DNA of 64,000 bases, taken from NCBI GenBank assembly GCA_000349905.1, contig KB722761.1, positions 428,904-492,903 of the forward strand. The letters run 5' to 3'. Position 1 is the first letter of the stretch. Each line of letters starts with the position of its first letter. Source of the DNA: Volvariella volvacea V23. Its lineage: Eukaryota > Basidiomycota > Agaricomycetes > Agaricales > Pluteaceae. The notes under the pieces were generated by a model. It saw only the letters and a program-made list of their open reading frames with translations, had not been told where the DNA came from and did no database searches. Below are positions 1 through 64,000 of this stretch, one piece after another. A program made the position numbers and the translations under genes.

Positions 1-1500
1 AGCCAAATCGTCCACATAGCTCGCCTCCCTCAAGTGTCGGACCATCCTTGCAGGTCTTGAAGGCAAGGCCATGACGGACATGGACATCGCCATCGCCGCT
101 CGAGTTCGGATTGCGAACGCTGTATAAGGCGTTTTGGGTGTCTTCCCCACCGCAGACGTGGACGTGGTTGGCGGAACGGGGAGAACTTGGCTGGAAACAC
201 TCGACTTGCGCACGACCGCCAAAGAAGCGCTTCCTGGACTCTTCCCATTATCGCTCGCTGCACTACCGCCGAATGCGATCCAACCGAGCTTTGAATCGGA
301 AAACACAGGGGGTGAAGACGCCGAGATAGGCTCAACGACAGAGGGTGCGGCTGAAAGCCGATCCCCATCTGGTTGACTCAACAAGTGCTGATATTCCAGC
401 TGCTCATCACGGTCGGCCCATACTCCACCCTTCCCATCTCGATAGACGTCGCCAACCGCGAGAGTGCCCTTACCACCAGTGCTGGTTTTAGCGACAGCCT
501 TCGCCTGCTCCTTCATGACCTTCTTAACATTCGACTCAAAACTCCCCCCTCCCAAAAACTGCATCAATGCCGCATCTTGGGCCAACGAAGGTGGCACCGG
601 GACGTTGTTCGCCTTGACCTTTGATTTCGTCTTGGCTTTAGCTCTCTTACCCTCCGCAACGGCGTCGCCACCCGCTCCACCGAGATACGCGTACTTGGCC
701 TTCTTCCTCTTCAAAACGTTTGCCGTGCAAATCTCTGCGGGGGATTGAGATTGAGGTGATGAAACGTCAATGGCACTAGGGCTGGGTGAGGCGGCCGATT
801 TCGAACGAGGACGAAGGACGGAGAGGGATTGGAGTTTCTTCAACGGCTGTTTGGCTGGCTTCGACTGTGCGTGTACCCCATCGATCTTGACGTTCTCCTT
901 GACAGACGACACGCTCTTCCCTCTCGCCCTCCCCTTTTCTCCACCAACATTCGTGGGCGACACCGGTGTCTTGGGCAGATGCAAGAACACAGACGTATAC
1001 CCAAAAGCCGTCAAATCAAACTCCTTGATGGAGGGCGTTGGACTCGGAGAAGGCGTAGCACCAAACGGATACCCGGTAAGATCAGCGAGAGTCATCGCGG
1101 CTGTGAACGACGGCCTGCGACCGCGTCCGCCTGAAGAGCGTCTGCGGGTGTGAGTGAGGGACTTGGTTGATGCTGAAGATGGACGGCGGAGGCGGAAGAT
1201 CCCCCAGCCATTGCTGTTGGAGAGAGAGCGAGAGCGGGTGCCTTGGTCGGCTGATGCAGTGGAAACGGGGGAAGGAGGAGAGAGGGGAGCGGGGGAGCCG
1301 GGATGGACTTGGGCTGCCCATGTGGCTATGGAAGAGAAGGAGTTTGTGCGTTCGTGGCTCTGGGTAGGTGCAGCGGGTGCAGCTGTGGCATCAGCCCACT
1401 TTTTCTGAGATGGTGGTGGTTGAGAAAGGAAGGGGTAAGAGGGAAGTGTGTCGCTGGTTGGGTATGATGCGAGTTGGGCAGATGCAGCGGTAGAGAGCAT
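1..1500 (-). CDS. Conserved hypothetical low-complexity protein, 3' end beyond window
   Basis: One uninterrupted frame of 500 codons reads from an ATG at 1500 to the left edge without a stop, so the C terminus lies outside the window. The product is rich in Ser, Pro, Ala and Lys. Ordered-looking blocks include DLTGYPFGATPSPSPTP, TAFGYTSVFLHLPKTP (about residue 165), a basic KRKKAKYAYLGG stretch, a block around SLAQDAALMQFLGGGSF, and GKGGVWADRDEQLEYQHLL. These blocks resemble an uncharacterised protein type I associate with Agaricomycetes, but I cannot assign a function. The Lys/Arg-rich patches would suit a nuclear protein; that is inference. The start is the first Met of the frame, and no intron is needed. 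Confidence 0.72.
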   Translation of the reverse strand, partial: MLSTAASAQLASYPTSDTLPSYPFLSQPPPSQKKWADATAAPAAPTQSHERTNSFSSIATWAAQVHPGSPAPLSPPSPVSTASADQGTRSRSLSNSNGWGIFRLRRPSSASTKSLTHTRRRSSGGRGRRPSFTAAMTLADLTGYPFGATPSPSPTPSIKEFDLTAFGYTSVFLHLPKTPVSPTNVGGEKGRARGKSVSSVKENVKIDGVHAQSKPAKQPLKKLQSLSVLRPRSKSAASPSPSAIDVSSPQSQSPAEICTANVLKRKKAKYAYLGGAGGDAVAEGKRAKAKTKSKVKANNVPVPPSLAQDAALMQFLGGGSFESNVKKVMKEQAKAVAKTSTGGKGTLAVGDVYRDGKGGVWADRDEQLEYQHLLSQPDGDRLSAAPSVVEPISASSPPVFSDSKLGWIAFGGSAASDNGKSPGSASLAVVRKSSVSSQVLPVPPTTSTSAVGKTPKTPYTAFAIRTRAAMAMSMSVMALPSRPARMVRHLREASYVDDLA

Positions 1501-2133
1501 GATAATAGTCGATAATTGATTAGGATTATAGTTGTCGAGAAGATAGCGATAATAAACGTTCAAAGGCGTGAAGCGTCAAGGAGATCGTACAAGGACCTAC
1601 ATTCACGCGTAGACGACGCGTCAAGTCAGTGGACAGAGACAACCAGACCGCGCAGAACACTCACGTAGAATTACTATTAGGACAGAAGAGAGAAAGAGAA
1701 CAAGGCTCTCCAAACGAGACTAGCTCAGTTTATGGGATGAAGGAGGACCAGGACAGCCAGGACTCGGCTTATATGTCCGCTGCAAGGCCTGTGGTCCTGT
1801 TCTGCATTCATTCCTGGCCATTGTAATTGTCTTTGGCAACAATAACGAGCAGAGGAAGACACTGTCACCTTCAATTCCCGGTCCAAACAACCCAATACAA
1901 CTCCCCCTCAGCCTTATTGTCCTTTTTTGGCTACACGACTTTGCATTTTGTTTTCCTTACCCCGCACCTTCCCCGACGACGACGACGATAGAGTTAAGCG
2001 AGCCGCGCGCTTAGGATAATTATTCGCAATGATAATACAATGTTGGCTCTTTTGTGTTGGCTGGAGAAGGTACACCGTACAAGCGACAGAACCTAGGGAA
2101 ATAGCAAAGGCACAATCCAAACGCGATTGTCAA
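1501..2133. other. Intergenic, no gene seen
   Basis: This interval lies 5' of the minus-strand gene ending at 1500 and 3' of the zinc-finger gene. Only short overlapping frames without protein-like character are present. It presumably holds the promoter of the 1-1500 gene. Confidence 0.5.
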
Positions 2134-4052
2134 TTAAACAGGAACGCCTCTTCCCCTTCCGCGTCCTCTCACATGCATGACTCCAGGACGCGACCGAGCA
2201 GCCCACCCTAATCCTCTCTGAGGATGATGTCCAGCTCCGCTATGACCCCCCCTTTGTCCATGCGCGTCATGCCCCAAACTTTGCTGCTGCTGATGCCCCT
2301 CACCTCCTATAGCTCCATCGAAATGCTGATCATCAACTTTGTCTTGAGAACCGCTCCTCGCGTGTCCCGGCTCTCTTCCATTCGACCCTCCTCGCCCATG
2401 ACTATGTCCCGGGCCACCGTAATTGTGGTTATTGTTACTGAACCCACCCATCTTCCCACCTCTTCCGAACCGGATCGATGTAGGAACCAGACTTAATGAG
2501 CTCATCGCATTTGCTAGTCCCTCATCGTTATCATTACTGTGATCGTTATCGTCAGCGCGATGTGCTTCGCTATTACGATTGTTATTGCTCCTATTAGGTT
2601 TTCCCGTCGTCGTCTGTGATCGAACCTGCTGGTGGTATCGTTGCTGCTGCTGTCTCGCAATTGTCGATTTAACATCGTCGTTCCTTGTCGCCGTCCTCGT
2701 GGTCGAAGCGCCAGACGCGAGGGGCGCTTCTTTGTCTTCGTCCATCTTTACGTCTCTTTCCTCTTCTCCATCCTCATCACCCTCATCTTCATCCTCCTGC
2801 TCGTCATCATCTTCCACCATCCGATCGTCGTCGCCCTTCTCCCCGCCTCGAGGCTTCCACTCCTTCCTAATCATACTCGCTCCATCCCCCCACTTCCTCA
2901 ACAAGCCCCCAACTCCTTTGTTCGTAACAGCGAAAAAGTACTCCTTTGGATACTTGTGCACTTCGATTAGATGAAGCCTTCTTGCTTTTGGTGTAGCGAA
3001 TTTACGATCACAGGTGATTAGATGACATGCAAACTGTGAGAGGAAGGGGATCAGTGAATCATATCAATCAGATGATGGGCACCCCCCGACGACCGGCGAT
3101 GAACGGATAGTTTGAGCATAGGACTTACAATTTTTTCGCCCCGGTCTTTTCGAACCGCTGCCAGAGGGTCATGGTTCTCGGTTTGATGCTACGCCCCGCG
3201 CCGACAAAAGATGATAAAAAAGAACGTTGCGTGAGTAACGACACGAGTAGAGATGAAAGGACAATAACACAGAAGAAAGGGGGAAGGGGGTGAGGGTGAT
3301 TCAGAGAAGCACAACGAGGTGAACAAACGCCGCGGCTCAGGCTCACTCACCAGCTCCAGCAGCCTCGCGTCCGGAAAGACGCATCCACAGCCCTTCTCTT
3401 CGCACACGTGAGCGTGATACTTTGCATAGTGGCTCTCCAGGTCCCTTGTGCTGGCGATAGGCGTCGGCTTCCTATTACACGTCGGTGGGAGGGTGCACAG
3501 CAGCGGATGTGCTTGCGGCTGCGGCTGCAGTTGCGATGCAGTTGTAGAGGATGGCTCCTGTTGTTGCTGGAGGGGCTGGTGGTGTGGTAGAGCTCCAGAA
3601 TTTGCAGAGTGTGCAGTCAAAGGCAAAGACTGCCCCACACTACCACCCACAGGAGGAGGGCTCGTGCTGGTCCTCGAAACCTTCGAGACAGGATACGAAC
3701 TAGAGTAATACTCCGCCGTTCCCGCTCCGGCGAACGATCCCCCGGCACTTGGATTCGACGCCGGGGCGTGAGCCGACGAGAATGAAAATGTGGTGTGGGA
3801 TGGTGAGACCTGCGATGGCCCTCCTGCTGGTTCTGTGCTCGTGCTGGTGGATGTGATGGCGTTCAGCAAGTCTGAGGCTGTTAGTCTCCCTGTGCTCGTT
3901 GGCCCTCCTGCGCCTGCGCCTGCACTTGCTGGTGGCGGTGGCACAAAGGAATCAGACTCCCTGGGTCGCTTGTGTGGCGTATTTGGCGTTGCGTAGTTTG
4001 GTTGCGATGTAGATAAATATATGTGCGCTGTATTTGAGGATGAAGATGCCAT
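2134..4052 (-). CDS. ZNF511-like C2H2 zinc-finger protein
   Basis: Three exons, complement(2134..3033, 3129..3188, 3351..4052), with GT-AG introns, give 553 aa. Residues 1-175 are Ser/Thr/Pro/Ala-rich. Three zinc-finger units follow. The first has C186, C192, H208 and H213. The second has C217, C222, H235 and H240, split by intron 1. The third, FACHLITCDRKF, has C257, C262, H275 and H280. They lead into the motif HKYPKEYFFAVTNKGVGGL, characteristic of the ZNF511 family. The tail is very acidic (a D/E run near residue 310), then Gln/Asn/Gly/His-rich, and ends in RGRGRGRGVPV, an RG-type RNA-binding-like end. The ordered family core is normally much shorter than 553 aa, so both extensions are lineage-specific. 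The role is probably nuclear; the exact function is unknown. Confidence 0.85.
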
Positions 4053-5310
4053 TGGCTGCGAGACTTTGATATCGATGAAAGGGGTATTACGTTCGAGATA
4101 AAATGCTTTGTGTAAGATGTGTGGGATTGATTAATGCAGAGTCGTAATGCGCCTGAATCGGATTCAAATTGGATACACAGTATTGCTGTGTGGGTGGTAT
4201 TGATCCTGGGTGAATGAGAACAAAGGAAGAGCACGAGATTGCAGGTTGCGTGACAAGGTGGTGTGACTAGATAAGATAAAAAAGGCTCTCTTCACCCTAT
4301 ACTGCCGATAAGGACAAGATGCTCGGACTGAGAAATGTGAATCGTATTTCCTCATCGTCACATTCCTTTGGCATTCTGACTACAATTTAGTTCTCTACCC
4401 GGTTACCAGTCATGACCTACAGGAGATCCAATGACGAACTCCCTATGAGTCCTATACTCATCGCACTGGCGAAGCCATTTCCACTCAGTTAAAAGGAGAA
4501 ACCACCTTTTCAGTAAATAATCCCAAAAACCAGAATTTGATAGGCTAAATTAGTCTAGAAACTGATCCATAATTTCTATAATTTCCCTATCTCGCACTGT
4601 CGTCCGTTGTTTTGCTAATGTGTGTAGGAGACAGGAATGGGAGGCAGTTGTGACTGAACCTGTGCAGACAGGTTTCATTGAAGAAATGTTGAGTAGTTAG
4701 TGATCACCGATCATAAATTGCCACATAAAATGGCCTACAGACCTTGAAAGCTCAAACGGGTCAATTTTACTGGCATGATTATTCTTCAACTCGCATCAAA
4801 ACTGATACAATTTTGTGATCAGGAGGGTATCGTCTCCACAGCTTTGAGCTAAGACAGTAAATACGAGCTATTGCATTTACCGGAAGGGTGCTTGTCTTGA
4901 GCCTGACTATACAAGGATAAGATATATAAAGTCTGAATGATATGTAGTGCAACGCATACTTTACGTTCATGGTTTTAAGTTCAAGTTGTCACTATCGACG
5001 ATACTCTTGACAGATGACGAGGTTAGACGCGGCTTGCAGGAAAAAATGGTAAGAGTTTACTTGCTACTTGCTACTTGCTCGGTCATTGATCCCAAATCTC
5101 GAGGGCACAGATATCGTATTGACAAGATTAACGAGACAAAGACTTCAAAATGCTGCGCCGTGTAAATTTGTTTTGACTTCTACGTCTACTTTTTAGCCTA
5201 GTCACTTTACTACGATATTGATAATATTATAGACATCGGGACTTCATTGGCGTTGGGCATATCCTCCTGCAACCCAACTCTTGCAACCTGTATGGCCTCA
5301 ATTGTCTCAA
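4053..5310. other. Intergenic, AT-rich, no gene seen
   Basis: About 1.26 kb between the start of the zinc-finger gene and the 3' end of the F-box relic. The short frames present have no recognisable motif. The part next to 4052 should contain the zinc-finger gene promoter. Confidence 0.5.
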
Positions 5311-7037
5311 TTACCTCCTCCACCTCCAGATGAACTCCCGCCGAGTCCTAAGCCCACAATGAGAGACCCTCCCCACATACCTTTTGAACGGGGCGACCAT
5401 CTTTTCGGTCGTTTTATCGAAAGACAAAAACTCCAGGCAGAATAACTTCATGCCAATCATTTCCCTGAAGTGGAAGTATTTGTATAGGGAATCAGAGAAT
5501 TCCGAAATTTCTGTGGAATTGAATGTGCACATGATGAATCTGAGGTATGATAGTTTTGCCAATGCGGAGCTCCTGAACGAAGAGCATCTGTCGCACGCGT
5601 GGATCACTACATTCTTCTGGTTGGCCTTTCTGCGCCGTCCTCGTCCATTTGAGTGCTTCTCCCCAGGTTCTTCCACTTTGGTGACTAGGTCTACACAGTC
5701 CGGAAGATTTTTTATTATAAATAAGGAGAATGGAGTCGCGAAATGGTCGAAAATTGTGAGGGTCTCCAATCTGTTAAGGCGCATGAAAATCCCATTCAGC
5801 CCCGAAGTGCTCGCCTTGCTATTGTCCATCCGAAATGATAACATTTTGAGCTCATTGATGGGTAAGGTTTGCACGAAGCGAAAGAACCTGTCAGTGTCGA
5901 TGGGGTACCCGTAACTCTTCGAGGATATATAAATGCTGAATGAGCTGTCAGAGTCACCTTCGCGCTGATACGATAATGGCATAGAAGGGAAGCTCAGTTG
6001 TGATACATCCAGTCTGAGATGACGTATAGGACTTGTTTCTTGTGTCGCAATCGATTTAGTGACATCAAAAAGCACGCTCATGCTGGAGGTAGGATCGGAT
6101 TCGATTTGTAGTCGTGTAGAGGAAGGATGCTTGATGTGTGAAATGAATATGGATAAGGTTGAGGGTCCGAATCTTTGATGCACATTCTCGTGAGGCGCGA
6201 CAGGAAAATATCCTGAAGGGATGTCACGGGGGTATCACCATTAGCCAGAGCTTCTTTTTGAGTTCTAGAACACGCAGGTCCACCATGCGACCCAAGGCCT
6301 GCAGAACATCACCCATGCTGGCACGACTCATCTGTGGAGTGGATGAAATAGATAAATGCGTCAACCCTGTGAATAGCTGGTTTGTTCACAAGACGGGATA
6401 TCCAGCTAACCTCACGTTACGCAAGGTCTTCACTGGCAACGTTATCAACATTGGTGACGTGGTCGAGGTTGAGTTCGAGGATGCTATTCCTATGAAGGCT
6501 TCAAAATGATTGACATTGCATCCCCTGCAAGCGAAGCCAAACTTTTCAAGTTTGGGAAATGGCCCGTCGAACAACCGGAATTCCTGACATGATGGAATGT
6601 CAATTTCAAGGTCGATGATCTTGAATCGCCATTCCTGCACATGCAAAATGCCTGCAATATCCTTGACCATTTCCAAATTCCTTTTTTTCGACCTTTCCAC
6701 CAATATGTAACGCTGCTTGCTTGGACCTACTCAAGCATTCAATATTCCGATCCTTCGATGCGCAAAAGTCCACAAAGGCCCATAACAACGCGTCATTGAT
6801 GAGTATTTGCCTTATGCGATGCGAGATTTGAGTGAGAGAGATAAGATGTTGGCGACGACTCCCCAAAGACTGGTCATAGCTATCGTCGAGACAAATTGTG
6901 ATAATTCTTGAGAGTAGTTCTGGAGCAAGTCGATAGATGGGAGAGAATTCTTTTTTATGAGATGCAAAATGGAGTCGGATTATTTCATCGTCCGTTTTAC
7001 TACTAGCACATGTGTGAGGGAGAGCAGTGGAAGTCAT
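5311..7037 (-). pseudogene. F-box-like protein relic, paralogue of 7615-9270
   Basis: The locus encodes recognisable pieces, in order, of the protein made by the adjacent intact F-box gene. At 6606-7037 the N terminus (LAPELLSRIITICLDDS, then ISHRIRQILINDALLWAFV) matches the F-box region of the neighbour. At a run of seven T near 6685 the frame shifts. Homology then continues in another frame (QEWRFKIIDLEIDIP) to a TGA at 6386-6388. Another shift follows near 6280. The C-terminal part (5311-6183) matches the neighbour's C-terminal third, for example YFHFREMIGMKLFCLEF. At least two frameshifts and one stop make it non-functional unless several are sequencing errors. It is an old tandem duplicate. 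Confidence 0.75.
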
Positions 7038-7614
7038 TGCGGTTGAGCGCTGAGCCTGGAAAGAGAAAATGAGAGTGGCGAGGGCTGAGGATTTGAGGGT
7101 GGATAAATTGGCTTGGCAACCTGACTTATGGTGGTGACAGCGTTGTCACTATCCATCGAACTACTTACCGATACATTAGAATTCTTCAACGACCGCCAAT
7201 GATAACGCTTATATAACCTGAGATCTGGCAAGATCGCTTTGAAGATTTGATCAAGAATGCAGGCTGATTCTGAGGGTACTACGAGATCTTCGCTTGGGGT
7301 CAAGCGCGATGGACAGTTCATCCAAGTCATCATCGTACCTATACGTTGACCTCGTTTCGTTTGCACACAAATACAGATCAAGACGCTCTATGTGTCGGAT
7401 TAGTTCTTGTATGCTGGTGGATGTAGGGATGGCGGGTATTGCGTCGCTATATTTGATGCATGTAGGGACGTATGTAAGTCCTGACTTTGATGAAGAAAGA
7501 TACTTGACACATGAAGTAGAAGCAAATGTAATCTTCAAGTACAATTCTGCAATACAGATCCTCATAAGGTGCAATAAAATAATCTCGTTGAAAGCTACTC
7601 ATACGTGCATTTCT
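7038..7614. other. Interval with an unassigned coding-like fragment
   Basis: This gap lies between the F-box relic and the intact F-box gene. A minus-strand frame at 7251-7574 contains a stretch of protein-like composition (ELIRHIERLDLYLCANETRS, then YRYDDDLDELSIALDPK). I cannot match it to a family, and it has no clear start or splice partners. It may be a decayed gene fragment or chance. Confidence 0.3.
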
Positions 7615-9270
7615 CTACTGAATGAGCAGGTATGAAAGATCGCATTCGATGACATCTACATACTCCTTGTAATCACCCACGCTTATAGCATTTGGAATCT
7701 GCTTCCGAAATATAAGTGCGGCAAGCTTCTTTCCTACCATTGTCTTGAAAACGAGGTGCTGAAAGAGGAGGAGGGAGAAAATCGGCTTGATTTTCGGACT
7801 CTGAATCTCGATCTCCCGTATATTCGCTAACGCAGAGGCCCTATACAAGGCGCATGTATTGCATGAATGCCAACTTCCCTCTGTCCCCTCCTTGTCAAAT
7901 TGGCTATCCTCGAGTCTCCGGTAATTTTTCTTCTGTCTTTTTCTCTCCCGTTGTGCCTTCTTTTCCATAAACCCAGAATATAGACATCCCGGATTGTATG
8001 TGCTCATCCACTGAAAGAACGTGTCTATAGCACCCTCACAAATTATAACTTTTTCCACTCTGCTGGTTCGACTAAAAATCTCCTCGAATTCTGATACATC
8101 GAAATACCATCCATCCAATATCAACACTTTCACATGCTCGATTGGCAGGGTGAGCGCAACTGATATGGCTGGTGGAAGGTAATGGCACCAAAATTTGCAT
8201 ACGAAGGCTTCTTCGTGGTCGTCGGCGTAGCGAAACTTGATTTCGAAATCTTCGTGTGAACGTCGAATCACAGTCAGGTCTTCGATTCCTCGTTCATCAG
8301 CTTGGGCCCGCTCCACAAGAGAAGTAATGACACCAAAAAAGGGACTCATGTCCCCGTCGCTAGGGTGATAGAACTCGAAATGCGTGTGGACGAAAGAGGG
8401 TAAATGCATGTGGGAGACAAGGACAGTGACAACTTGGAAATTGTATTCTTTAATGTGCAGCGTTGCAAGATGTGGTAGCGGAATCGCAGGCAATGCCTCC
8501 ATGTCCGCTTGATTTAATGGAGTTCTGACAAACACCTTGCTAAGATAAAGTGTGTGCAGGTCCCTCATTTGTCCCAATGCCCTCAATACATCCTGTGGCC
8601 GTGCAAGGGACGAAGGTGGAGGCCCGCTAACGACCAAAGAGGTCAGGTTGATGAACAAATTATCCTTCCACGAAAATCGGCACCGAGAAAGATGAACGTG
8701 ACGCAAAGTTCCCAAGGAACACGAGGGGATCATCCCATAGGACAACACGTGTTCGCTGCATAAATTGTTCGACCTGCAAAAGACCTTGAGCGTTTCGAGT
8801 CTAGGTGCAGGTCCTGCGAACTGAACGCCATGATGTGGTACACAAGAAAACCACAACTTTAAGGAGTTGAAGCGCCATTCTTGTCCGCACAACGCATCTA
8901 GATTGCTCAAGCATGTGCTCCAGCTTGAATCACGAATATCTCCACGAATGTGCAATGATACATCCTTGGACCGGTTCAGACATGCTAAGATCCAGCTCTT
9001 TGACGCATTCAAATTGATGTTGGCCCACAAGAAGGGATCGTAAATCGCTATGTCCCGTATACGACGCGAGATGTGAGTGATGGTGATTAATTCCTGGTGT
9101 TCATGTGGATATATCGCTAGGTAGGCCACAATAACTTTTGAAATGAGTTCGGAAGGAAGATGGGAGATAGGGGCTAATTCGTTGCGAAGCTCGTAGAGTT
9201 GTCGAATCTGCTCGTCTACCTCTCTTCGCTTGCTGTCAGCCTCCCGATACGAGGGATATGTGGATCGCAT
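7615..9270 (-). CDS. F-box-like domain protein
   Basis: A single exon of 551 aa from the ATG at 9270 (MRSTYPSYREADSKRREV). The frame continues upstream to an ATG at 9444, but that extension includes a poly-Phe stretch from an A-rich run and looks non-coding. An N-terminal helix (KRREVDEQIRQLYELRNEL) precedes a degenerate F-box: ISHLPSELISKVIVAYLA, HISRRIRDIAIYDPFLWANI. The rest is Leu-rich with irregular repeats of the kind seen in Agaricomycete F-box families (LETLKVF, LRHVHLSRC, LATLHIKEYNF). F-box proteins bridge Skp1-Cul1 ligases to substrates; the substrate here is unknown. The dead paralogue lies immediately downstream (5311-7037). Confidence 0.8.
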   Translation of the reverse strand: MRSTYPSYREADSKRREVDEQIRQLYELRNELAPISHLPSELISKVIVAYLAIYPHEHQELITITHISRRIRDIAIYDPFLWANINLNASKSWILACLNRSKDVSLHIRGDIRDSSWSTCLSNLDALCGQEWRFNSLKLWFSCVPHHGVQFAGPAPRLETLKVFCRSNNLCSEHVLSYGMIPSCSLGTLRHVHLSRCRFSWKDNLFINLTSLVVSGPPPSSLARPQDVLRALGQMRDLHTLYLSKVFVRTPLNQADMEALPAIPLPHLATLHIKEYNFQVVTVLVSHMHLPSFVHTHFEFYHPSDGDMSPFFGVITSLVERAQADERGIEDLTVIRRSHEDFEIKFRYADDHEEAFVCKFWCHYLPPAISVALTLPIEHVKVLILDGWYFDVSEFEEIFSRTSRVEKVIICEGAIDTFFQWMSTYNPGCLYSGFMEKKAQRERKRQKKNYRRLEDSQFDKEGTEGSWHSCNTCALYRASALANIREIEIQSPKIKPIFSLLLFQHLVFKTMVGKKLAALIFRKQIPNAISVGDYKEYVDVIECDLSYLLIQ

Positions 9271-9541
9271 TGGATGAGTGGAAAGAGGGCAAGAGATGGT
9301 GATTGACGAAGAGTAGTGTCGAATTTGAAACCCTAGGAGTGCCAATTCTATCCCACGAAAGGGGGTGGCTAAGCTCACTCTTATTACAGAAAATAAAAAA
9401 AAAAAAGAAATTACATTGGACATTGAGACTATTCTAAATTCCATCCAACCAGTTGCTAAACATCGTGCCTTCTAGCTAGGCGTCATCAGACCCGCTGAAC
9501 CGACTATCATTCTATACTACTCCCCTCTTCACAAACCGCCC

Positions 9542-11630
9542 TTAGATCTCCAAAACCTCAGCAACCTTCTCATGTCGAGGGATCATCTTAATCCTAAACG
9601 GGACAGGCGAGCGACCAGAAAGACCGTCGTACTCCTTCAAATCGATAGGCTCTCCTGGGATGGTCTCCATCTTGAACGCCCATAGGAGACGAGCGATGAC
9701 GAGGAAGATTTCGCGCTCGGCTACCCACATGCCTGGGCAGATTCGTCGGCTAGTGGGAAGAGACAGAGGTTATTTTGGTGTCATAGCGAGAGGGGCGAGG
9801 GGGCGAGCGATACATACCCGGCACCGAACATCCAGTGGTCACGCTCGTTGGCGTCGGGGAGGTTGGCAGACTCGGAGGAGAGGTACGGGTCGCGGATGTA
9901 CCGCTCGGGCTATTTCGAGTTCGAATTCGAGTAGCCAGCCGCGTTAGTTGTCCGACATTCAGTGGCAGAAGGGGAAAACGGTTACTCACGTCAAAGGCGT
10001 CGGCGTTCTCGTGTCGGCGGGGATCGTGGTGCATTGTGTACTGTGAAGGGAAACGGTGAGCTCTCGGTGGTGTGATGTAGGTTGCGCAGGACTCACTGTG
10101 TTCAAAACTAGGACGGTGTTCTTGGGGATGAACTTGCCGTCGTAGACAAAGTCCTGGGTGTTGGTGTGGGGTGTACCGAGCCAGAACGGGTTGTGGCACC
10201 TTTCGACCTCCTATGGACGACGAATTGGGGTATGAATGAGAAGGGAAGGAAATCAATGAGCGATCCCGAGGACCAATGAATGAGCCATATTGAGACATCA
10301 TACCTTGATGATCGCATGAATGAAGGGCAAGTTCTTCTCGTCTTCGGCGGTTGGCAGCCTGTTGCGGCCGACCACGCGATCCAGTTCTTCGTGTGCTTTG
10401 GCTTGAATGTGTGGGTAAGATGGGATCAATGCCGAGAACCACTGCATGATCGAAGCAGTCTACGAAAGAGTTAGTGTTTAATATATTTTAGGTGCTTGGG
10501 TATTCACTGTTTCGACACCGCCAATCATGAAAGCCGAGCACAGGATGGACATGTCGAGATGATCCATATCCTCTTCCTCCTTTGTCTCGATCATGTTCTT
10601 GACCAAGCAATCCGGCACCTCTTCCCCTCGTTTCATCCTCGCTTCGATATCGAGAATCATGCCACCGTAGGTTTTGACCAAGTCGTCGTGCAGCCTTTTC
10701 GCCCGGTTGATCATGTAGTTTCCTGGGACCTTTTGGAGCAGTGGTACGAAATCAGTCAAGTTCGACACTGGACCAGTGCAGTTCCTGTGTAGTCCCCATC
10801 AGCACCGAGAGCATCTCTCAGGCGAATCGACCGCTTACATGAATTCCCTAGACATCCTCAAAGCCTCGGCAACCATGGGGTGCTTGATGTCGTCCGTCCT
10901 CGTTCCAAAAGTGACAGTGAGCATGTTGTTCAGCGAGCATCGTCCAGCGTGTGGCTGTGGGTTAATAGGAACCTGTCCCGCCTTGCCGAATTTATACAAA
11001 TCGCGAATCAACACAGTCGCTTCGTAGTCCAGCACGTGCGTGTATCCGTCAACGGCTCGCGAGTTCAAAGAGCCAAAGGCGATGCGACGGTGCTTCCTCC
11101 TGTGGCATCGCGGTCCAGTCAGATGGTTTCTGGGAGGGAGTTTGGTCTGGCCTACCATCGGTCGTTGTAGGGAGTGGCAGTGATGCCTCTGCCAGCGAAG
11201 ATGATTTGTGACTTTAGGAACATTTCCTTTCTTGAGGAGAACACCGCTCCATTGGTCACGAACAGGTCCTTGGCGATAACCGGATCTGAAATTATGACGA
11301 AGAGCTGATTCCCCAGGTAGAAGGAGTACAAAGACCCGAATTTCTTTGCCCAGTAGTCGAGAGTGAGCTCGGGGTAGTGTGTAAGGAAGGGGAAGGATCC
11401 TGAAAATTCACAGGTCAGAATGTGGGTCGAAAAGGGATTGGGAAAGACGCACCGACGATGGGCAGACCAACAGGTCCGTCTGGAACTGGATGACCTTCTG
11501 CGTCGTATCGACGACCGTAGAGTGACTTGTAGACCAGGAAGATGGCAGCCGAAACCAGTCCGGCGAGGATGATCATGTTTGGGCTGAGTGAGCCGGAGAA
11601 AGCAAAAGTTTGAGCGACGGAAGAAGACAT
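9542..11630 (-). CDS. Cytochrome P450 monooxygenase (microsomal)
   Basis: Nine exons, complement(9542..9749, 9818..9909, 9990..10040, 10097..10210, 10304..10459, 10508..10784, 10839..11099, 11156..11399, 11453..11630), encode 526 aa with all phases consistent. An N-terminal membrane anchor (about residues 18-36, MIILAGLVSAAIFLVYKSL) is followed by a Pro-rich hinge (PDGPVGLPIVG). Other landmarks are the I-helix segment ending GGVETTAS (about 316-323), ExxR at E373-R376 (EVER), PERYIRDP, and the haem loop FGAGRRICPG with ligand C462. The class is a fungal class II P450 using cytochrome P450 reductase. The substrate cannot be inferred. The relic at 16772-18540 shares its exon 1 and exon 2 motifs, so the two are paralogues. 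Confidence 0.93.
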
Positions 11631-11756
11631 TTTTGAGTGTAGACGAAGAGAGCAAGTAAGAATGTAGAATATGGTTGATTGCTTTGTGAATGAGCTGAGG
11701 TGCTGGAGGATGAGAGAGCAGAGGAGCTGATGGAGAATGAGCAGCAAAATACGAGT

Positions 11757-11765
11757 CCTTTTAAA
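11757..11765 (-). promoter_or_regulatory. Possible TATA box of the P450 gene
   Basis: On the minus strand the sequence reads TTTAAAAGG about 130 nt upstream of the ATG at 11630, a plausible core-promoter position. Seen by motif only. Confidence 0.35.
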
Positions 11766-12845
11766 CCCTTCGTGCTCTCTCCCAACTCTGCACGTTTTCC
11801 TCCTTTTCGCCAATGTCTGACATGTCGGAACAACAGTGGATGGAAACCATCCAAAAAACCACACATCCAGTATGCGTTTGCAATTGGATCTGCACTAGGC
11901 ACCCACCTACTACTTCTCAAGCCTTAACGGACCTCGCGGTCATTGACTTTTGAGTTTCAGTATGCTCCGAATGACACATACTTTCTGTTAAAGTTAAAGA
12001 ATGATGCGATAGGCATGGAGGACAAAAATGGTGCACGACAGAGCGTGGGTGTAATAACTGGATTATCTGTCTACCACTTTGTTGGTTAGACACAAATGTA
12101 GGATGACTGCAAGGAACGTACAGATTAGAAGCATCAGTCTCTCCTCGGATAAGACTGAGCACCTGGATAGGTGACGGTAACAGAATGGAGCTCTACGGCA
12201 CCGGAAAAGCGATTCCAGAGCCTAGAATGCCAACGAGTGTGCAAACTTTCGCTGCCCGGTGCGCGCGCAACACGGCCAGCATACGTGTGGGACTGCTCAG
12301 GCGGGGGTCTACACAGGCACTGCGCAGATGCTGACTCGGCGATAGAGAAATCTAATTTTAGCGCATAAAAGATTGGCTACAGCCATTCAAGCTCGCAGCT
12401 GGATGTAACCAGCGACAACGCAAATCTGTTTGACACAATGCTGATGAATTTGAAGTCCCCATGGACCTAGTAGTCACGTTGGCCAGCCCATCTGTGTCAA
12501 CCCGTCCGCTGAGACAGAAAAAGACCTGTCAGCGGTACGCGATGGGAGTTTCTCTGCTGCGTGGATGGGAGTGGGTGCACGACCGTCGGGCATGTGACCG
12601 GTGGAAACCGAATGTCGGCCGGTTTTGCCATTCTCGGATCAGTCCGCCTAGTCCGTGCGATGTCGCACCGTGTCGTGACCTACCCTTGATGCTCCCGCTA
12701 CGGTATTTTAAATCTATTGTGGCCTTTGACTGATGAGAAATCGTTGCGGTAGATCCGGAATACACCTTCTTTTGCTTCCACCTCCTACTCGGCACAACCT
12801 CCAGCTATAAGCCCAACAAACTCTACGCAGGCTCAACCCCGTACC
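11766..12845. other. Divergent intergenic region
   Basis: About 1.1 kb between the minus-strand P450 and the plus-strand HPP gene, so it should hold both promoters. A TATA-like TATTTTAAAT lies near 12704, about 135 nt before the HPP start. No gene-like frame is seen. Confidence 0.45.
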
Positions 12846-13774
12846 ATGCCCCAAAACCGACTCGCTTATTTGCCCACCTGGATCAGCCATTGGCTTGGCT
12901 ATCGAGCAACCCCTCCGCCCAAGAGACCGGACTATGTTATTTGGTTTTGGACTTGGATTGCAGCATTTGGAGGCATCTCCATCCTGCAAGCAGTCTTTGG
13001 TCATGCGGAATATTTCATCCGACGAGGTGTACCGTCAATCGTGGCCAGTTATGTACGTCTGCCGCCCCATCACCTCGTTACCCTTTTCCCAACCCTAATT
13101 CATCTGATATAGGGCGCCTCCGCCGTGCTGGTCTATGGTGCAATTGAAGCACCGCTAGCTCAGCCCCGGGCACTGGTTGGGGGTCACTTCATCGGTGCCC
13201 TCACTGGTCTTTGCATTACAAAGCTCGTCCACCTCGTTCCAACAGAAGAAAGGTTCTTAGAGCTTCAATGGCTCGCTGGCTCGCTCTCCTGCGCAACAGC
13301 AATTGTTTTGATGCAGATCACCAACACGACCCATCCCCCTGCGGGTATGTTTCCGTTTTTCTTACTCCGCGCCATCCTCGAACAACGTCATTGACATAAT
13401 CAACCCTTTCTTGCTTTCCTCTGCACGCGCTTCTGGCTACCCCAAATGAAGGTGCAACGGCACTACTCGCCGCCGTAAACGCCGAAATTCGTGATTTGAG
13501 CTGGTACTACCTTCCAGTTGTCTTGCTATCTTCAGCCCTTATGCTTGCGGTGGCACTCCTTGTTAACAATATCCAACGGAGGTACCCAATATTCTGGATT
13601 GCACCTTCGCTACCACCTCCGCCTCCGCCTGCGGCCCACCACCACCACCATCACCATCAAGAAGCGCACCAAGAAGCACACTCATCTACCGCGACAAGTA
13701 GTGCGGATAACTTCCAACATGAAAAGAATGGACAAAATGAAAAGACATCCCCACCCACGGTATCACCTGTCTAA
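12846..13774 (+). CDS. HPP-family integral membrane protein
   Basis: Three exons, join(12846..13052, 13113..13344, 13452..13774), encode 253 aa. Diagnostic HPP-family features are QPRALVGGHFIGALTG and the name-giving motif THPPAGATALLAA (H143-P145), which straddles intron 2. Four hydrophobic segments are visible: VIWFWTWIAAFGGISILQAV, a segment around ASAVLVYGAIEAPL, a segment around LAGSLSCATAIVLMQI, and YLPVVLLSSALMLAVALLV. Plant HPP proteins have been linked to chloroplast nitrite transport; whether fungal members transport nitrite is unknown. The cytosol-like tail is odd: a run of six Pro, then AA and seven His, then QEAHQEAHSS. Confidence 0.9.
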
Positions 13775-16771
13775 ACTGTAGAGTCTTTGCTACTGTATAT
13801 TATTTGATGACGACTATATTACACGATTGTATTCTGCTATTAGATTAATGCCAAATTTGACTCACCATCTAACGCCACCAATAGACTCACCCGAGAACCT
13901 GTCCTGCCTTGCTTCTGTACCGCAGGGTCCGGCGGCGAGTCCCGGACCTTGCCGCAGAGTGCGCCGGAGGTTCCCGTGTTCCCGTTCCTGTTTGTGCCGA
14001 TACCACGCCTCGGAAAATCCAACAGAGTCCGAATCTTCTGCTGTAGCACACATTCCGTAAGGCAGGTCATGTGCCATACAGCCCTTGGACATGTCCACTT
14101 GTCATCACAATTGCTCGGGAAGGGGTCCCTCCCTGCTGTACCTTACAGCTATGCACATTCTATGCCCCGACGCTAAATGCAGGCATGCCTGGATCCTGAT
14201 TGCCAGAGCGATGATCTACATCATGGATGACTTCATACAGGTCAACGCTCGTGATACTGCGCTAATCGCGATAGAATCGAATGCTGCCCCACCCTGCGTT
14301 CTGAATCGTTCCTGCAGCTACAACGAGCTGCTGGAGCCACCATCGCGTGGATCGTTCCTCCGACCCGAGATGGGTGGCCTTCAGCTTCAAGTTACTTCCT
14401 AGAGGCCTGACAGCGGCCGGTCAGCAAAGGGATTCATCTTAAATTTTAAGCGTGAACGCTATAGCTCTGCCCCCGGGGTTTCTTGAAAAATGTCACCCGT
14501 GAAGGGGGGAGGGGCTGCGGGTGTCGAAAAAAAAATAATGAGCTCCACAGATGCGTAGTCGGCCTTTCTGTCAAGTACGGTAAGCGATGGTGTACAACCC
14601 CACTTTCGAAATTACGGCATCCAGACTCCATAGGACTGAATGCAAAAAATGAGTCCAGACAATCTAGCAACTTGATGGTGATGTTGCTGGCGGTGTCAGT
14701 CGGGGAATGGGCCGACTCGTCCGCTAGGGTTTTTACTGGCTTTACTATACCTAGGTCTATCGTAGGCAACTTAGTTCTGGCCACATCAGCCCCATATGTC
14801 ACAAGTGTACCTGCCGGCGGAGAACTCGTTGAATGTCAGCTCTCAAATTTTAACGGTGAGGTGCATTCCCAGTCAGCACATATTGGGCTTGGGACTGCCT
14901 CATACCAAGCATGGACCAATCGAAGTGTGCCACTGGACATCCACGGACGCTGATTCATCAGCTACTGCAATGCGTACGGGACCTTTGGGAGTCCATCAAG
15001 AAGCCTCGGATTTGAACGGAGTTCAACGCGCGACAAGCTCGCACGACAGACCAAAGTCCCAAATAGATCGCTGGCTGCGTGCTAGCTCAGATTCTCCTTG
15101 AGGCTTGCTTCGGCGTTTCTGAGATGGCGTTGCATGTCCGATTATCGGTTTGTCATCTAGGCGACCCACTTGTCGAAAAAAACGACGGGAGGCATGGATA
15201 AGGATGTGATCTTCCTATTGCTCCCTTACCTCAGGCTGCGGGTCTTACGAGAGAAGATCTCATACGGGGTGTGTCATTGCTTTGCTCCATACAGCAGCAA
15301 CTGACGATCTCCAAGAAGCGGGATCAAGCTTTTACGGTTGCTTCGCATTTGTGCATGCTGTAATTCGTGATGCGGTTCCCTCCTGATTGCCGCTCAAGTG
15401 ATGCGCAGACGCTATGATTTCGCTTGAGGAAGTGGTTTCCTGACTCTAGATTCCATATCGTGAGTAGCAGTACTATCAATGATTCTATCTAATGACTAAG
15501 TCTTACGATCTTCATAATCTACCAGTCGGACAATCGTATACCAGCAAAGAGAACCACATGTCCATTTCAGCATCAATGCATTGCGGCAATTTTGCTGTCG
15601 CCGGCAGAAACGCAGGATGCGCTTCCGAAGGCATTGTATTGGTATGTTGTCTTGCTTCTCGTTGTACCTGCTGTTTTTTTCGAACAAAAAACGTGTCTGG
15701 CTGACTGGGCTATTCACTGGCAGGTGTGAAAATTTCGCTGGCACTCCTTCAAAGGCTTAGACCAAGCGAACGTGACTCGTCCCCCCAAGNNNNNNNNNNN
15801 NNNNNNNNNNNNNNNNNNNNNNNNNNNNNNNNNNNNNNNNNNNNNNNNNNNNNNNNNNNNNNNNNNNNNNNNNNNNNNNNNNNNNNNNNCGAGCATTAGT
15901 GATCCGGGAATGCCCTCAAAGTCATTCGGTATCACTAGCAAGCGGGATTGTTGACATTCTGTGCAGCTCCAAGGTGTTAGTCCTCTTGATCAGTCGTACT
16001 GAACATCATTTTTTATAATTTTCATGGTTACGAGATGGGATGAGCATCTCGAGAACCTCAAGAGACAGCAGGACCCATGGCCGACCGCAACGGATTCACT
16101 CTCCCAGGATTTCCTTACCTCGGTCCATCATCTCATCATTTCAGATGCACACAGGACGGGATACGATCAAAACATGGAACGGGCCAATTGTTCAGGGCAT
16201 CACGGTTACACACTCGGAAGCCATCACGAAAAGCGAGTGGACCATGCCACCATTTCTCACTATCGCCATACAGCATCCACGACGACCGTGACTCATATCA
16301 CTGGCATGTTGTTGGCAAAGTGGACGCTGATGAGGATGTGGCCGTTTGCTTATGGGATTAATGACGGATTTTTGGAGGCCTCCCACTCGCAGGTCCGACG
16401 CACCTGAGATGGGTGTGGTGCGAGTGGTTGTCCTGCAGAGAAAGTGGAATGGGGATGATACGCAGCCGACACCTGGAGCTCGACGAGGGCATTGAAAATG
16501 GGGCGCTGTCGTCAGCTCTCGTTTTCTTCCCTTTCCAACTACCCACCTAATTATCCACCCTACTTCACTTTTATTTCTACTTCCTGTTAATTCTCAGCAT
16601 TAATCTCTACATTCGTTTCTAACCCGCTTCCCAGCATTTTTACCGCCTCTCCCGCGGCTATATCCTGTTAGAACAGCAAGCTAAGGCCACCCAAATACGC
16701 AGTTCTAGCACCTATTCGCTCCCACATCTCACTCTCGACTGCATCAAACCGTACTCATCGACTAAACTACT
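13775..16771. other. Long gene-poor interval with an assembly gap
   Basis: About 3 kb between the HPP gene and the P450 relic. Frames on both strands are short and have no recognisable motifs, catalytic signatures or consistent splice sites. 16560-16771 is C/T-rich and could be the former promoter of the P450 relic. I see no transposase, reverse transcriptase or terminal repeats. Confidence 0.5.
15790..15889. other. Assembly gap (100 N)
   Basis: Exactly 100 N. A round number of this kind normally marks a scaffold gap of unknown size. Nothing can be said about the missing sequence. Confidence 0.98.
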
Positions 16772-18540
16772 ATGCCGCCCTATATTCTGACCGCATACTC
16801 TTCTCTTCATAATAAAAACCTACCATGCTTCGCGCGCGTAATTCTTCTAGTCTCCACGGTGGTCAGGAATTTCTTCCAAGCCCTCGTTCACTGCTTCTTC
16901 CCTCCTCTGGCGGACGGACATGGCAACCCGATACCTGATGGACCCATAGGTCTCCCAATAATAGGTACGTCAAACTCGATGCTTTTTCCATCCCAAATAT
17001 TCCCACTCGAAGGTCTGGCCACGTTTCGTAACAATGACCTCACGGCTGTCCCTTATTTTGACTGTTCTTATCTGTTGCCTTGACGTTTCTTAAACTGGAT
17101 ACGCTAATCACTGCCCACGCACCCATCGCCTCTTTATCTACCTCCTTCCTCCTCTGCACCGCATTCTCGCCTTATCAGGACTATGGCCCTTCCTCTTCCC
17201 ATGTCCACAGGAAACCATCCGATTCTGGGCCAAAAAATTCGGAAACCTATACTCGTTCTACCTGGGAAATCAACTCTTCCTGATCGTTTCGGATTCTCAA
17301 ATTTTCAGAGACTTGACGGAGAAGGAAGAAGAGGTCGGTCTTTCTGAGAGCCATCGTGAGCTATGGTAAGTTGCACAGCTTATGTCGGACGGCTGTAGAG
17401 CTCACGTGTATTGGCTGACGCACGTGAAGGCGATTTTACAGGCGTTCTGGATTCCTAAGGAGCACTAGCACGCTCTCTTCTCAATCTGAAATCGAGTCGT
17501 ACACGCTTGATTCTCTCCTCCGAGCGGCGTTTTCTATCGAAGCGAAGCATTTCGATAATCCTGTGGTACAAAACTTGGGACAGGTTCTGCGCGATCTCAG
17601 GTTAGCTGCGGTCCTTTTGCTTTACAGTGACCGGTTCCTAAATTTCCGCAAATTTCGTCTAGTGGCTGCAAGAACTCTTCCTGCGGTCTTAAAGGCTTTG
17701 CTCAAGGATTGCTAAGCTGGAAAGCATATCGAGCACGAAAAGCTCACCAAGAAGCTGTGCAAGCCTTTGTAGGAGTTGTCCAGGCCTTCCGGATCGCGAT
17801 AGACGCCGGAAGACCTGTACCTGACTGCTTTGCCCGGCGATTGTTGGCTAGTGAAGTGGGGAATGCAACACGAGGGGATTGCGAGGTCGCGCAGGCTTGT
17901 TTCTCCTTGATTCACGGAGATTTCGAAAAAGTGAGCCTGCATCTCTCATGCGCGCCGCGTGGTCGTTCTAAACCTGTTGTAGATCACCTCGCTAGCCGCG
18001 ACATCGCTCGAAATCCTATCTTCCAATCCCGAACTGTTGACACGAGTCTCAACAAGTCCTGCTTTGGGAGATGTGAGAACTTCAGCAGTGATGAATGCCA
18101 TAATAAAGGTGAGCAAAATATCAACGCCCATAAACGGCCAAGTTCTAACATTAAGTTGTTTTCCCTATCACTTCCATTCCTCCAGGCCGCCCAAAAATCA
18201 CATCAGTCCGCACAGCTCAATTGTCCAGAGCGCTCTTACACTACAAGCTATGACTTGACTTACCGTGGCAAGTTCATTCCAAAGGGCACTGTGGTTATCT
18301 ACAACAACGTAAGTCATGCAGGCGAAGATGCTCTCGTTATCGACAAATTTTCTAACCACACCACTGGTATACCGGTAAACAGGTTTCCGAATACCCGTTC
18401 AATGGCCGTCGACGATACCGAAGCCCTACTCCCAATTTGATAACCGGCCCGGAATCATCGGAATCAGGGATTGGTCTAGAGTGGAGGAGTGAAATTTCTT
18501 TCATTCTCTCCAAGCTTCTTGCTTGAATGCTCGCCCTGCA
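16772..18540 (+). pseudogene. Cytochrome P450 relic without haem-binding Cys
   Basis: The N terminus (16772-16964) ends GNPIPDGPIGLPIIG at a GT donor, matching exon 1 of the P450 at 9542-11630. Exon 2 retains FWAKKFGNLYSFYLGNQLFL (17220-17290), almost the same as in the intact gene. It then lacks the segment corresponding to the B-C region. Later pieces include YDLTYRGKFIPKGTVVIYNN (about 18245-18305), equal to the intact VYDGKFIPKNTVLVLNT. Near 18475-18525 GLEWRSEISFILSKLLA aligns with the segment that should contain the haem Cys (CPGMWVAEREIFLVIARLL), but neither the Cys nor the FxxGxR motif is present. No clear ExxR is seen. It is a decayed paralogue; the 3' limit is approximate. Confidence 0.65.
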
Positions 18541-19941
18541 TGAGAGCCACAAGGACTCTGGGGTGGCGAGGGCATCGTATCGAGGGCTGTCCGACGTTGT
18601 TCATAGCATTTGTCAAAAGCGACGACGTGCGCTCACGTATGATCTGGCGTCAGAGATTGATGATATCATTTGTAGCTTTATATTCATTACGGATCAGTGT
18701 GGTCAGAATTCGTGCAGCATTCTGCGTGTACGATGGATGGACACTTGATTTTTTAGAGATTTGTTACACCGTTCCATAGCACGATAGCAACCAAACTTGA
18801 AACGTACAGTACATGTATCCCTATTTCTGTGCAGCACAATAATAGCAACAGTACAAGAATTCCCTCATTGAGTCTGGTCGTCGGTCGTCGGATTGACCTT
18901 TTGTCTCTTAGAAAGTAGCGAGCATGTACCTTGGCAAGATATTCCAGGAATGAAGGCACTGTATCACATCATCTCGCACTTTGCAGCACACCGTGTCCAT
19001 GTCCTTTCCGTGCTCGATGTATCTTCATTCGACTGAACCCACTCTTTCTCGTTCTGGCACCCGCCATTGTGTAAGAAGTGTCTTGTCAGACCGAGCTTGC
19101 CCGGCAGTAAGGTGGGAACGCATAGACCAATTCACGCTCGTGTCGTTGGTGACCTGCAGGCTAAGCACTGCATTAGAAATAATGTCATTGGTCAGGCTCC
19201 GAGGAATGGGCACTAACGCTGCAAGCAGTGCTGCCGGATGGGGATCGCGGGGTATTGCCGGGTTTGGTTCATTGGATTTTGACAAACACAGGCTAACAAC
19301 GCGGCGTCGGCTCGGTTTTCAGCGCACCTTACTCACTTTGACTTGCGCAACCATATCGTAAACAATCCGGCTATAGAGATCTCGTCCGCCTGCTATCCTG
19401 ACGACAAGCCCAAAGCACGCAGGATCCCAGAAAAACAGAATGTCATCAATTTTCGACTGCTCCGCGATACTCACGGCTCGGAGTTTTCCATCAATTTCTG
19501 GACTGATATTTCCTTTCGTCATTGACGATATCTTGTTCTAATCCGTCTGGCTTAATTAAGGGAATGCAGTACGTTCGCTCCAGTCAAAGCAGTACTGATT
19601 TCCGCTGATGCAACTGCCCCCATCATGTGTGCACAGATTGCTCTTTGAAATACATCTCAACGCCAGCACGGCTATCTGTGCGCCAAGTCGCCCCCCGGCT
19701 CAGCAGGACTCGTGAATGTGCACTGAGCGCATATACGGCGTCACGACAATCGGTGATAGGTCACTTCCACCTGTCTCCATTCTCCAGATATCCTACACCA
19801 AACTGGGAACGAATGTTCTGCCAGGCTCCTCAGGATTGCGGGGGGGTCATCACCGGGCTCGGTATTCAATTGAATATCTCTCGCCACAAAGTTATACTCT
19901 TACGAACAGCTTTGCCGCCTGGCTCTTGTACTGCTGAGTCG
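18541..19941. other. Intergenic, no confident gene
   Basis: Follows the P450 relic. The first about 120 nt may still be decayed P450 C terminus. A minus-strand frame at 19319-19522 has protein-like content (FFWDPACFGLVVRIAGGRDL) followed by a possible GT donor, but I cannot connect it to a gene. Confidence 0.4.
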
Positions 19942-19950
19942 TATATATAA
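19942..19950 (+). promoter_or_regulatory. TATA box of the 19996 P450 gene
   Basis: TATATATAA lies 46 nt before the ATG at 19996, a good core-promoter candidate. Confidence 0.5.
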
Positions 19951-19995
19951 TGGTACACAAAGGCAGGGGACGCTATCATTCACGCCTACTACCTC

Positions 19996-22361
19996 ATGTC
20001 CGCTTCGAACTCACACGTCTCTGTTGCCTCTGTCTTCTTGGCTATTGCCCTGGCCTACTACCTGTCTCGTGTCAAGCATCGTTCACCCCTTCCACTACCG
20101 CCAGGACCTCATGGAACTTGGATATATGGAGTCAGCCACCTTATCCCATCCAAAGAGCCTTGGAAAGTCTACGCGAAGTGGGGGGAAATGTTTGGAGGTG
20201 TGTTTTTCGCCCCTGACTGGTACGTGTGCTTATAGTGTCATAGGCCCGCTGGTATCATTCTACGTCTACAACAAGCGCGTCATTATCATCAACGACGCCA
20301 CCGCCATCCACGAACTATTGAACAATCGCTCCAACAACTACTCCGACAGGCCTAAAGCTTGGATGTACCATGAAATATGCGACCGCAAAAAATCAGTCTT
20401 CAACATCTCGTCCTTGGACAGTCGGCACAAGCAGTATCGAAAACTAATTCAAGGCTATCTGGGGCGCGAGAGGGTGGCGGGATACGTTAGCTTGCTTCAA
20501 TCTGAGATATCAACCCTATTAGATGATCTCAACACAGCACCCAATCAATTTGAGAACCACTTTAGAAGGTTCGTGTGACCCTGGTATAAACCGAGATCCT
20601 ATCTCATCTCAAGGTACTCCTTCAGACTATCAGCCGCTATCATTATGAAACTCGCCTATGGGTACGAAGTAGAAGGAGATACCGATAGGTTCGTCAAAAC
20701 TGCAGAAGAGGCTGCTAAGATATCAGGTTGGGCGATGGCTCCTGGGCGGTGGTTAGTTGATTATTATCCCATTGGTAAGGTCTCTATCCCTCACCAACGA
20801 TCAATTTTTAATTAAGAGTCCCTTGTTCCGTTATTAGTACGCTTCATCCCCTCCTTTCTCCCCGGAGGTCGTTGGAAACACCAAGGCGCGGAATGGCGCG
20901 AACGATTGAAAGAACTCTCCGATGTGCCCCACAGCTGGGTGAAATCCGAAATGGTAATGTCTTCAAAAGTATCCCGTATGGCCCGGAACCTGCGTTAATG
21001 CGTTTATTCCACGTATACAGGAAAGAGGAAACTTCACAGAGTCCTTCACATCGTCCCATCTTTCCCAACCAGACGTGGACTCGGAGCAAGACGATATAAT
21101 CAAATGGTGTGCTGGCGGTCTTTACGCAGGCGCCTTCGACACTGTACGTCATCCCGTGCCTGTTCCAAGTCCGATCATCGATTTAATAACCATTGATGCA
21201 CAGACTGTATCAGCGCTGATATCGTTCCTCCTCATCATGGCATTGCACCCTGAGTATCAAAGCATTGCCCAGGCGGAGATTGACTTTGTACTTGAATCGG
21301 CTCGGCTCCCGGAGCCTTCTGATCTCACACGACTCCCGTACTTGAAAGCGATCCTCAAGGAGGTCCTTCGTTACGCTCCAGTCTCCAATCTAGGTATGCT
21401 CTCTACTTACTGGCACTCGACCGAAGGCTCTTTCTGGGGCTAACTTTATTGCACAGCTCTTCCTCACAAGGTGGTAAGCGATGATACCTATGCTGGATAC
21501 TTCATCCCCAAGGACGCAACCATCATTCCCAACGTTTGGTGAGCATCACTATTATCTACCTCGAATCACCACTTTCGAAACTCATCAGTTGATTCCTCTC
21601 GCGTGCAATACAATTAGGGCTGTCATGCATGACCCGTACATCTACACAGATCCCTTCACATTTGATCCCAACCGCTTTTACGATTCAATCAAGGCGAACT
21701 CGGCTGACGAGGACGGAGCGCAAGGCAAAAATGCCAGCAACAGCCTCAGCGCTGCGGATAGCCCGTCTACGAACCCTCGCACTAGTAACGCCCATCACGA
21801 GGCCGCCCCACCTCAGTCAAACAACGACAACGATCAAGCGCAAGCACCAACGCGCAGCCCCGCATCTGACCAACAAAGGACACCTACACAGACCTACGGA
21901 TCATTGAATCAAACGCTCTCCGTGCAGTCTAATTCTAGCAACAGACTAACTCAAATTGATCCGATGAAGTACGCGTTCGGGTTCGGGCGGCGAACTTGTC
22001 CTGGTGAGTCGTCGTAAGCCCTCACCATTCCAAGCGCCTTTCCTCTGGCCAAGGATGATGTCATAGCATCGTGCTGGATTATGCTGACAATGGACTTGAA
22101 CAATTTTTTTTTCCCATCGCAGGCATATATTTTGCGGAGACGATGATACTGCTTACGGTGGCGAGGATTCTCCAACGATATGTCATCAAGCTACCTGCAG
22201 GCACTGAAAGACCCAGAGTAGAATTCACGACTGGGATTACGAGGTATGTCCCCTTTGTCATCTAACCGTGCCTGCGCGGTGCCTAAACGGTTTAATCACT
22301 TAAACCTAGTCATATCAAGCCTTTCCAGATTGATATCGTCGCGAGATCTACACAGGATTAG
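19996..22361 (+). CDS. Cytochrome P450 with an insert before the haem loop
   Basis: Ten exons, join(19996..20197, 20244..20568, 20614..20774, 20838..20953, 21021..21143, 21204..21393, 21457..21538, 21618..22003, 22123..22243, 22310..22361), encode 585 aa in consistent phase. Landmarks are an N-terminal anchor (VSVASVFLAIALAYYLS), hinge PLPLPPGPHG, I-helix AGAFDTT (about 304-310), ExxR at E362-R365 (EVLR), FTFDPNRF, and haem loop FGFGRRTCPG with ligand C527. The hinge and overall pattern resemble the CYP64/O-methylsterigmatocystin oxidoreductase-like P450s abundant in Agaricomycetes. Residues about 423-513, between DPNRFYD and DPMKYAFGFG, are a Ser/Thr/Asn/Gln/Ala-rich tract of about 90 aa where relatives have only a short linker. 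The substrate is unknown. Confidence 0.92.
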
Positions 22362-22633
22362 CTCCCTGAACCCCAGCTTTGCTACTGATCCTTAGATTTT
22401 GATTTGTTCCCGTTGAATATTACATGGATGGATTCATGGCTCGCTGGCTGTAGCCCGACTGGATATACATGTAGAATATAACTAATACACAGATAACCTC
22501 CACAGATAGATTATAAATACAGCGCGATTAATGGATTAGACGGCGATAGCGGGATACTAGATTTGGTACTACTAAGATGTGATTACAAGATTGGAGGTTT
22601 GTCCGTGCCCATTGCAAATGATGACCGCGAGGT

Positions 22634-24239
22634 CTACAAGACGTTGTCATCCTCATCATCAACTATATCCCATCCATCTTCGTCTAATTCCAGAATCGTT
22701 TCTTCTTTGGTGTTGGCTGGAATATTTAATGTGTTCCTCGAAACAGGCTTTGCAGGTGTGCCAATTGGTCGTGTTGATCGATGGCGCGAAACGGGACCAG
22801 CCATTGTCGCTTGTAAAAGTTGTCCGAAATCTAACGAAAAGTTTGAAGGTGTAGGAGGTGGGAGTGGTGGCAATGTCTCGTGCGATCGTCTACCAGGTAA
22901 TTATTAGTGCCATGGTTCATAGCAATAGGAAGGATCTTACCGCCCTAGCTCTGCGTGAAAACAAATTGTCCAGAGGTTTTTCAACGCGTCGCCGGCATGA
23001 TTAAGGGGGATATCGATATTCTGGGTGAATGCGAGGTAACAAACATTATAGAGTAGCATCGCATAAGCTGTTGTAAATGACGGTGACGGCGGAGAGGTAT
23101 CAGTCTCGATGAAAGATTCTTGAACAGGCATAGGTGGGAGTGATGCTCGTCTTGTGCGAGGATCATCCAGCTTTGAAGATCGAGCGCTAGTGGTAGGCGA
23201 CTGGGAAGGTGCTGGTGCACTTGCTGATGATAGGTACAGCGGGTGCTTGTGATGCCATCTGTGAACAGTCTTGAGTTAAAGCATGCAGCTATATCAGTTT
23301 AATGGGCATCCTTACTTGGACCAGCCACCATGCTCTCCACCCTTTATAGCACCTATCGTTGGCTTTCCCACACCAAGCTTATTGCCTGTCCAAGTAACCT
23401 CAAAAGGTAGTTTGACACCAAGGTAGAAAGTCAATAGGGAGATGAAATGAATTGTATGCGTGATGACTGCGTTGATGTGGTCTGGTGGGTATCCTGCTCG
23501 ATGTCAGATATATGTGGCACGAGAATACAAACGGTGCACAGATATGTGCATTACGGCAGGAGAAGGAGAAGCCCTTTCATAAACTTACTTTTGATATCGC
23601 CTGGCACGGGTAGCACCAAATTGCCAATCGTCCACTCTCCTTGCGTCTTTCCTCCAGGCACAAGGCTGAATACATCTACCAACTCCCGAACAAGTTCGGA
23701 CCGTGCATGAGCAATAGTCGCTGATAACGTTCCCAGCTCCTGTCTCTCCCGAGCCATGACAATCAAAATGGGGGCATGCGCCAGTTTGGCTGCGGATAGT
23801 GTACGGCGACGATTAGCAAGAGATTCGCGCAAGAGTCGCGATCGCTCTCGTTCTACGAGTAAGGAAGCCCTGTATCGGTGACTGAAGGAGCAAAATAGTC
23901 GTATTTGACGTACTCTTGTCGTTCTCTTTCCGCACTTTCGCCAATCCTACCATTATCTCCTCCATACGATGATGATAACTGGCTATATGCGCCCTATTCA
24001 ACCGAGGCTCTTCAACTACTTGCAGACCCTTAACAGCCTTTGCGACTTGTTCATCCCTATCATGGGAGAAGTGTTGGATCTGAGAACGGTAATCCCGAAC
24101 ACTATCATCCATGATGATTACCACATTCGTTGTGAGCGCGCAGCGACCCTCGTTCAGTAATGAGACAGACTTACTGCCGTCTTAGACAATTGTCGCAAAC
24201 GAACTGACGTTTCTTGACTTCACAATTCCTGCATTCCAT
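22634..24239 (-). CDS. ATG14: Atg14-type autophagy protein (PI3-kinase complex subunit)
   Basis: Six exons, complement(22634..22889, 22941..23258, 23316..23493, 23589..23852, 23914..24101, 24175..24239), encode 422 aa. The N terminus has two CxxC pairs (C3-C6, C15-C18: MECRNC, CDNC), the cysteine signature of Atg14. A long helical region follows (RDYRSQIQHFSHDRDEQV and onwards, about 23-150), expected to form the coiled coil that binds Atg6/Vps30. Next comes the conserved block YPPDHINAVITHTIHFISLL and VKLPFEVTW typical of the Atg14/UVRAG family. No C2 domain is seen, which argues against UVRAG/Vps38. Known role: it targets the Vps34 lipid-kinase complex I to the pre-autophagosomal membrane. 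It is convergent with the upstream P450 (272 nt apart). Confidence 0.85.
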
Positions 24240-25140
24240 GGACGAATACGAGGATAAACGGCGTTAACCAAAGGGACGCTGTTTAGCGGTCGCGGTGGCG
24301 CTCGCTTGGGTGTAACAGGGATACTGCTGAGTGACCGGTTGGGTTGCCTCCGTCATCATCAGTTTGTCTGTGTTTGTCTGTAATTATAATCGAGATTTTT
24401 GGTGAATTTCTCTACCCTCACTTAACCTGTTCGATCCAAAAAGTATCATCAGCTAGTGCATCCACGTTATATAGCTATATATTCCAAAATTTCATTTCTT
24501 TGGGTACGGGTTCTGAGGCTTCAGCCACGTCCAGATGTCGCGGGCGCTTCCCGGTCACCAACAACTGTTGGGTATTAGAGTAGTACAGCTTTTGTCTGGT
24601 GATTTGTGGCCAATACGAGACGAACAAAGCACGCGGTGGCCCGACGTCATAGTTACTTTCCGGTAGTCGCCCACAGACCGCTCTAAATGTGGCCCTGGTC
24701 TTGCCACACGTGTAGTACAAGGCCCGAGTGTACCGTACAATGCTGCTAATTTGTTTAATGGCACAGTGGCGGTGGCATAATGCACTATTTTGGGTACCAA
24801 TGCGACCCAAATGCGCAACTCGGTGACGGCGAGGTGCACCACTGGAGGAATTAGCCGTGTGGCCCCATGCGCACTCAATCATCGCACACCGCATATGGGA
24901 CCGTCATATTTCCTCGGCCACCCACAACACCTTACCGATGCCACATTTCCTAACCAGGTCTTTGTTGATTATAATGGTACGCGCGTCATATGGCCAAACT
25001 CCAGCCCTCAAATAGCAGCCTATCCCTCTCCCTCTTTCCTTCAATCCACCATCCAACCATCTCAATTACCCCTCCCCCGACAATCCCAGCTTCTTACACA
25101 TAGTGCCATACAAGATACACCTCTCGCCACAACTACAACC
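24240..25140. promoter_or_regulatory. Shared divergent promoter region
   Basis: About 0.9 kb between ATG14 (minus) and the hypothetical gene at 25141 (plus). No coding signal is seen. 25020-25140 is C-rich and T-poor on the purine side, as is common just upstream of fungal starts. Confidence 0.4.
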
Positions 25141-26384
25141 ATGCCACGCGTAAGTACCATCCCTACCCCTTTCCCTGTCGCGTCGGTGGCCATTTCGACA
25201 TTTGACTGAAATCCTATGCGTAGCCGAAAGGACTTGAGAGAAAGGCTGCAGAGAAGGGGCGATTGAAGGCCATGCAGCAATTGAATGAAGGAAAGCGCAA
25301 GCGCGTCGCAAAGGAAACATCGCTTCCAGCTGCTGGACCGTCGACCGATCCTCTGGCCCAAACTCAACCACCGTCAGACGACAAGCCAGCACGTACTACG
25401 AGAAGGACGACTGCCGCTAAGAAGGACAACGCGGCCGACAAACTAAACGACAAAGGAAAGGGCAGAGCTGCCGAACCAAGTGATGTCGTCCCCCTCCCCT
25501 CCCGCGGCGTCAAACGAAAGCGATCTTCAGAAGGCCCCGTTGGGACGGCGAAAAAACCCCAGATCTACGCCAACAACAACGTCCCCAGCAGTAGCTATTT
25601 CCTAAATTCCCGCATGAACAAAATCGAAAAGCAGCTGAAGGAACTTTCCGCGCGCGAATGCCCCTGCATGAAGAATGCGCGGGAGTACGAGGAGATGAGA
25701 CAGAAAATCAAGAATACTCACGAAAAACTACACGCCTTCTTCAATGAACTTGCACCAGATTCTCTACAGGAGTTGATGAAGACTCTCAACGACATCTTGG
25801 GACAAGACGAAGGCGGACCTGTATCGGGCAAGGGTAAAGAGGTGGCATCGGGTCAATCTAATCAAAGCTCCGAGTGGCTCGAAGTTTATACCGAATCTAT
25901 CCAAGAACAGTTGAAGCAGTTCGGTCAATCCTCTCGCGACAGTCTGTCTCCTGATCGCGACTATCCCGGTAGTGTATCGGCTCCACGTGCAAGCTACCGT
26001 TACTCTGCCGCCGAGAATGAAGACCCCGAACTTAATTTTCGAGCACCTGAACGGATCGTGACCTACCGTTACTACAGCGGAGGTGACGGGGATGAAGGCG
26101 AATCAGCAGGTGCTCTAGCTCAAGCGCGCGGTGATGATTCTGACGGACACCACCAGGAAGGCTCACCCGCCACTCCTGATGACCGCTCAGCTGGGCCCAG
26201 TCCCAACCTAGGCGCCACCCGATCTCGTGCTTGGATGAAGACCGTGCTGCGCGAGGACGAGGACAATCTACCTCGACGTGGAATACACAGTGATGGCGCG
26301 GGTAATGGCGCGGACAATGCAGGAGGACGTGTGGACTGGAGTAATCACCCCAGGGTGTTCTTCCGACCTACTGAGAGTGACTAA
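25141..26384 (+). CDS. Hypothetical charged protein with a central coiled coil
   Basis: Two exons, join(25141..25149, 25224..26384), give 389 aa. The first exon codes only MPR; the acceptor TAG at 25221-25223 restores PKGLERKAAEKGRLKAMQ. The N-terminal 120 residues are Lys/Arg-rich with likely nuclear-localisation patches (KRKRVAKE, GVKRKRSS). A helical block at about 135-200 (MNKIEKQLKELSAR, EYEEMRQKIKNTHEKLHAFF) should form a coiled coil. The rest is acidic and Ser/Gly-rich, with two similar Tyr-rich bits, ASYRYSAAE and VTYRYYSGG. No family was recognised. A start further upstream cannot be excluded because exon 1 is so short. Confidence 0.7.
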
Positions 26385-27162
26385 CGAAGTTGAGTAGATC
26401 TGAGAATGGTAAATACCTTTAGGCCAGGGTTTGAGCAAGAGCAACGATGGTCTTTATATTTTCCTGATGAATTTTCTTTTTACTAGTATCTTTCTTTTTT
26501 GAAACTTCCTAGCATCATACTCCTGACCTGTTTAGGTTCCCTAGTCTCTTTACGAAGTCACTGGCAGGAATGCAGTATATCTGATCTCTCGACTCACAGG
26601 TAGATACATCGATTTTGCGTCACGAATGATTAGTTTGAAATATATTGTTCCTACATCCACTGCCGTAGTGATGAGTTTACACTGCGGAACTCACCTCGCT
26701 CGACCGCCTTTGCGAAACATTGACGTTGTGAATGACAATTTTAGTATATTCGGATTATAGGTGAGCTTCGTTGTCAACGGCAAGGTTAATAATACTTCCA
26801 TAGTATATGCCTCCTTTCGAATCCATTGCATTAGAAGCTACCGCTTTTGTGGGGGCAGAATGGTTAAGCATGCCAGCTGCAAAACGGGTATCTGATGGTG
26901 CAGTTGCCCGTTGACGCCAACGGACACTTGTTTGGTGATCCCGCGGCTAACCGAAGACCCCAAACAAATCTAAGTGACACCTGGCAACTCGGACTCGGAC
27001 ACGTGTGCGTGTTTGGGTCTAGTGAGAGGCTCGTTTGTACGATAACAGCATAAAGCAAAGCGACGAAACAAAAATACGTCGATGAGAGCCTAAAGCTATT
27101 GGTATATGCCCAAATAGAAAATCCCTTTAGCGACACATACCGTGGTGTCACCACGTCCCTAT
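26385..27162. other. Intergenic, no gene seen
   Basis: Between the charged hypothetical gene and the first twin-BTB copy, both transcribed towards this interval. No motif was recognised. Confidence 0.5.
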
Positions 27163-28500
27163 TCAGTCTGCACGGAAACTACTGAAAGAAGGTATGTTCT
27201 TAATATCCCTCTCCACCTGTCCTTTCCAGACACGAAGAGGCTCCATCTCGTTAAATAAATCAATACATATGAAAGAGGGCATGCTAGCCAGGTTAAAGAG
27301 TGTATGACGAGGTGCAGACGCTATATCCCATAATTGCTGGAACTGGGTCCGGGCGCAGCCTCTCGCAATGCGTCCCATTATACTCGGCGCAGCGACTCAA
27401 CTTCTTGCTGGTCGGGTGCCTAGAAGATGTCAAAGCAGGTATAGAGGAAATAGCCTTGCGTGATAATGTTTGGAAATACTTCCAGTGACGGACCTGACCC
27501 ATTAGGTTTAAGATAATGAGATCCCTTGAGCCGGTCATCAAAAAAGAAAAATATACCCAGATCATAATAGCATCAGGTGTTAGTAAATATATGAAATCAG
27601 AAACGTCGGATTTTGATTTAAGTAACAGTATTGCGACTTGGTCAGCTAGGTTGCTATACCCATGCTTTGTTGAGTAAGCTAAAAGCCAATGAGGATGCGA
27701 AGACAGATAATCACTGGAAAATGTTATGAGTCGCTCTTTAGGGAAGTAGGCGAAACTCAATTACTTCATCAAGATTTTGCACAGTGCCATGGCTGCATAA
27801 ACTTGATACTTCTCTGCTGCTTCGGCAAGGTCATAGAGCTCATCGAATGGGAGCTTCTTCCAATCGGGGTGCTGGCGTGCGTATATGAATTGAAAAAAGA
27901 GCTCTAGAGTTGAGCCTTTCTCTGTAAGGTGAACCGCCTCACCCATAGTTGGCTGTGAAGCAAGAGGAAAGGCTCCGCAGCAGACTCCAAGTTTCCTTTT
28001 ATGGAGACGGAATACCATCCCATCCCTACTCATGATAAACATCTGCATCTGGGAAAGCAACTGAAGGATTTTCGTTGTCATTAGCCTACAACCACCATTG
28101 TAAGGACGATGACGTACAGAGGAGGGATTCCTGGCCGTATGGCAGTTTAAAAGCGACTTGATTTTTTGAGTGTATACATTATCTATATTGGTGTGTGAAG
28201 AGCCTAATATTCTCAATCGAATGCTGGGCATCATCTTTCCATGTTTTTAAAGCAACAGGCCAAGAGCATTGGGAGCAACCAAGCTGCTGTTTACCTTGCT
28301 TGGTTAGGAGGCCGTCAATAGGTTCAAGGTTGATGACTTTGTCGCTGATGCAAGCTCTTCAGAAATCCGCATTCGAGTTATCAGGCGAGAAACTGCAATG
28401 AGATGCTGAAAATGAGCAACCATATTGATATTTTCTCTACCAAGTTCCCGGAACACCTTGTGAAGAACCGGGTCCCAGGTTGCCTGCTGGGCCCGGGCGC
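27163..28500 (-). pseudogene. Twin-BTB copy 1, 5'-truncated relic
   Basis: BTB2 is well kept (27761-28050: VCCGAFPLASQPTMGEAVHL, FFQFIYARQHPDWKKL), as are the next helical exon (HPHWLLAYSTKHGYSNLADQ) and the final exon with a knuckle (CAEYNGTHC). The region upstream of BTB2 has GCSQCSWP but also an in-frame TGA where relatives read through (near 28366). BTB1 is not recognisable upstream of about 28500, where homology to the knuckle exon begins (TWDPVLHKVF). A frameshift near 27340 separates DPVPAIMG from the end region SAPRHTLFNLAS. The 5' limit is approximate. Confidence 0.7.
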
Positions 28501-28838
28501 GACAACCATCCTGAAGATGGCACGTGGATTGCCCTCGGCAACTTGCGAGATATCAGAAAGACGCTTATGGAATATCCCTGTTCCTATCTCAACAACAACG
28601 ATTAAGTGTATGCAGTATTCGCTTCACCACAATGACTCCCCCACCCCTTTGACGCCATATTTGCCATCTTGTTGAATCTTGGTGAGCCCACAGGGTCGTT
28701 CAACGGAAAGTCCCTTCCAGTGTCCGCATGTTGACGTGCTCAATGTTGGGTGGACAGCTATTAGCACATGCACGTTAAATTCCTTTGACTGCGCTCATTA
28801 CAAACTAGTAAGGACATGAAATGCCAAGCTCCAAAAAA

Positions 28839-30915
28839 TTAAAAGAAAGCACTAAAGGCAGGCGCATCCCTGACCTCCGTCTCCACTTGCCGTTTCCAAT
28901 TATCGAGGGGATTTTGGAGGTTTAAATCGATACCGTTGTAGCATTTCTTCAAAACAGTGCTCAAGTTGAATAGCGAATTTTCGAGGGGAAGATACTAACT
29001 CCTGCACAAGCGCTGGAATGGGGTCGGGGCGGGATGCCGCGCAATGACTCTTCTGGCATTCAGCACACGAGTCGAATTGCACACTCCAGTACCCGAGATC
29101 CTTTGAGGTTGGAGGAGGTAGGGAAGATATTGCTCTGCGAAATATGCTTTGATAGTGCTCCCAATAGCGAGCCTGACTGAGAGTGAGAAGACCGTTGTAA
29201 TAATCAAGATCAACAGCGTACCCAGGCAGCTATCGCATCAGGGGTGAGAATAAAAATGAAATCCATAAAAGCGATCTCGGACTTCATGAGACAGATTGCA
29301 GCCTGATCAGCTAGCTCATTGTAACCATGTCTTGATGAGTAATCCAGAATCCATTGAGGATGTGATGATATGTAGCGTCTAAAAGTAATTCAGCATTCCT
29401 CATGTAATTAGTTTGGGTTTTGCCTACTCCATTAAAACATTGCATAGTGACATGACGGTGTAGACTTCATACTTTTCTGCTGCTTCGGTGAGTAAGCGGA
29501 GATCCTCGAACTCGAGCTTTTTCCAATCAGGTTGCTGACGTGCATACATGAATTGGAATAAGAGTTCTAGGGTTGACGACCGTTCCGAGAGGTAAACAAC
29601 TTCGTCCATGGTTGGGTGAGAAGAAGGCGGGAAGGCCCCGCAGCAAACTTCAAGATGTTTCTTATGCAAATGAAATTTCATACCGTCTATACTCTGGATG
29701 ATGATATCTGCATCATCAAAAGTAACTGTAAGTATATTAGCCGCGCAATTCCCATGAAGCGAAGGGTACGAACTCACAGAGATGAGATACTAGATGCGAG
29801 TTTTCTGGGCTGCTTTTCTGGGCATCAATATGCTGCTCATAGGCACTGAAGGGGCGAATACTCTCTAGAGTGCGTCGAAACCCATCCAGCCATCCCCTAA
29901 CACACTCGGGCCAGGTACATGTAGGACATTTCTGAAGCCTACTATCATATTTCTGCAAGAGCTTCGAAAGGTGATCCAGGTTTATGGGTGTGCCAACAAG
30001 GGCAAGTTCTTGCAAAAGCTTTGCGTTTGAATTACTGGGCTGAAAATTGCAATGCTGTGGTCTCAGGGTCCGAGTCCGTGAAGCCACATGTCACCGACAT
30101 GTGAAATCCCACCAAAACGTGCGTGGAGCAGTTTTGAGGTAGGCAGAATGAAGATCATCCCACTGTATTCTGTAAGCAAACTACCTGCGTTGAGTTTTGA
30201 CATTCATTAAACCTCTGAATGGGGGAGTCCTTCCTCTTACCCACTGTGTGTACAGCGAAGGCGGCAGTACTGATAAAACATTCGACGTTTGGACGTCGGA
30301 TTGGATGACAAGGGGCGCGGTTTTATCGAGCAGTGGGACATCCTTAGCCTTTGCTGCGTAGCCCAAAGCTTGAAGAGGATGCAGATGTGAACGGTCCCTA
30401 TGAATGTCTGTCAAATCTTGCTATAGACCTAAACCAAGGCTTATACCTGATTTCTCTCACCCAGCCTGCCTTCGCCATCCATACATTATATTTATTGAGC
30501 AATTGAGTCACATCAACTATAGAGTCGAATGACCGCTGGGTAGATTGGAGAGAGTGGCGGAGTGGCCAAGAAACGAGAGGATAAAAGCAGTAGAAAAGTT
30601 CATCAAGCACTGCGCTTGGTTCTTGGAGAATGTACGCCCCATCTGCAGTCTCTTCACATTGTGCAGGAGGAAGTCCTTGGCTCAGGTGTGATATATGCGA
30701 CCTGTGCACTTTGTATGCGACGCCATCGCTGGATTGAAATGAAATATCTCCATCTAGAAAGTGGACTGGAGTCATCAGATTTAAAATTAGCAAGATTAAC
30801 AGTTTTTTGAGGCGCCTTAGAACAGAATTTACTCACATATTGGTGACCGTGGAGATGCTACAGGCAACGAAGGCTGTGGTGTAAGAGAATAAGTCAATGA
30901 TTCTGAAGCCGACAT
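28839..30915 (-). pseudogene. Twin-BTB copy 2, full length with two lesions
   Basis: The full seven-exon layout is visible. Exon 1 is 30837-30915, exon 2 (BTB1) 30447-30753 (307 nt) and exon 3 30241-30397 (157 nt). BTB2 follows around 29424-29720. Two lesions are seen. A TGA at 30091-30093 interrupts the knuckle exon just after FWWDFTCR; a CGA-to-TGA change would explain it. A one-base frameshift near 28990 lies between ALVQELVSS and SLFNLSTVL in the last exon. The restored end frame stops at 28839. Either lesion alone would truncate the protein. A TATA-like element (TATTTAAG on the minus strand) lies near 31005. Confidence 0.72.
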
Positions 30916-31142
30916 CGATAAAAACTGAGGCAAGAAGAATTGCTATCACGTTTAACGGAATTTTATATCTCACAGCGCAGTCAGCACGTGTGATCAGTGC
31001 AGTTGCTTAAATACCCTTTCTAATAATCTGAATCCGAGCGATAGCTACGATGGTAAAAATAAATAATCCTTCCATTTTAAGTGGGGATTGAACGAGCACA
31101 TACACCAAACACGCAAGCGTCCATACTACTATCCCTCAGTTG

Positions 31143-31690
31143 TTATAATATCAGCCCCTTCACCCTTCCATACACTACAACGCCATCCCCTGGTAATCGA
31201 ATAGACTGAATAGAATCACCTTGCCCATTCTTCCTCCACTTCTCAACCATATCCTTCGCCTCAACAGGTGATATATCACCAGCCACAGTCCCAACAGTAA
31301 TATGCAATCGTCGCTTTACCTCTTCTGTCAATCCCGACGCCAAAAATCCCTTCGCCTTCTTGACACCATCTTCTCCCACTCTCTCACCCTCCGCAGCCTC
31401 ATCAAACTCTACGTTTTCCACAGTCAACGCCATCACTCTGTCGTTCCAAAGAAGATGCTTAAGCGTAAGCTTAAATCGAGGTGCAGCCTCAAGTAAATGC
31501 AGAGCCTGAGACTGATCCCAGCACCCTTGTTCTTCCGGAAACGTTTTGATATGAACGAGCATAACATGTGGTCGTTTTGCAACCCTATCTTTCTCCTTGA
31601 GCAACTCCCAAAAGCTCTCATTGACCTTGCTAATCTTCAAATTCGCGAATTTCTTGCTGAGCTCGTCTCCATCTACGCCCCTGGTGGGTG
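31143..31690 (-). pseudogene. Duplicated 3' end of TRL1 (phosphodiesterase domain fragment)
   Basis: This frame is nearly identical to the last about 180 codons of TRL1 at 34280-34830, from DELSKKFANLKI to GRVKGLI plus stop. It carries only the 2H cyclic-phosphodiesterase domain, without ligase or kinase parts. Of the two catalytic motifs, the second (LHITVGT) is kept, but the first reads HVMLVH instead of HITLVH, losing the active-site Thr. The frame extends to 31754 with an ATG, but that part has no TRL1 similarity. It sits upstream of BTB copy 2 exactly as TRL1 sits upstream of copy 3, so it is the remnant of a tandem duplication. Confidence 0.85.
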
Positions 31691-31968
31691 TATTAATTTC
31701 GCAGAGCAAATACTTAATGAGAGGCACTATGGTCCCATTCCGTCTGTGTAGCAAGGAAGTACCTCATGCCATACTCACCCGTATCATTTCAGATTGCATT
31801 GGTAATTACCAGTTTTGCGGTGACAGAATGGCCGGATTAAGCAGTTTTCTGGCAGAGTGGCTGTCGTTGGGCATTTGTTTGGTGATCGCAAGCGGAGTAC
31901 AAACAAAAAATAGGCTACACTTAGATTTACTTCAGCCTGAGTGACGTATAACACGGTCTCCTAACACC

Positions 31969-34129
31969 CTACTTAGCTGAGCGGAAACTACTGAAAGATG
32001 GCATCTTCTGAATTTCCTGCTCCACACTGCTTCTCCAGGCGCGAAGGGGCTCTAGTATCTCTACCTTACTAAAAAGCCCAAAATTTAGGTAAGAATTCGT
32101 GGAGTTGCACTGTTGCAAAGTGGTATCCAAGTTAAATAGAGATTGTTCAGGGGCTGATCCCAAGGCACGTATTATCTGCAAGATCGGGTCAGGGTGAACC
32201 TTTTCGCAGTGAGGTTTCTTGCACTCATTGCAGCTGCTGGTGTAAGTTCTGCTGGTGCTAGTTCTACTAGGATTCAGCTGCTGTGCCGTCAAAGTAGGTA
32301 GGGAGGAAATAGCTCCGCGTAATAAAGTTTGGAAATTTTCCCAGTAGCGAGCCTGGTCCTTTAGACTCAACAAGAACACCCTTTAGCGGGGTAGTACAAA
32401 ACGTACCCATGTTATTACCGCATCGGGAGTCAGTTTATATATGAAATTGGATGCATCAAGTTGTGATTGGAGCAATCGTATCGCGGCCTGATCAGCTAAT
32501 TTATCATAGCCATGCTTAGTCGCATAGGCCAGGAGCTGATGAGGGTATGATTTCAAAAATTGCCTGAGAGGATATGAATATACAATCTCGCTGGGATGTA
32601 GGGGGATTCGGATTACTCACTCCAGCATGATTTTGCATAGGGCCATAGCCGTATAAACTTCGTACTTCTCTGCTGCCTCTGCGAGTGCATAGAGCTTATC
32701 GAATTTAAGCTCTTTCCAGTTCTGGTGGTGCTGACGTGCATATATAAATTGAAACAAGAGCTCCAGAGTGGATCCTGTTTCTGCGAGTTGTACCACCTCA
32801 CCCATGGTTGGTTGCGAAGAAGGGGGAAACGCCCCGCAACATATTTCAAGGTTTATCTTATGGATACAAAATATCACCGCATCACTACTCTGAATTGTAA
32901 TGTCTGCATCTGGAAAATTAACTGAAGTTTTCAGCGCGTTATTAGTTAGTAGTCATAAACATCTGTAAAAAACTGGAAGAAAGAACGTACAAAGAGTGGA
33001 TATACGGGTAGAGCACCGTATCAGACTTGGCGAGTTATTTTTTATATAGTGAGTGAAGGGAGCAACTCCATTAATAGAGGATTCGATAGTGGATATCCAA
33101 TTCTTTCTTATTGGCCAGTCGCACTGGGAGCAACGTGATCGGAGTTTTACTGACTTGCTAAGGAGGTCATTGATGTCCTTTAAACTAATGGCTTTGCTGC
33201 TGGAGGCGATCTCCCTTAGAAAGCTTGCGTTTGAATTGTCAGGCGAGAAGTTGCAGTGATCCAAGGACGTGTCCGCACGCGCAGAAAACGACATGGATGA
33301 GCCCGAATTGGAGGGGCAGTGTTTACAATTAAATTCCTGCCACCAAGTCCCTGGAACATTTTTAATCGCCTTGCGAAGGACAGAGTCCCAGGTAGTTTTG
33401 TAATGAAACTGGATCGGTTTAAGGACGACGAATGCTTTATTAGGATACAAGTGTCTCACCCAATTCGCGAGCCATGCAGGGGGAAGGGCTGATAGAACGT
33501 CTAAAGTGGGAACATTGGATTGAATTACTAACGGTGCAACTTGGTCGAGGATTGCCATATTAGAGGTTCTGGCCGCGTAGCTCAAGGATTCAAGAGGATG
33601 AAGAGATGCGCAGTCGCTATATCATGATTTGAATCGATATCAGATAGGTTGCACGGGTAAAAGAAGGGGGATTAGCGCTTAACCTGAGCTCCCGAGACCA
33701 ACTCGCCATTGCAGTCCATACATTATATCTCTCGAGCGCTTCAGCCACTGCAACAATGTCTTCGTATGGTAAATCACGGGGCATAAGGGAGGATCGACCG
33801 GAGGTGAAGGGATAGAGATAGGAGAAGAGTATGTTGAGAATACGACTAGGTTCAGAGAGTATATGTACCCCATCGCTGGCCATTTCGCATTCTGGAGGAG
33901 GTAGACCTCGACACAAATGATCTATATGTGCCCGATGCACTTTATATGCAACTCCATCGCTTGACTGAAAGGAAAGATCTCCATCAGGAAAGTAAACTAC
34001 CACCATACCACCATAGTTAGGTTGTGTATGCGGTGCAGTATAGCAAGTTTTTGACATACAGGTTGGCCCGGTTGGGGTTAAAGCACTATCGGTGGTGGAT
34101 GGCTCTACAGACATCGATGAAGTTGACAT
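31969..34129 (-). CDS. Twin-BTB protein, copy 3
   Basis: Seven exons, complement(31969..32352, 32407..32563, 32621..32921, 32991..33408, 33460..33616, 33684..33996, 34060..34129), give 599 aa. BTB1 is at about 24-128 (LSFQSSDGVAYKVHRAHI, GLPPPECEMASDGVHILSE). A helical segment ends in NW at 180. The knuckle exon has CKHC, then HCNF, then CSQC. BTB2 is at about 320-420 (ICCGAFPPSSQPTMGEV). A second helical segment and a last knuckle exon (CNECKKPHC) end RSSVEQEIQKMPSFSSF. BTB domains mediate dimerisation and Cul3 or transcription-factor contacts; the partner is unknown. Two introns (63 and 51 nt) are multiples of three without stops, so simple gene finders may read through them. Confidence 0.8.
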
Positions 34130-34279
34130 TTCGAACCCGGGTGGGTGTTAATTATATCTGATGGCACGTGCAGGTCTGCGCGAGTTCTTGATGAGCGCTT
34201 CTGTCGCTTCTGTTGTGAGGTGGCAATGAAGTATATACATGATGAACACATTCACTTGACTAACTACTGTTTTCTGTGA

Positions 34280-37059
34280 TCATGATATCAGCCCCTTCAC
34301 TCTCCCATACACTACAACGCCCTCTGGTAATCGAATAGACTGAATAGAATCACCTTGCCCATTCTTCCTCCACTTCTCAACCATATCCTTCGCCTCAACA
34401 GGTGATATATCACCAGCCGCAGTCCCAACAGTAATATGCAATCGTCGCTTTACCTCTTCCGTCAACCCCGACGCCAAAAACTCCTTCGCCTTCTTGACAC
34501 CATCTTCTCCCACTCTCTCACCCTCCGCAGCCTCATCAAACTCTACGTTTTCCACAGTCAACGCCATCACTCTGTCGTTCCAAAGAAGATGCTTAAGCGT
34601 AAGCTTAAATCGAGGTGCAGCCTCAAGTAAATGCAGAGCCTGAGACTGATCCCAGCACCTTTGTTCTTCCGGAAGCGTTTTGATATGAACAAGCGTAATA
34701 TGTGGTCGTTTTGCAACCCTATCTTTCTCCTTGAGCAACTCCCAAAAGCTCTCATCGGCTTTTCTAATCTTCAAATTCGCGAATTTCTTGCTGAGCTCGT
34801 CTTCATCTACGCCTCCCACAGTTCCCTCAGCATGTTGCGTCTTGGCCTGCTCAAAGACATCGTCCACAAACGTCCGAAGATCGAATTCGGGCAAAAATGC
34901 AAAGTACCGGATGGTTTCCTTCTTGCCCTTCGCTTTGATCTCTTGCCTTATTTTCGGTTCGTAGTTCTGTATAGATTTTAGGGCTTCCTGAATTTCGTCT
35001 TCCCCGGGCTTTTCCAACCCTAAGACCCCCCTCAAACCATCCACCGCCCTCTTAACCGCCTCTTCGAGGTCGTCAGTGAGCTCCATGTCGATAGTCGTAT
35101 CCACTTCGTCTCCCCCGAGCTCTTGTGTACTTTGTATAAACTGCCAAATCACGTCTTCGTGGGATTTGCCCTGTGTGTCAGCACGGAGTGTTTGATGCTT
35201 TTCTCCACGTCCAAGGATTCTGTCACAGCATATATTGTGCGCTTGGGCCGGTGGCATGGACGAAACTGAGGACGACCAATCAAGGGCAATCAGTTTAACA
35301 GGCGGATCGTAATTCTTTCGTGCGATCTCCCGCAATTGGTCGCGGTGTTGGCGCAAATGATTGTTCCTAAAGTCTCAAGTTGACGAGGAGAATATACTGG
35401 AAATGGTAGACACTTACTTATCAGCGATGACAACATCATATGTCTCGAGGAGGTTGGCGACGTTTTGGATGAAGACTGGAGCGGGTTTCTTCGCCTTAAC
35501 ATCATCACTTTGCGTGTGTCCGAATCCGAAAAGATGAGCAAGGGCAACTGAAACAGATGTTTTGCCTGTGTTGCAAGGTTAGAAGGCGAACAGGGGGTGT
35601 GAAGCGAACATACCGCATCCAGGTATAGCCACCGGTACAATGATGGCCTTAGAAACAGTAGTCTCTGTTCCTACATCGTCTGCGATGTGGGGTACAGGCG
35701 CTCCTTCCCCCTCTGTGGTGCTTAGCTCTTCCTTCCCACTTTCGGACTCCAACCACTTCAAGAACCTCTCCCTCGTCGCGATGATGCCCTTTCCCTTTTG
35801 ATAACCTTCGAATGCCTTGGGATTTTGCTTGATCTCCCGGATAACCCAGTTGACGTACACCTTCGTTTCCTTCCTCTTCATCTTACTTTTTGGTAGCTTA
35901 TTTGGGTTGAGTATCTGACCACTCGAGTGCTGGCTGAGTAGCGACTTCGTAACTTCTCTCCAGTCCCGATACATCATGTAAGGTTCATCAAACTTGACCT
36001 TGAAGAAGAACGTAGATCCAGGTGCGTACGGCGATGCATCACGCGAGCCCCTTCGCCCTTCTGGTGGTTTTGTAACATGAGTCCGCACCACGAACCCTTC
36101 CACCGCCTCCCCATTCCATTCACCTGTTTCAGCGCAGTGTTGAGTAAATTCGCGGACTTCATTGATGGTATTCAAAACGATAGAAGGGGTTTTGATGAAT
36201 CCCCACTGATCGGCAAAGGCATCTACTTCACCCTGCGACAGCGTCCTAAAGTGCTTTGAGCTTTCGTTCAGACCGTGTAAGTGCAGCCCCGTCTTCTCTG
36301 GCGGATATCCGAGTACGTGTTCCTCAAACGAATCATCACAGAGCTATATTGTGCATAAGAGGCGATTATATGCGTCAATTTCTGCGCATATATGCGTGAT
36401 TAGAGTAGAGCGTACCTCTGCAATTGCCGTTAGGTTGTTGTCCCAAAGCTGAGAAGCTAGATCCGCCTCCGTCTTCTCCTTTGCCTCGAGATATCTGCGT
36501 AGCCACATTTCGCCAGCCTGAGCGTGACTCATTTTGACACCCTCGACGGGCCCAACAGAGTGCTTTGAGGTGACCAAGAGTTTAGTGCGGGTCAATGCCG
36601 CGAAAAATATAATACACCCGTTGGATTTGAGCGTAAGGGTATATGGGGCAGCAGTGTGAGACTGAAGAGCAGCCCACTAAAAGAAAGGTTGAGAGAACAC
36701 TCGAGGATATCGCTGGTGACATCACTCACTGTCGTCCACGGAACTTCGCCGATGTTGAAGAACTTGTCGTACCCCCGAGCGACAATACGATATCTAGTCT
36801 CAGCCGGATTCTCCTCACCTCCTTCTCTCTCCCGCTTTTCCTGTGGCAACTCCATCGTAAACAGCCCGCGCGCGAGCGTTGGGAAGGGAGATGGAATGTC
36901 ATAGTACTTGAACTCGTTCATCTTCCAGCTGCGGACGACCATCGAAGGCTCCGCGGGCGCATTGTAAACAGACGAGCGAACGAGTTTTGGCGACTTCTTG
37001 GACAGTGCATGAAGCGATGCGATGAGCTTGGAGTCCTCTTCGTTGAACCTGGGGGGCAT
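34280..37059 (-). CDS. TRL1: Fungal tRNA ligase (ligase-kinase-phosphodiesterase)
   Basis: Five exons, complement(34280..35366, 35418..35565, 35614..36343, 36416..36676, 36730..37059), give 851 aa, close to yeast Trl1 (827). The adenylyltransferase domain carries the nucleotidyl-Lys motif LTLKSNGC (K127), preceded by YDKFFNIGE. The kinase domain has a P-loop IPGCGKTS (K442), split by an intron. The C-terminal 2H cyclic-phosphodiesterase domain has PHITLVH (H712) and LHITVGT (H800). Known role: it heals and seals exon halves after tRNA splicing and, in many fungi, HAC1 mRNA in the unfolded-protein response. The start MPPRFNEEDSK at 37059 was chosen. An upstream in-frame ATG at 37176 would add 39 residues of Ser/Thr/Arg-rich leader. 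Confidence 0.93.
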
Positions 37060-37500
37060 CGAGGTGGATGCGATCGTGGATTTGGATCTGATTGATGGCT
37101 TGGCACGGGCGGTGAGCGATGTCACTGTCGGTGATGGCCTCAATGGCCAGTAAAGTGTGAGGTTGGTAAGGCGCAAAATGGTGGAGGAAGTGGTCGAGGA
37201 CCAGGAGGTTGGAGGTTGATATAGAGAACATGGGAGTTAGAATGACTCCGCCTGATGGCCCCTGCGCTGATCGACTATTGCAGCCAACCCTTAATACCAG
37301 GATCTGTATGCTTCACATTATCTCAGAGCTCATGCAGACAACGGGACACCAGTAGCATCTCAACGCGATGGCATATAGTCCGTGGTTAGTACTCTGGTAT
37401 AGACCACAAAGCAAAGTCGAGCGCCTAGTCATAACGGGTCGTAAATGTCGAGTCATAAAATGCCCCGAACTCCTTTAATGATGGCGACCTAAATTTAGGC

Positions 37501-39608
37501 TCAAGCCATCATCCTCTTCACCTCCCAGCGTGCTTTTCCTTCCTTCTCGTGCCCATCTCTCGCCAAGATGATGAATTTGCCGGTTCCCTCCTCCCAGTGA
37601 TCCAGTCTTCTCAACTTCGGACACTTCCATGCAAGCATACCGGCAATCTTGTCATTTTCACGGTAACGGCTTCTTTCAGTCATAGATAACGTCGGATACG
37701 GCGTATTGGCAGCTATTTCAGCTATAGCAGACGCAGTGGTCTGCGGCGAAAGCTCATAGAAGAATTTGACACCCTGCAACACAGTCAGTTCCGGCAGAGT
37801 GGAGAGTAAGTTGACCCATTCAATCGCATTCGACACAGGCATGTTGGTTGGGACACGGTCTCTGGCTGGTTGATTTCCAAGTTTCTTGCCGACATCAAGC
37901 CAGGTTACGCCAGGGACGCATTCGATGACACGGCGGACGTCCTCCATATCCCTCCAACCCGTCATATGGACGCGTTTGAGTTGTCTGCCATAGCGCTTGA
38001 GGTTGCTGAGGAAGACCTCGTCCGCGTCAACTCCACCAAGAGTACGACCCGAAGCAAGACGGAACCCAGTAATAGTCTCGAGTGGGCGCGGGACTTCGCT
38101 GGGGCACTCGAGAATCGAGTTAGTAATGTCTCGACTAGCACATAGCTCCTTGAGACGAGGAAGAGTGTTCTTTGGGAGTGTGAGACGGCCAAATGTATTG
38201 CCAGTGGGGAGGGTGATATCGAGGTGAAGTACCTCCAAGTTGGAGTGAACAAAGAGGAACGACGATGCGAGTTCACCAAGACCCTGATTGGAGCAGCGGA
38301 CATTCATCAACGTAAGTGATGTCAGCTGGGGCCACCTGCTGAAGAAGATGTCATGCGCCATGGGACGTGCGTTTGCTGCTCCCCGCGGAGGGTAGTATGT
38401 TACGTCCAATGCCTTCAGATAGGGTATATCAGGGGTCCTCATCCACCGCCTGAACGACACTCACTTTCAAGTTGGGGCAGTGTTGCAGCATCTGGACTGC
38501 ATTGTCGAGGGTGGGTAAATTCACCGAACCATAGTTGTGCTGGGTCGATCTTACAGTGAATGATCTCATGGATGGCAGCTGATAATCTGCGATGAGCCTC
38601 GTGCTGAGATAGCTACCGAGATGTACTTACGATCATTTCCCTGAGGTCATCTGCTTCCCGACCCTCCTCTTCCTCCTCCAGGGCCTTAAATATCAAGTTG
38701 TCATTGATCTCTATCGATCTCAATGATTGACATTGCAACAACGTCGATCGTATATCCCAGATCGAGATCGGTGAGTGATTGCAGCCCCAGACAAACATAT
38801 CCAGCGCCGTCATCCTCGTCAAAGCGGCAACCAGATACCGCTCGTGCTTCTCATGATACGCCAATCCAACTTTGCTCCCGCTAACCCCCTCATCTGCACT
38901 AGTCGCCTCCGAGGATTCCTCCAAATCCGTATCCGACATTAAAATACCCTTCGGTACAACCTCCAACTCTCCGCTAACCCTCTCGTCCAGCACCTCCAAC
39001 CTCCTCACATTCCTAGCCAAAGATTTGTGCACAATAAGGTGATTCCAGACCCTGATAGAGCTAATCTTGCACTTGACAACGCGATAATTGAAATGCCTCG
39101 GGAACACAACATCGTACATCCTCTTGCACGACAACCCGAGTGCCAACAAATCCTTCTTCGAGTCCAAATGAAACGCGATAGCATCTAAAATCTCGGTAGG
39201 TTGAGAAGTGAGCGTCTTTCCGCGAGAGCTGCTCGGAGAAGTCCCAATAAAGGGCTCCACAATCCCGAGGAGATGGATGCTGAGCTTGTGTTCCCCGGGC
39301 GTGAGTTTGTACTGACAACCGCCCACCCGGGATGGCAAACTCCCCAGCAACTTGAGTATGACGTTGAACGCAGTGAACGGGTCCGTTCGATCGTACGAAT
39401 TGAGATTGGTGTCCACGGAGAACGGTGTCTTCCTAGGACGAGACTTGAGGATAGTGAGGGTCCCAGAAACGGGTTTAAGAGGCTTCTTGATAGCCGAGAA
39501 GGGCGTGACTGGTGTAGCAGCGAAGAGCGTCTCCCCTCCCGCTACATGAGCGGGGGTGTGGGCCTTGTGGCCCGACGACGACGGGCGCTTGGTAACGGGC
39601 TTCTTCAT
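37501..39608 (-). CDS. F-box/LRR-like protein with a probable frameshift
   Basis: Exon 1 (38631-39608, 326 codons) has a basic Ser/Pro-rich N terminus, then an F-box-like stretch LTSQPTEILDAIAFHL and LALGLSCKRMYDVVFPRHF. Leu-rich segments follow (RNVRLEVLD-like, SLRSIEINDNLIF). Exon 2 starts at 38578 (LPSMRSFTVRS) and reads to HCPNLK near 38465. The continuing homologous frame (SFRRWMRTPDIPYLKALDV, on to 37501) is offset by one base. The junction sequence AAAGTGAGTG looks like a 4-base tandem duplication. No intron of workable size fits there. Either a recent lesion or a sequence error is present. With it, the protein would stop after about 376 residues; without it, about 690 aa. Confidence 0.65.
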
Positions 39609-40119
39609 GGTGTGCTAAAGCAACGCTAAGAAAGCTGTTATCGAGATCACGCTCGTCCTTGATTCCGTCCGCCATCAGTCCGTGGGATTCTGAATTGGCT
39701 ATGCAGTCAGGGGTGATTTTTCTTTAACTGGCACTTGATTGTAGACTTGTCTGCATCAGCCAAACCTCTTCACCTTATCCGGCCGTACCATTGGCGTAGT
39801 GAACAATCCATGGAGAGAGTCGTTCATGGGGCTGAAGGAAAGACGTCGCGTTAAACGCGTCGAGCGCGCCCGGCCGCGATTGGGGGACCATGGCCACGTG
39901 GTCGCGAAAGTCTCTTTAGGAGTGAAACTCCTTCAAATCCGACTCCAGGCTGGGTGAGTCCTCCCGGTCTTCTCTCCCTGGCATGCTGTCGTTGTCGAGA
40001 TATTGACTTTGTAGCTGGCGGAATTTATGGCTACACAAGTCCATTCCGCTTTGTCTTACCCAGAGCAGAGACGTATGAGCTCTTTATGCACCTAAATTCA
40101 AGTCAACGCTAACGCGACA

Positions 40120-42064
40120 TATTGTTTCGGGTGGTCCCGAGGGTGGTGATACCTACTTTCAATCGAAGGATAGAGTCTTATATAGGGCCCATCGAGTGGT
40201 CTTGAGGCATTTGTGCCCCGGACTCCCTCCTCCTGACTGCCCTACCACTCTAAATGGGGTGCATCTCCTCCCAGAGTTCAGCAAAGTTCTCGATTTGTTG
40301 TTACACTACGTACCCAGATATTTGGCCATCTACGTTACCATCGGAACCTTCGCCCGAAGAGGTATTATCCATGACAGGAGCACTTGACAAGTACAGAGTA
40401 TTGATATCCCGAGACACCTGGCCCAATAGAGTGAAGTATGTACAGGATGATTTGGGCCATGGCTATAGTGCTCACTTTGATGCCGACCAGAGATATCGCA
40501 AAGAAATCTTCAGTTACAATATTAAGCTATGCTGCCCGAGTCGACAGCAAGGAGCTGTTAAACCATGTAGCACCCTTGCTAATTAAGTCAGACGTCCCAC
40601 TACCAGAGGTTTTATCGAACCTGCCTCTGGAATTGTGATTGGATTGGGTAAGGGGTACATCAGCACATCTAGTTGTCAAACTGAAGTTATTTTAGCTAGG
40701 TTATCACGAACATTGGAAGAACGTTATAACTGTGGCAATGAGAACTATTCCGACGTCCTTCATACCACAAAAGAGCAATGAAATTTGCCACAAATGCAAC
40801 TTTAATCATTGGCGCCCGTCACGGAACGATCCACGATTGGGTCTCCTCCGAGCGCTCGGTTCTGGCAGTAAGGTTCTCGACTTAGCTGTTGTCGATCCGT
40901 TCATCAAAGCAGCAGAAGCACCATGCTGGAGTTTTTCAGGCTACCAATACCGTACCGATGAATGGCACAGTGGAGGATAGATGTTCAAAAACGGCTCGGC
41001 TCCACTATATCCCGACTTTTATTCCTACACCAGAATATCCACGCACGCCAAGTAAGGCTGGGAGTGGACACAGAAGAGAGGTCAGGTGTGAAGAGAAGCT
41101 GCCACAAGTCAAGGCTTCGACACTATTATATAGCCCTTGTACACGTTTTTCGTTTCTATGCCCGCCATTGTGTTTGAACTCTTATTGCATTAGTGACTTT
41201 TAACGATTCCGACGTAACTATTCGAAGCAGAGACGGTGTCGAGTTTAACCTTCATAAGAGGAACCTGGAAGTGTGTTGCGCTGCGTTTCCTCCGTCTTTT
41301 TATCCCACGTGCACGATGGGCGAGCCTGTATATCTCATAGAGTCTGGTCCTACATTGTGAGCGCTATTTCAGTTTATATATGCGCGGCAGCAACCAGAGT
41401 GGGACAAATTGACATTGTTAGAATCTTGAGCCTCGGTGACGCTGCAGAGAAGTACGAAGTTTACACAGCTGTGTCATTGTGTAGGATTTTGAAAAGTAAG
41501 GCCGTCTGTTCCGTCAAATTTGCAGCTAAAGGACTACATCAGGAATTTTGTAGACTCGAACCCGATGTAAGTTTTCACTTATGGGACTAATCACGGTTAT
41601 AGGGAACTCCAGGATCAAGCAGCCTTAGCGCTGCTTAAATTCGGAACAACAGTAGAATATATGCAAATATTTACGCCAGATGTAACTCTCGCACGGGTGC
41701 GACTACCCTTTTGTTTAGAGGAATTGCACTCAACTCTACCCCCTAGGTTGGCTATTTTGACTGTGCTCAGCGTTTATGCCGTACCGCAATTTCTTTCTTT
41801 CCAGACGTTTCTGCAACGGCCCGTGATCATTGCACGAACAGTCAAACAAAGCACTGCAGCGCGTCCACGACCAACAACCCAACATATTCGGCCCTCATGG
41901 ACTTGTTTTGCTCTCCTGGAAAAACGTTGTTCAAGCTCAATGAAATTGTGCAACAGCTACTAAAGGACACACTAGAATTTGAGTATTCGCAAACTCTTGA
42001 AGCATGGCTTAACGATGTAGGTCAGAAAACTAAAGAGATGCCTGCTTTCAGTACCTACCCGTGA
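40120..42064 (+). pseudogene. Twin-BTB copy 4, heavily damaged
   Basis: All parts are present in order but in changing frames. BTB1 begins HRVVLRHLCPGLPPPDCPTT, shifts frame near 40305, and continues YPDIWPSTLPSEPSPEEVLS. Exon 3 has a TGA at 40636-40638 where relatives have a coding triplet (SNLPLEL, stop, LDW). The knuckle is visible as CHKCNFNHW. BTB2 (41210-41480) has CCAAFPPSF and FQFIYARQQPEWD with a stop and a frameshift. The end frame finishes NDVGQKTKEMPAFSTYP at 42064. Several stops and shifts exclude a functional twin-BTB product. The 5' limit is uncertain. Confidence 0.75.
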
Positions 42065-42613
42065 TTTCTGGTGTGTTATCAGGTCTCCCTGTGCAATATA
42101 AACGTACACGTGGCGCGGTATATAACAAGCAATTTGAGTATTTTCATACGCATCATAATTCTGCGTCTAGAGAGTGATTATGAACAGATTAGAACGAACA
42201 TGGAGCCAGGACAATGCAATGTGTTCGGGTTCGCCGTACTGCGCGACCGCGCACTGACTTTAGCCCGTTAGAATCAATATTTACTATACATCAACTACTA
42301 TTGCGGACAAACTGCATTTATTGGGCTTGAATTCTAGCTTCACTAATCACTTCGAGTTATTAGCGCCGCCACCTCAGGGTACGCGTCCACGTGGTCAGTT
42401 CGACTGAATATGACTGCGCGTCGTGCTTTCGCTATGACTTTGGTTCATACCACACCCCGCAGCATACTGTAAGCATAACTCCTCTCTCTATCCAAAAAAT
42501 GCGTGGCATGTTCAATAACTGATTGTTATTTTGTGTCCAAGTCCCAGAGCGCTCCGGATATTGGAAATCAACGGAAGCTTATTTTCATCCCAGCCTCGCG
42601 AGCAAAGTATACC
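42065..42613. other. Intergenic, promoter side of copy 5
   Basis: Between the dead copy 4 and copy 5. An in-frame ATG at 42503 precedes the chosen start of copy 5, but the added residues are not family-like. No other gene is seen. Confidence 0.4.
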
Positions 42614-44766
42614 ATGTCCATGCCAATCCAATCCGACTCGCTTAATGTCGATGCAACTGCTCCAGTGCAAGATACACACACCACAACCAGCCGTATGGTG
42701 TTTTTACATACTGGCGTTTTGGATCCTGCTTACTATATCATTGCTACAGGCGGCCCCGAAGACAGTGATATTTCGTTCCAATCCAGTGATGGTGTTATAT
42801 TCAAAGCCCATCGAATACTCCTGAATTATCAAAGCCAAGCCTTACCTCCCCCCAATTGCCCGAGCACTGCTGGTGTATTTATCCTTCCGGAGTCCAGCTC
42901 CACACTAGACCAGCTGTTTTACTACTTTTATCCTCATATCTGGACATCGTCCATGCCTACCGATTTGCCATTGAACGAAGTGTTGAATATTGTGCGTGCA
43001 ATCGACAAATATAAGGTGAAAGTGGCGAAAGCTCCTTGGATGAAGCAACTCAGGTTCGACGTTCGGCTTTGTACTCAAAAATCAGCGAGCACTGATACCG
43101 GCGTATAGAAAGCGATTGGGAGAGTCACCGGTCGATGTGCTAGTTTATGCAATCCAATCAGGCGACCAAGAATTTCTGGATTATGTCGCACTTGCGGTTA
43201 TTCATAGTGGGGCTTCCATAAGCCAGGTGTTGCCATCTCTTCCGCTAACTAGATGGAAGCAATGGGTAGGAATGTCGATGCCTCCTTTTTGAGCTTTGAT
43301 ACCAGCAATTTTTAGGTTATCTATCAGAGTCTCTGGGAGACTTTGCTTCGGACGGCGATTAAAGGAGTACCCATACCGACTTCCTTCGTCAAGCCCTCTT
43401 TTTCACTCCAAATGACATGCACTCATTGTGCAAAATCTCATAACAACTGTAGGGAAAGTGCTCAAGAACGTGTGCTAGCAGCAAAAACTAGTCTTTTGCG
43501 CGAACTCGGTGCCAGCGGTAAATCAGTTAGCATGGAGCGCATTAATCGGTTACTGGAGGATTGTAGGGGGTCTAATTGCATGTTTTGTGGGGACCGGCCC
43601 CTCGCATATGATCTCCGACAATGGCGAGACACAATCCCACAATTAATACAACAGATACCTTCATTCAGTTATTTTTTGCAACCAAAGTCCGTTTCAAATT
43701 CACCGAAAAATCAAGACTCAAACCTCTGTAAGACCATGCGTTGTCCAGTACGTTGTACAGCTGACCCAGAACACGTCCAATATAGTTGCGTATAGTGATG
43801 CGGATGTAGTAATCTGCAGTGCTGATGGCGTTATATTTCGCCTCCACAAGAGGAANNNNNNNNNNNNNNNNNNNNNNNNNNNNNNNNNNNNNNNNNNNNN
43901 NNNNNNNNNNNNNNNNNNNNNNNNNNNNNNNNNNNNNNNNNNNNNNNNNNNNNNNCTTTTCCTCCTGCTTCATTTCCTACATTGGGCGAGGTTGTTCATC
44001 TCACGGAATCTGGCTCGACATTGGAAATATTATTCCAGTTCCTCTATCCACGTCAACAACCAGATTGGGAGGCACTTGACATTGCCGAGTTATTTGATTT
44101 GGTGGAAGCTGCAGAAAAATATGAGGTATACACCGCCATAGCAATGTGTAGAATTTTGATGAAGTACGTGGTACTATTCCTTTTATTTTGGCAATGCGTT
44201 TAAAAATCCATCTAGACGCTACATGGATTCTCACCCACAGTACCTCTTCGCATATGGAACTAAACACGACTATCCAGATTTTGCAGATCAGGCTGCACGA
44301 TTGTTGCTGAAACGAGGTGCTGCGATTGAAGACTTTATATCCCTGCTCACGCCAGGGGCCGTTTTGGCATGGGTATGTCCTGATCTTCTAGGAACAATAG
44401 TAGACACCTGATTAGACCTTGTGGCAGGCACGTTATCAAGACTACGCGCGCAACTTGATTCGCGACGCCATCTCCATTGCCCCTGATGTCATTTCGAGCC
44501 ACTTACTGAGTGGACGAGAAGTTTCTACTTGCAACCGCTGCTGCCTTGACCATTGCGACGCTATCCGTTCCAACCCACTTCCACTCATTTTGTGGGAATT
44601 AGGCTTCTCCCGCGAAGCTGTGCTATTTACGATTGAGGATATCGTAGAAAAGCTAGCTGGAACAAAAGATGTCGCGACAGAGCTCTATACAGCACTCAAA
44701 TCATGGAGTAACACGGTCGAACGCAGCACTAAAAACATACCGTCATTCACTAAGTTCCTTGAATAG
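42614..44766 (+). CDS. Twin-BTB protein, copy 5 (gap inside BTB2)
   Basis: Exons join(42614..42692, 42750..43053, 43109..43265, 43316..43727, 43786..44163, 44216..44372, 44428..44766); all phases agree with the family. BTB1: ISFQSSDGVIFKAHRILL, ALPPPNCPSTAGVFILPE. Knuckles are CTHCAKSHNNC and CMFC. BTB2 is interrupted by 100 N between FRLHKR and FPPASFPTLGEVVHLTE. The other copies have 298 nt in this exon, which predicts about 20 missing nucleotides, not 100. After BTB2 come YLFAYGTKHDYPDFADQAA and the last exon with CNRCCLDHC and KSWSNTVERSTKNIPSF. Intron 1 (57 nt) has no stop and is a multiple of three. Confidence 0.75.
43856..43955. other. Assembly gap (100 N) within copy 5
   Basis: Exactly 100 N inside the BTB2 exon. 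From paralogue exon length and reading frame, the real missing sequence is probably about 20 nt. Confidence 0.95.
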
Positions 44767-45105
44767 GATTCTCTCCGTTCACTCTTAATTCTTAATCTAT
44801 GTACTAGCTTTATTCAATACTCCAAACGCCGTTAACTTGTTGATCTCCAGTATCTATGTGAACATTTTGTTTGGATAACTATGAATACCTTGTACCCAGT
44901 CGTGTTTTATCACATGCCTTTCAGCCCCAATTTTCTTCTAGGTAGGTCGCTTGTGACCTTTGCCTTTGAATGTGAGTATGAACTTACAGTTACCAAGCTC
45001 ATAAATAACAAGAGAGACAATTTGGAAACTTTGTTTCGACTAGAAGAGATAAGCTGATTAATTACTGTCTAATATATTGTGTAAGTTACTGTACATGAAC
45101 CATTA
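44767..45105. other. Convergent intergenic interval
   Basis: 339 bases between the ends of copy 5 (plus) and LTN1 (minus). AT-rich, no coding signal; it holds both 3' ends. Confidence 0.5.
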
Positions 45106-48100
45106 TTATATAATGTTTGATCTACACAAGGGACAGCTTGAAGAGTGGCTAGATTCGAACCACTAAAGGATTATGAGCACAAGCCTGGATACACCAAACT
45201 AACCACACACTAACCTTATACAAACAACCAGCATGGAATCGATTTTTGCATGTCTTACACGGTTTCTTGGGTAACGATCCATCCATTGTGGAGATAATCC
45301 TATGAACGACATTTAAGTCGGCCGACGACTATGAGAGCCCAGCTAGCACTTACGAATAACAGATAGCGCATTCGGCTTGCCCTTCAAAGTGAAGTGTGAC
45401 ATTCTTTTTAAACAAGCCCAAGGCATCCATGATCCTGCCGTTCTACGGCGGATCATTCAGTAGATGCAGGCAACGAGTTCTAAAATCAAAACGTACATGC
45501 GACCAGATCGTCTGCTGCACAGCCAGCAACCAAGCCCTCCACAAGTTCTCTTCCACGCCCACTCTCTTTAAATCCTTCACCTCGATCTTATGCAATGGCC
45601 AATCAGAGGGTATCTTCAACTTGATCTCCAAGTGGTGTTCATCTACCAAATACGAGGCCGTCACTTCATTTCCTGGAGATGTAACTTTGATATTGAAGTT
45701 GCTATCTACCAATTCTCCGGCGTCTTTCGAGCTACGGATATGTGCCAATTCGGTCTTAATGAGGACGGGGGCAAAATATTGTGATGTATAATTGATGATT
45801 GTGTTCGATAGCTGACGATCTCGGCAGTCGAGTACCCAAGCGTTGATTAAAGATGGAAGAGTCAATAGCGATCGGTAATACAGGTGAGCAGCTAAAACAC
45901 CGATCGTAAAGGTAGAGCCGGGTTCGTATACTGAATATAAAATCAACTTAATTGACGTCAGCAAGAACGAGCATTTATTCTTACAATCAACATAGAATTC
46001 ATCAACACCCCATATGTCCAACTTGAATGACTTCGCGATTCCTTCGTCCAACTGCAAAATTGCTAGCAGATTAGGGAAGAAGAATTGCGACAATATATCC
46101 AGTCCCCGTAATTGATCAATGTACCCCGACCTGACTTTCAGGGACTAAGGCGTACGCATCAGCGCGCTGACACTCGTTTAACATGTGCTTCACCTACCGC
46201 GTCCACAAACGAGTCGAATAACAACATCCAGCCCAACAGATATCCGAACGGAGTCTGTTCCTCGAGCTCTACAGCCTCAGCTGGTTGATAATTTATTACC
46301 TGCTGCAATATACTCAATAGCTCGAGTGGAAGTTCCGCTTTCACGGTCGATTCAGTGTCAACGCCAGCCTCGATGACATAGTATTCCGTGCGCTTCTTTG
46401 CCGCTACACTGAGGAGTCGATACGCCATGCGCTGGACATCGGGTGAGTGATCGAGAATCAAGTGACACATCTGCAGGAATACGTCTCGGTTATCCAGTGC
46501 GATATCAAAAAAATGCTAATTAAGCTTACACTTCCGAGGGTCTTGTGATCGATCAAAGACTCTGGTAGGTTCTGAGCAATTTTCAATATGAGTTCCCTAC
46601 ACGTCGATCGGGGTAGTGAGATCTTTGCATCATCTACGAATGCCCCCATTTCAGCAGCGTGAAGGCTCCAAATGATTTCCAGCACTTACCTGGGCGCACC
46701 ATTGCCAAATCTCGTACCATGGTCAGAATCGGCATTTTTCTTTCATCCCACGTCGCTCTTAAAGCTTTGTTGGTCGTCACAAGGTCTTGCACTGTTATGA
46801 CCAACTTCAGCGCTCTTGCCAGCCCTACCAACGTCGAATCATCCGTCACCGAAGCAGCCTATTATTCAACCAAGTGCCGTTGTAAGCCCGAGTCGAAATT
46901 ATTTAGGCAAAATACACACCTCCAAATTACTTTCTAGAACATCAAACATGAATCCCCAATGCTGTCCGGGCACATTCTGCAATATAGGCGCAAGCTGCAC
47001 AAATACCGCACACATTTCACTCTCAACTTCTTCATCAATCTCAATCTCATCTTCATCATCTTCATCGTCCTTCTGATTAGCGCCGGAGCCTGAAACCCAT
47101 TGCTGGCAAGCCTTCACAACGTTAACGGCCCTTGGAGGTGGTAAGAACTCCACTTCCGAGTCTTGATCCGGAGCACTGGCAACCAGCTTTCGAAGGGTTA
47201 CTAGACCTTCCGTATTGGCCTTTTCGGATGGTATACCAAGCAGCGAGGCTGCAAGCTCGTTTCTGTACCTATCCAAGTTCGCAGGTTCGGGCGCTGAATG
47301 AGTCACGGCCATCACAATAGCCATCGAAGTTTGTGGAGCTGTATAAGGAACAATCAGCAACATGTCCACGTTATAATAAGTCGCGCAGATCGTTATAACG
47401 TACCCTTCCTATGAACACTCCTGGCCAACGCAATCCACTTTTCTGCCTCGGCCTTATCTACATCCACCAACGCATGCTGCAACAAATTCCTCAAAATCCT
47501 CGAATTTCTCACACTGTCACTCTCCAAACTCCACCAATATACACCGCTCAACAGTTCCTGCAAAGCCTCGCTACCATTGGTGCTCTTCCCAGTTGCAGCG
47601 ATGCGTTGACCAGCACTCAGTGTCATAACAGCTCGTAAACTCCATCCACCTTGATCCTCGTCCCCCCCGAGTGATCGTAAGACATACGTCAAGATCTGGT
47701 TAACCTTGATAATCAAGTCTCCTAAATCCCCATGCTCCAGAGCGTCAATGGAGAATACCCAACCAGTGCTTCCGGGTATACTTTGGTAATCCTCAGCATA
47801 CAGACTTAATGCCATAAAATGCTTGAGAATCCCGACATGCGACTTGGCGAGTCTCCTATCATCAATGAACAGTCTCAGAAGAGCATTGATAATTCTGGCA
47901 TAAGTGGAGAATCCTTTTGAATCATATGAGAGAGAGGATGATGAAGAGACTCGGGATGAAGGAGACGACTGTGGGATCAGCGGATCGATCACGGCTAAAC
48001 TTGGCTCCAGGGAATTATGAGGTAGTTGATCCAGCCGGCTATCGAGTTCAGATAGGGATGGGAAGGTGTCTTGTGGTAGGTTGATCGCTAGTTCTGATGG

Positions 48101-51100
48101 TCTCTTAGAAATTGCCTGAAGTATGTGCTCCGTCCTGCAGTAGAAAACAAGTGAGAAACAGGCGATGAACTCGAAGGGAACGCCACTTACGATGGGATCA
48201 CATGAGTGGCATTCAACAACTCTTTCACTCGCGTCAGGATAACGGTCCTCACTGCGTCCTTATCACCAGCACTGTACCACCTTTGGTATACCTCTACAGC
48301 TCTATCTCCCAATCCCTCATCGCGATATTCGGGTACGAGATACGCGAACAAGAACAAGTCTGCAACAAGGTCTTGTACCCACTCGGTAGTCTTATCGACC
48401 AAAGAGAGTGGTATGACGAGGAGGAGATCCAAGGCCATCGTGAACCCGGTGAGGGAGGCAGACGCAGTAAGGACTTCTTCCAAAATAATATGGAAATGTG
48501 ATGCGATCTTCTGGTACAAGTCTTGTGTCCCGTTGGCCGACAAGAATGGGACTAAATTAGACATGCATCAGACGCCGCATCCAAAAAGAATGGTATAGAA
48601 ACACCTACCCGGGTTTTGCAATAGCCTCTTCAGGATCTCTATCCTCTCTGTCGCATTCTCCTCTTTCACACTTATCCCATTTCCCACCAGCAGCACCCCG
48701 CCTAATAGCTCGCTCACTACTTGATCTAGCTCATCACCTTTGGGTTTCAGATCGGGTGGTATGTGGCCTTTAGTAATTGCATCCAGCAGTAAAGCCACGC
48801 TACTCCCTACACTGTCACTTTGACCCGCACTCGAAGTCGAGGCTATCTCTGACAAAAGAGTATGCCACACGGGAAGATAACGCGATGCGTCCTTCCGATG
48901 TGCGAGATAACCCAACAACAGCGTTGGTGTCAGGCTAAACAGCTTCAATGGGTACTTCGAGACGACGTCGTCCAATTTCTACAAAAATCGAGCGCATCAG
49001 ACTAATATTGAAAGTAGAACAGCCGAAAGTGTAAGCCCACCTTTGCGAACGCTTCCTCGCGGAATAGTGCACTCCTAAACCGGTCTAACAAGCTGACCAG
49101 CAACTCATGCCCTCGAGGCTTATACGCTCCACCTTCTTGATCTTGGGCGCCCATCAGATCACCTTCAAGTCCGTCCACAGATCTCTCCAGAATGCGACCT
49201 AACAACGCACGTACAGCCACTCTAGCCCGTTCTCTGTTGTCATCTTGCTTGTTTTGATTATGGCTGGTAAACTGATCGTCACAGCCTTTCAAGAATGCTG
49301 ATATCAACTGGGTGGCTCGCTGGTCGTCCTTGTCCTTGTCCTTCCCTCCAGCCTCAGTCGCATTTTGCACTAGCTTGTCAGAGAAGACACTCCAAGCTGC
49401 GTCGAACAAGCCTATATGCGCGTCAGACACAATGGATATTCCAAGAAAGGTAAAACTATACCATGACCCAAACCCTCCAGCTCCAAAAACGTATGGCCAA
49501 CAACCCTAGCGGCTGCTCTCTCCTCCACTTTCAGCCCTCTCCTCTCAGCCAATTCGTCCCACACCCTTCCAATCTGCTCCTTGACTAGTTCGTGTGTCAG
49601 ATGATCACCGGAGCTATCATCCGAGTTGTTCGCCTCGTTGCTCCTGATCCGCTTGACGATAAAGACCAAACACTCGAGCAGCGATGAAAGGAACGCTGCG
49701 GATGTAACCGAGCGATGAAGAGATGTCAACGCCCGACCATCTATAGCCGCCCAGAATGACTCAAAGAACTGCTTCAAGCCACCCAACGACTCTGCAGAAC
49801 CGGTCATGAGGATCTACGGGAAATTTTGCAATCGCATGTTATCAATCATGCCCAAGGACGGTTAAGGAGATGCTTACATTAGACGGAATGGTAGATAATA
49901 TAATCACAACGGTCGGATACCCCTGAACGGGCGATCCACCACAACCAAGTTGCAAAAATAGCAAAAACTCGGTATATGCGATTGAAGTCTTCGATTCTGG
50001 AGCTTGATTCTTGCTCACAGCCGAAGTAGACGACTTCGATGGTTTCAAAGCCGCCTCTTCGTGAGCGCCGTCCTCGTCCTCGTCATCCTCTTCGTCTCCC
50101 GCTTCCGAGTCTGAACCTTCGTCTTCTTCGTCGATCGATGCTAATGAAGCAGAAGATGTCAGTGAGGAGTTTTGGTCTAGATCCCATGCGCCTGGGAACT
50201 CTATAGAGCATCACATTGAGAATTAGCGTATATTTATTTGACGATAGAATAGCACACCTTTTAAGAAGGTCAACAAGGGCTGCCACATAACACTATGCAC
50301 ATTTGTATCCAATTCAACCCAGGAAGAACGCAAGACAGCTGTACTAAGCAGTGGAATATACGACTCTAATCTTCCTAACAATGCAACACGTACCAGGTAA
50401 AAACACCGGCCGCAACAGCAACCCGAAGAAATCACGTACCTTTCCAAGAGCGAAGCAGTGTCTGAAGCAAAGTCCAAGCAGCTTTTCGAACATTTGGTTG
50501 AGCAAAGCCGAAGCTCTCGAGTCCAGGAGCGAATGGACAACTCTCTGCGTGATATAAGGCGGACCACAAGGCAGGATTCTGGAATATATCGACCTGTTCT
50601 TGTTCTGGCTTGTCAACTTGGCTATCTGCAACATCCAAAGACTTGATATCGACATTCTCTAGTAGCATCGCATGAGTCAGGAACGGTGGAAGCGAAGCAG
50701 GACGAACCCAGTAACCATCTGATAGTACCAAATGCGCTTATCCTAATCCGAGCTCTTCGATCCGTCTCGCTCTCCTCTAGTTCATCTGACTTTCCTCTTG
50801 CACCTGCATCATCGTTGCCTCTCTTCGACATCGAAATGACCGGTGCCGAACGACTTGCGGGCAGCCCCCCACCCCCGTGTCTCCCGCCCCTTCCCTTGGC
50901 GGCTAGTGCGTGTGCGGGTGGTGGTGGCGCTACTGGAGGTGGAGGATTCAGTTCATCGTACATCCCTTGAGGATCCAACGCGGCTCTTCGAACGAAGAGT
51001 TGAACTGCAGATATCGCATCCTTGGTCAAGGACAAAAGGGATGTGCTGTTATTCTCATCCGTGGTAGGGGGTTCATTGGAGACGTCTGCAGTTACAGCGA

Positions 51101-51848
51101 CAGCGTCGGTCCAGGACTTGTGGGCCGCGGAGGATACTGAACGATCGATGTCATGAGCAGCCATGCACCAAGTGCCGAGTATTGTTTCAAGTTGTCTCGA
51201 AGTTGCCAGTTCTTGAAGGAAGAAGATAATCTGATCCCGGACTTGTGGAATGCGTAGTAGAGCAGCATGGAGTATGGCACTGAGTTGTCTCACACGACGC
51301 GAAGGATGAATGAACAGCGCTGGCAGATGATGATACTACTCCGGGTCTTAGTTCTAATCCAACATAGCCCGAGGATGACCACATACCCATACAGGTAGCA
51401 TCTCTACCAAAGTGTTCGCCACAGTCTGCATCTCATAATCCTCTTCGTCATCTCCAGCCTCCTTCGCCTTCAAACATCTCTCCACCCATCCACCCATCAA
51501 ATCCTCCAATGCCTTAATCTTCGTCACATAAGCCTTCTTCCCAAAGCTACGTAGCACAACCAACAGATCCGGTGGCAACTTCCTCCATAGTCCCGTGCTC
51601 TCCAATGGATCCGGCTGTACAGGTTGAGGCTTCACGGGGGGTATGTAGATCTTCTGCCTCGGTTCCTTCATGTTCCCTTTCCCTCCTTTCGACTTGTCCT
51701 TCTTGTTCTTGCCAGCATTGGACTTGGGATCTTTGGGATCGAAATCTGACGGTGAGAGCCCTGAAGCTATTGCTGCTGCCGCTGCGGCGCGCTTGGCATG
51801 CTTCTTACGCGTTCCGGATGAAGCAGACGATTTGTTGGACTTGGGCAT
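45106..51848 (-). CDS. LTN1: Listerin, E3 ubiquitin ligase of ribosome quality control
   Basis: A long multi-exon gene. Exon 1 is 51387-51848 (MPKSNKSSASSGTRKKHAKR, then LWRKLPPDLLVVLRSFGKK, typical of the Listerin N terminus). Exon 2 starts at 51335 (YHHLPALFIHPSRRVRQLSA). The middle is long HEAT-like helical sequence. The final three exons are 45354-45442, 45215-45299 and 45106-45162. They encode the C-terminal RING variant: CAIC, CKTC, RFHAGC and CPLC, ending CRSNII and TAA. A 49-nt intron near 50650-50700 joins TIRWLL to ENVDIKSLDV. I did not fix all middle exon borders. Known role: it ubiquitylates nascent chains stalled on 60S subunits, placing Lys48 chains with Rqc2 and Cdc48. It is single copy and probably ancestral at this locus. 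Confidence 0.92.
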
Positions 51849-52577
51849 AATTCGTGTCTAGTTACTGCGATGCGGTAGACGATGATATTCTAGGTCGAGA
51901 ACAATAACGGCGAAGGTGACAATGAAGATTAGGACAGGCAAAGATGGTATTAGTTGTGGATGAGCCCGACGCCGTAGAATGTGGGTGTATGCGCAAGAAC
52001 CTTTTGTTCGGTCCCGGAGTGCTTTTAGGAGATTAGATTGAGGAGTCATCAGCGTCATCAGTTGATGACGTACTCAGCTTAGTCAGCTGATCCCTGGCCT
52101 TGGCGTCGCTTGCTCTTGAAGAACCGTTCACCAGACCCCTCTGCGCTACGAAAAAGCTCATAGTTTCCCAAATCTTTGATTTCATGTGCTCGTCTGCCAC
52201 TTCTTCATCAGATTCACAATTTTTTGCTTGCTATTAGATGTAGACCCAATCATGAATCAAGACAAAGAGCATTCCTGGGAGTCTGGGACCCATTGCAACC
52301 CTTTTGACGCTGTCAATTTACTTTAAGCTTCCCGGACTAGAGTGGAGGAGATATTTGCGGCAAATCCAGTAACTTAAAACTGGTTGGCTAGGGTATGTAT
52401 CAATAATGCCCCGAATACTTATAGGGTCCTTCCACGATTGCCGATGCAGATAAGATCGACTGTGAGTTGTCTGCGCATTGCACGTTCATCAATCAGAAGC
52501 AGCCTAGGTCATACTAACTTGGGCCAGCTGTTTTAGGCAGCATTCATCAAAGAACTATCTAGCGTAGTCCCACGTCT
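51849..52577. other. Divergent intergenic region
   Basis: Between LTN1 (minus) and BTB copy 6 (plus). It should contain both promoters. No gene-like frame is seen. Confidence 0.45.
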
Positions 52578-54743
52578 ATGTCTGTTGTTGAAATTACTTC
52601 GCCCGTACCCACAATGGTGGATCCTGCGAAAGACCAGCGTTCAACACAGTTTTGTACGTGAAAATCCCAATTGCTTCGCTAGGCCCTACTTAGAAGACGC
52701 GCACAGATTTCCCGGGGGAGGCCTACATTTCTGTCCAGTCGAGTGATGGAGTTGTATACAAAATTCATAAACATCTCACAGAGCTTTATTGCCAAGGACT
52801 TCCTCCAACCGATTCCCCCATGACTCCTGATGGGATCTATATTCTATCCGAGCCAAGTTCTATCCTAGAGAAAGTGCTCTATTACCTTTATCCCCAGACT
52901 TGGGGCAATCCCTTATCAACCGACCGATCCTTTGACGAGGTTGTGAGCATAACTAGAGCAGTTGAGAAATATCAAGTAACTCTAGCACGGGAAGCCTGGC
53001 TTCAGAAGATAAGGTGAGTTTTTGTCGGTTATTCAGGCCCCCGTTAATGACTTTGCCATACAGAGATACTGCCGTCCAATCACCGGTTGCAGCATTGGCC
53101 TATGCTGCACAATCTCGAAATCAGACCCTCTTTAACCATATTGCGCCGACGGTAGTACAATCGGATACGCCATTACACCAAGTATTGTTAGCACTTCCAC
53201 AAATAACATGGAGTGAATGGGTATGTGCCAGCGTCATTTCCTAGTCATAAAATGAATACTTTCTAGATCTACTATCGCGAAAAGTGGAACACTGCAACGC
53301 GATCAGCCCTGAATAACATTCCCGCGTATGAGGAGTGGCAATCCAGCAAGTGTGCCGACTGTGATAAATATCATTGCTCACGCATACCTGCCATCGGAAC
53401 GATTCAACGACCGCAGCTCGACGTTTTCAGGAAGCTTGCATCTAGTGGGAATTTTGCTGACTTGAAAGCAATCGATGATTACCTCGAGCAACTGACAACG
53501 AAGACTTGTAAAACCTACTCCTATGGTAACAAACCTTATCAGCTCCAAAACTGGAGAAATGCTCTTGATCGATCGATTGAGGCAATACCCTTTCCACTCG
53601 TAACCCCAGGGCATCAAGAATCATCAGGTGTTTCTGCAACATCCCGGACATCAAGCTTATGTGAGTGTGTCCCTAGCTATTTGGCCGAACTAAGCGACTA
53701 ACAGGTGGATAAGTTCGCTTTGACGATGCAGATATAATAATTTGTAGCGCAGATGGAGTAGAGTTTCAACTTCACAAACGGAACCTAGAGGTCTGTTGCG
53801 GGGCATTTCCCCCCTCCTCGCATCCTACGATGGGCGAAGTCGTACATCTTACGGAATCTGGTGCAACACTGGAGATGCTATTCCAGTTCGTATACTCGCG
53901 ACAACAGCCGGATTGGGAGGCGCTGGAGTTTTCGAAACTTCAAGATCTCGCAGAAGCTGTAGAGAAGTACTAGATACATACGGCAATGTATCTATGCAAA
54001 ATTTTGATGAAGTGGGTGGCCGTTCTTCCCAAGGTTGGAAACTTAACTAATGGATGCTGTTAGACGCTTTGTTCAATCTCATCCTGAAGCTTTATTTACC
54101 TATGCAACAAAGCACGGATATAAAGACCTGGCAGATCAAACCGCTCTACTGTTACTCAAATCAGGTGGGAGAGCGGAAAGTCTGGTGCCTCTGCTCACAC
54201 CCAATGCAGTTCTAGCCTGGGTAATTATCCTGACATTCTCCGCATAGCAATACTTGTACTTAACATACATATTAATAGACCCGCTATCTAGATCACGTTT
54301 GTAGTGTATGCAACAAGGCTATCTCTACTTCCCCAACTATTTTTCCGCAACCTGAGCCACCAACTCCACCACCCCAAGTATCGAATGATCCGTCCACCGG
54401 AAGCACAAAAAGACGACATCTCAAGCACCCAACTCGTTCATACCAGACCCCGCAACCCCAGTCTCCAACAGAGACGCGCTGCGACTATTGCGGTGGTCCT
54501 CACTGTACTGGCGAGAGTCTTAGTTGGGACAGCTCCAATGAACACTCGACGTTTCTTTCTCCGCTCTTGAAAGAGCTAGTTGCATCACCATGTGGAGGAC
54601 TATTCAAGTTTGATACGCTATCAGAGCAGCTGAGCAAACAGATGGCCAGTTACACTAGTGGGTCTCGAGAAGCGTTTAGGAAGTGGAGGGAAGGGGTCAT
54701 CGGGGACATTCGAAACATTCCTGCATTTAGGACGTTTTTATAG
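52578..54743 (+). pseudogene. Twin-BTB copy 6, one nonsense codon
   Basis: Exons join(52578..52653, 52707..53013, 53064..53220, 53267..53660, 53714..54011, 54064..54220, 54279..54743) are all in phase and would give 617 aa, except for one TAG at 53971-53973. It falls where copies 7 and 8 encode EKYQV, so a single C-to-T change in a Gln codon explains it. Truncation at residue 397 removes the end of BTB2 and everything after it. Knuckles: CADCDKYHC, and in the last exon CDYCGGPHC. The last exon is about 100 nt longer than in relatives, with a Pro/Ser/Thr-rich insert. The rest looks unmutated, so the lesion is recent, an assembly error, or tolerated. Confidence 0.75.
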
Positions 54744-55097
54744 CGAAGCGTGTGAGCTACCGTTATCCTATTTGTAATTCTATATTTGGACATCATGAAT
54801 ATATAGAGATTATGAAGTGCACGATATAACATGACTCGATGATTTAATTGACTATCATCCGAGATTGTAGAATCAACTGAACGGGTATTTTGTAAGAGAT
54901 ACCAAAGCACGTATATTTGATCACGATCCTGGTCTTGAGCTGTGCCGAAGCAGCATCTTCCGAAGCTGTCTTCGTTACTGTCTGAGCGGAGTCTGCGCCC
55001 AACGCACCAACTACGAATAGCTAAGCCCGCAGTTCAGCCGTAAGGTAGTCAAGCACATATTTAAAAGAGTTCCTTGCAACTTGCACTATTGCTTTTA
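54744..55097. other. Intergenic, promoter of copy 7
   Basis: A TATA-like TATTTAAAA at about 55058-55066 lies about 35-40 nt before the ATG at 55098. Nothing else is recognised. Confidence 0.4.
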
Positions 55098-57156
55098 ATG
55101 ACCACACCCACGCTCGACGCCACTTCACCTGCACCCACTATGACAGATCCTGCAGATGAACATACAGCTAAAACTCAAACCGGTGGGCGTAAATTTCCAC
55201 GAAATACTTCATCTTGATATGAATTGAGCGCATATATGCAGGCTCTCTAGAGGAGACTATCTTAGTTCGGTCAAGCGATGGGGTTGTGTACAAAATCCAC
55301 AAACTCCTCTTGACACTGCACTGTCAGGGACTTCCTCCTCCGAATTGTCCCACGACCTCAGATGGGGTCTTCATCCTCCTCGAGCCAAGTTCTATCCTTG
55401 AGAGAATGCTTTATTATCTGTACCCTCGTGCCTGGCCAAACCCTTTGCTGTCCAAGCTCTCATTGGAGGAGATTCTGGCTACAATTAGAGCACTTGATAA
55501 ATATCATATTACGCTAGCAAGGGAGCCATGGCTCAAGAGAGTCAGGTACGACTTCGTCATGCTATTCATGCTCTCATCAGCAAACTCGTTCCACGCAACA
55601 GAGATTCTGCCATCCAGTCACCCATTGCGGCTCTAGTATATGCTGCAGACTGTCGGAATCAAGACCTTGTTAGCCATGTTGCACCACTCGTGGTTCAATC
55701 GAACTTGGCGTTGCATAAAGTTCTGTTAGGGCTCCCGCAAGCAGTTTGGTTGGAATGGGTAGGCATCGGGATTGCCCTTGTACATAAACTGACTGCCAGT
55801 GCTCCCTAGTTTTTATACCACGATCGATGGAACGGCGTGTTCCGTGCAGCCCTAAGTACTTTCCCCATGCAAGCCTACACGCTGACAAATCAAATAATTT
55901 GTGGCAGTTGTAGGCAACATCATTGCTTGTCTCGGCCGGTAGATTTGGTGCCCCAGTCCCAGCTCCAACTCCTGAGGAAGCTTGGTCCCAGTAGTAATTT
56001 TGCCGATTCAAAGCGCATTGATGACGACCTCGAGAAACTTGCAACGACAGTCTGCAGCACCTGCTCACATGGTTCCATTCCTCTTCAACTGCAAATTTGG
56101 AGAAGGTATTTCCAGCGAGCAATTCGAGGCATACCTCCACCACTTCTCAACCTTACCCTTCACACATCTAAAACTGCTGCACCATCGTCTACACCATCGA
56201 AGTTATGTGAGTTATTTCGCTTTGGGCTAGCATTTTCAATTTATACGCATATTAGTCAACTTTAGCGATGCAGACATCATAATCCGTAGCAAGGATGGCA
56301 TTGAATTTCATGTCCACAAGAAGATTTTAGAAGCTTGCTGTCATGCATTTCCACCTTCTTCACACCCTACAATGGGCGAGGTTGTACATCTCACGGAATC
56401 GGGTTCAACTTTGGAGATGCTTTTTCAATTCATATATTCTCTACAGCAGCCAAACTGGGAGGAGTTAACGCTCTCAAAACTTTGGAAACTCGCCGAAGCT
56501 GCAGAGAAGTATCAAGTTCACATGGCGACATATTTGTTGAAGATCCTGATGACGTAAGGAGATATACTTGGTTTTAATTATGCGATTATTCCGAAACTGA
56601 TGGAATGTACAGACGCTTTGTTCCAACACATCCAGCTATCATTTTTGCCTATGCAACGAAACACGGATATCACGACCTTGCAGATGAAGTCGCCCCATTT
56701 TTGCTCAGATCTGGCATCAGCGTAGGTGATTTGGTACCTTTACTCATACCCAACACAGTTTTGGCATGGGTAATTCCAGTGCTCTCTCTACAAGCATAGC
56801 CGGACTCAACAATACTGTAGGCCAGATACTTGGAGTACGTCTGGAGTTTATGCGACAAGGCTATTTATACACTGCCTACCATCCCAAATCATACAACTTC
56901 AACGAAGAAATGCGCGTATTGCGGTTATTATCACTGTAATCCCAGCAGCTCTAGCGATTTGTCAAACTCTCTTGCTGCCCTCATAAAGGAGATGGTCGGG
57001 TCACCCGAAAAAGGAATATTCAAGTTCAGTGCCCTTTCTCAGGAGCTGAGTAATAGTATTAATCACACAGACGAATCTCGAGGGGCATTCAAGAAGTGGA
57101 GAGATGAAATCAACCGAGATATTGAAAATATGCCTGCGTTTAGGAAATTCTTATGA
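55098..57156 (+). CDS. Twin-BTB protein, copy 7 (intact reference copy)
   Basis: Exons join(55098..55182, 55242..55545, 55602..55758, 55810..56206, 56256..56553, 56613..56769, 56821..57156) give 577 aa with no interruption. BTB1 is at about 29-130 (ILVRSSDGVVYKIHKLLL, GLPPPNCPTTSDGVFILLE). A helical segment at 130-182 ends WLEW. The first knuckle exon at 183-315 has CGSCRQHHC and CSTC, then LQIWRRYFQRAIRGIPPP. BTB2 is at about 315-414 (AFPPSSHPTMGEVVHLTE, SLQQPNWEEL). A second helical segment ends VLAW at 466. The second knuckle exon has CAYCGYYHC and ends AFKKWRDEINRDIENMPAF. The two halves align with each other. No signal peptide or membrane segment is seen. The partner and function are unknown. 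Confidence 0.85.
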
Positions 57157-57714
57157 AGGAGGCGAAGTTCGTGTCGTGTCTTTTTCTCCTGTACAGTTCT
57201 TGTAGGATGTGCGTGTGGAGCCATTCTCAAGCAGATCGGGTTGCCTGAGATACATTACACAATGCCACGAGGTGGAGTTGCACCCTTACTAACCAATTGA
57301 CATTTTGGTTGACATCGGTAGTTATAACGCCATCGTTTTTTGACCTTGGTTTCACCATCCTGGTACTTACGAATTCTTGTCGATCCCATTCGTGGGGCAC
57401 TTGCACGCTTCCGTTTCACGACAGGATAATGGTGGGTTGGGCACCCCATTACTGATAGACTAATATATCGGTTTGGTATTATGCAATTGACTGAGATATA
57501 TACGGTTAGAAGGAGGCGATAAACGGGATATCCGAATTCGCTCACGGTTCAGGTCTTCGGATCGTGCCGTAGTTATGCCAAGTTGTTGATTCAGCGTTCT
57601 GCGCGATGTCTGCGTGCTACGCAGTCCTACCAATCACAGGCCGTTTACGGCATTGAGAAGCCAATCAATTATACCTATAAAGAACCCTCAAACACATCGT
57701 AATCCCGCAGTTCG
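57157..57714. other. Intergenic with promoter of copy 8
   Basis: No coding signal. The last 60 nt hold a CCAAT box and a TATA-like element (separate entry). Confidence 0.45.
57661..57682 (+). promoter_or_regulatory. CCAAT box and TATA-like element of copy 8
   Basis: CCAAT at 57661 is followed by CCTATAAAG around 57674-57682, about 35-55 nt before the ATG at 57715. A second CCAAT occurs near 57630. Confidence 0.45.
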
Positions 57715-59793
57715 ATGGCTGAGTCTGATACCACTCCATCCATGCCCACAGCAGCGGCTTCTGCAGATGATCCTGGGTCTGCAACCCAAATGTGTACGTG
57801 CGAGCCTTTAATCAGTGCCTAGTAAAATATATCCTGAGAGATATATCGACAGCTTTCTCAGAGAATGCCGTTGTATTCATTCAGTCAAACGATGGACTCG
57901 TGTATAAGGTCCACAAACTTCTTTTGGAGTTGCAATGCCCGGGACTTCCTCCTCCCGGCTGCCCTACCACGCCTGACGGGACGCTTCTCCTTCCAGAGTC
58001 GAGTTATGTTCTTAAGAAAGTATTGTACTACCTTTACCCTTCTCTGTTCCCCAAGCCGTCGCCATCTAGTCTTTCATTCGATGAAATCTTGGACATCAAC
58101 AAGGCAATGAGGAAATATAATGTCTTAGGAGTGCAGGATATTTGGTTCAAAGCACTCTGGTGCGTCGTTCCTCTGCTATTATTTGTAATCATCCCTTTGA
58201 CAATGACGAAAACATGTCAGGGATTCAGCCGTTCAATCTCCCGTTTCAGCGCTTGCTTATGCTGCTGAGATACAAAACCAGGAACTCTTCAACCACGTCA
58301 CGCCGTTAGCGATACAGTCGAGTTCTTCCTTACCCGACGCATTATCGGCGCTTCCACAACGAATATGGGCCCAATGGGTAAGCATTATTAGCTCTAAGGA
58401 GCAGTGTTTTGAGCATTGTACAGTTTTGTTATCACAGCAAGTGGAACCATGCATGTCGAACAGCGATACATTCTTTTCCAACGCTCACGCACCCAGGCAG
58501 CCAGGAATGGAGCCACTGCAGTGATTGTGGTTTAAAGCATTGCCAATACTGCCCTCTAACGAATATCCCAAAGCTTCTCTGGAAGCTCAGTTCCAGTGGC
58601 AGCTTTATCAACCTGAAGACCATTGACGATTATTTCCAGGATATGAAAAAAGAAGTCTGTCAGACGTGTTCACACAGTTACAACCCATCTCAACTGCAAA
58701 CGTGGAGAAATGAACTTCAACAATCAATTCAGAATATTCCTCTTCCTGACCTTACCTTGAACGCTCCAACTACAGGGGTCGTTGTAGATTCGACCCGGAC
58801 ATCAAGCCTATGTGCGTCTTCCTTTGTGTCATCTGTACAGCACGACTCATTATTCCATGAAGTCAGATTCAGTGATGCCGATATTACAATCCGTAGTGCA
58901 GATGGAGTCAAGTTTCATCTTCACAAGAAACACCTCGAAATGGGTTGCGATGCATTCCCTCCATCTGCCCATCCCACGATGGGCGAAGTCGTAGATCTCA
59001 CGGAATCTGCCTCGACATTGGAGATGCTTTTCCAATTTTTATATGCGCGACAACAGCCAGACTGGGAGGGATTGCCGTTCTCGGAGCTTTATGACCTTGC
59101 AGAGGCTGCTGAGAAATATCAGGTGTACACCGCAATGCGTGTGTGCAATATCCTAATGAAGTGGGTGAACTTTCTCGATCACATAAACTCAAATTGAAAT
59201 TTATGAGCATTGACAGACGTTTCACCAAATCCAATACTGGCAGCGTCTTTGCCTATGCAACGAAACATGGCTATGGCGATCTTGCCGATGCAATCGCCCC
59301 CTTGTTTCTTGTATCCGACGTTAGCGTGGTGTGTGATTTAGCACCCCGACTTGCACCTAATGTGATAATGGCATGGGTAAGGCCACATTCTTCTGTACAA
59401 ATGACCATGACCAAACTATACCAGGCCCAATATTTGGAGCACGTTCGTGTGGTATGTAATAAGGCAATTTCCACTTCTCCGGAACTTCACGCGACCCGAC
59501 AACCAAACTCGAACTATTCATACCGGTCATCCTATTCGTCGGATGGGCCTTGTCAGAGTTGTGGTTCCAACTGCAAACGTCCGTCTTATAGGCCAGCTCT
59601 GTCCGCTCTGTTAAAAGAGATGGTTGCTTCGCCTGAAGGGGGACTACTCAAGTTTTCAGATTCATCCCAGCGGCTGAGCGATCACTTGAAGAGTGGAAAT
59701 TTCACCAGTATCTCTCAAGAGGCATTCAGAAAGTGGAGGGAGGATATCAACGCAGATATTCAAAATATCCGTGCCTTCAAGACGTTCCTATGA
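57715..59793 (+). CDS. Twin-BTB protein, copy 8
   Basis: Exons join(57715..57793, 57853..58159, 58221..58377, 58424..58811, 58863..59160, 59217..59376, 59425..59793) give 585 aa, intact. BTB1 is at about 27-129 (VFIQSNDGLVYKVHKLLL, GLPPPGCPTTPDGTLLLPE). Knuckle 1 is CSDCGLKHCQYC with CQTC. BTB2 is at about 311-410 (AFPPSAHPTMGEVVDLTE, YARQQPDWEGLPF). Knuckle 2 is the variant CQSCGSNCKR, followed by LLKEMVASPEGGLLKFSD and the conserved end KWREDINADIQNIRAFKTFL. The intron between 58811 and 58863 is 51 nt with no stop, so read-through would add 17 residues without breaking the frame. It is closest to copy 9. Confidence 0.85.
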
Positions 59794-60576
59794 AGGGCTT
59801 GTGTTGGTGTTTTCTGTGAAGTCACGTAGTAAATGCCAGGGATGCGTAGTCATTTGGTGTTGAATTGAGCTTCCTTGTTCTGCACGGTCGTGGTGCTGCA
59901 ACGGGTGTAGTGATTGTAGTCGCGATGGTTCCTTGCTTTGTAAGCCTGTCGTGCGCTCGCGCGTGAGCTCAGCTCTTACTTTGGCTCAACCACACACTTG
60001 CGGACGCCCCTCTGGGGCTTTTCAAAATCAAAATCTCTTTAAGATACGGACACTGTTGTATGCGCATCGCCAACTGTGGCGGCCTCAGTCTCATTGAACC
60101 CAGTACTTTGGATTGCCTCTTTCGCGTCAACGGAGGTGTCGACCGCAGCCATCTGAGGTACTCCGGCAGAGATCTGTTCCAGAGTGCTGATTCCCCAATG
60201 CGGTGTTCAATGTTACCCAGTCTGTCTGTAAGCTTCTCTCCTTTTTGGCAGTAGTCAGGATAAAATCAACCGATCGGGAATAGGAACTTTAGTCAGGCGT
60301 CGATGACGTTACGGAACATGTGAACTCTGTCCCGATTGCGATCGTATGTCAATATCCAAATCGAGTACTGCTTCTTCTGAAGGTGTGTGTTATTGAAAGA
60401 GAGACAACAGAATGTATAACCGTTATCATTACAGATAAGCAATCAGGTGGCATTGTCTGCGCGTTGGACGGGTCCTGTTGATTAGAAGGTTCGCAAACTG
60501 CACCAAGTCCTGAGATCACGCATGTACACTTACAAGAGGGTTACCTCACATTACTTCAAGTCGTAATCAAATCTCT
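59794..60576. other. Intergenic, no gene seen
   Basis: 783 bases between copies 8 and 9. No motif is recognised beyond presumed 3' end and promoter functions. Confidence 0.45.
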
Positions 60577-62645
60577 ATGGCCAAACTCGCCACCATGCTA
60601 CCCGTTCTTAATGAGACAGATTCTGAAACCCAAGCCTGTACGTCTAAGTGGATACCAATGGGTACTCTATTGAGGTGTATACTCAGCGACCGGTATAGCT
60701 CTCCCTCAGGATGCCTTTGTCTCGATCCAGTCAAGCGATGGGTTAGCCTATAAAGTCCACAAATTGATCTTGACAATGCAATGTCCAGGACTTCCTCCCC
60801 CTGATTGCCCTATGACGCCTGATGGTACTTTTCTCCTTCCGGAGTCGGGTTCAATCCTTAAGAAATTATTCTACTATCTTTACCCCCATTTGTGTCCCAA
60901 GCCATCTCCATCCGATCTCTCATTTGATGAGATACTGGACATACACCGAGCGGTCGAGAGATATAAGGTAGCAGTAGCGCAGGAATTCTGGTTTAAAGTA
61001 CTCTGGTACGACCTCCGTTATTCCAGTTCACGAATCTCTTAATGATACCAAAACAACAAACAGGGATCGTTCAATTCAGGCTCCTGTTGCGGCGCTAGCT
61101 TATGCTGCTGAAGTACAAAATCAGGAGCTCTTCAACCATGCTGCGCCGTTAGCAGTGCAATCGAATGTGTCGTTACCCGATATGTTATCAGCACTTCCAC
61201 AACGATTGTGGGTGCAATGGGTAAGTATACCAGCTTTGTTAAAGCACGATATTAAGTACTATGCAGTTCTGTTATCACAGCAGATGGAACCAGACATTCC
61301 GAAGAGCAATAAATTCCATTCCAATGCGTAGATATAATACAAGCCCCAACCCGGATGAATGGAGTCATTGCAATGATTGCGGCCTATCTCACTGCTCATC
61401 TTGTTTTCTGACGAGCTCGCAGAAGCTCCTCTGGAAGCTTGGCTCTGACGGTAGTTTCACCAACCTAAAGATCGCTGATGACTACCTTGAACAGACGAAA
61501 GGAAACGCTTGTGACAAGTGCTCAATTGCCTCTGTTTCTTCTCAGCTGCAAACCTGGAGAACCGATCTCCAGCAATCAATCCAAGCTATTCCTCTTCCCG
61601 ACCTCGCCCTTCACTCTCCAAACAATGGAGTTGGTGTAGCTTCAACTCAGATGTCAAACTTATGTAGGCTTTTCTTCGGCTGAATAGCTAAATGTTGCTT
61701 ACATATCTCAGTCAGTTTTAGTGACGCCGACATCATAATCCGTAGCGTCGACGGAGTTGAGTTTCACCTTCATAAGAAAAACCTTGAAGTCTGTTGTGGC
61801 GCATTCCCTCCTTCCTCTCATCCCACCATGGGCGAAGTCGTGCACCTCACGGAATTAGGTTCAACTCTAGAAACGCTTTTTCAATTCATATATGCGCGAC
61901 AACAGCCAAAATGGGAGGGACTGAAATTCTCAGAGCTTTACAACCTCGCAGAAGCGGCGGAGAAGTATGAGGTTTACACCGCAATGCGCGTGTGCAATAT
62001 GCTGATGCAGTGCGTAAATACTCCTTATCAGTATATCACGAGCACAACTAACAGATGCTGTAAGGCGTTTTATTCAGTCTAATCCTGCGAGCGTCTTTGC
62101 CTACGCAATTAAGCATGGATACGATGACCTTGCAGATGCCACTACTCCACTGTTTAACGCATCAGATGCGAAGGTAGTGTGCGATCTAGCACCCCGACTT
62201 ACGCCTAATGCGGTAATGGCGTGGGTGAGTCAATATTCCCTGTTCACGGTAATCATAACTAATGCATATTATATCAGGCCCGATACCTCGAGCACATTCG
62301 TATTCTATGTAACAAGGCATATCTACCTCACCAGACCTCTATGCAACGCGACCATCAGACTACCCCTACTCATACTCGTCATCCTACTCATCGAGTGGGA
62401 CCTGTCCCAGTTGTGGTTCTAATTGCAATAGGTCGCCTTACGATTTTACGCTTTCCTCTCTATTGAAAGAGCTTATCGCCTCGCCTGAGGGAGGGCTACG
62501 CACGTTTGACGAATCATCCCAGAGGTTGATCGACTATTTAAATCAGACTCGCTTCGTGGAACAGTCTAATGCAGCACTCAGGTCTTGGAGGGAAAGTACC
62601 ATTCGAGACATTCAAAGCATGCCTGAATTTAAAACTTTTTTGTAA
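60577..62645 (+). CDS. Twin-BTB protein, copy 9, C terminus frameshifted
   Basis: Exons join(60577..60637, 60699..61005, 61064..61220, 61267..61663, 61712..62009, 62065..62224, 62278..62645). Both BTB domains and the first knuckle (CNDCGLSHCSSC, CDKC) are intact: SIQSSDGLAYKVHKLIL, GLPPPDCPMTPDGTFLLPE; AFPPSSHPTMGEVVHLTE. In the last exon the sequence after ILCNKA lacks one base relative to copy 8 (near 62320). The reading frame then stops at 62464-62466, giving about 522 aa. The original frame continues open with CPSCGSNCNR and RSWRESTIRDIQSMPEFKTF to a TAA at 62645. It is either a C-terminally altered gene, a young pseudogene or a one-base sequence error. Confidence 0.75.
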
Positions 62646-62988
62646 AAATGTTGCTAGCCCGTGTATGAGAGGGGGTGCCCGCGGGCAAAATTGAATAATG
62701 TGATGTCATTTTCGACCTCTTTCAGGTGTATTGACCTCTGCGTTTAAATAGAACCCATACTCTCATATTAGTATATTAACCACGTCCGAGTCTATCCTTT
62801 TATCCCAGAGCTATAAGCGCTTTCTTCAAGCATAGACATCTTATCCATTCAAAGAGGCTCTGCACACAACGACAAGGTCTTGTGTTGGTTGCGCCTCGCT
62901 GTAGGATTGTCGTCGGTCTCACTGCACCGAGAATAAGTCTAAATGCTTCTAAGGGTGATCATCAGATGTAACTGTCCAGGCGGCGGCG
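62646..62988. other. Intergenic with an orphan promoter-like segment
   Basis: A TATA-like GTTTAAATAG near 62741 is followed by a C/T-rich stretch, as upstream of the BTB copies. No BTB coding sequence follows before the CpG-free block. Confidence 0.3.
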
Positions 62989-63895
62989 CAAGTCAAGGGT
63001 TCCAGATGATATACTTATATACAATCCTGGCAGATTCTATTCAGCTAAGGGTGTTACAGGTGTGGTAGACCACCCACAGGCCCAAATGAACACTTGTGCT
63101 GGTGACAGAGAAAAACCATTGGACTGCCCCAGAGCATTGTGACAGTTCTGGTTAATATATCAGTTGCACAATGAACTTGAATTTGTATACTGACTGTAGA
63201 GTCACAGTATTGTACAAGATAACCAGGATCATAGGAAAAATAGGGAAGTGGCACTTGTTATAGCAACTCTTCTTATGCTCAAGTCCAAAATGATGTACTA
63301 ATTGCAAGTGTCACAGTTGCAAAAAAGAGCTCTTCCAAGTAAGTTCTGGAAATCTTGCAGTTTCATATTCATATACTTGCTTAACACATTTTGAGCAGTG
63401 ACTGACAAGCAGAGCCATATCACATCAAAGGGTTGCAAAGATGTGAGTTTCAATATTGTCACAGTTTTTCCAGATGTATACATTTAACTTCAAGTTTATA
63501 CCTTTTATCTTATCTTATCAGATTAGATATGCATATTATCTCCTTCACTTTTAGTAATACTCCTTTTAAATCAGTTTTCTGAAGTTATTCCATCTGTCTA
63601 TCACATGCTGATCTCACTTTTGATCCTGATCAATCTAGATTGATCCAGTAATCCAAATGGGACAAGCCATTGATCCACCACATGCACTCCAGTCCAGACT
63701 GGCATCTAGATCAGAGTAACATGTGATCATGTACTCAGCATCAACTCAGCAGTAGTGGCTAGGTACTATACAGTATTACAAATAAGGTTCTACCAGAATG
63801 TATTTAAGTAGGACCATCTGAGGCATTGCTTCTCAGATTGAATAGCATCTCTTACTGTTCTCTTGTTACTTCTAAGGCTCTCTCACTTTGTGTCA
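62989..63895. mobile_element. CpG-free AT-rich block, probable methylated transposon or LTR piece
   Basis: Not one CpG occurs in 907 consecutive bases, while neighbouring DNA has them frequently. TpG and CpA are abundant. The motif TGTCACAG or a close variant recurs (63201, 63309, 63457). The single CpG-bearing version, TGTCACGGTTTTTC, lies at 63891 and matches TGTCACAGTTTTTC at 63457 except for one G-to-A. TATTTAAGTAGG at about 63800 resembles an LTR core promoter. TGTTACAGG at 63052 could be an LTR start. No transposase or polymerase frame is in view, and the block may continue beyond the window. Confidence 0.45.
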
Positions 63896-64000
63896 CGGTT
63901 TTTCATGTTTGGTCATATTTGTTGCATGATTATATCATCAACATCTGATTACCCCTTCTTTCTTATCACCTCACGCCTTCTTAGCGCTCATCGTTAAGCT

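Follow-up and report, generated by a model that had tools for sequence, protein, structure and literature searches.

A twin-BTB gene array in Volvariella volvacea that may descend from head-to-tail fusion of a single-BTB gene

The agaric Volvariella volvacea (Pluteaceae) carries, at the end of contig 26, a series of related genes in which two BTB domains appear to be joined in one protein, raising the questions of whether this layout is genuine, how it arose and what its products might do. We analyzed a window of 64,000 nucleotides (C26:428904-492903, the whole stretch referred to below) by spliced protein-to-DNA alignment, and located nine twin-BTB genes or remnants at 27.2-62.6 kb, bearing out the original prediction of nine related copies in one array. 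Copies 1-3 lie on the minus strand and copies 4-9 on the plus strand. Both BTB units, spread over spliced exons, were recovered in eight of the nine, copy 1 lacking the first BTB. The aligner accepts GT-AG introns only, so the GT-AG introns in all models are partly by construction.

27175..28715, minus strand: copy 1, damaged; no first BTB, one stop and several frameshifts (spliced alignment)
28845..30918, minus strand: copy 2, retains both BTB units; the first knuckle region contains an in-frame stop, the last exon is shifted by 1 nt, and the 5' end is uncertain
31969..34129, minus strand: copy 3, uninterrupted; 6 exons, model without intron 1
40088..42058, plus strand: copy 4, damaged; 3 stops and 3 frameshifts (spliced alignment)
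42614..44766, plus strand: copy 5, free of interruptions apart from a 100-N assembly gap (43856-43955) in the second BTB; model without intron 1
52614..54743, plus strand: copy 6, 7 exons; its one in-frame stop lies in exon 5
55098..57156, plus strand: copy 7, uninterrupted; 576 aa, 7 exons
57715..59793, plus strand: copy 8, uninterrupted; 585 aa, exons 57715-57793, 57853-58159, 58221-58377, 58424-58811, 58863-59160, 59217-59376 and 59425-59793
57853..58811, plus strand: copy 8 unit a (exons 2-4), made up of a BTB, a helical exon and a knuckle bearing two CxxC
58863..59793, plus strand: copy 8 unit b (exons 5-7), made up of a BTB, a helical exon and a knuckle bearing one CxxC
60577..62645, plus strand: copy 9, same 7 exons as copy 8; one frameshift, in the last exon

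Copies 3, 7 and 8 contain no stop or frameshift, nor does copy 5 outside its gap; these are the four intact copies (one gapped) that had been expected. The remainder divide into two with a single lesion (copies 6 and 9) and three that are damaged (copies 1, 2 and 4), rather than one nearly intact and four damaged. Copy 8 comprises 585 codons in 7 exons separated by six introns of 46-61 nt, and using its halves as queries in a whole-genome search recovered the remaining copies one exon at a time, with unit b (E = 4.0e-48) and unit a (E = 7.0e-44) of copy 9 as the strongest non-self matches. The homology within the array is not due to chance.

Other sequences interrupt the array: a gene for a tRNA ligase, an Ltn1-like gene and a weak F-box-like frame. 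Between copies 2 and 3, at 31145-31679, sits a truncated tRNA ligase 3' end that is 95.9% identical at the DNA level to 34282-34813 of the tRNA ligase gene adjoining copy 3; judging by this identity, it is a recent partial duplication. Its joint duplication with copies 2 and 3 was not supported, given 95.9% identity for the tail against a dN of 0.43 between the two copies. The Ltn1-like gene (a ribosome quality control E3; 45446-51857) lies between copies 5 and 6, with Pfam support for its 3' exon, and F-box-like reading frames at 6609-7145 and 38616-39614 have Pfam support below cut-off.

Searching the genome (35.39 Mb in 54 contigs) revealed two further twin-BTB copies outside the array:

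C1:3927070-3929080: twin copy on contig C1, one frameshift, ~22 kb from the contig end
C38:193811-195745: twin copy on contig C38, many lesions, ~7 kb from the contig end

The last base of the window is the end of contig 26, and since only 1.4 kb (62640-64000) follows copy 9 before the contig stops, the array may extend beyond the assembly. All three twin loci lie within ~37 kb of a contig end, an arrangement with a chance probability of ~0.0014 by an after-the-fact, upper-bound estimate. A subtelomeric location was considered and set aside: the assembly contains no exact (TTAGGG)4, which makes contig breakage at repeats as likely an explanation. A cluster of more distant BTB genes at C29:337-356 kb also has a contig end nearby.

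The genes can be followed into a second strain, WC 439, where a protein matches copy 8 at 97% identity over 98% of its length. Orthologs of copies 5-9 are annotated there and, each being listed with longest contig 29,144, probably lie on one contig. Protein P0010, which represents the b half of copy 5 alone (296 aa), spans the copy 5 gap; the copy 6 ortholog, P0003, is uninterrupted; and P0004 is the ortholog of copy 7. P0002 also departs in the region of the copy 9 frameshift, which suggests that this lesion is shared between strains. Residue differences between the strains were few for copy 7 (2/576), copy 8 (3/576) and copy 6 (7/605), as well as for copy 3 (1/367) and the C1 copy (1/449). 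Those of copy 9 (13/460) and the C38 copy (33/419) fall mostly where the models follow different frames or splices, and those of copy 5 (8/259) are all at the N gap.

We then asked how far the layout itself is genuine. The predicted order of BTB, helical segment and Cys/His knuckle, twice over, is present in one gene in eight of nine copies, and the predicted structure shows a BTB fold in both halves, although Pfam never calls more than one BTB in a protein, and that one lies in the second half. No Pfam BTB match above cut-off was found in the four a halves scanned, and when exons across the genome were searched with the Pfam BTB model, copy 7 unit b was the only array exon among 16 matches; with the first BTB escaping Pfam in those a halves, much of the family is missed by annotation. 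Within the eight rows of one alignment (five b and three a halves), the CxxC is invariant. In an alignment of the halves covering 8 of 11 copies (copies 1 and 4 and the C38 copy left out), the full C-x2-C-x3-H-C pattern is complete in five of eight b halves; the b knuckle of the C1 copy lacks the His and last Cys, and those of copies 8 and 9 lack the His. The Cys-rich ends are perhaps zinc-binding. Pfam scans of copy 8 (E up to 5) and of P0003 and P0004 (E up to 1) returned no Kelch-repeat, MATH or GTPase family, and a weak FYVE match was taken as chance.

That no existing family could be put to the layout still holds, as no named family was matched in the searches made. In text searches of the open PMC literature, which leaves subscription journals mostly outside, no listed paper dealt with a fungal twin-BTB family by its title or the start of its abstract, and the main text of the V. 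volvacea genome paper (PMC3602538) does not contain the word BTB. Proteins of the RhoBTB family likewise carry two BTB domains in one chain (PMC8305917), and differ in that the twin proteins have no GTPase family among their Pfam matches.

Relatives in other fungi make the twin layout less strange than it looked: each half, consisting of a BTB, BACK-like helices and a Cys-rich C-terminus, is a complete copy of a single-BTB gene that occurs in other mushrooms. The original reading was upheld in part: the twin layout is real, but a fast-evolving recognition family was not supported (see below). Proteins P0012 of Mycena amicta (253 aa) and P0026 of Tricholomella constricta (315 aa) are homologous to each half over nearly the whole length of that half and share a similar end motif, but have one unit against two in the twin proteins. 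A profile search recovered 21 proteins, of which V. volvacea contributed 5, further named fungi 10 and other sources 6, two of the 10 being Rhizoctonia proteins with E ~1e-3. Athelia, Tricholomella and Plicaturopsis belong to the Agaricomycetes, and we take the remaining named fungi to do so as well. Among 15 proteins outside Volvariella inspected by eye (P0025 left out), only one from Athelia sp. TMB has two BTBs, and a Pfam scan of 8 non-Volvariella proteins singled out the same protein. This protein (HWV62_6351; P0009) resembles the twin genes in having two BTB units in one predicted chain. Its units form one clade with a single-BTB protein of Athelia psychrophila (100/99), so that the Athelia doubling is either separate or a joined gene model. 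In the search yielding P0026, six of nine matches were from V. volvacea, and among the matches listed in three protein searches the twin lineage occurs in V. volvacea only, a restriction that is provisional because these searches score only candidates sharing 5-residue words, with a ceiling of about 8000 candidates in two of them.

The origin of the twin gene is recorded in its introns. In both units, a phase 1 intron lies ahead of the BTB, a phase 2 intron after it and a phase 0 intron ahead of the knuckle exon; within copy 8, the phase 2 and phase 0 introns fall at identical aligned columns in both halves. Exceptions in phase are confined to damaged copies (the a/b junction intron of the C38 copy and one intron of copy 4). 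All three introns recur at corresponding positions in a single-BTB gene of V. volvacea at C26:385 kb, a comparison made within this species with one well-modeled gene, the remaining models being too partial; of 9 single-BTB loci, L029 alone yielded a complete single-unit model free of damage. A profile of the twin halves and one of the single-unit proteins aligned over 249 of 269 columns.

In a 45-row tree (built without copy 1 unit a, WC 439 P0001-P0004, P0006-P0008 and P0010, and P0018, P0023-P0025 and P0028), the a halves form one clade and the b halves another, and since they are separate clades, a single head-to-tail fusion before the duplications is most likely. Branching within the two clades is broadly similar: copies 8 and 9 pair in both, as do the C1 copy and P0005, while copies 2 and 3 pair among the a halves and the b half of copy 3 groups weakly with that of copy 1. 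The halves are homologous, with shared intron positions and phases, and were duplicated as one gene. We propose that an agaricomycete single-BTB gene, with exons for a leader, a BTB, BACK-like helices and a Cys-rich C-terminus, gave rise to two neighboring copies that would have been joined head to tail, and that the fused gene would then have multiplied by birth-and-death duplication.

To consider function, we turned to the predicted structure of P0004, which shows a BTB fold in each half; the underlying alignment is thin for unit a, single-unit rows aligning to unit b only. Unit b aligns to the SPOP BTB/3-box and to KBTBD2 past the BTB and through the following helices, and Skp1 and KCTD matches of similar Z appear in the same list. 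The tethered POZ pair 4u2m, which bears on whether the two BTBs could form an intrachain pseudo-dimer, aligned over just 94 residues. Searching solved chains with a profile returned KBTBD4 (E = 0.001) and MIZ1 (E = 0.014), together with a weak Rab5 GEF match taken as chance. The genome contains a Cul3 gene. In this model, unit b would resemble the BTB-BACK Cul3 adaptors SPOP, KBTBD2 and KEAP1 in its BTB and following helices; the twin proteins differ from them in having two units, Cys-rich ends and no Kelch or MATH family among their Pfam matches. The second BTB, the most conserved part, may bind Cul3 or a partner BTB, the diverged first BTB may serve dimerization or scaffolding, and the variable Cys-rich ends may hold a client, making the twin protein a candidate BTB scaffold or Cul3 ubiquitin ligase substrate adaptor. 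On balance, and with modest confidence, we favor an origin by fusion and birth-and-death duplication with a product of this putative kind.

The BTB fold is common to many proteins that do not bind Cul3, and the products could instead be BTB scaffolds or transcription-related dimerizers that make no use of it. We regard this as somewhat unlikely, yet a serious contender: a fold match alone cannot separate Cul3 adaptors from KCTD, MIZ1, PLZF or Skp1, and KBTBD4 and MIZ1 are not far apart in the solved-chain search, whereas the chains to which unit b aligns past the BTB, SPOP and KBTBD2, were solved as Cul3 adaptors.

The array had also been likened to a fast-evolving recognition family, and a diversifying system (self/non-self or pathogen) kept variable by selection would fit its mixture of live and dead members, the position of three twin loci within ~37 kb of a contig end, and the knuckle exons as the most variable part (mean identity 30-35%, compared to 69% for the b BTB exon). 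The codon analysis, covering 8 of 11 copies (copies 1 and 4 and the C38 copy left out), does not agree. Overall omega was 0.25 for the eight copies; by exon it was 0.11 in the b BTB, 0.36 in the a knuckle and 0.28 in the b knuckle, and it spanned 0.10-0.32 for the four uninterrupted copies. Across nine overlapping partitions, all values lay below 0.4 (range 0.10-0.36), each being one value per partition with dS saturated or undefined for most pairs. Whole-gene dS was at least 1.2 for pairs yielding a value, and 1.5 or 1.2, depending on the method, for the closest pair (copies 8 and 9). The pattern is one of constraint that relaxes towards the ends rather than of positive selection across the gene, which was not seen in any partition. 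Given these values and the few differences between the two strains where models are comparable, the recognition reading was not upheld and we consider it improbable.

Least probable is that each copy represents two adjacent single-BTB genes joined by the model, with no twin protein: retention of the joining intron would introduce a stop in seven of eight copies and make a short a-only product possible, P0010 is annotated as a b half alone, P0012 and P0026 end in IPKFSTFL with a similar IPSFSYFL kept at the end of copy 5 unit a, and the splice models are restricted to GT-AG introns, but the joining intron and the missing start codon speak against it, the 150 nt upstream of the second BTB lacking an in-frame ATG in all eight of eight copies, the a and b halves joined in the WC 439 annotation (P0001, P0003 and P0004), and their branching broadly similar.

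The array offers a clean case in which the fusion of tandem neighbors is visible through intron positions, with the single-unit form persisting in the genome and the fused form amplified. A bolder possibility, to which we assign little weight, is that each twin protein is a self-contained ubiquitin ligase receptor with two arms, in which one BTB would recruit Cul3, the other would pair with a sister copy, and the two variable Cys-rich ends would give each copy its own client. If true, the array would supply the mushroom with a repertoire of receptors that control protein destruction.
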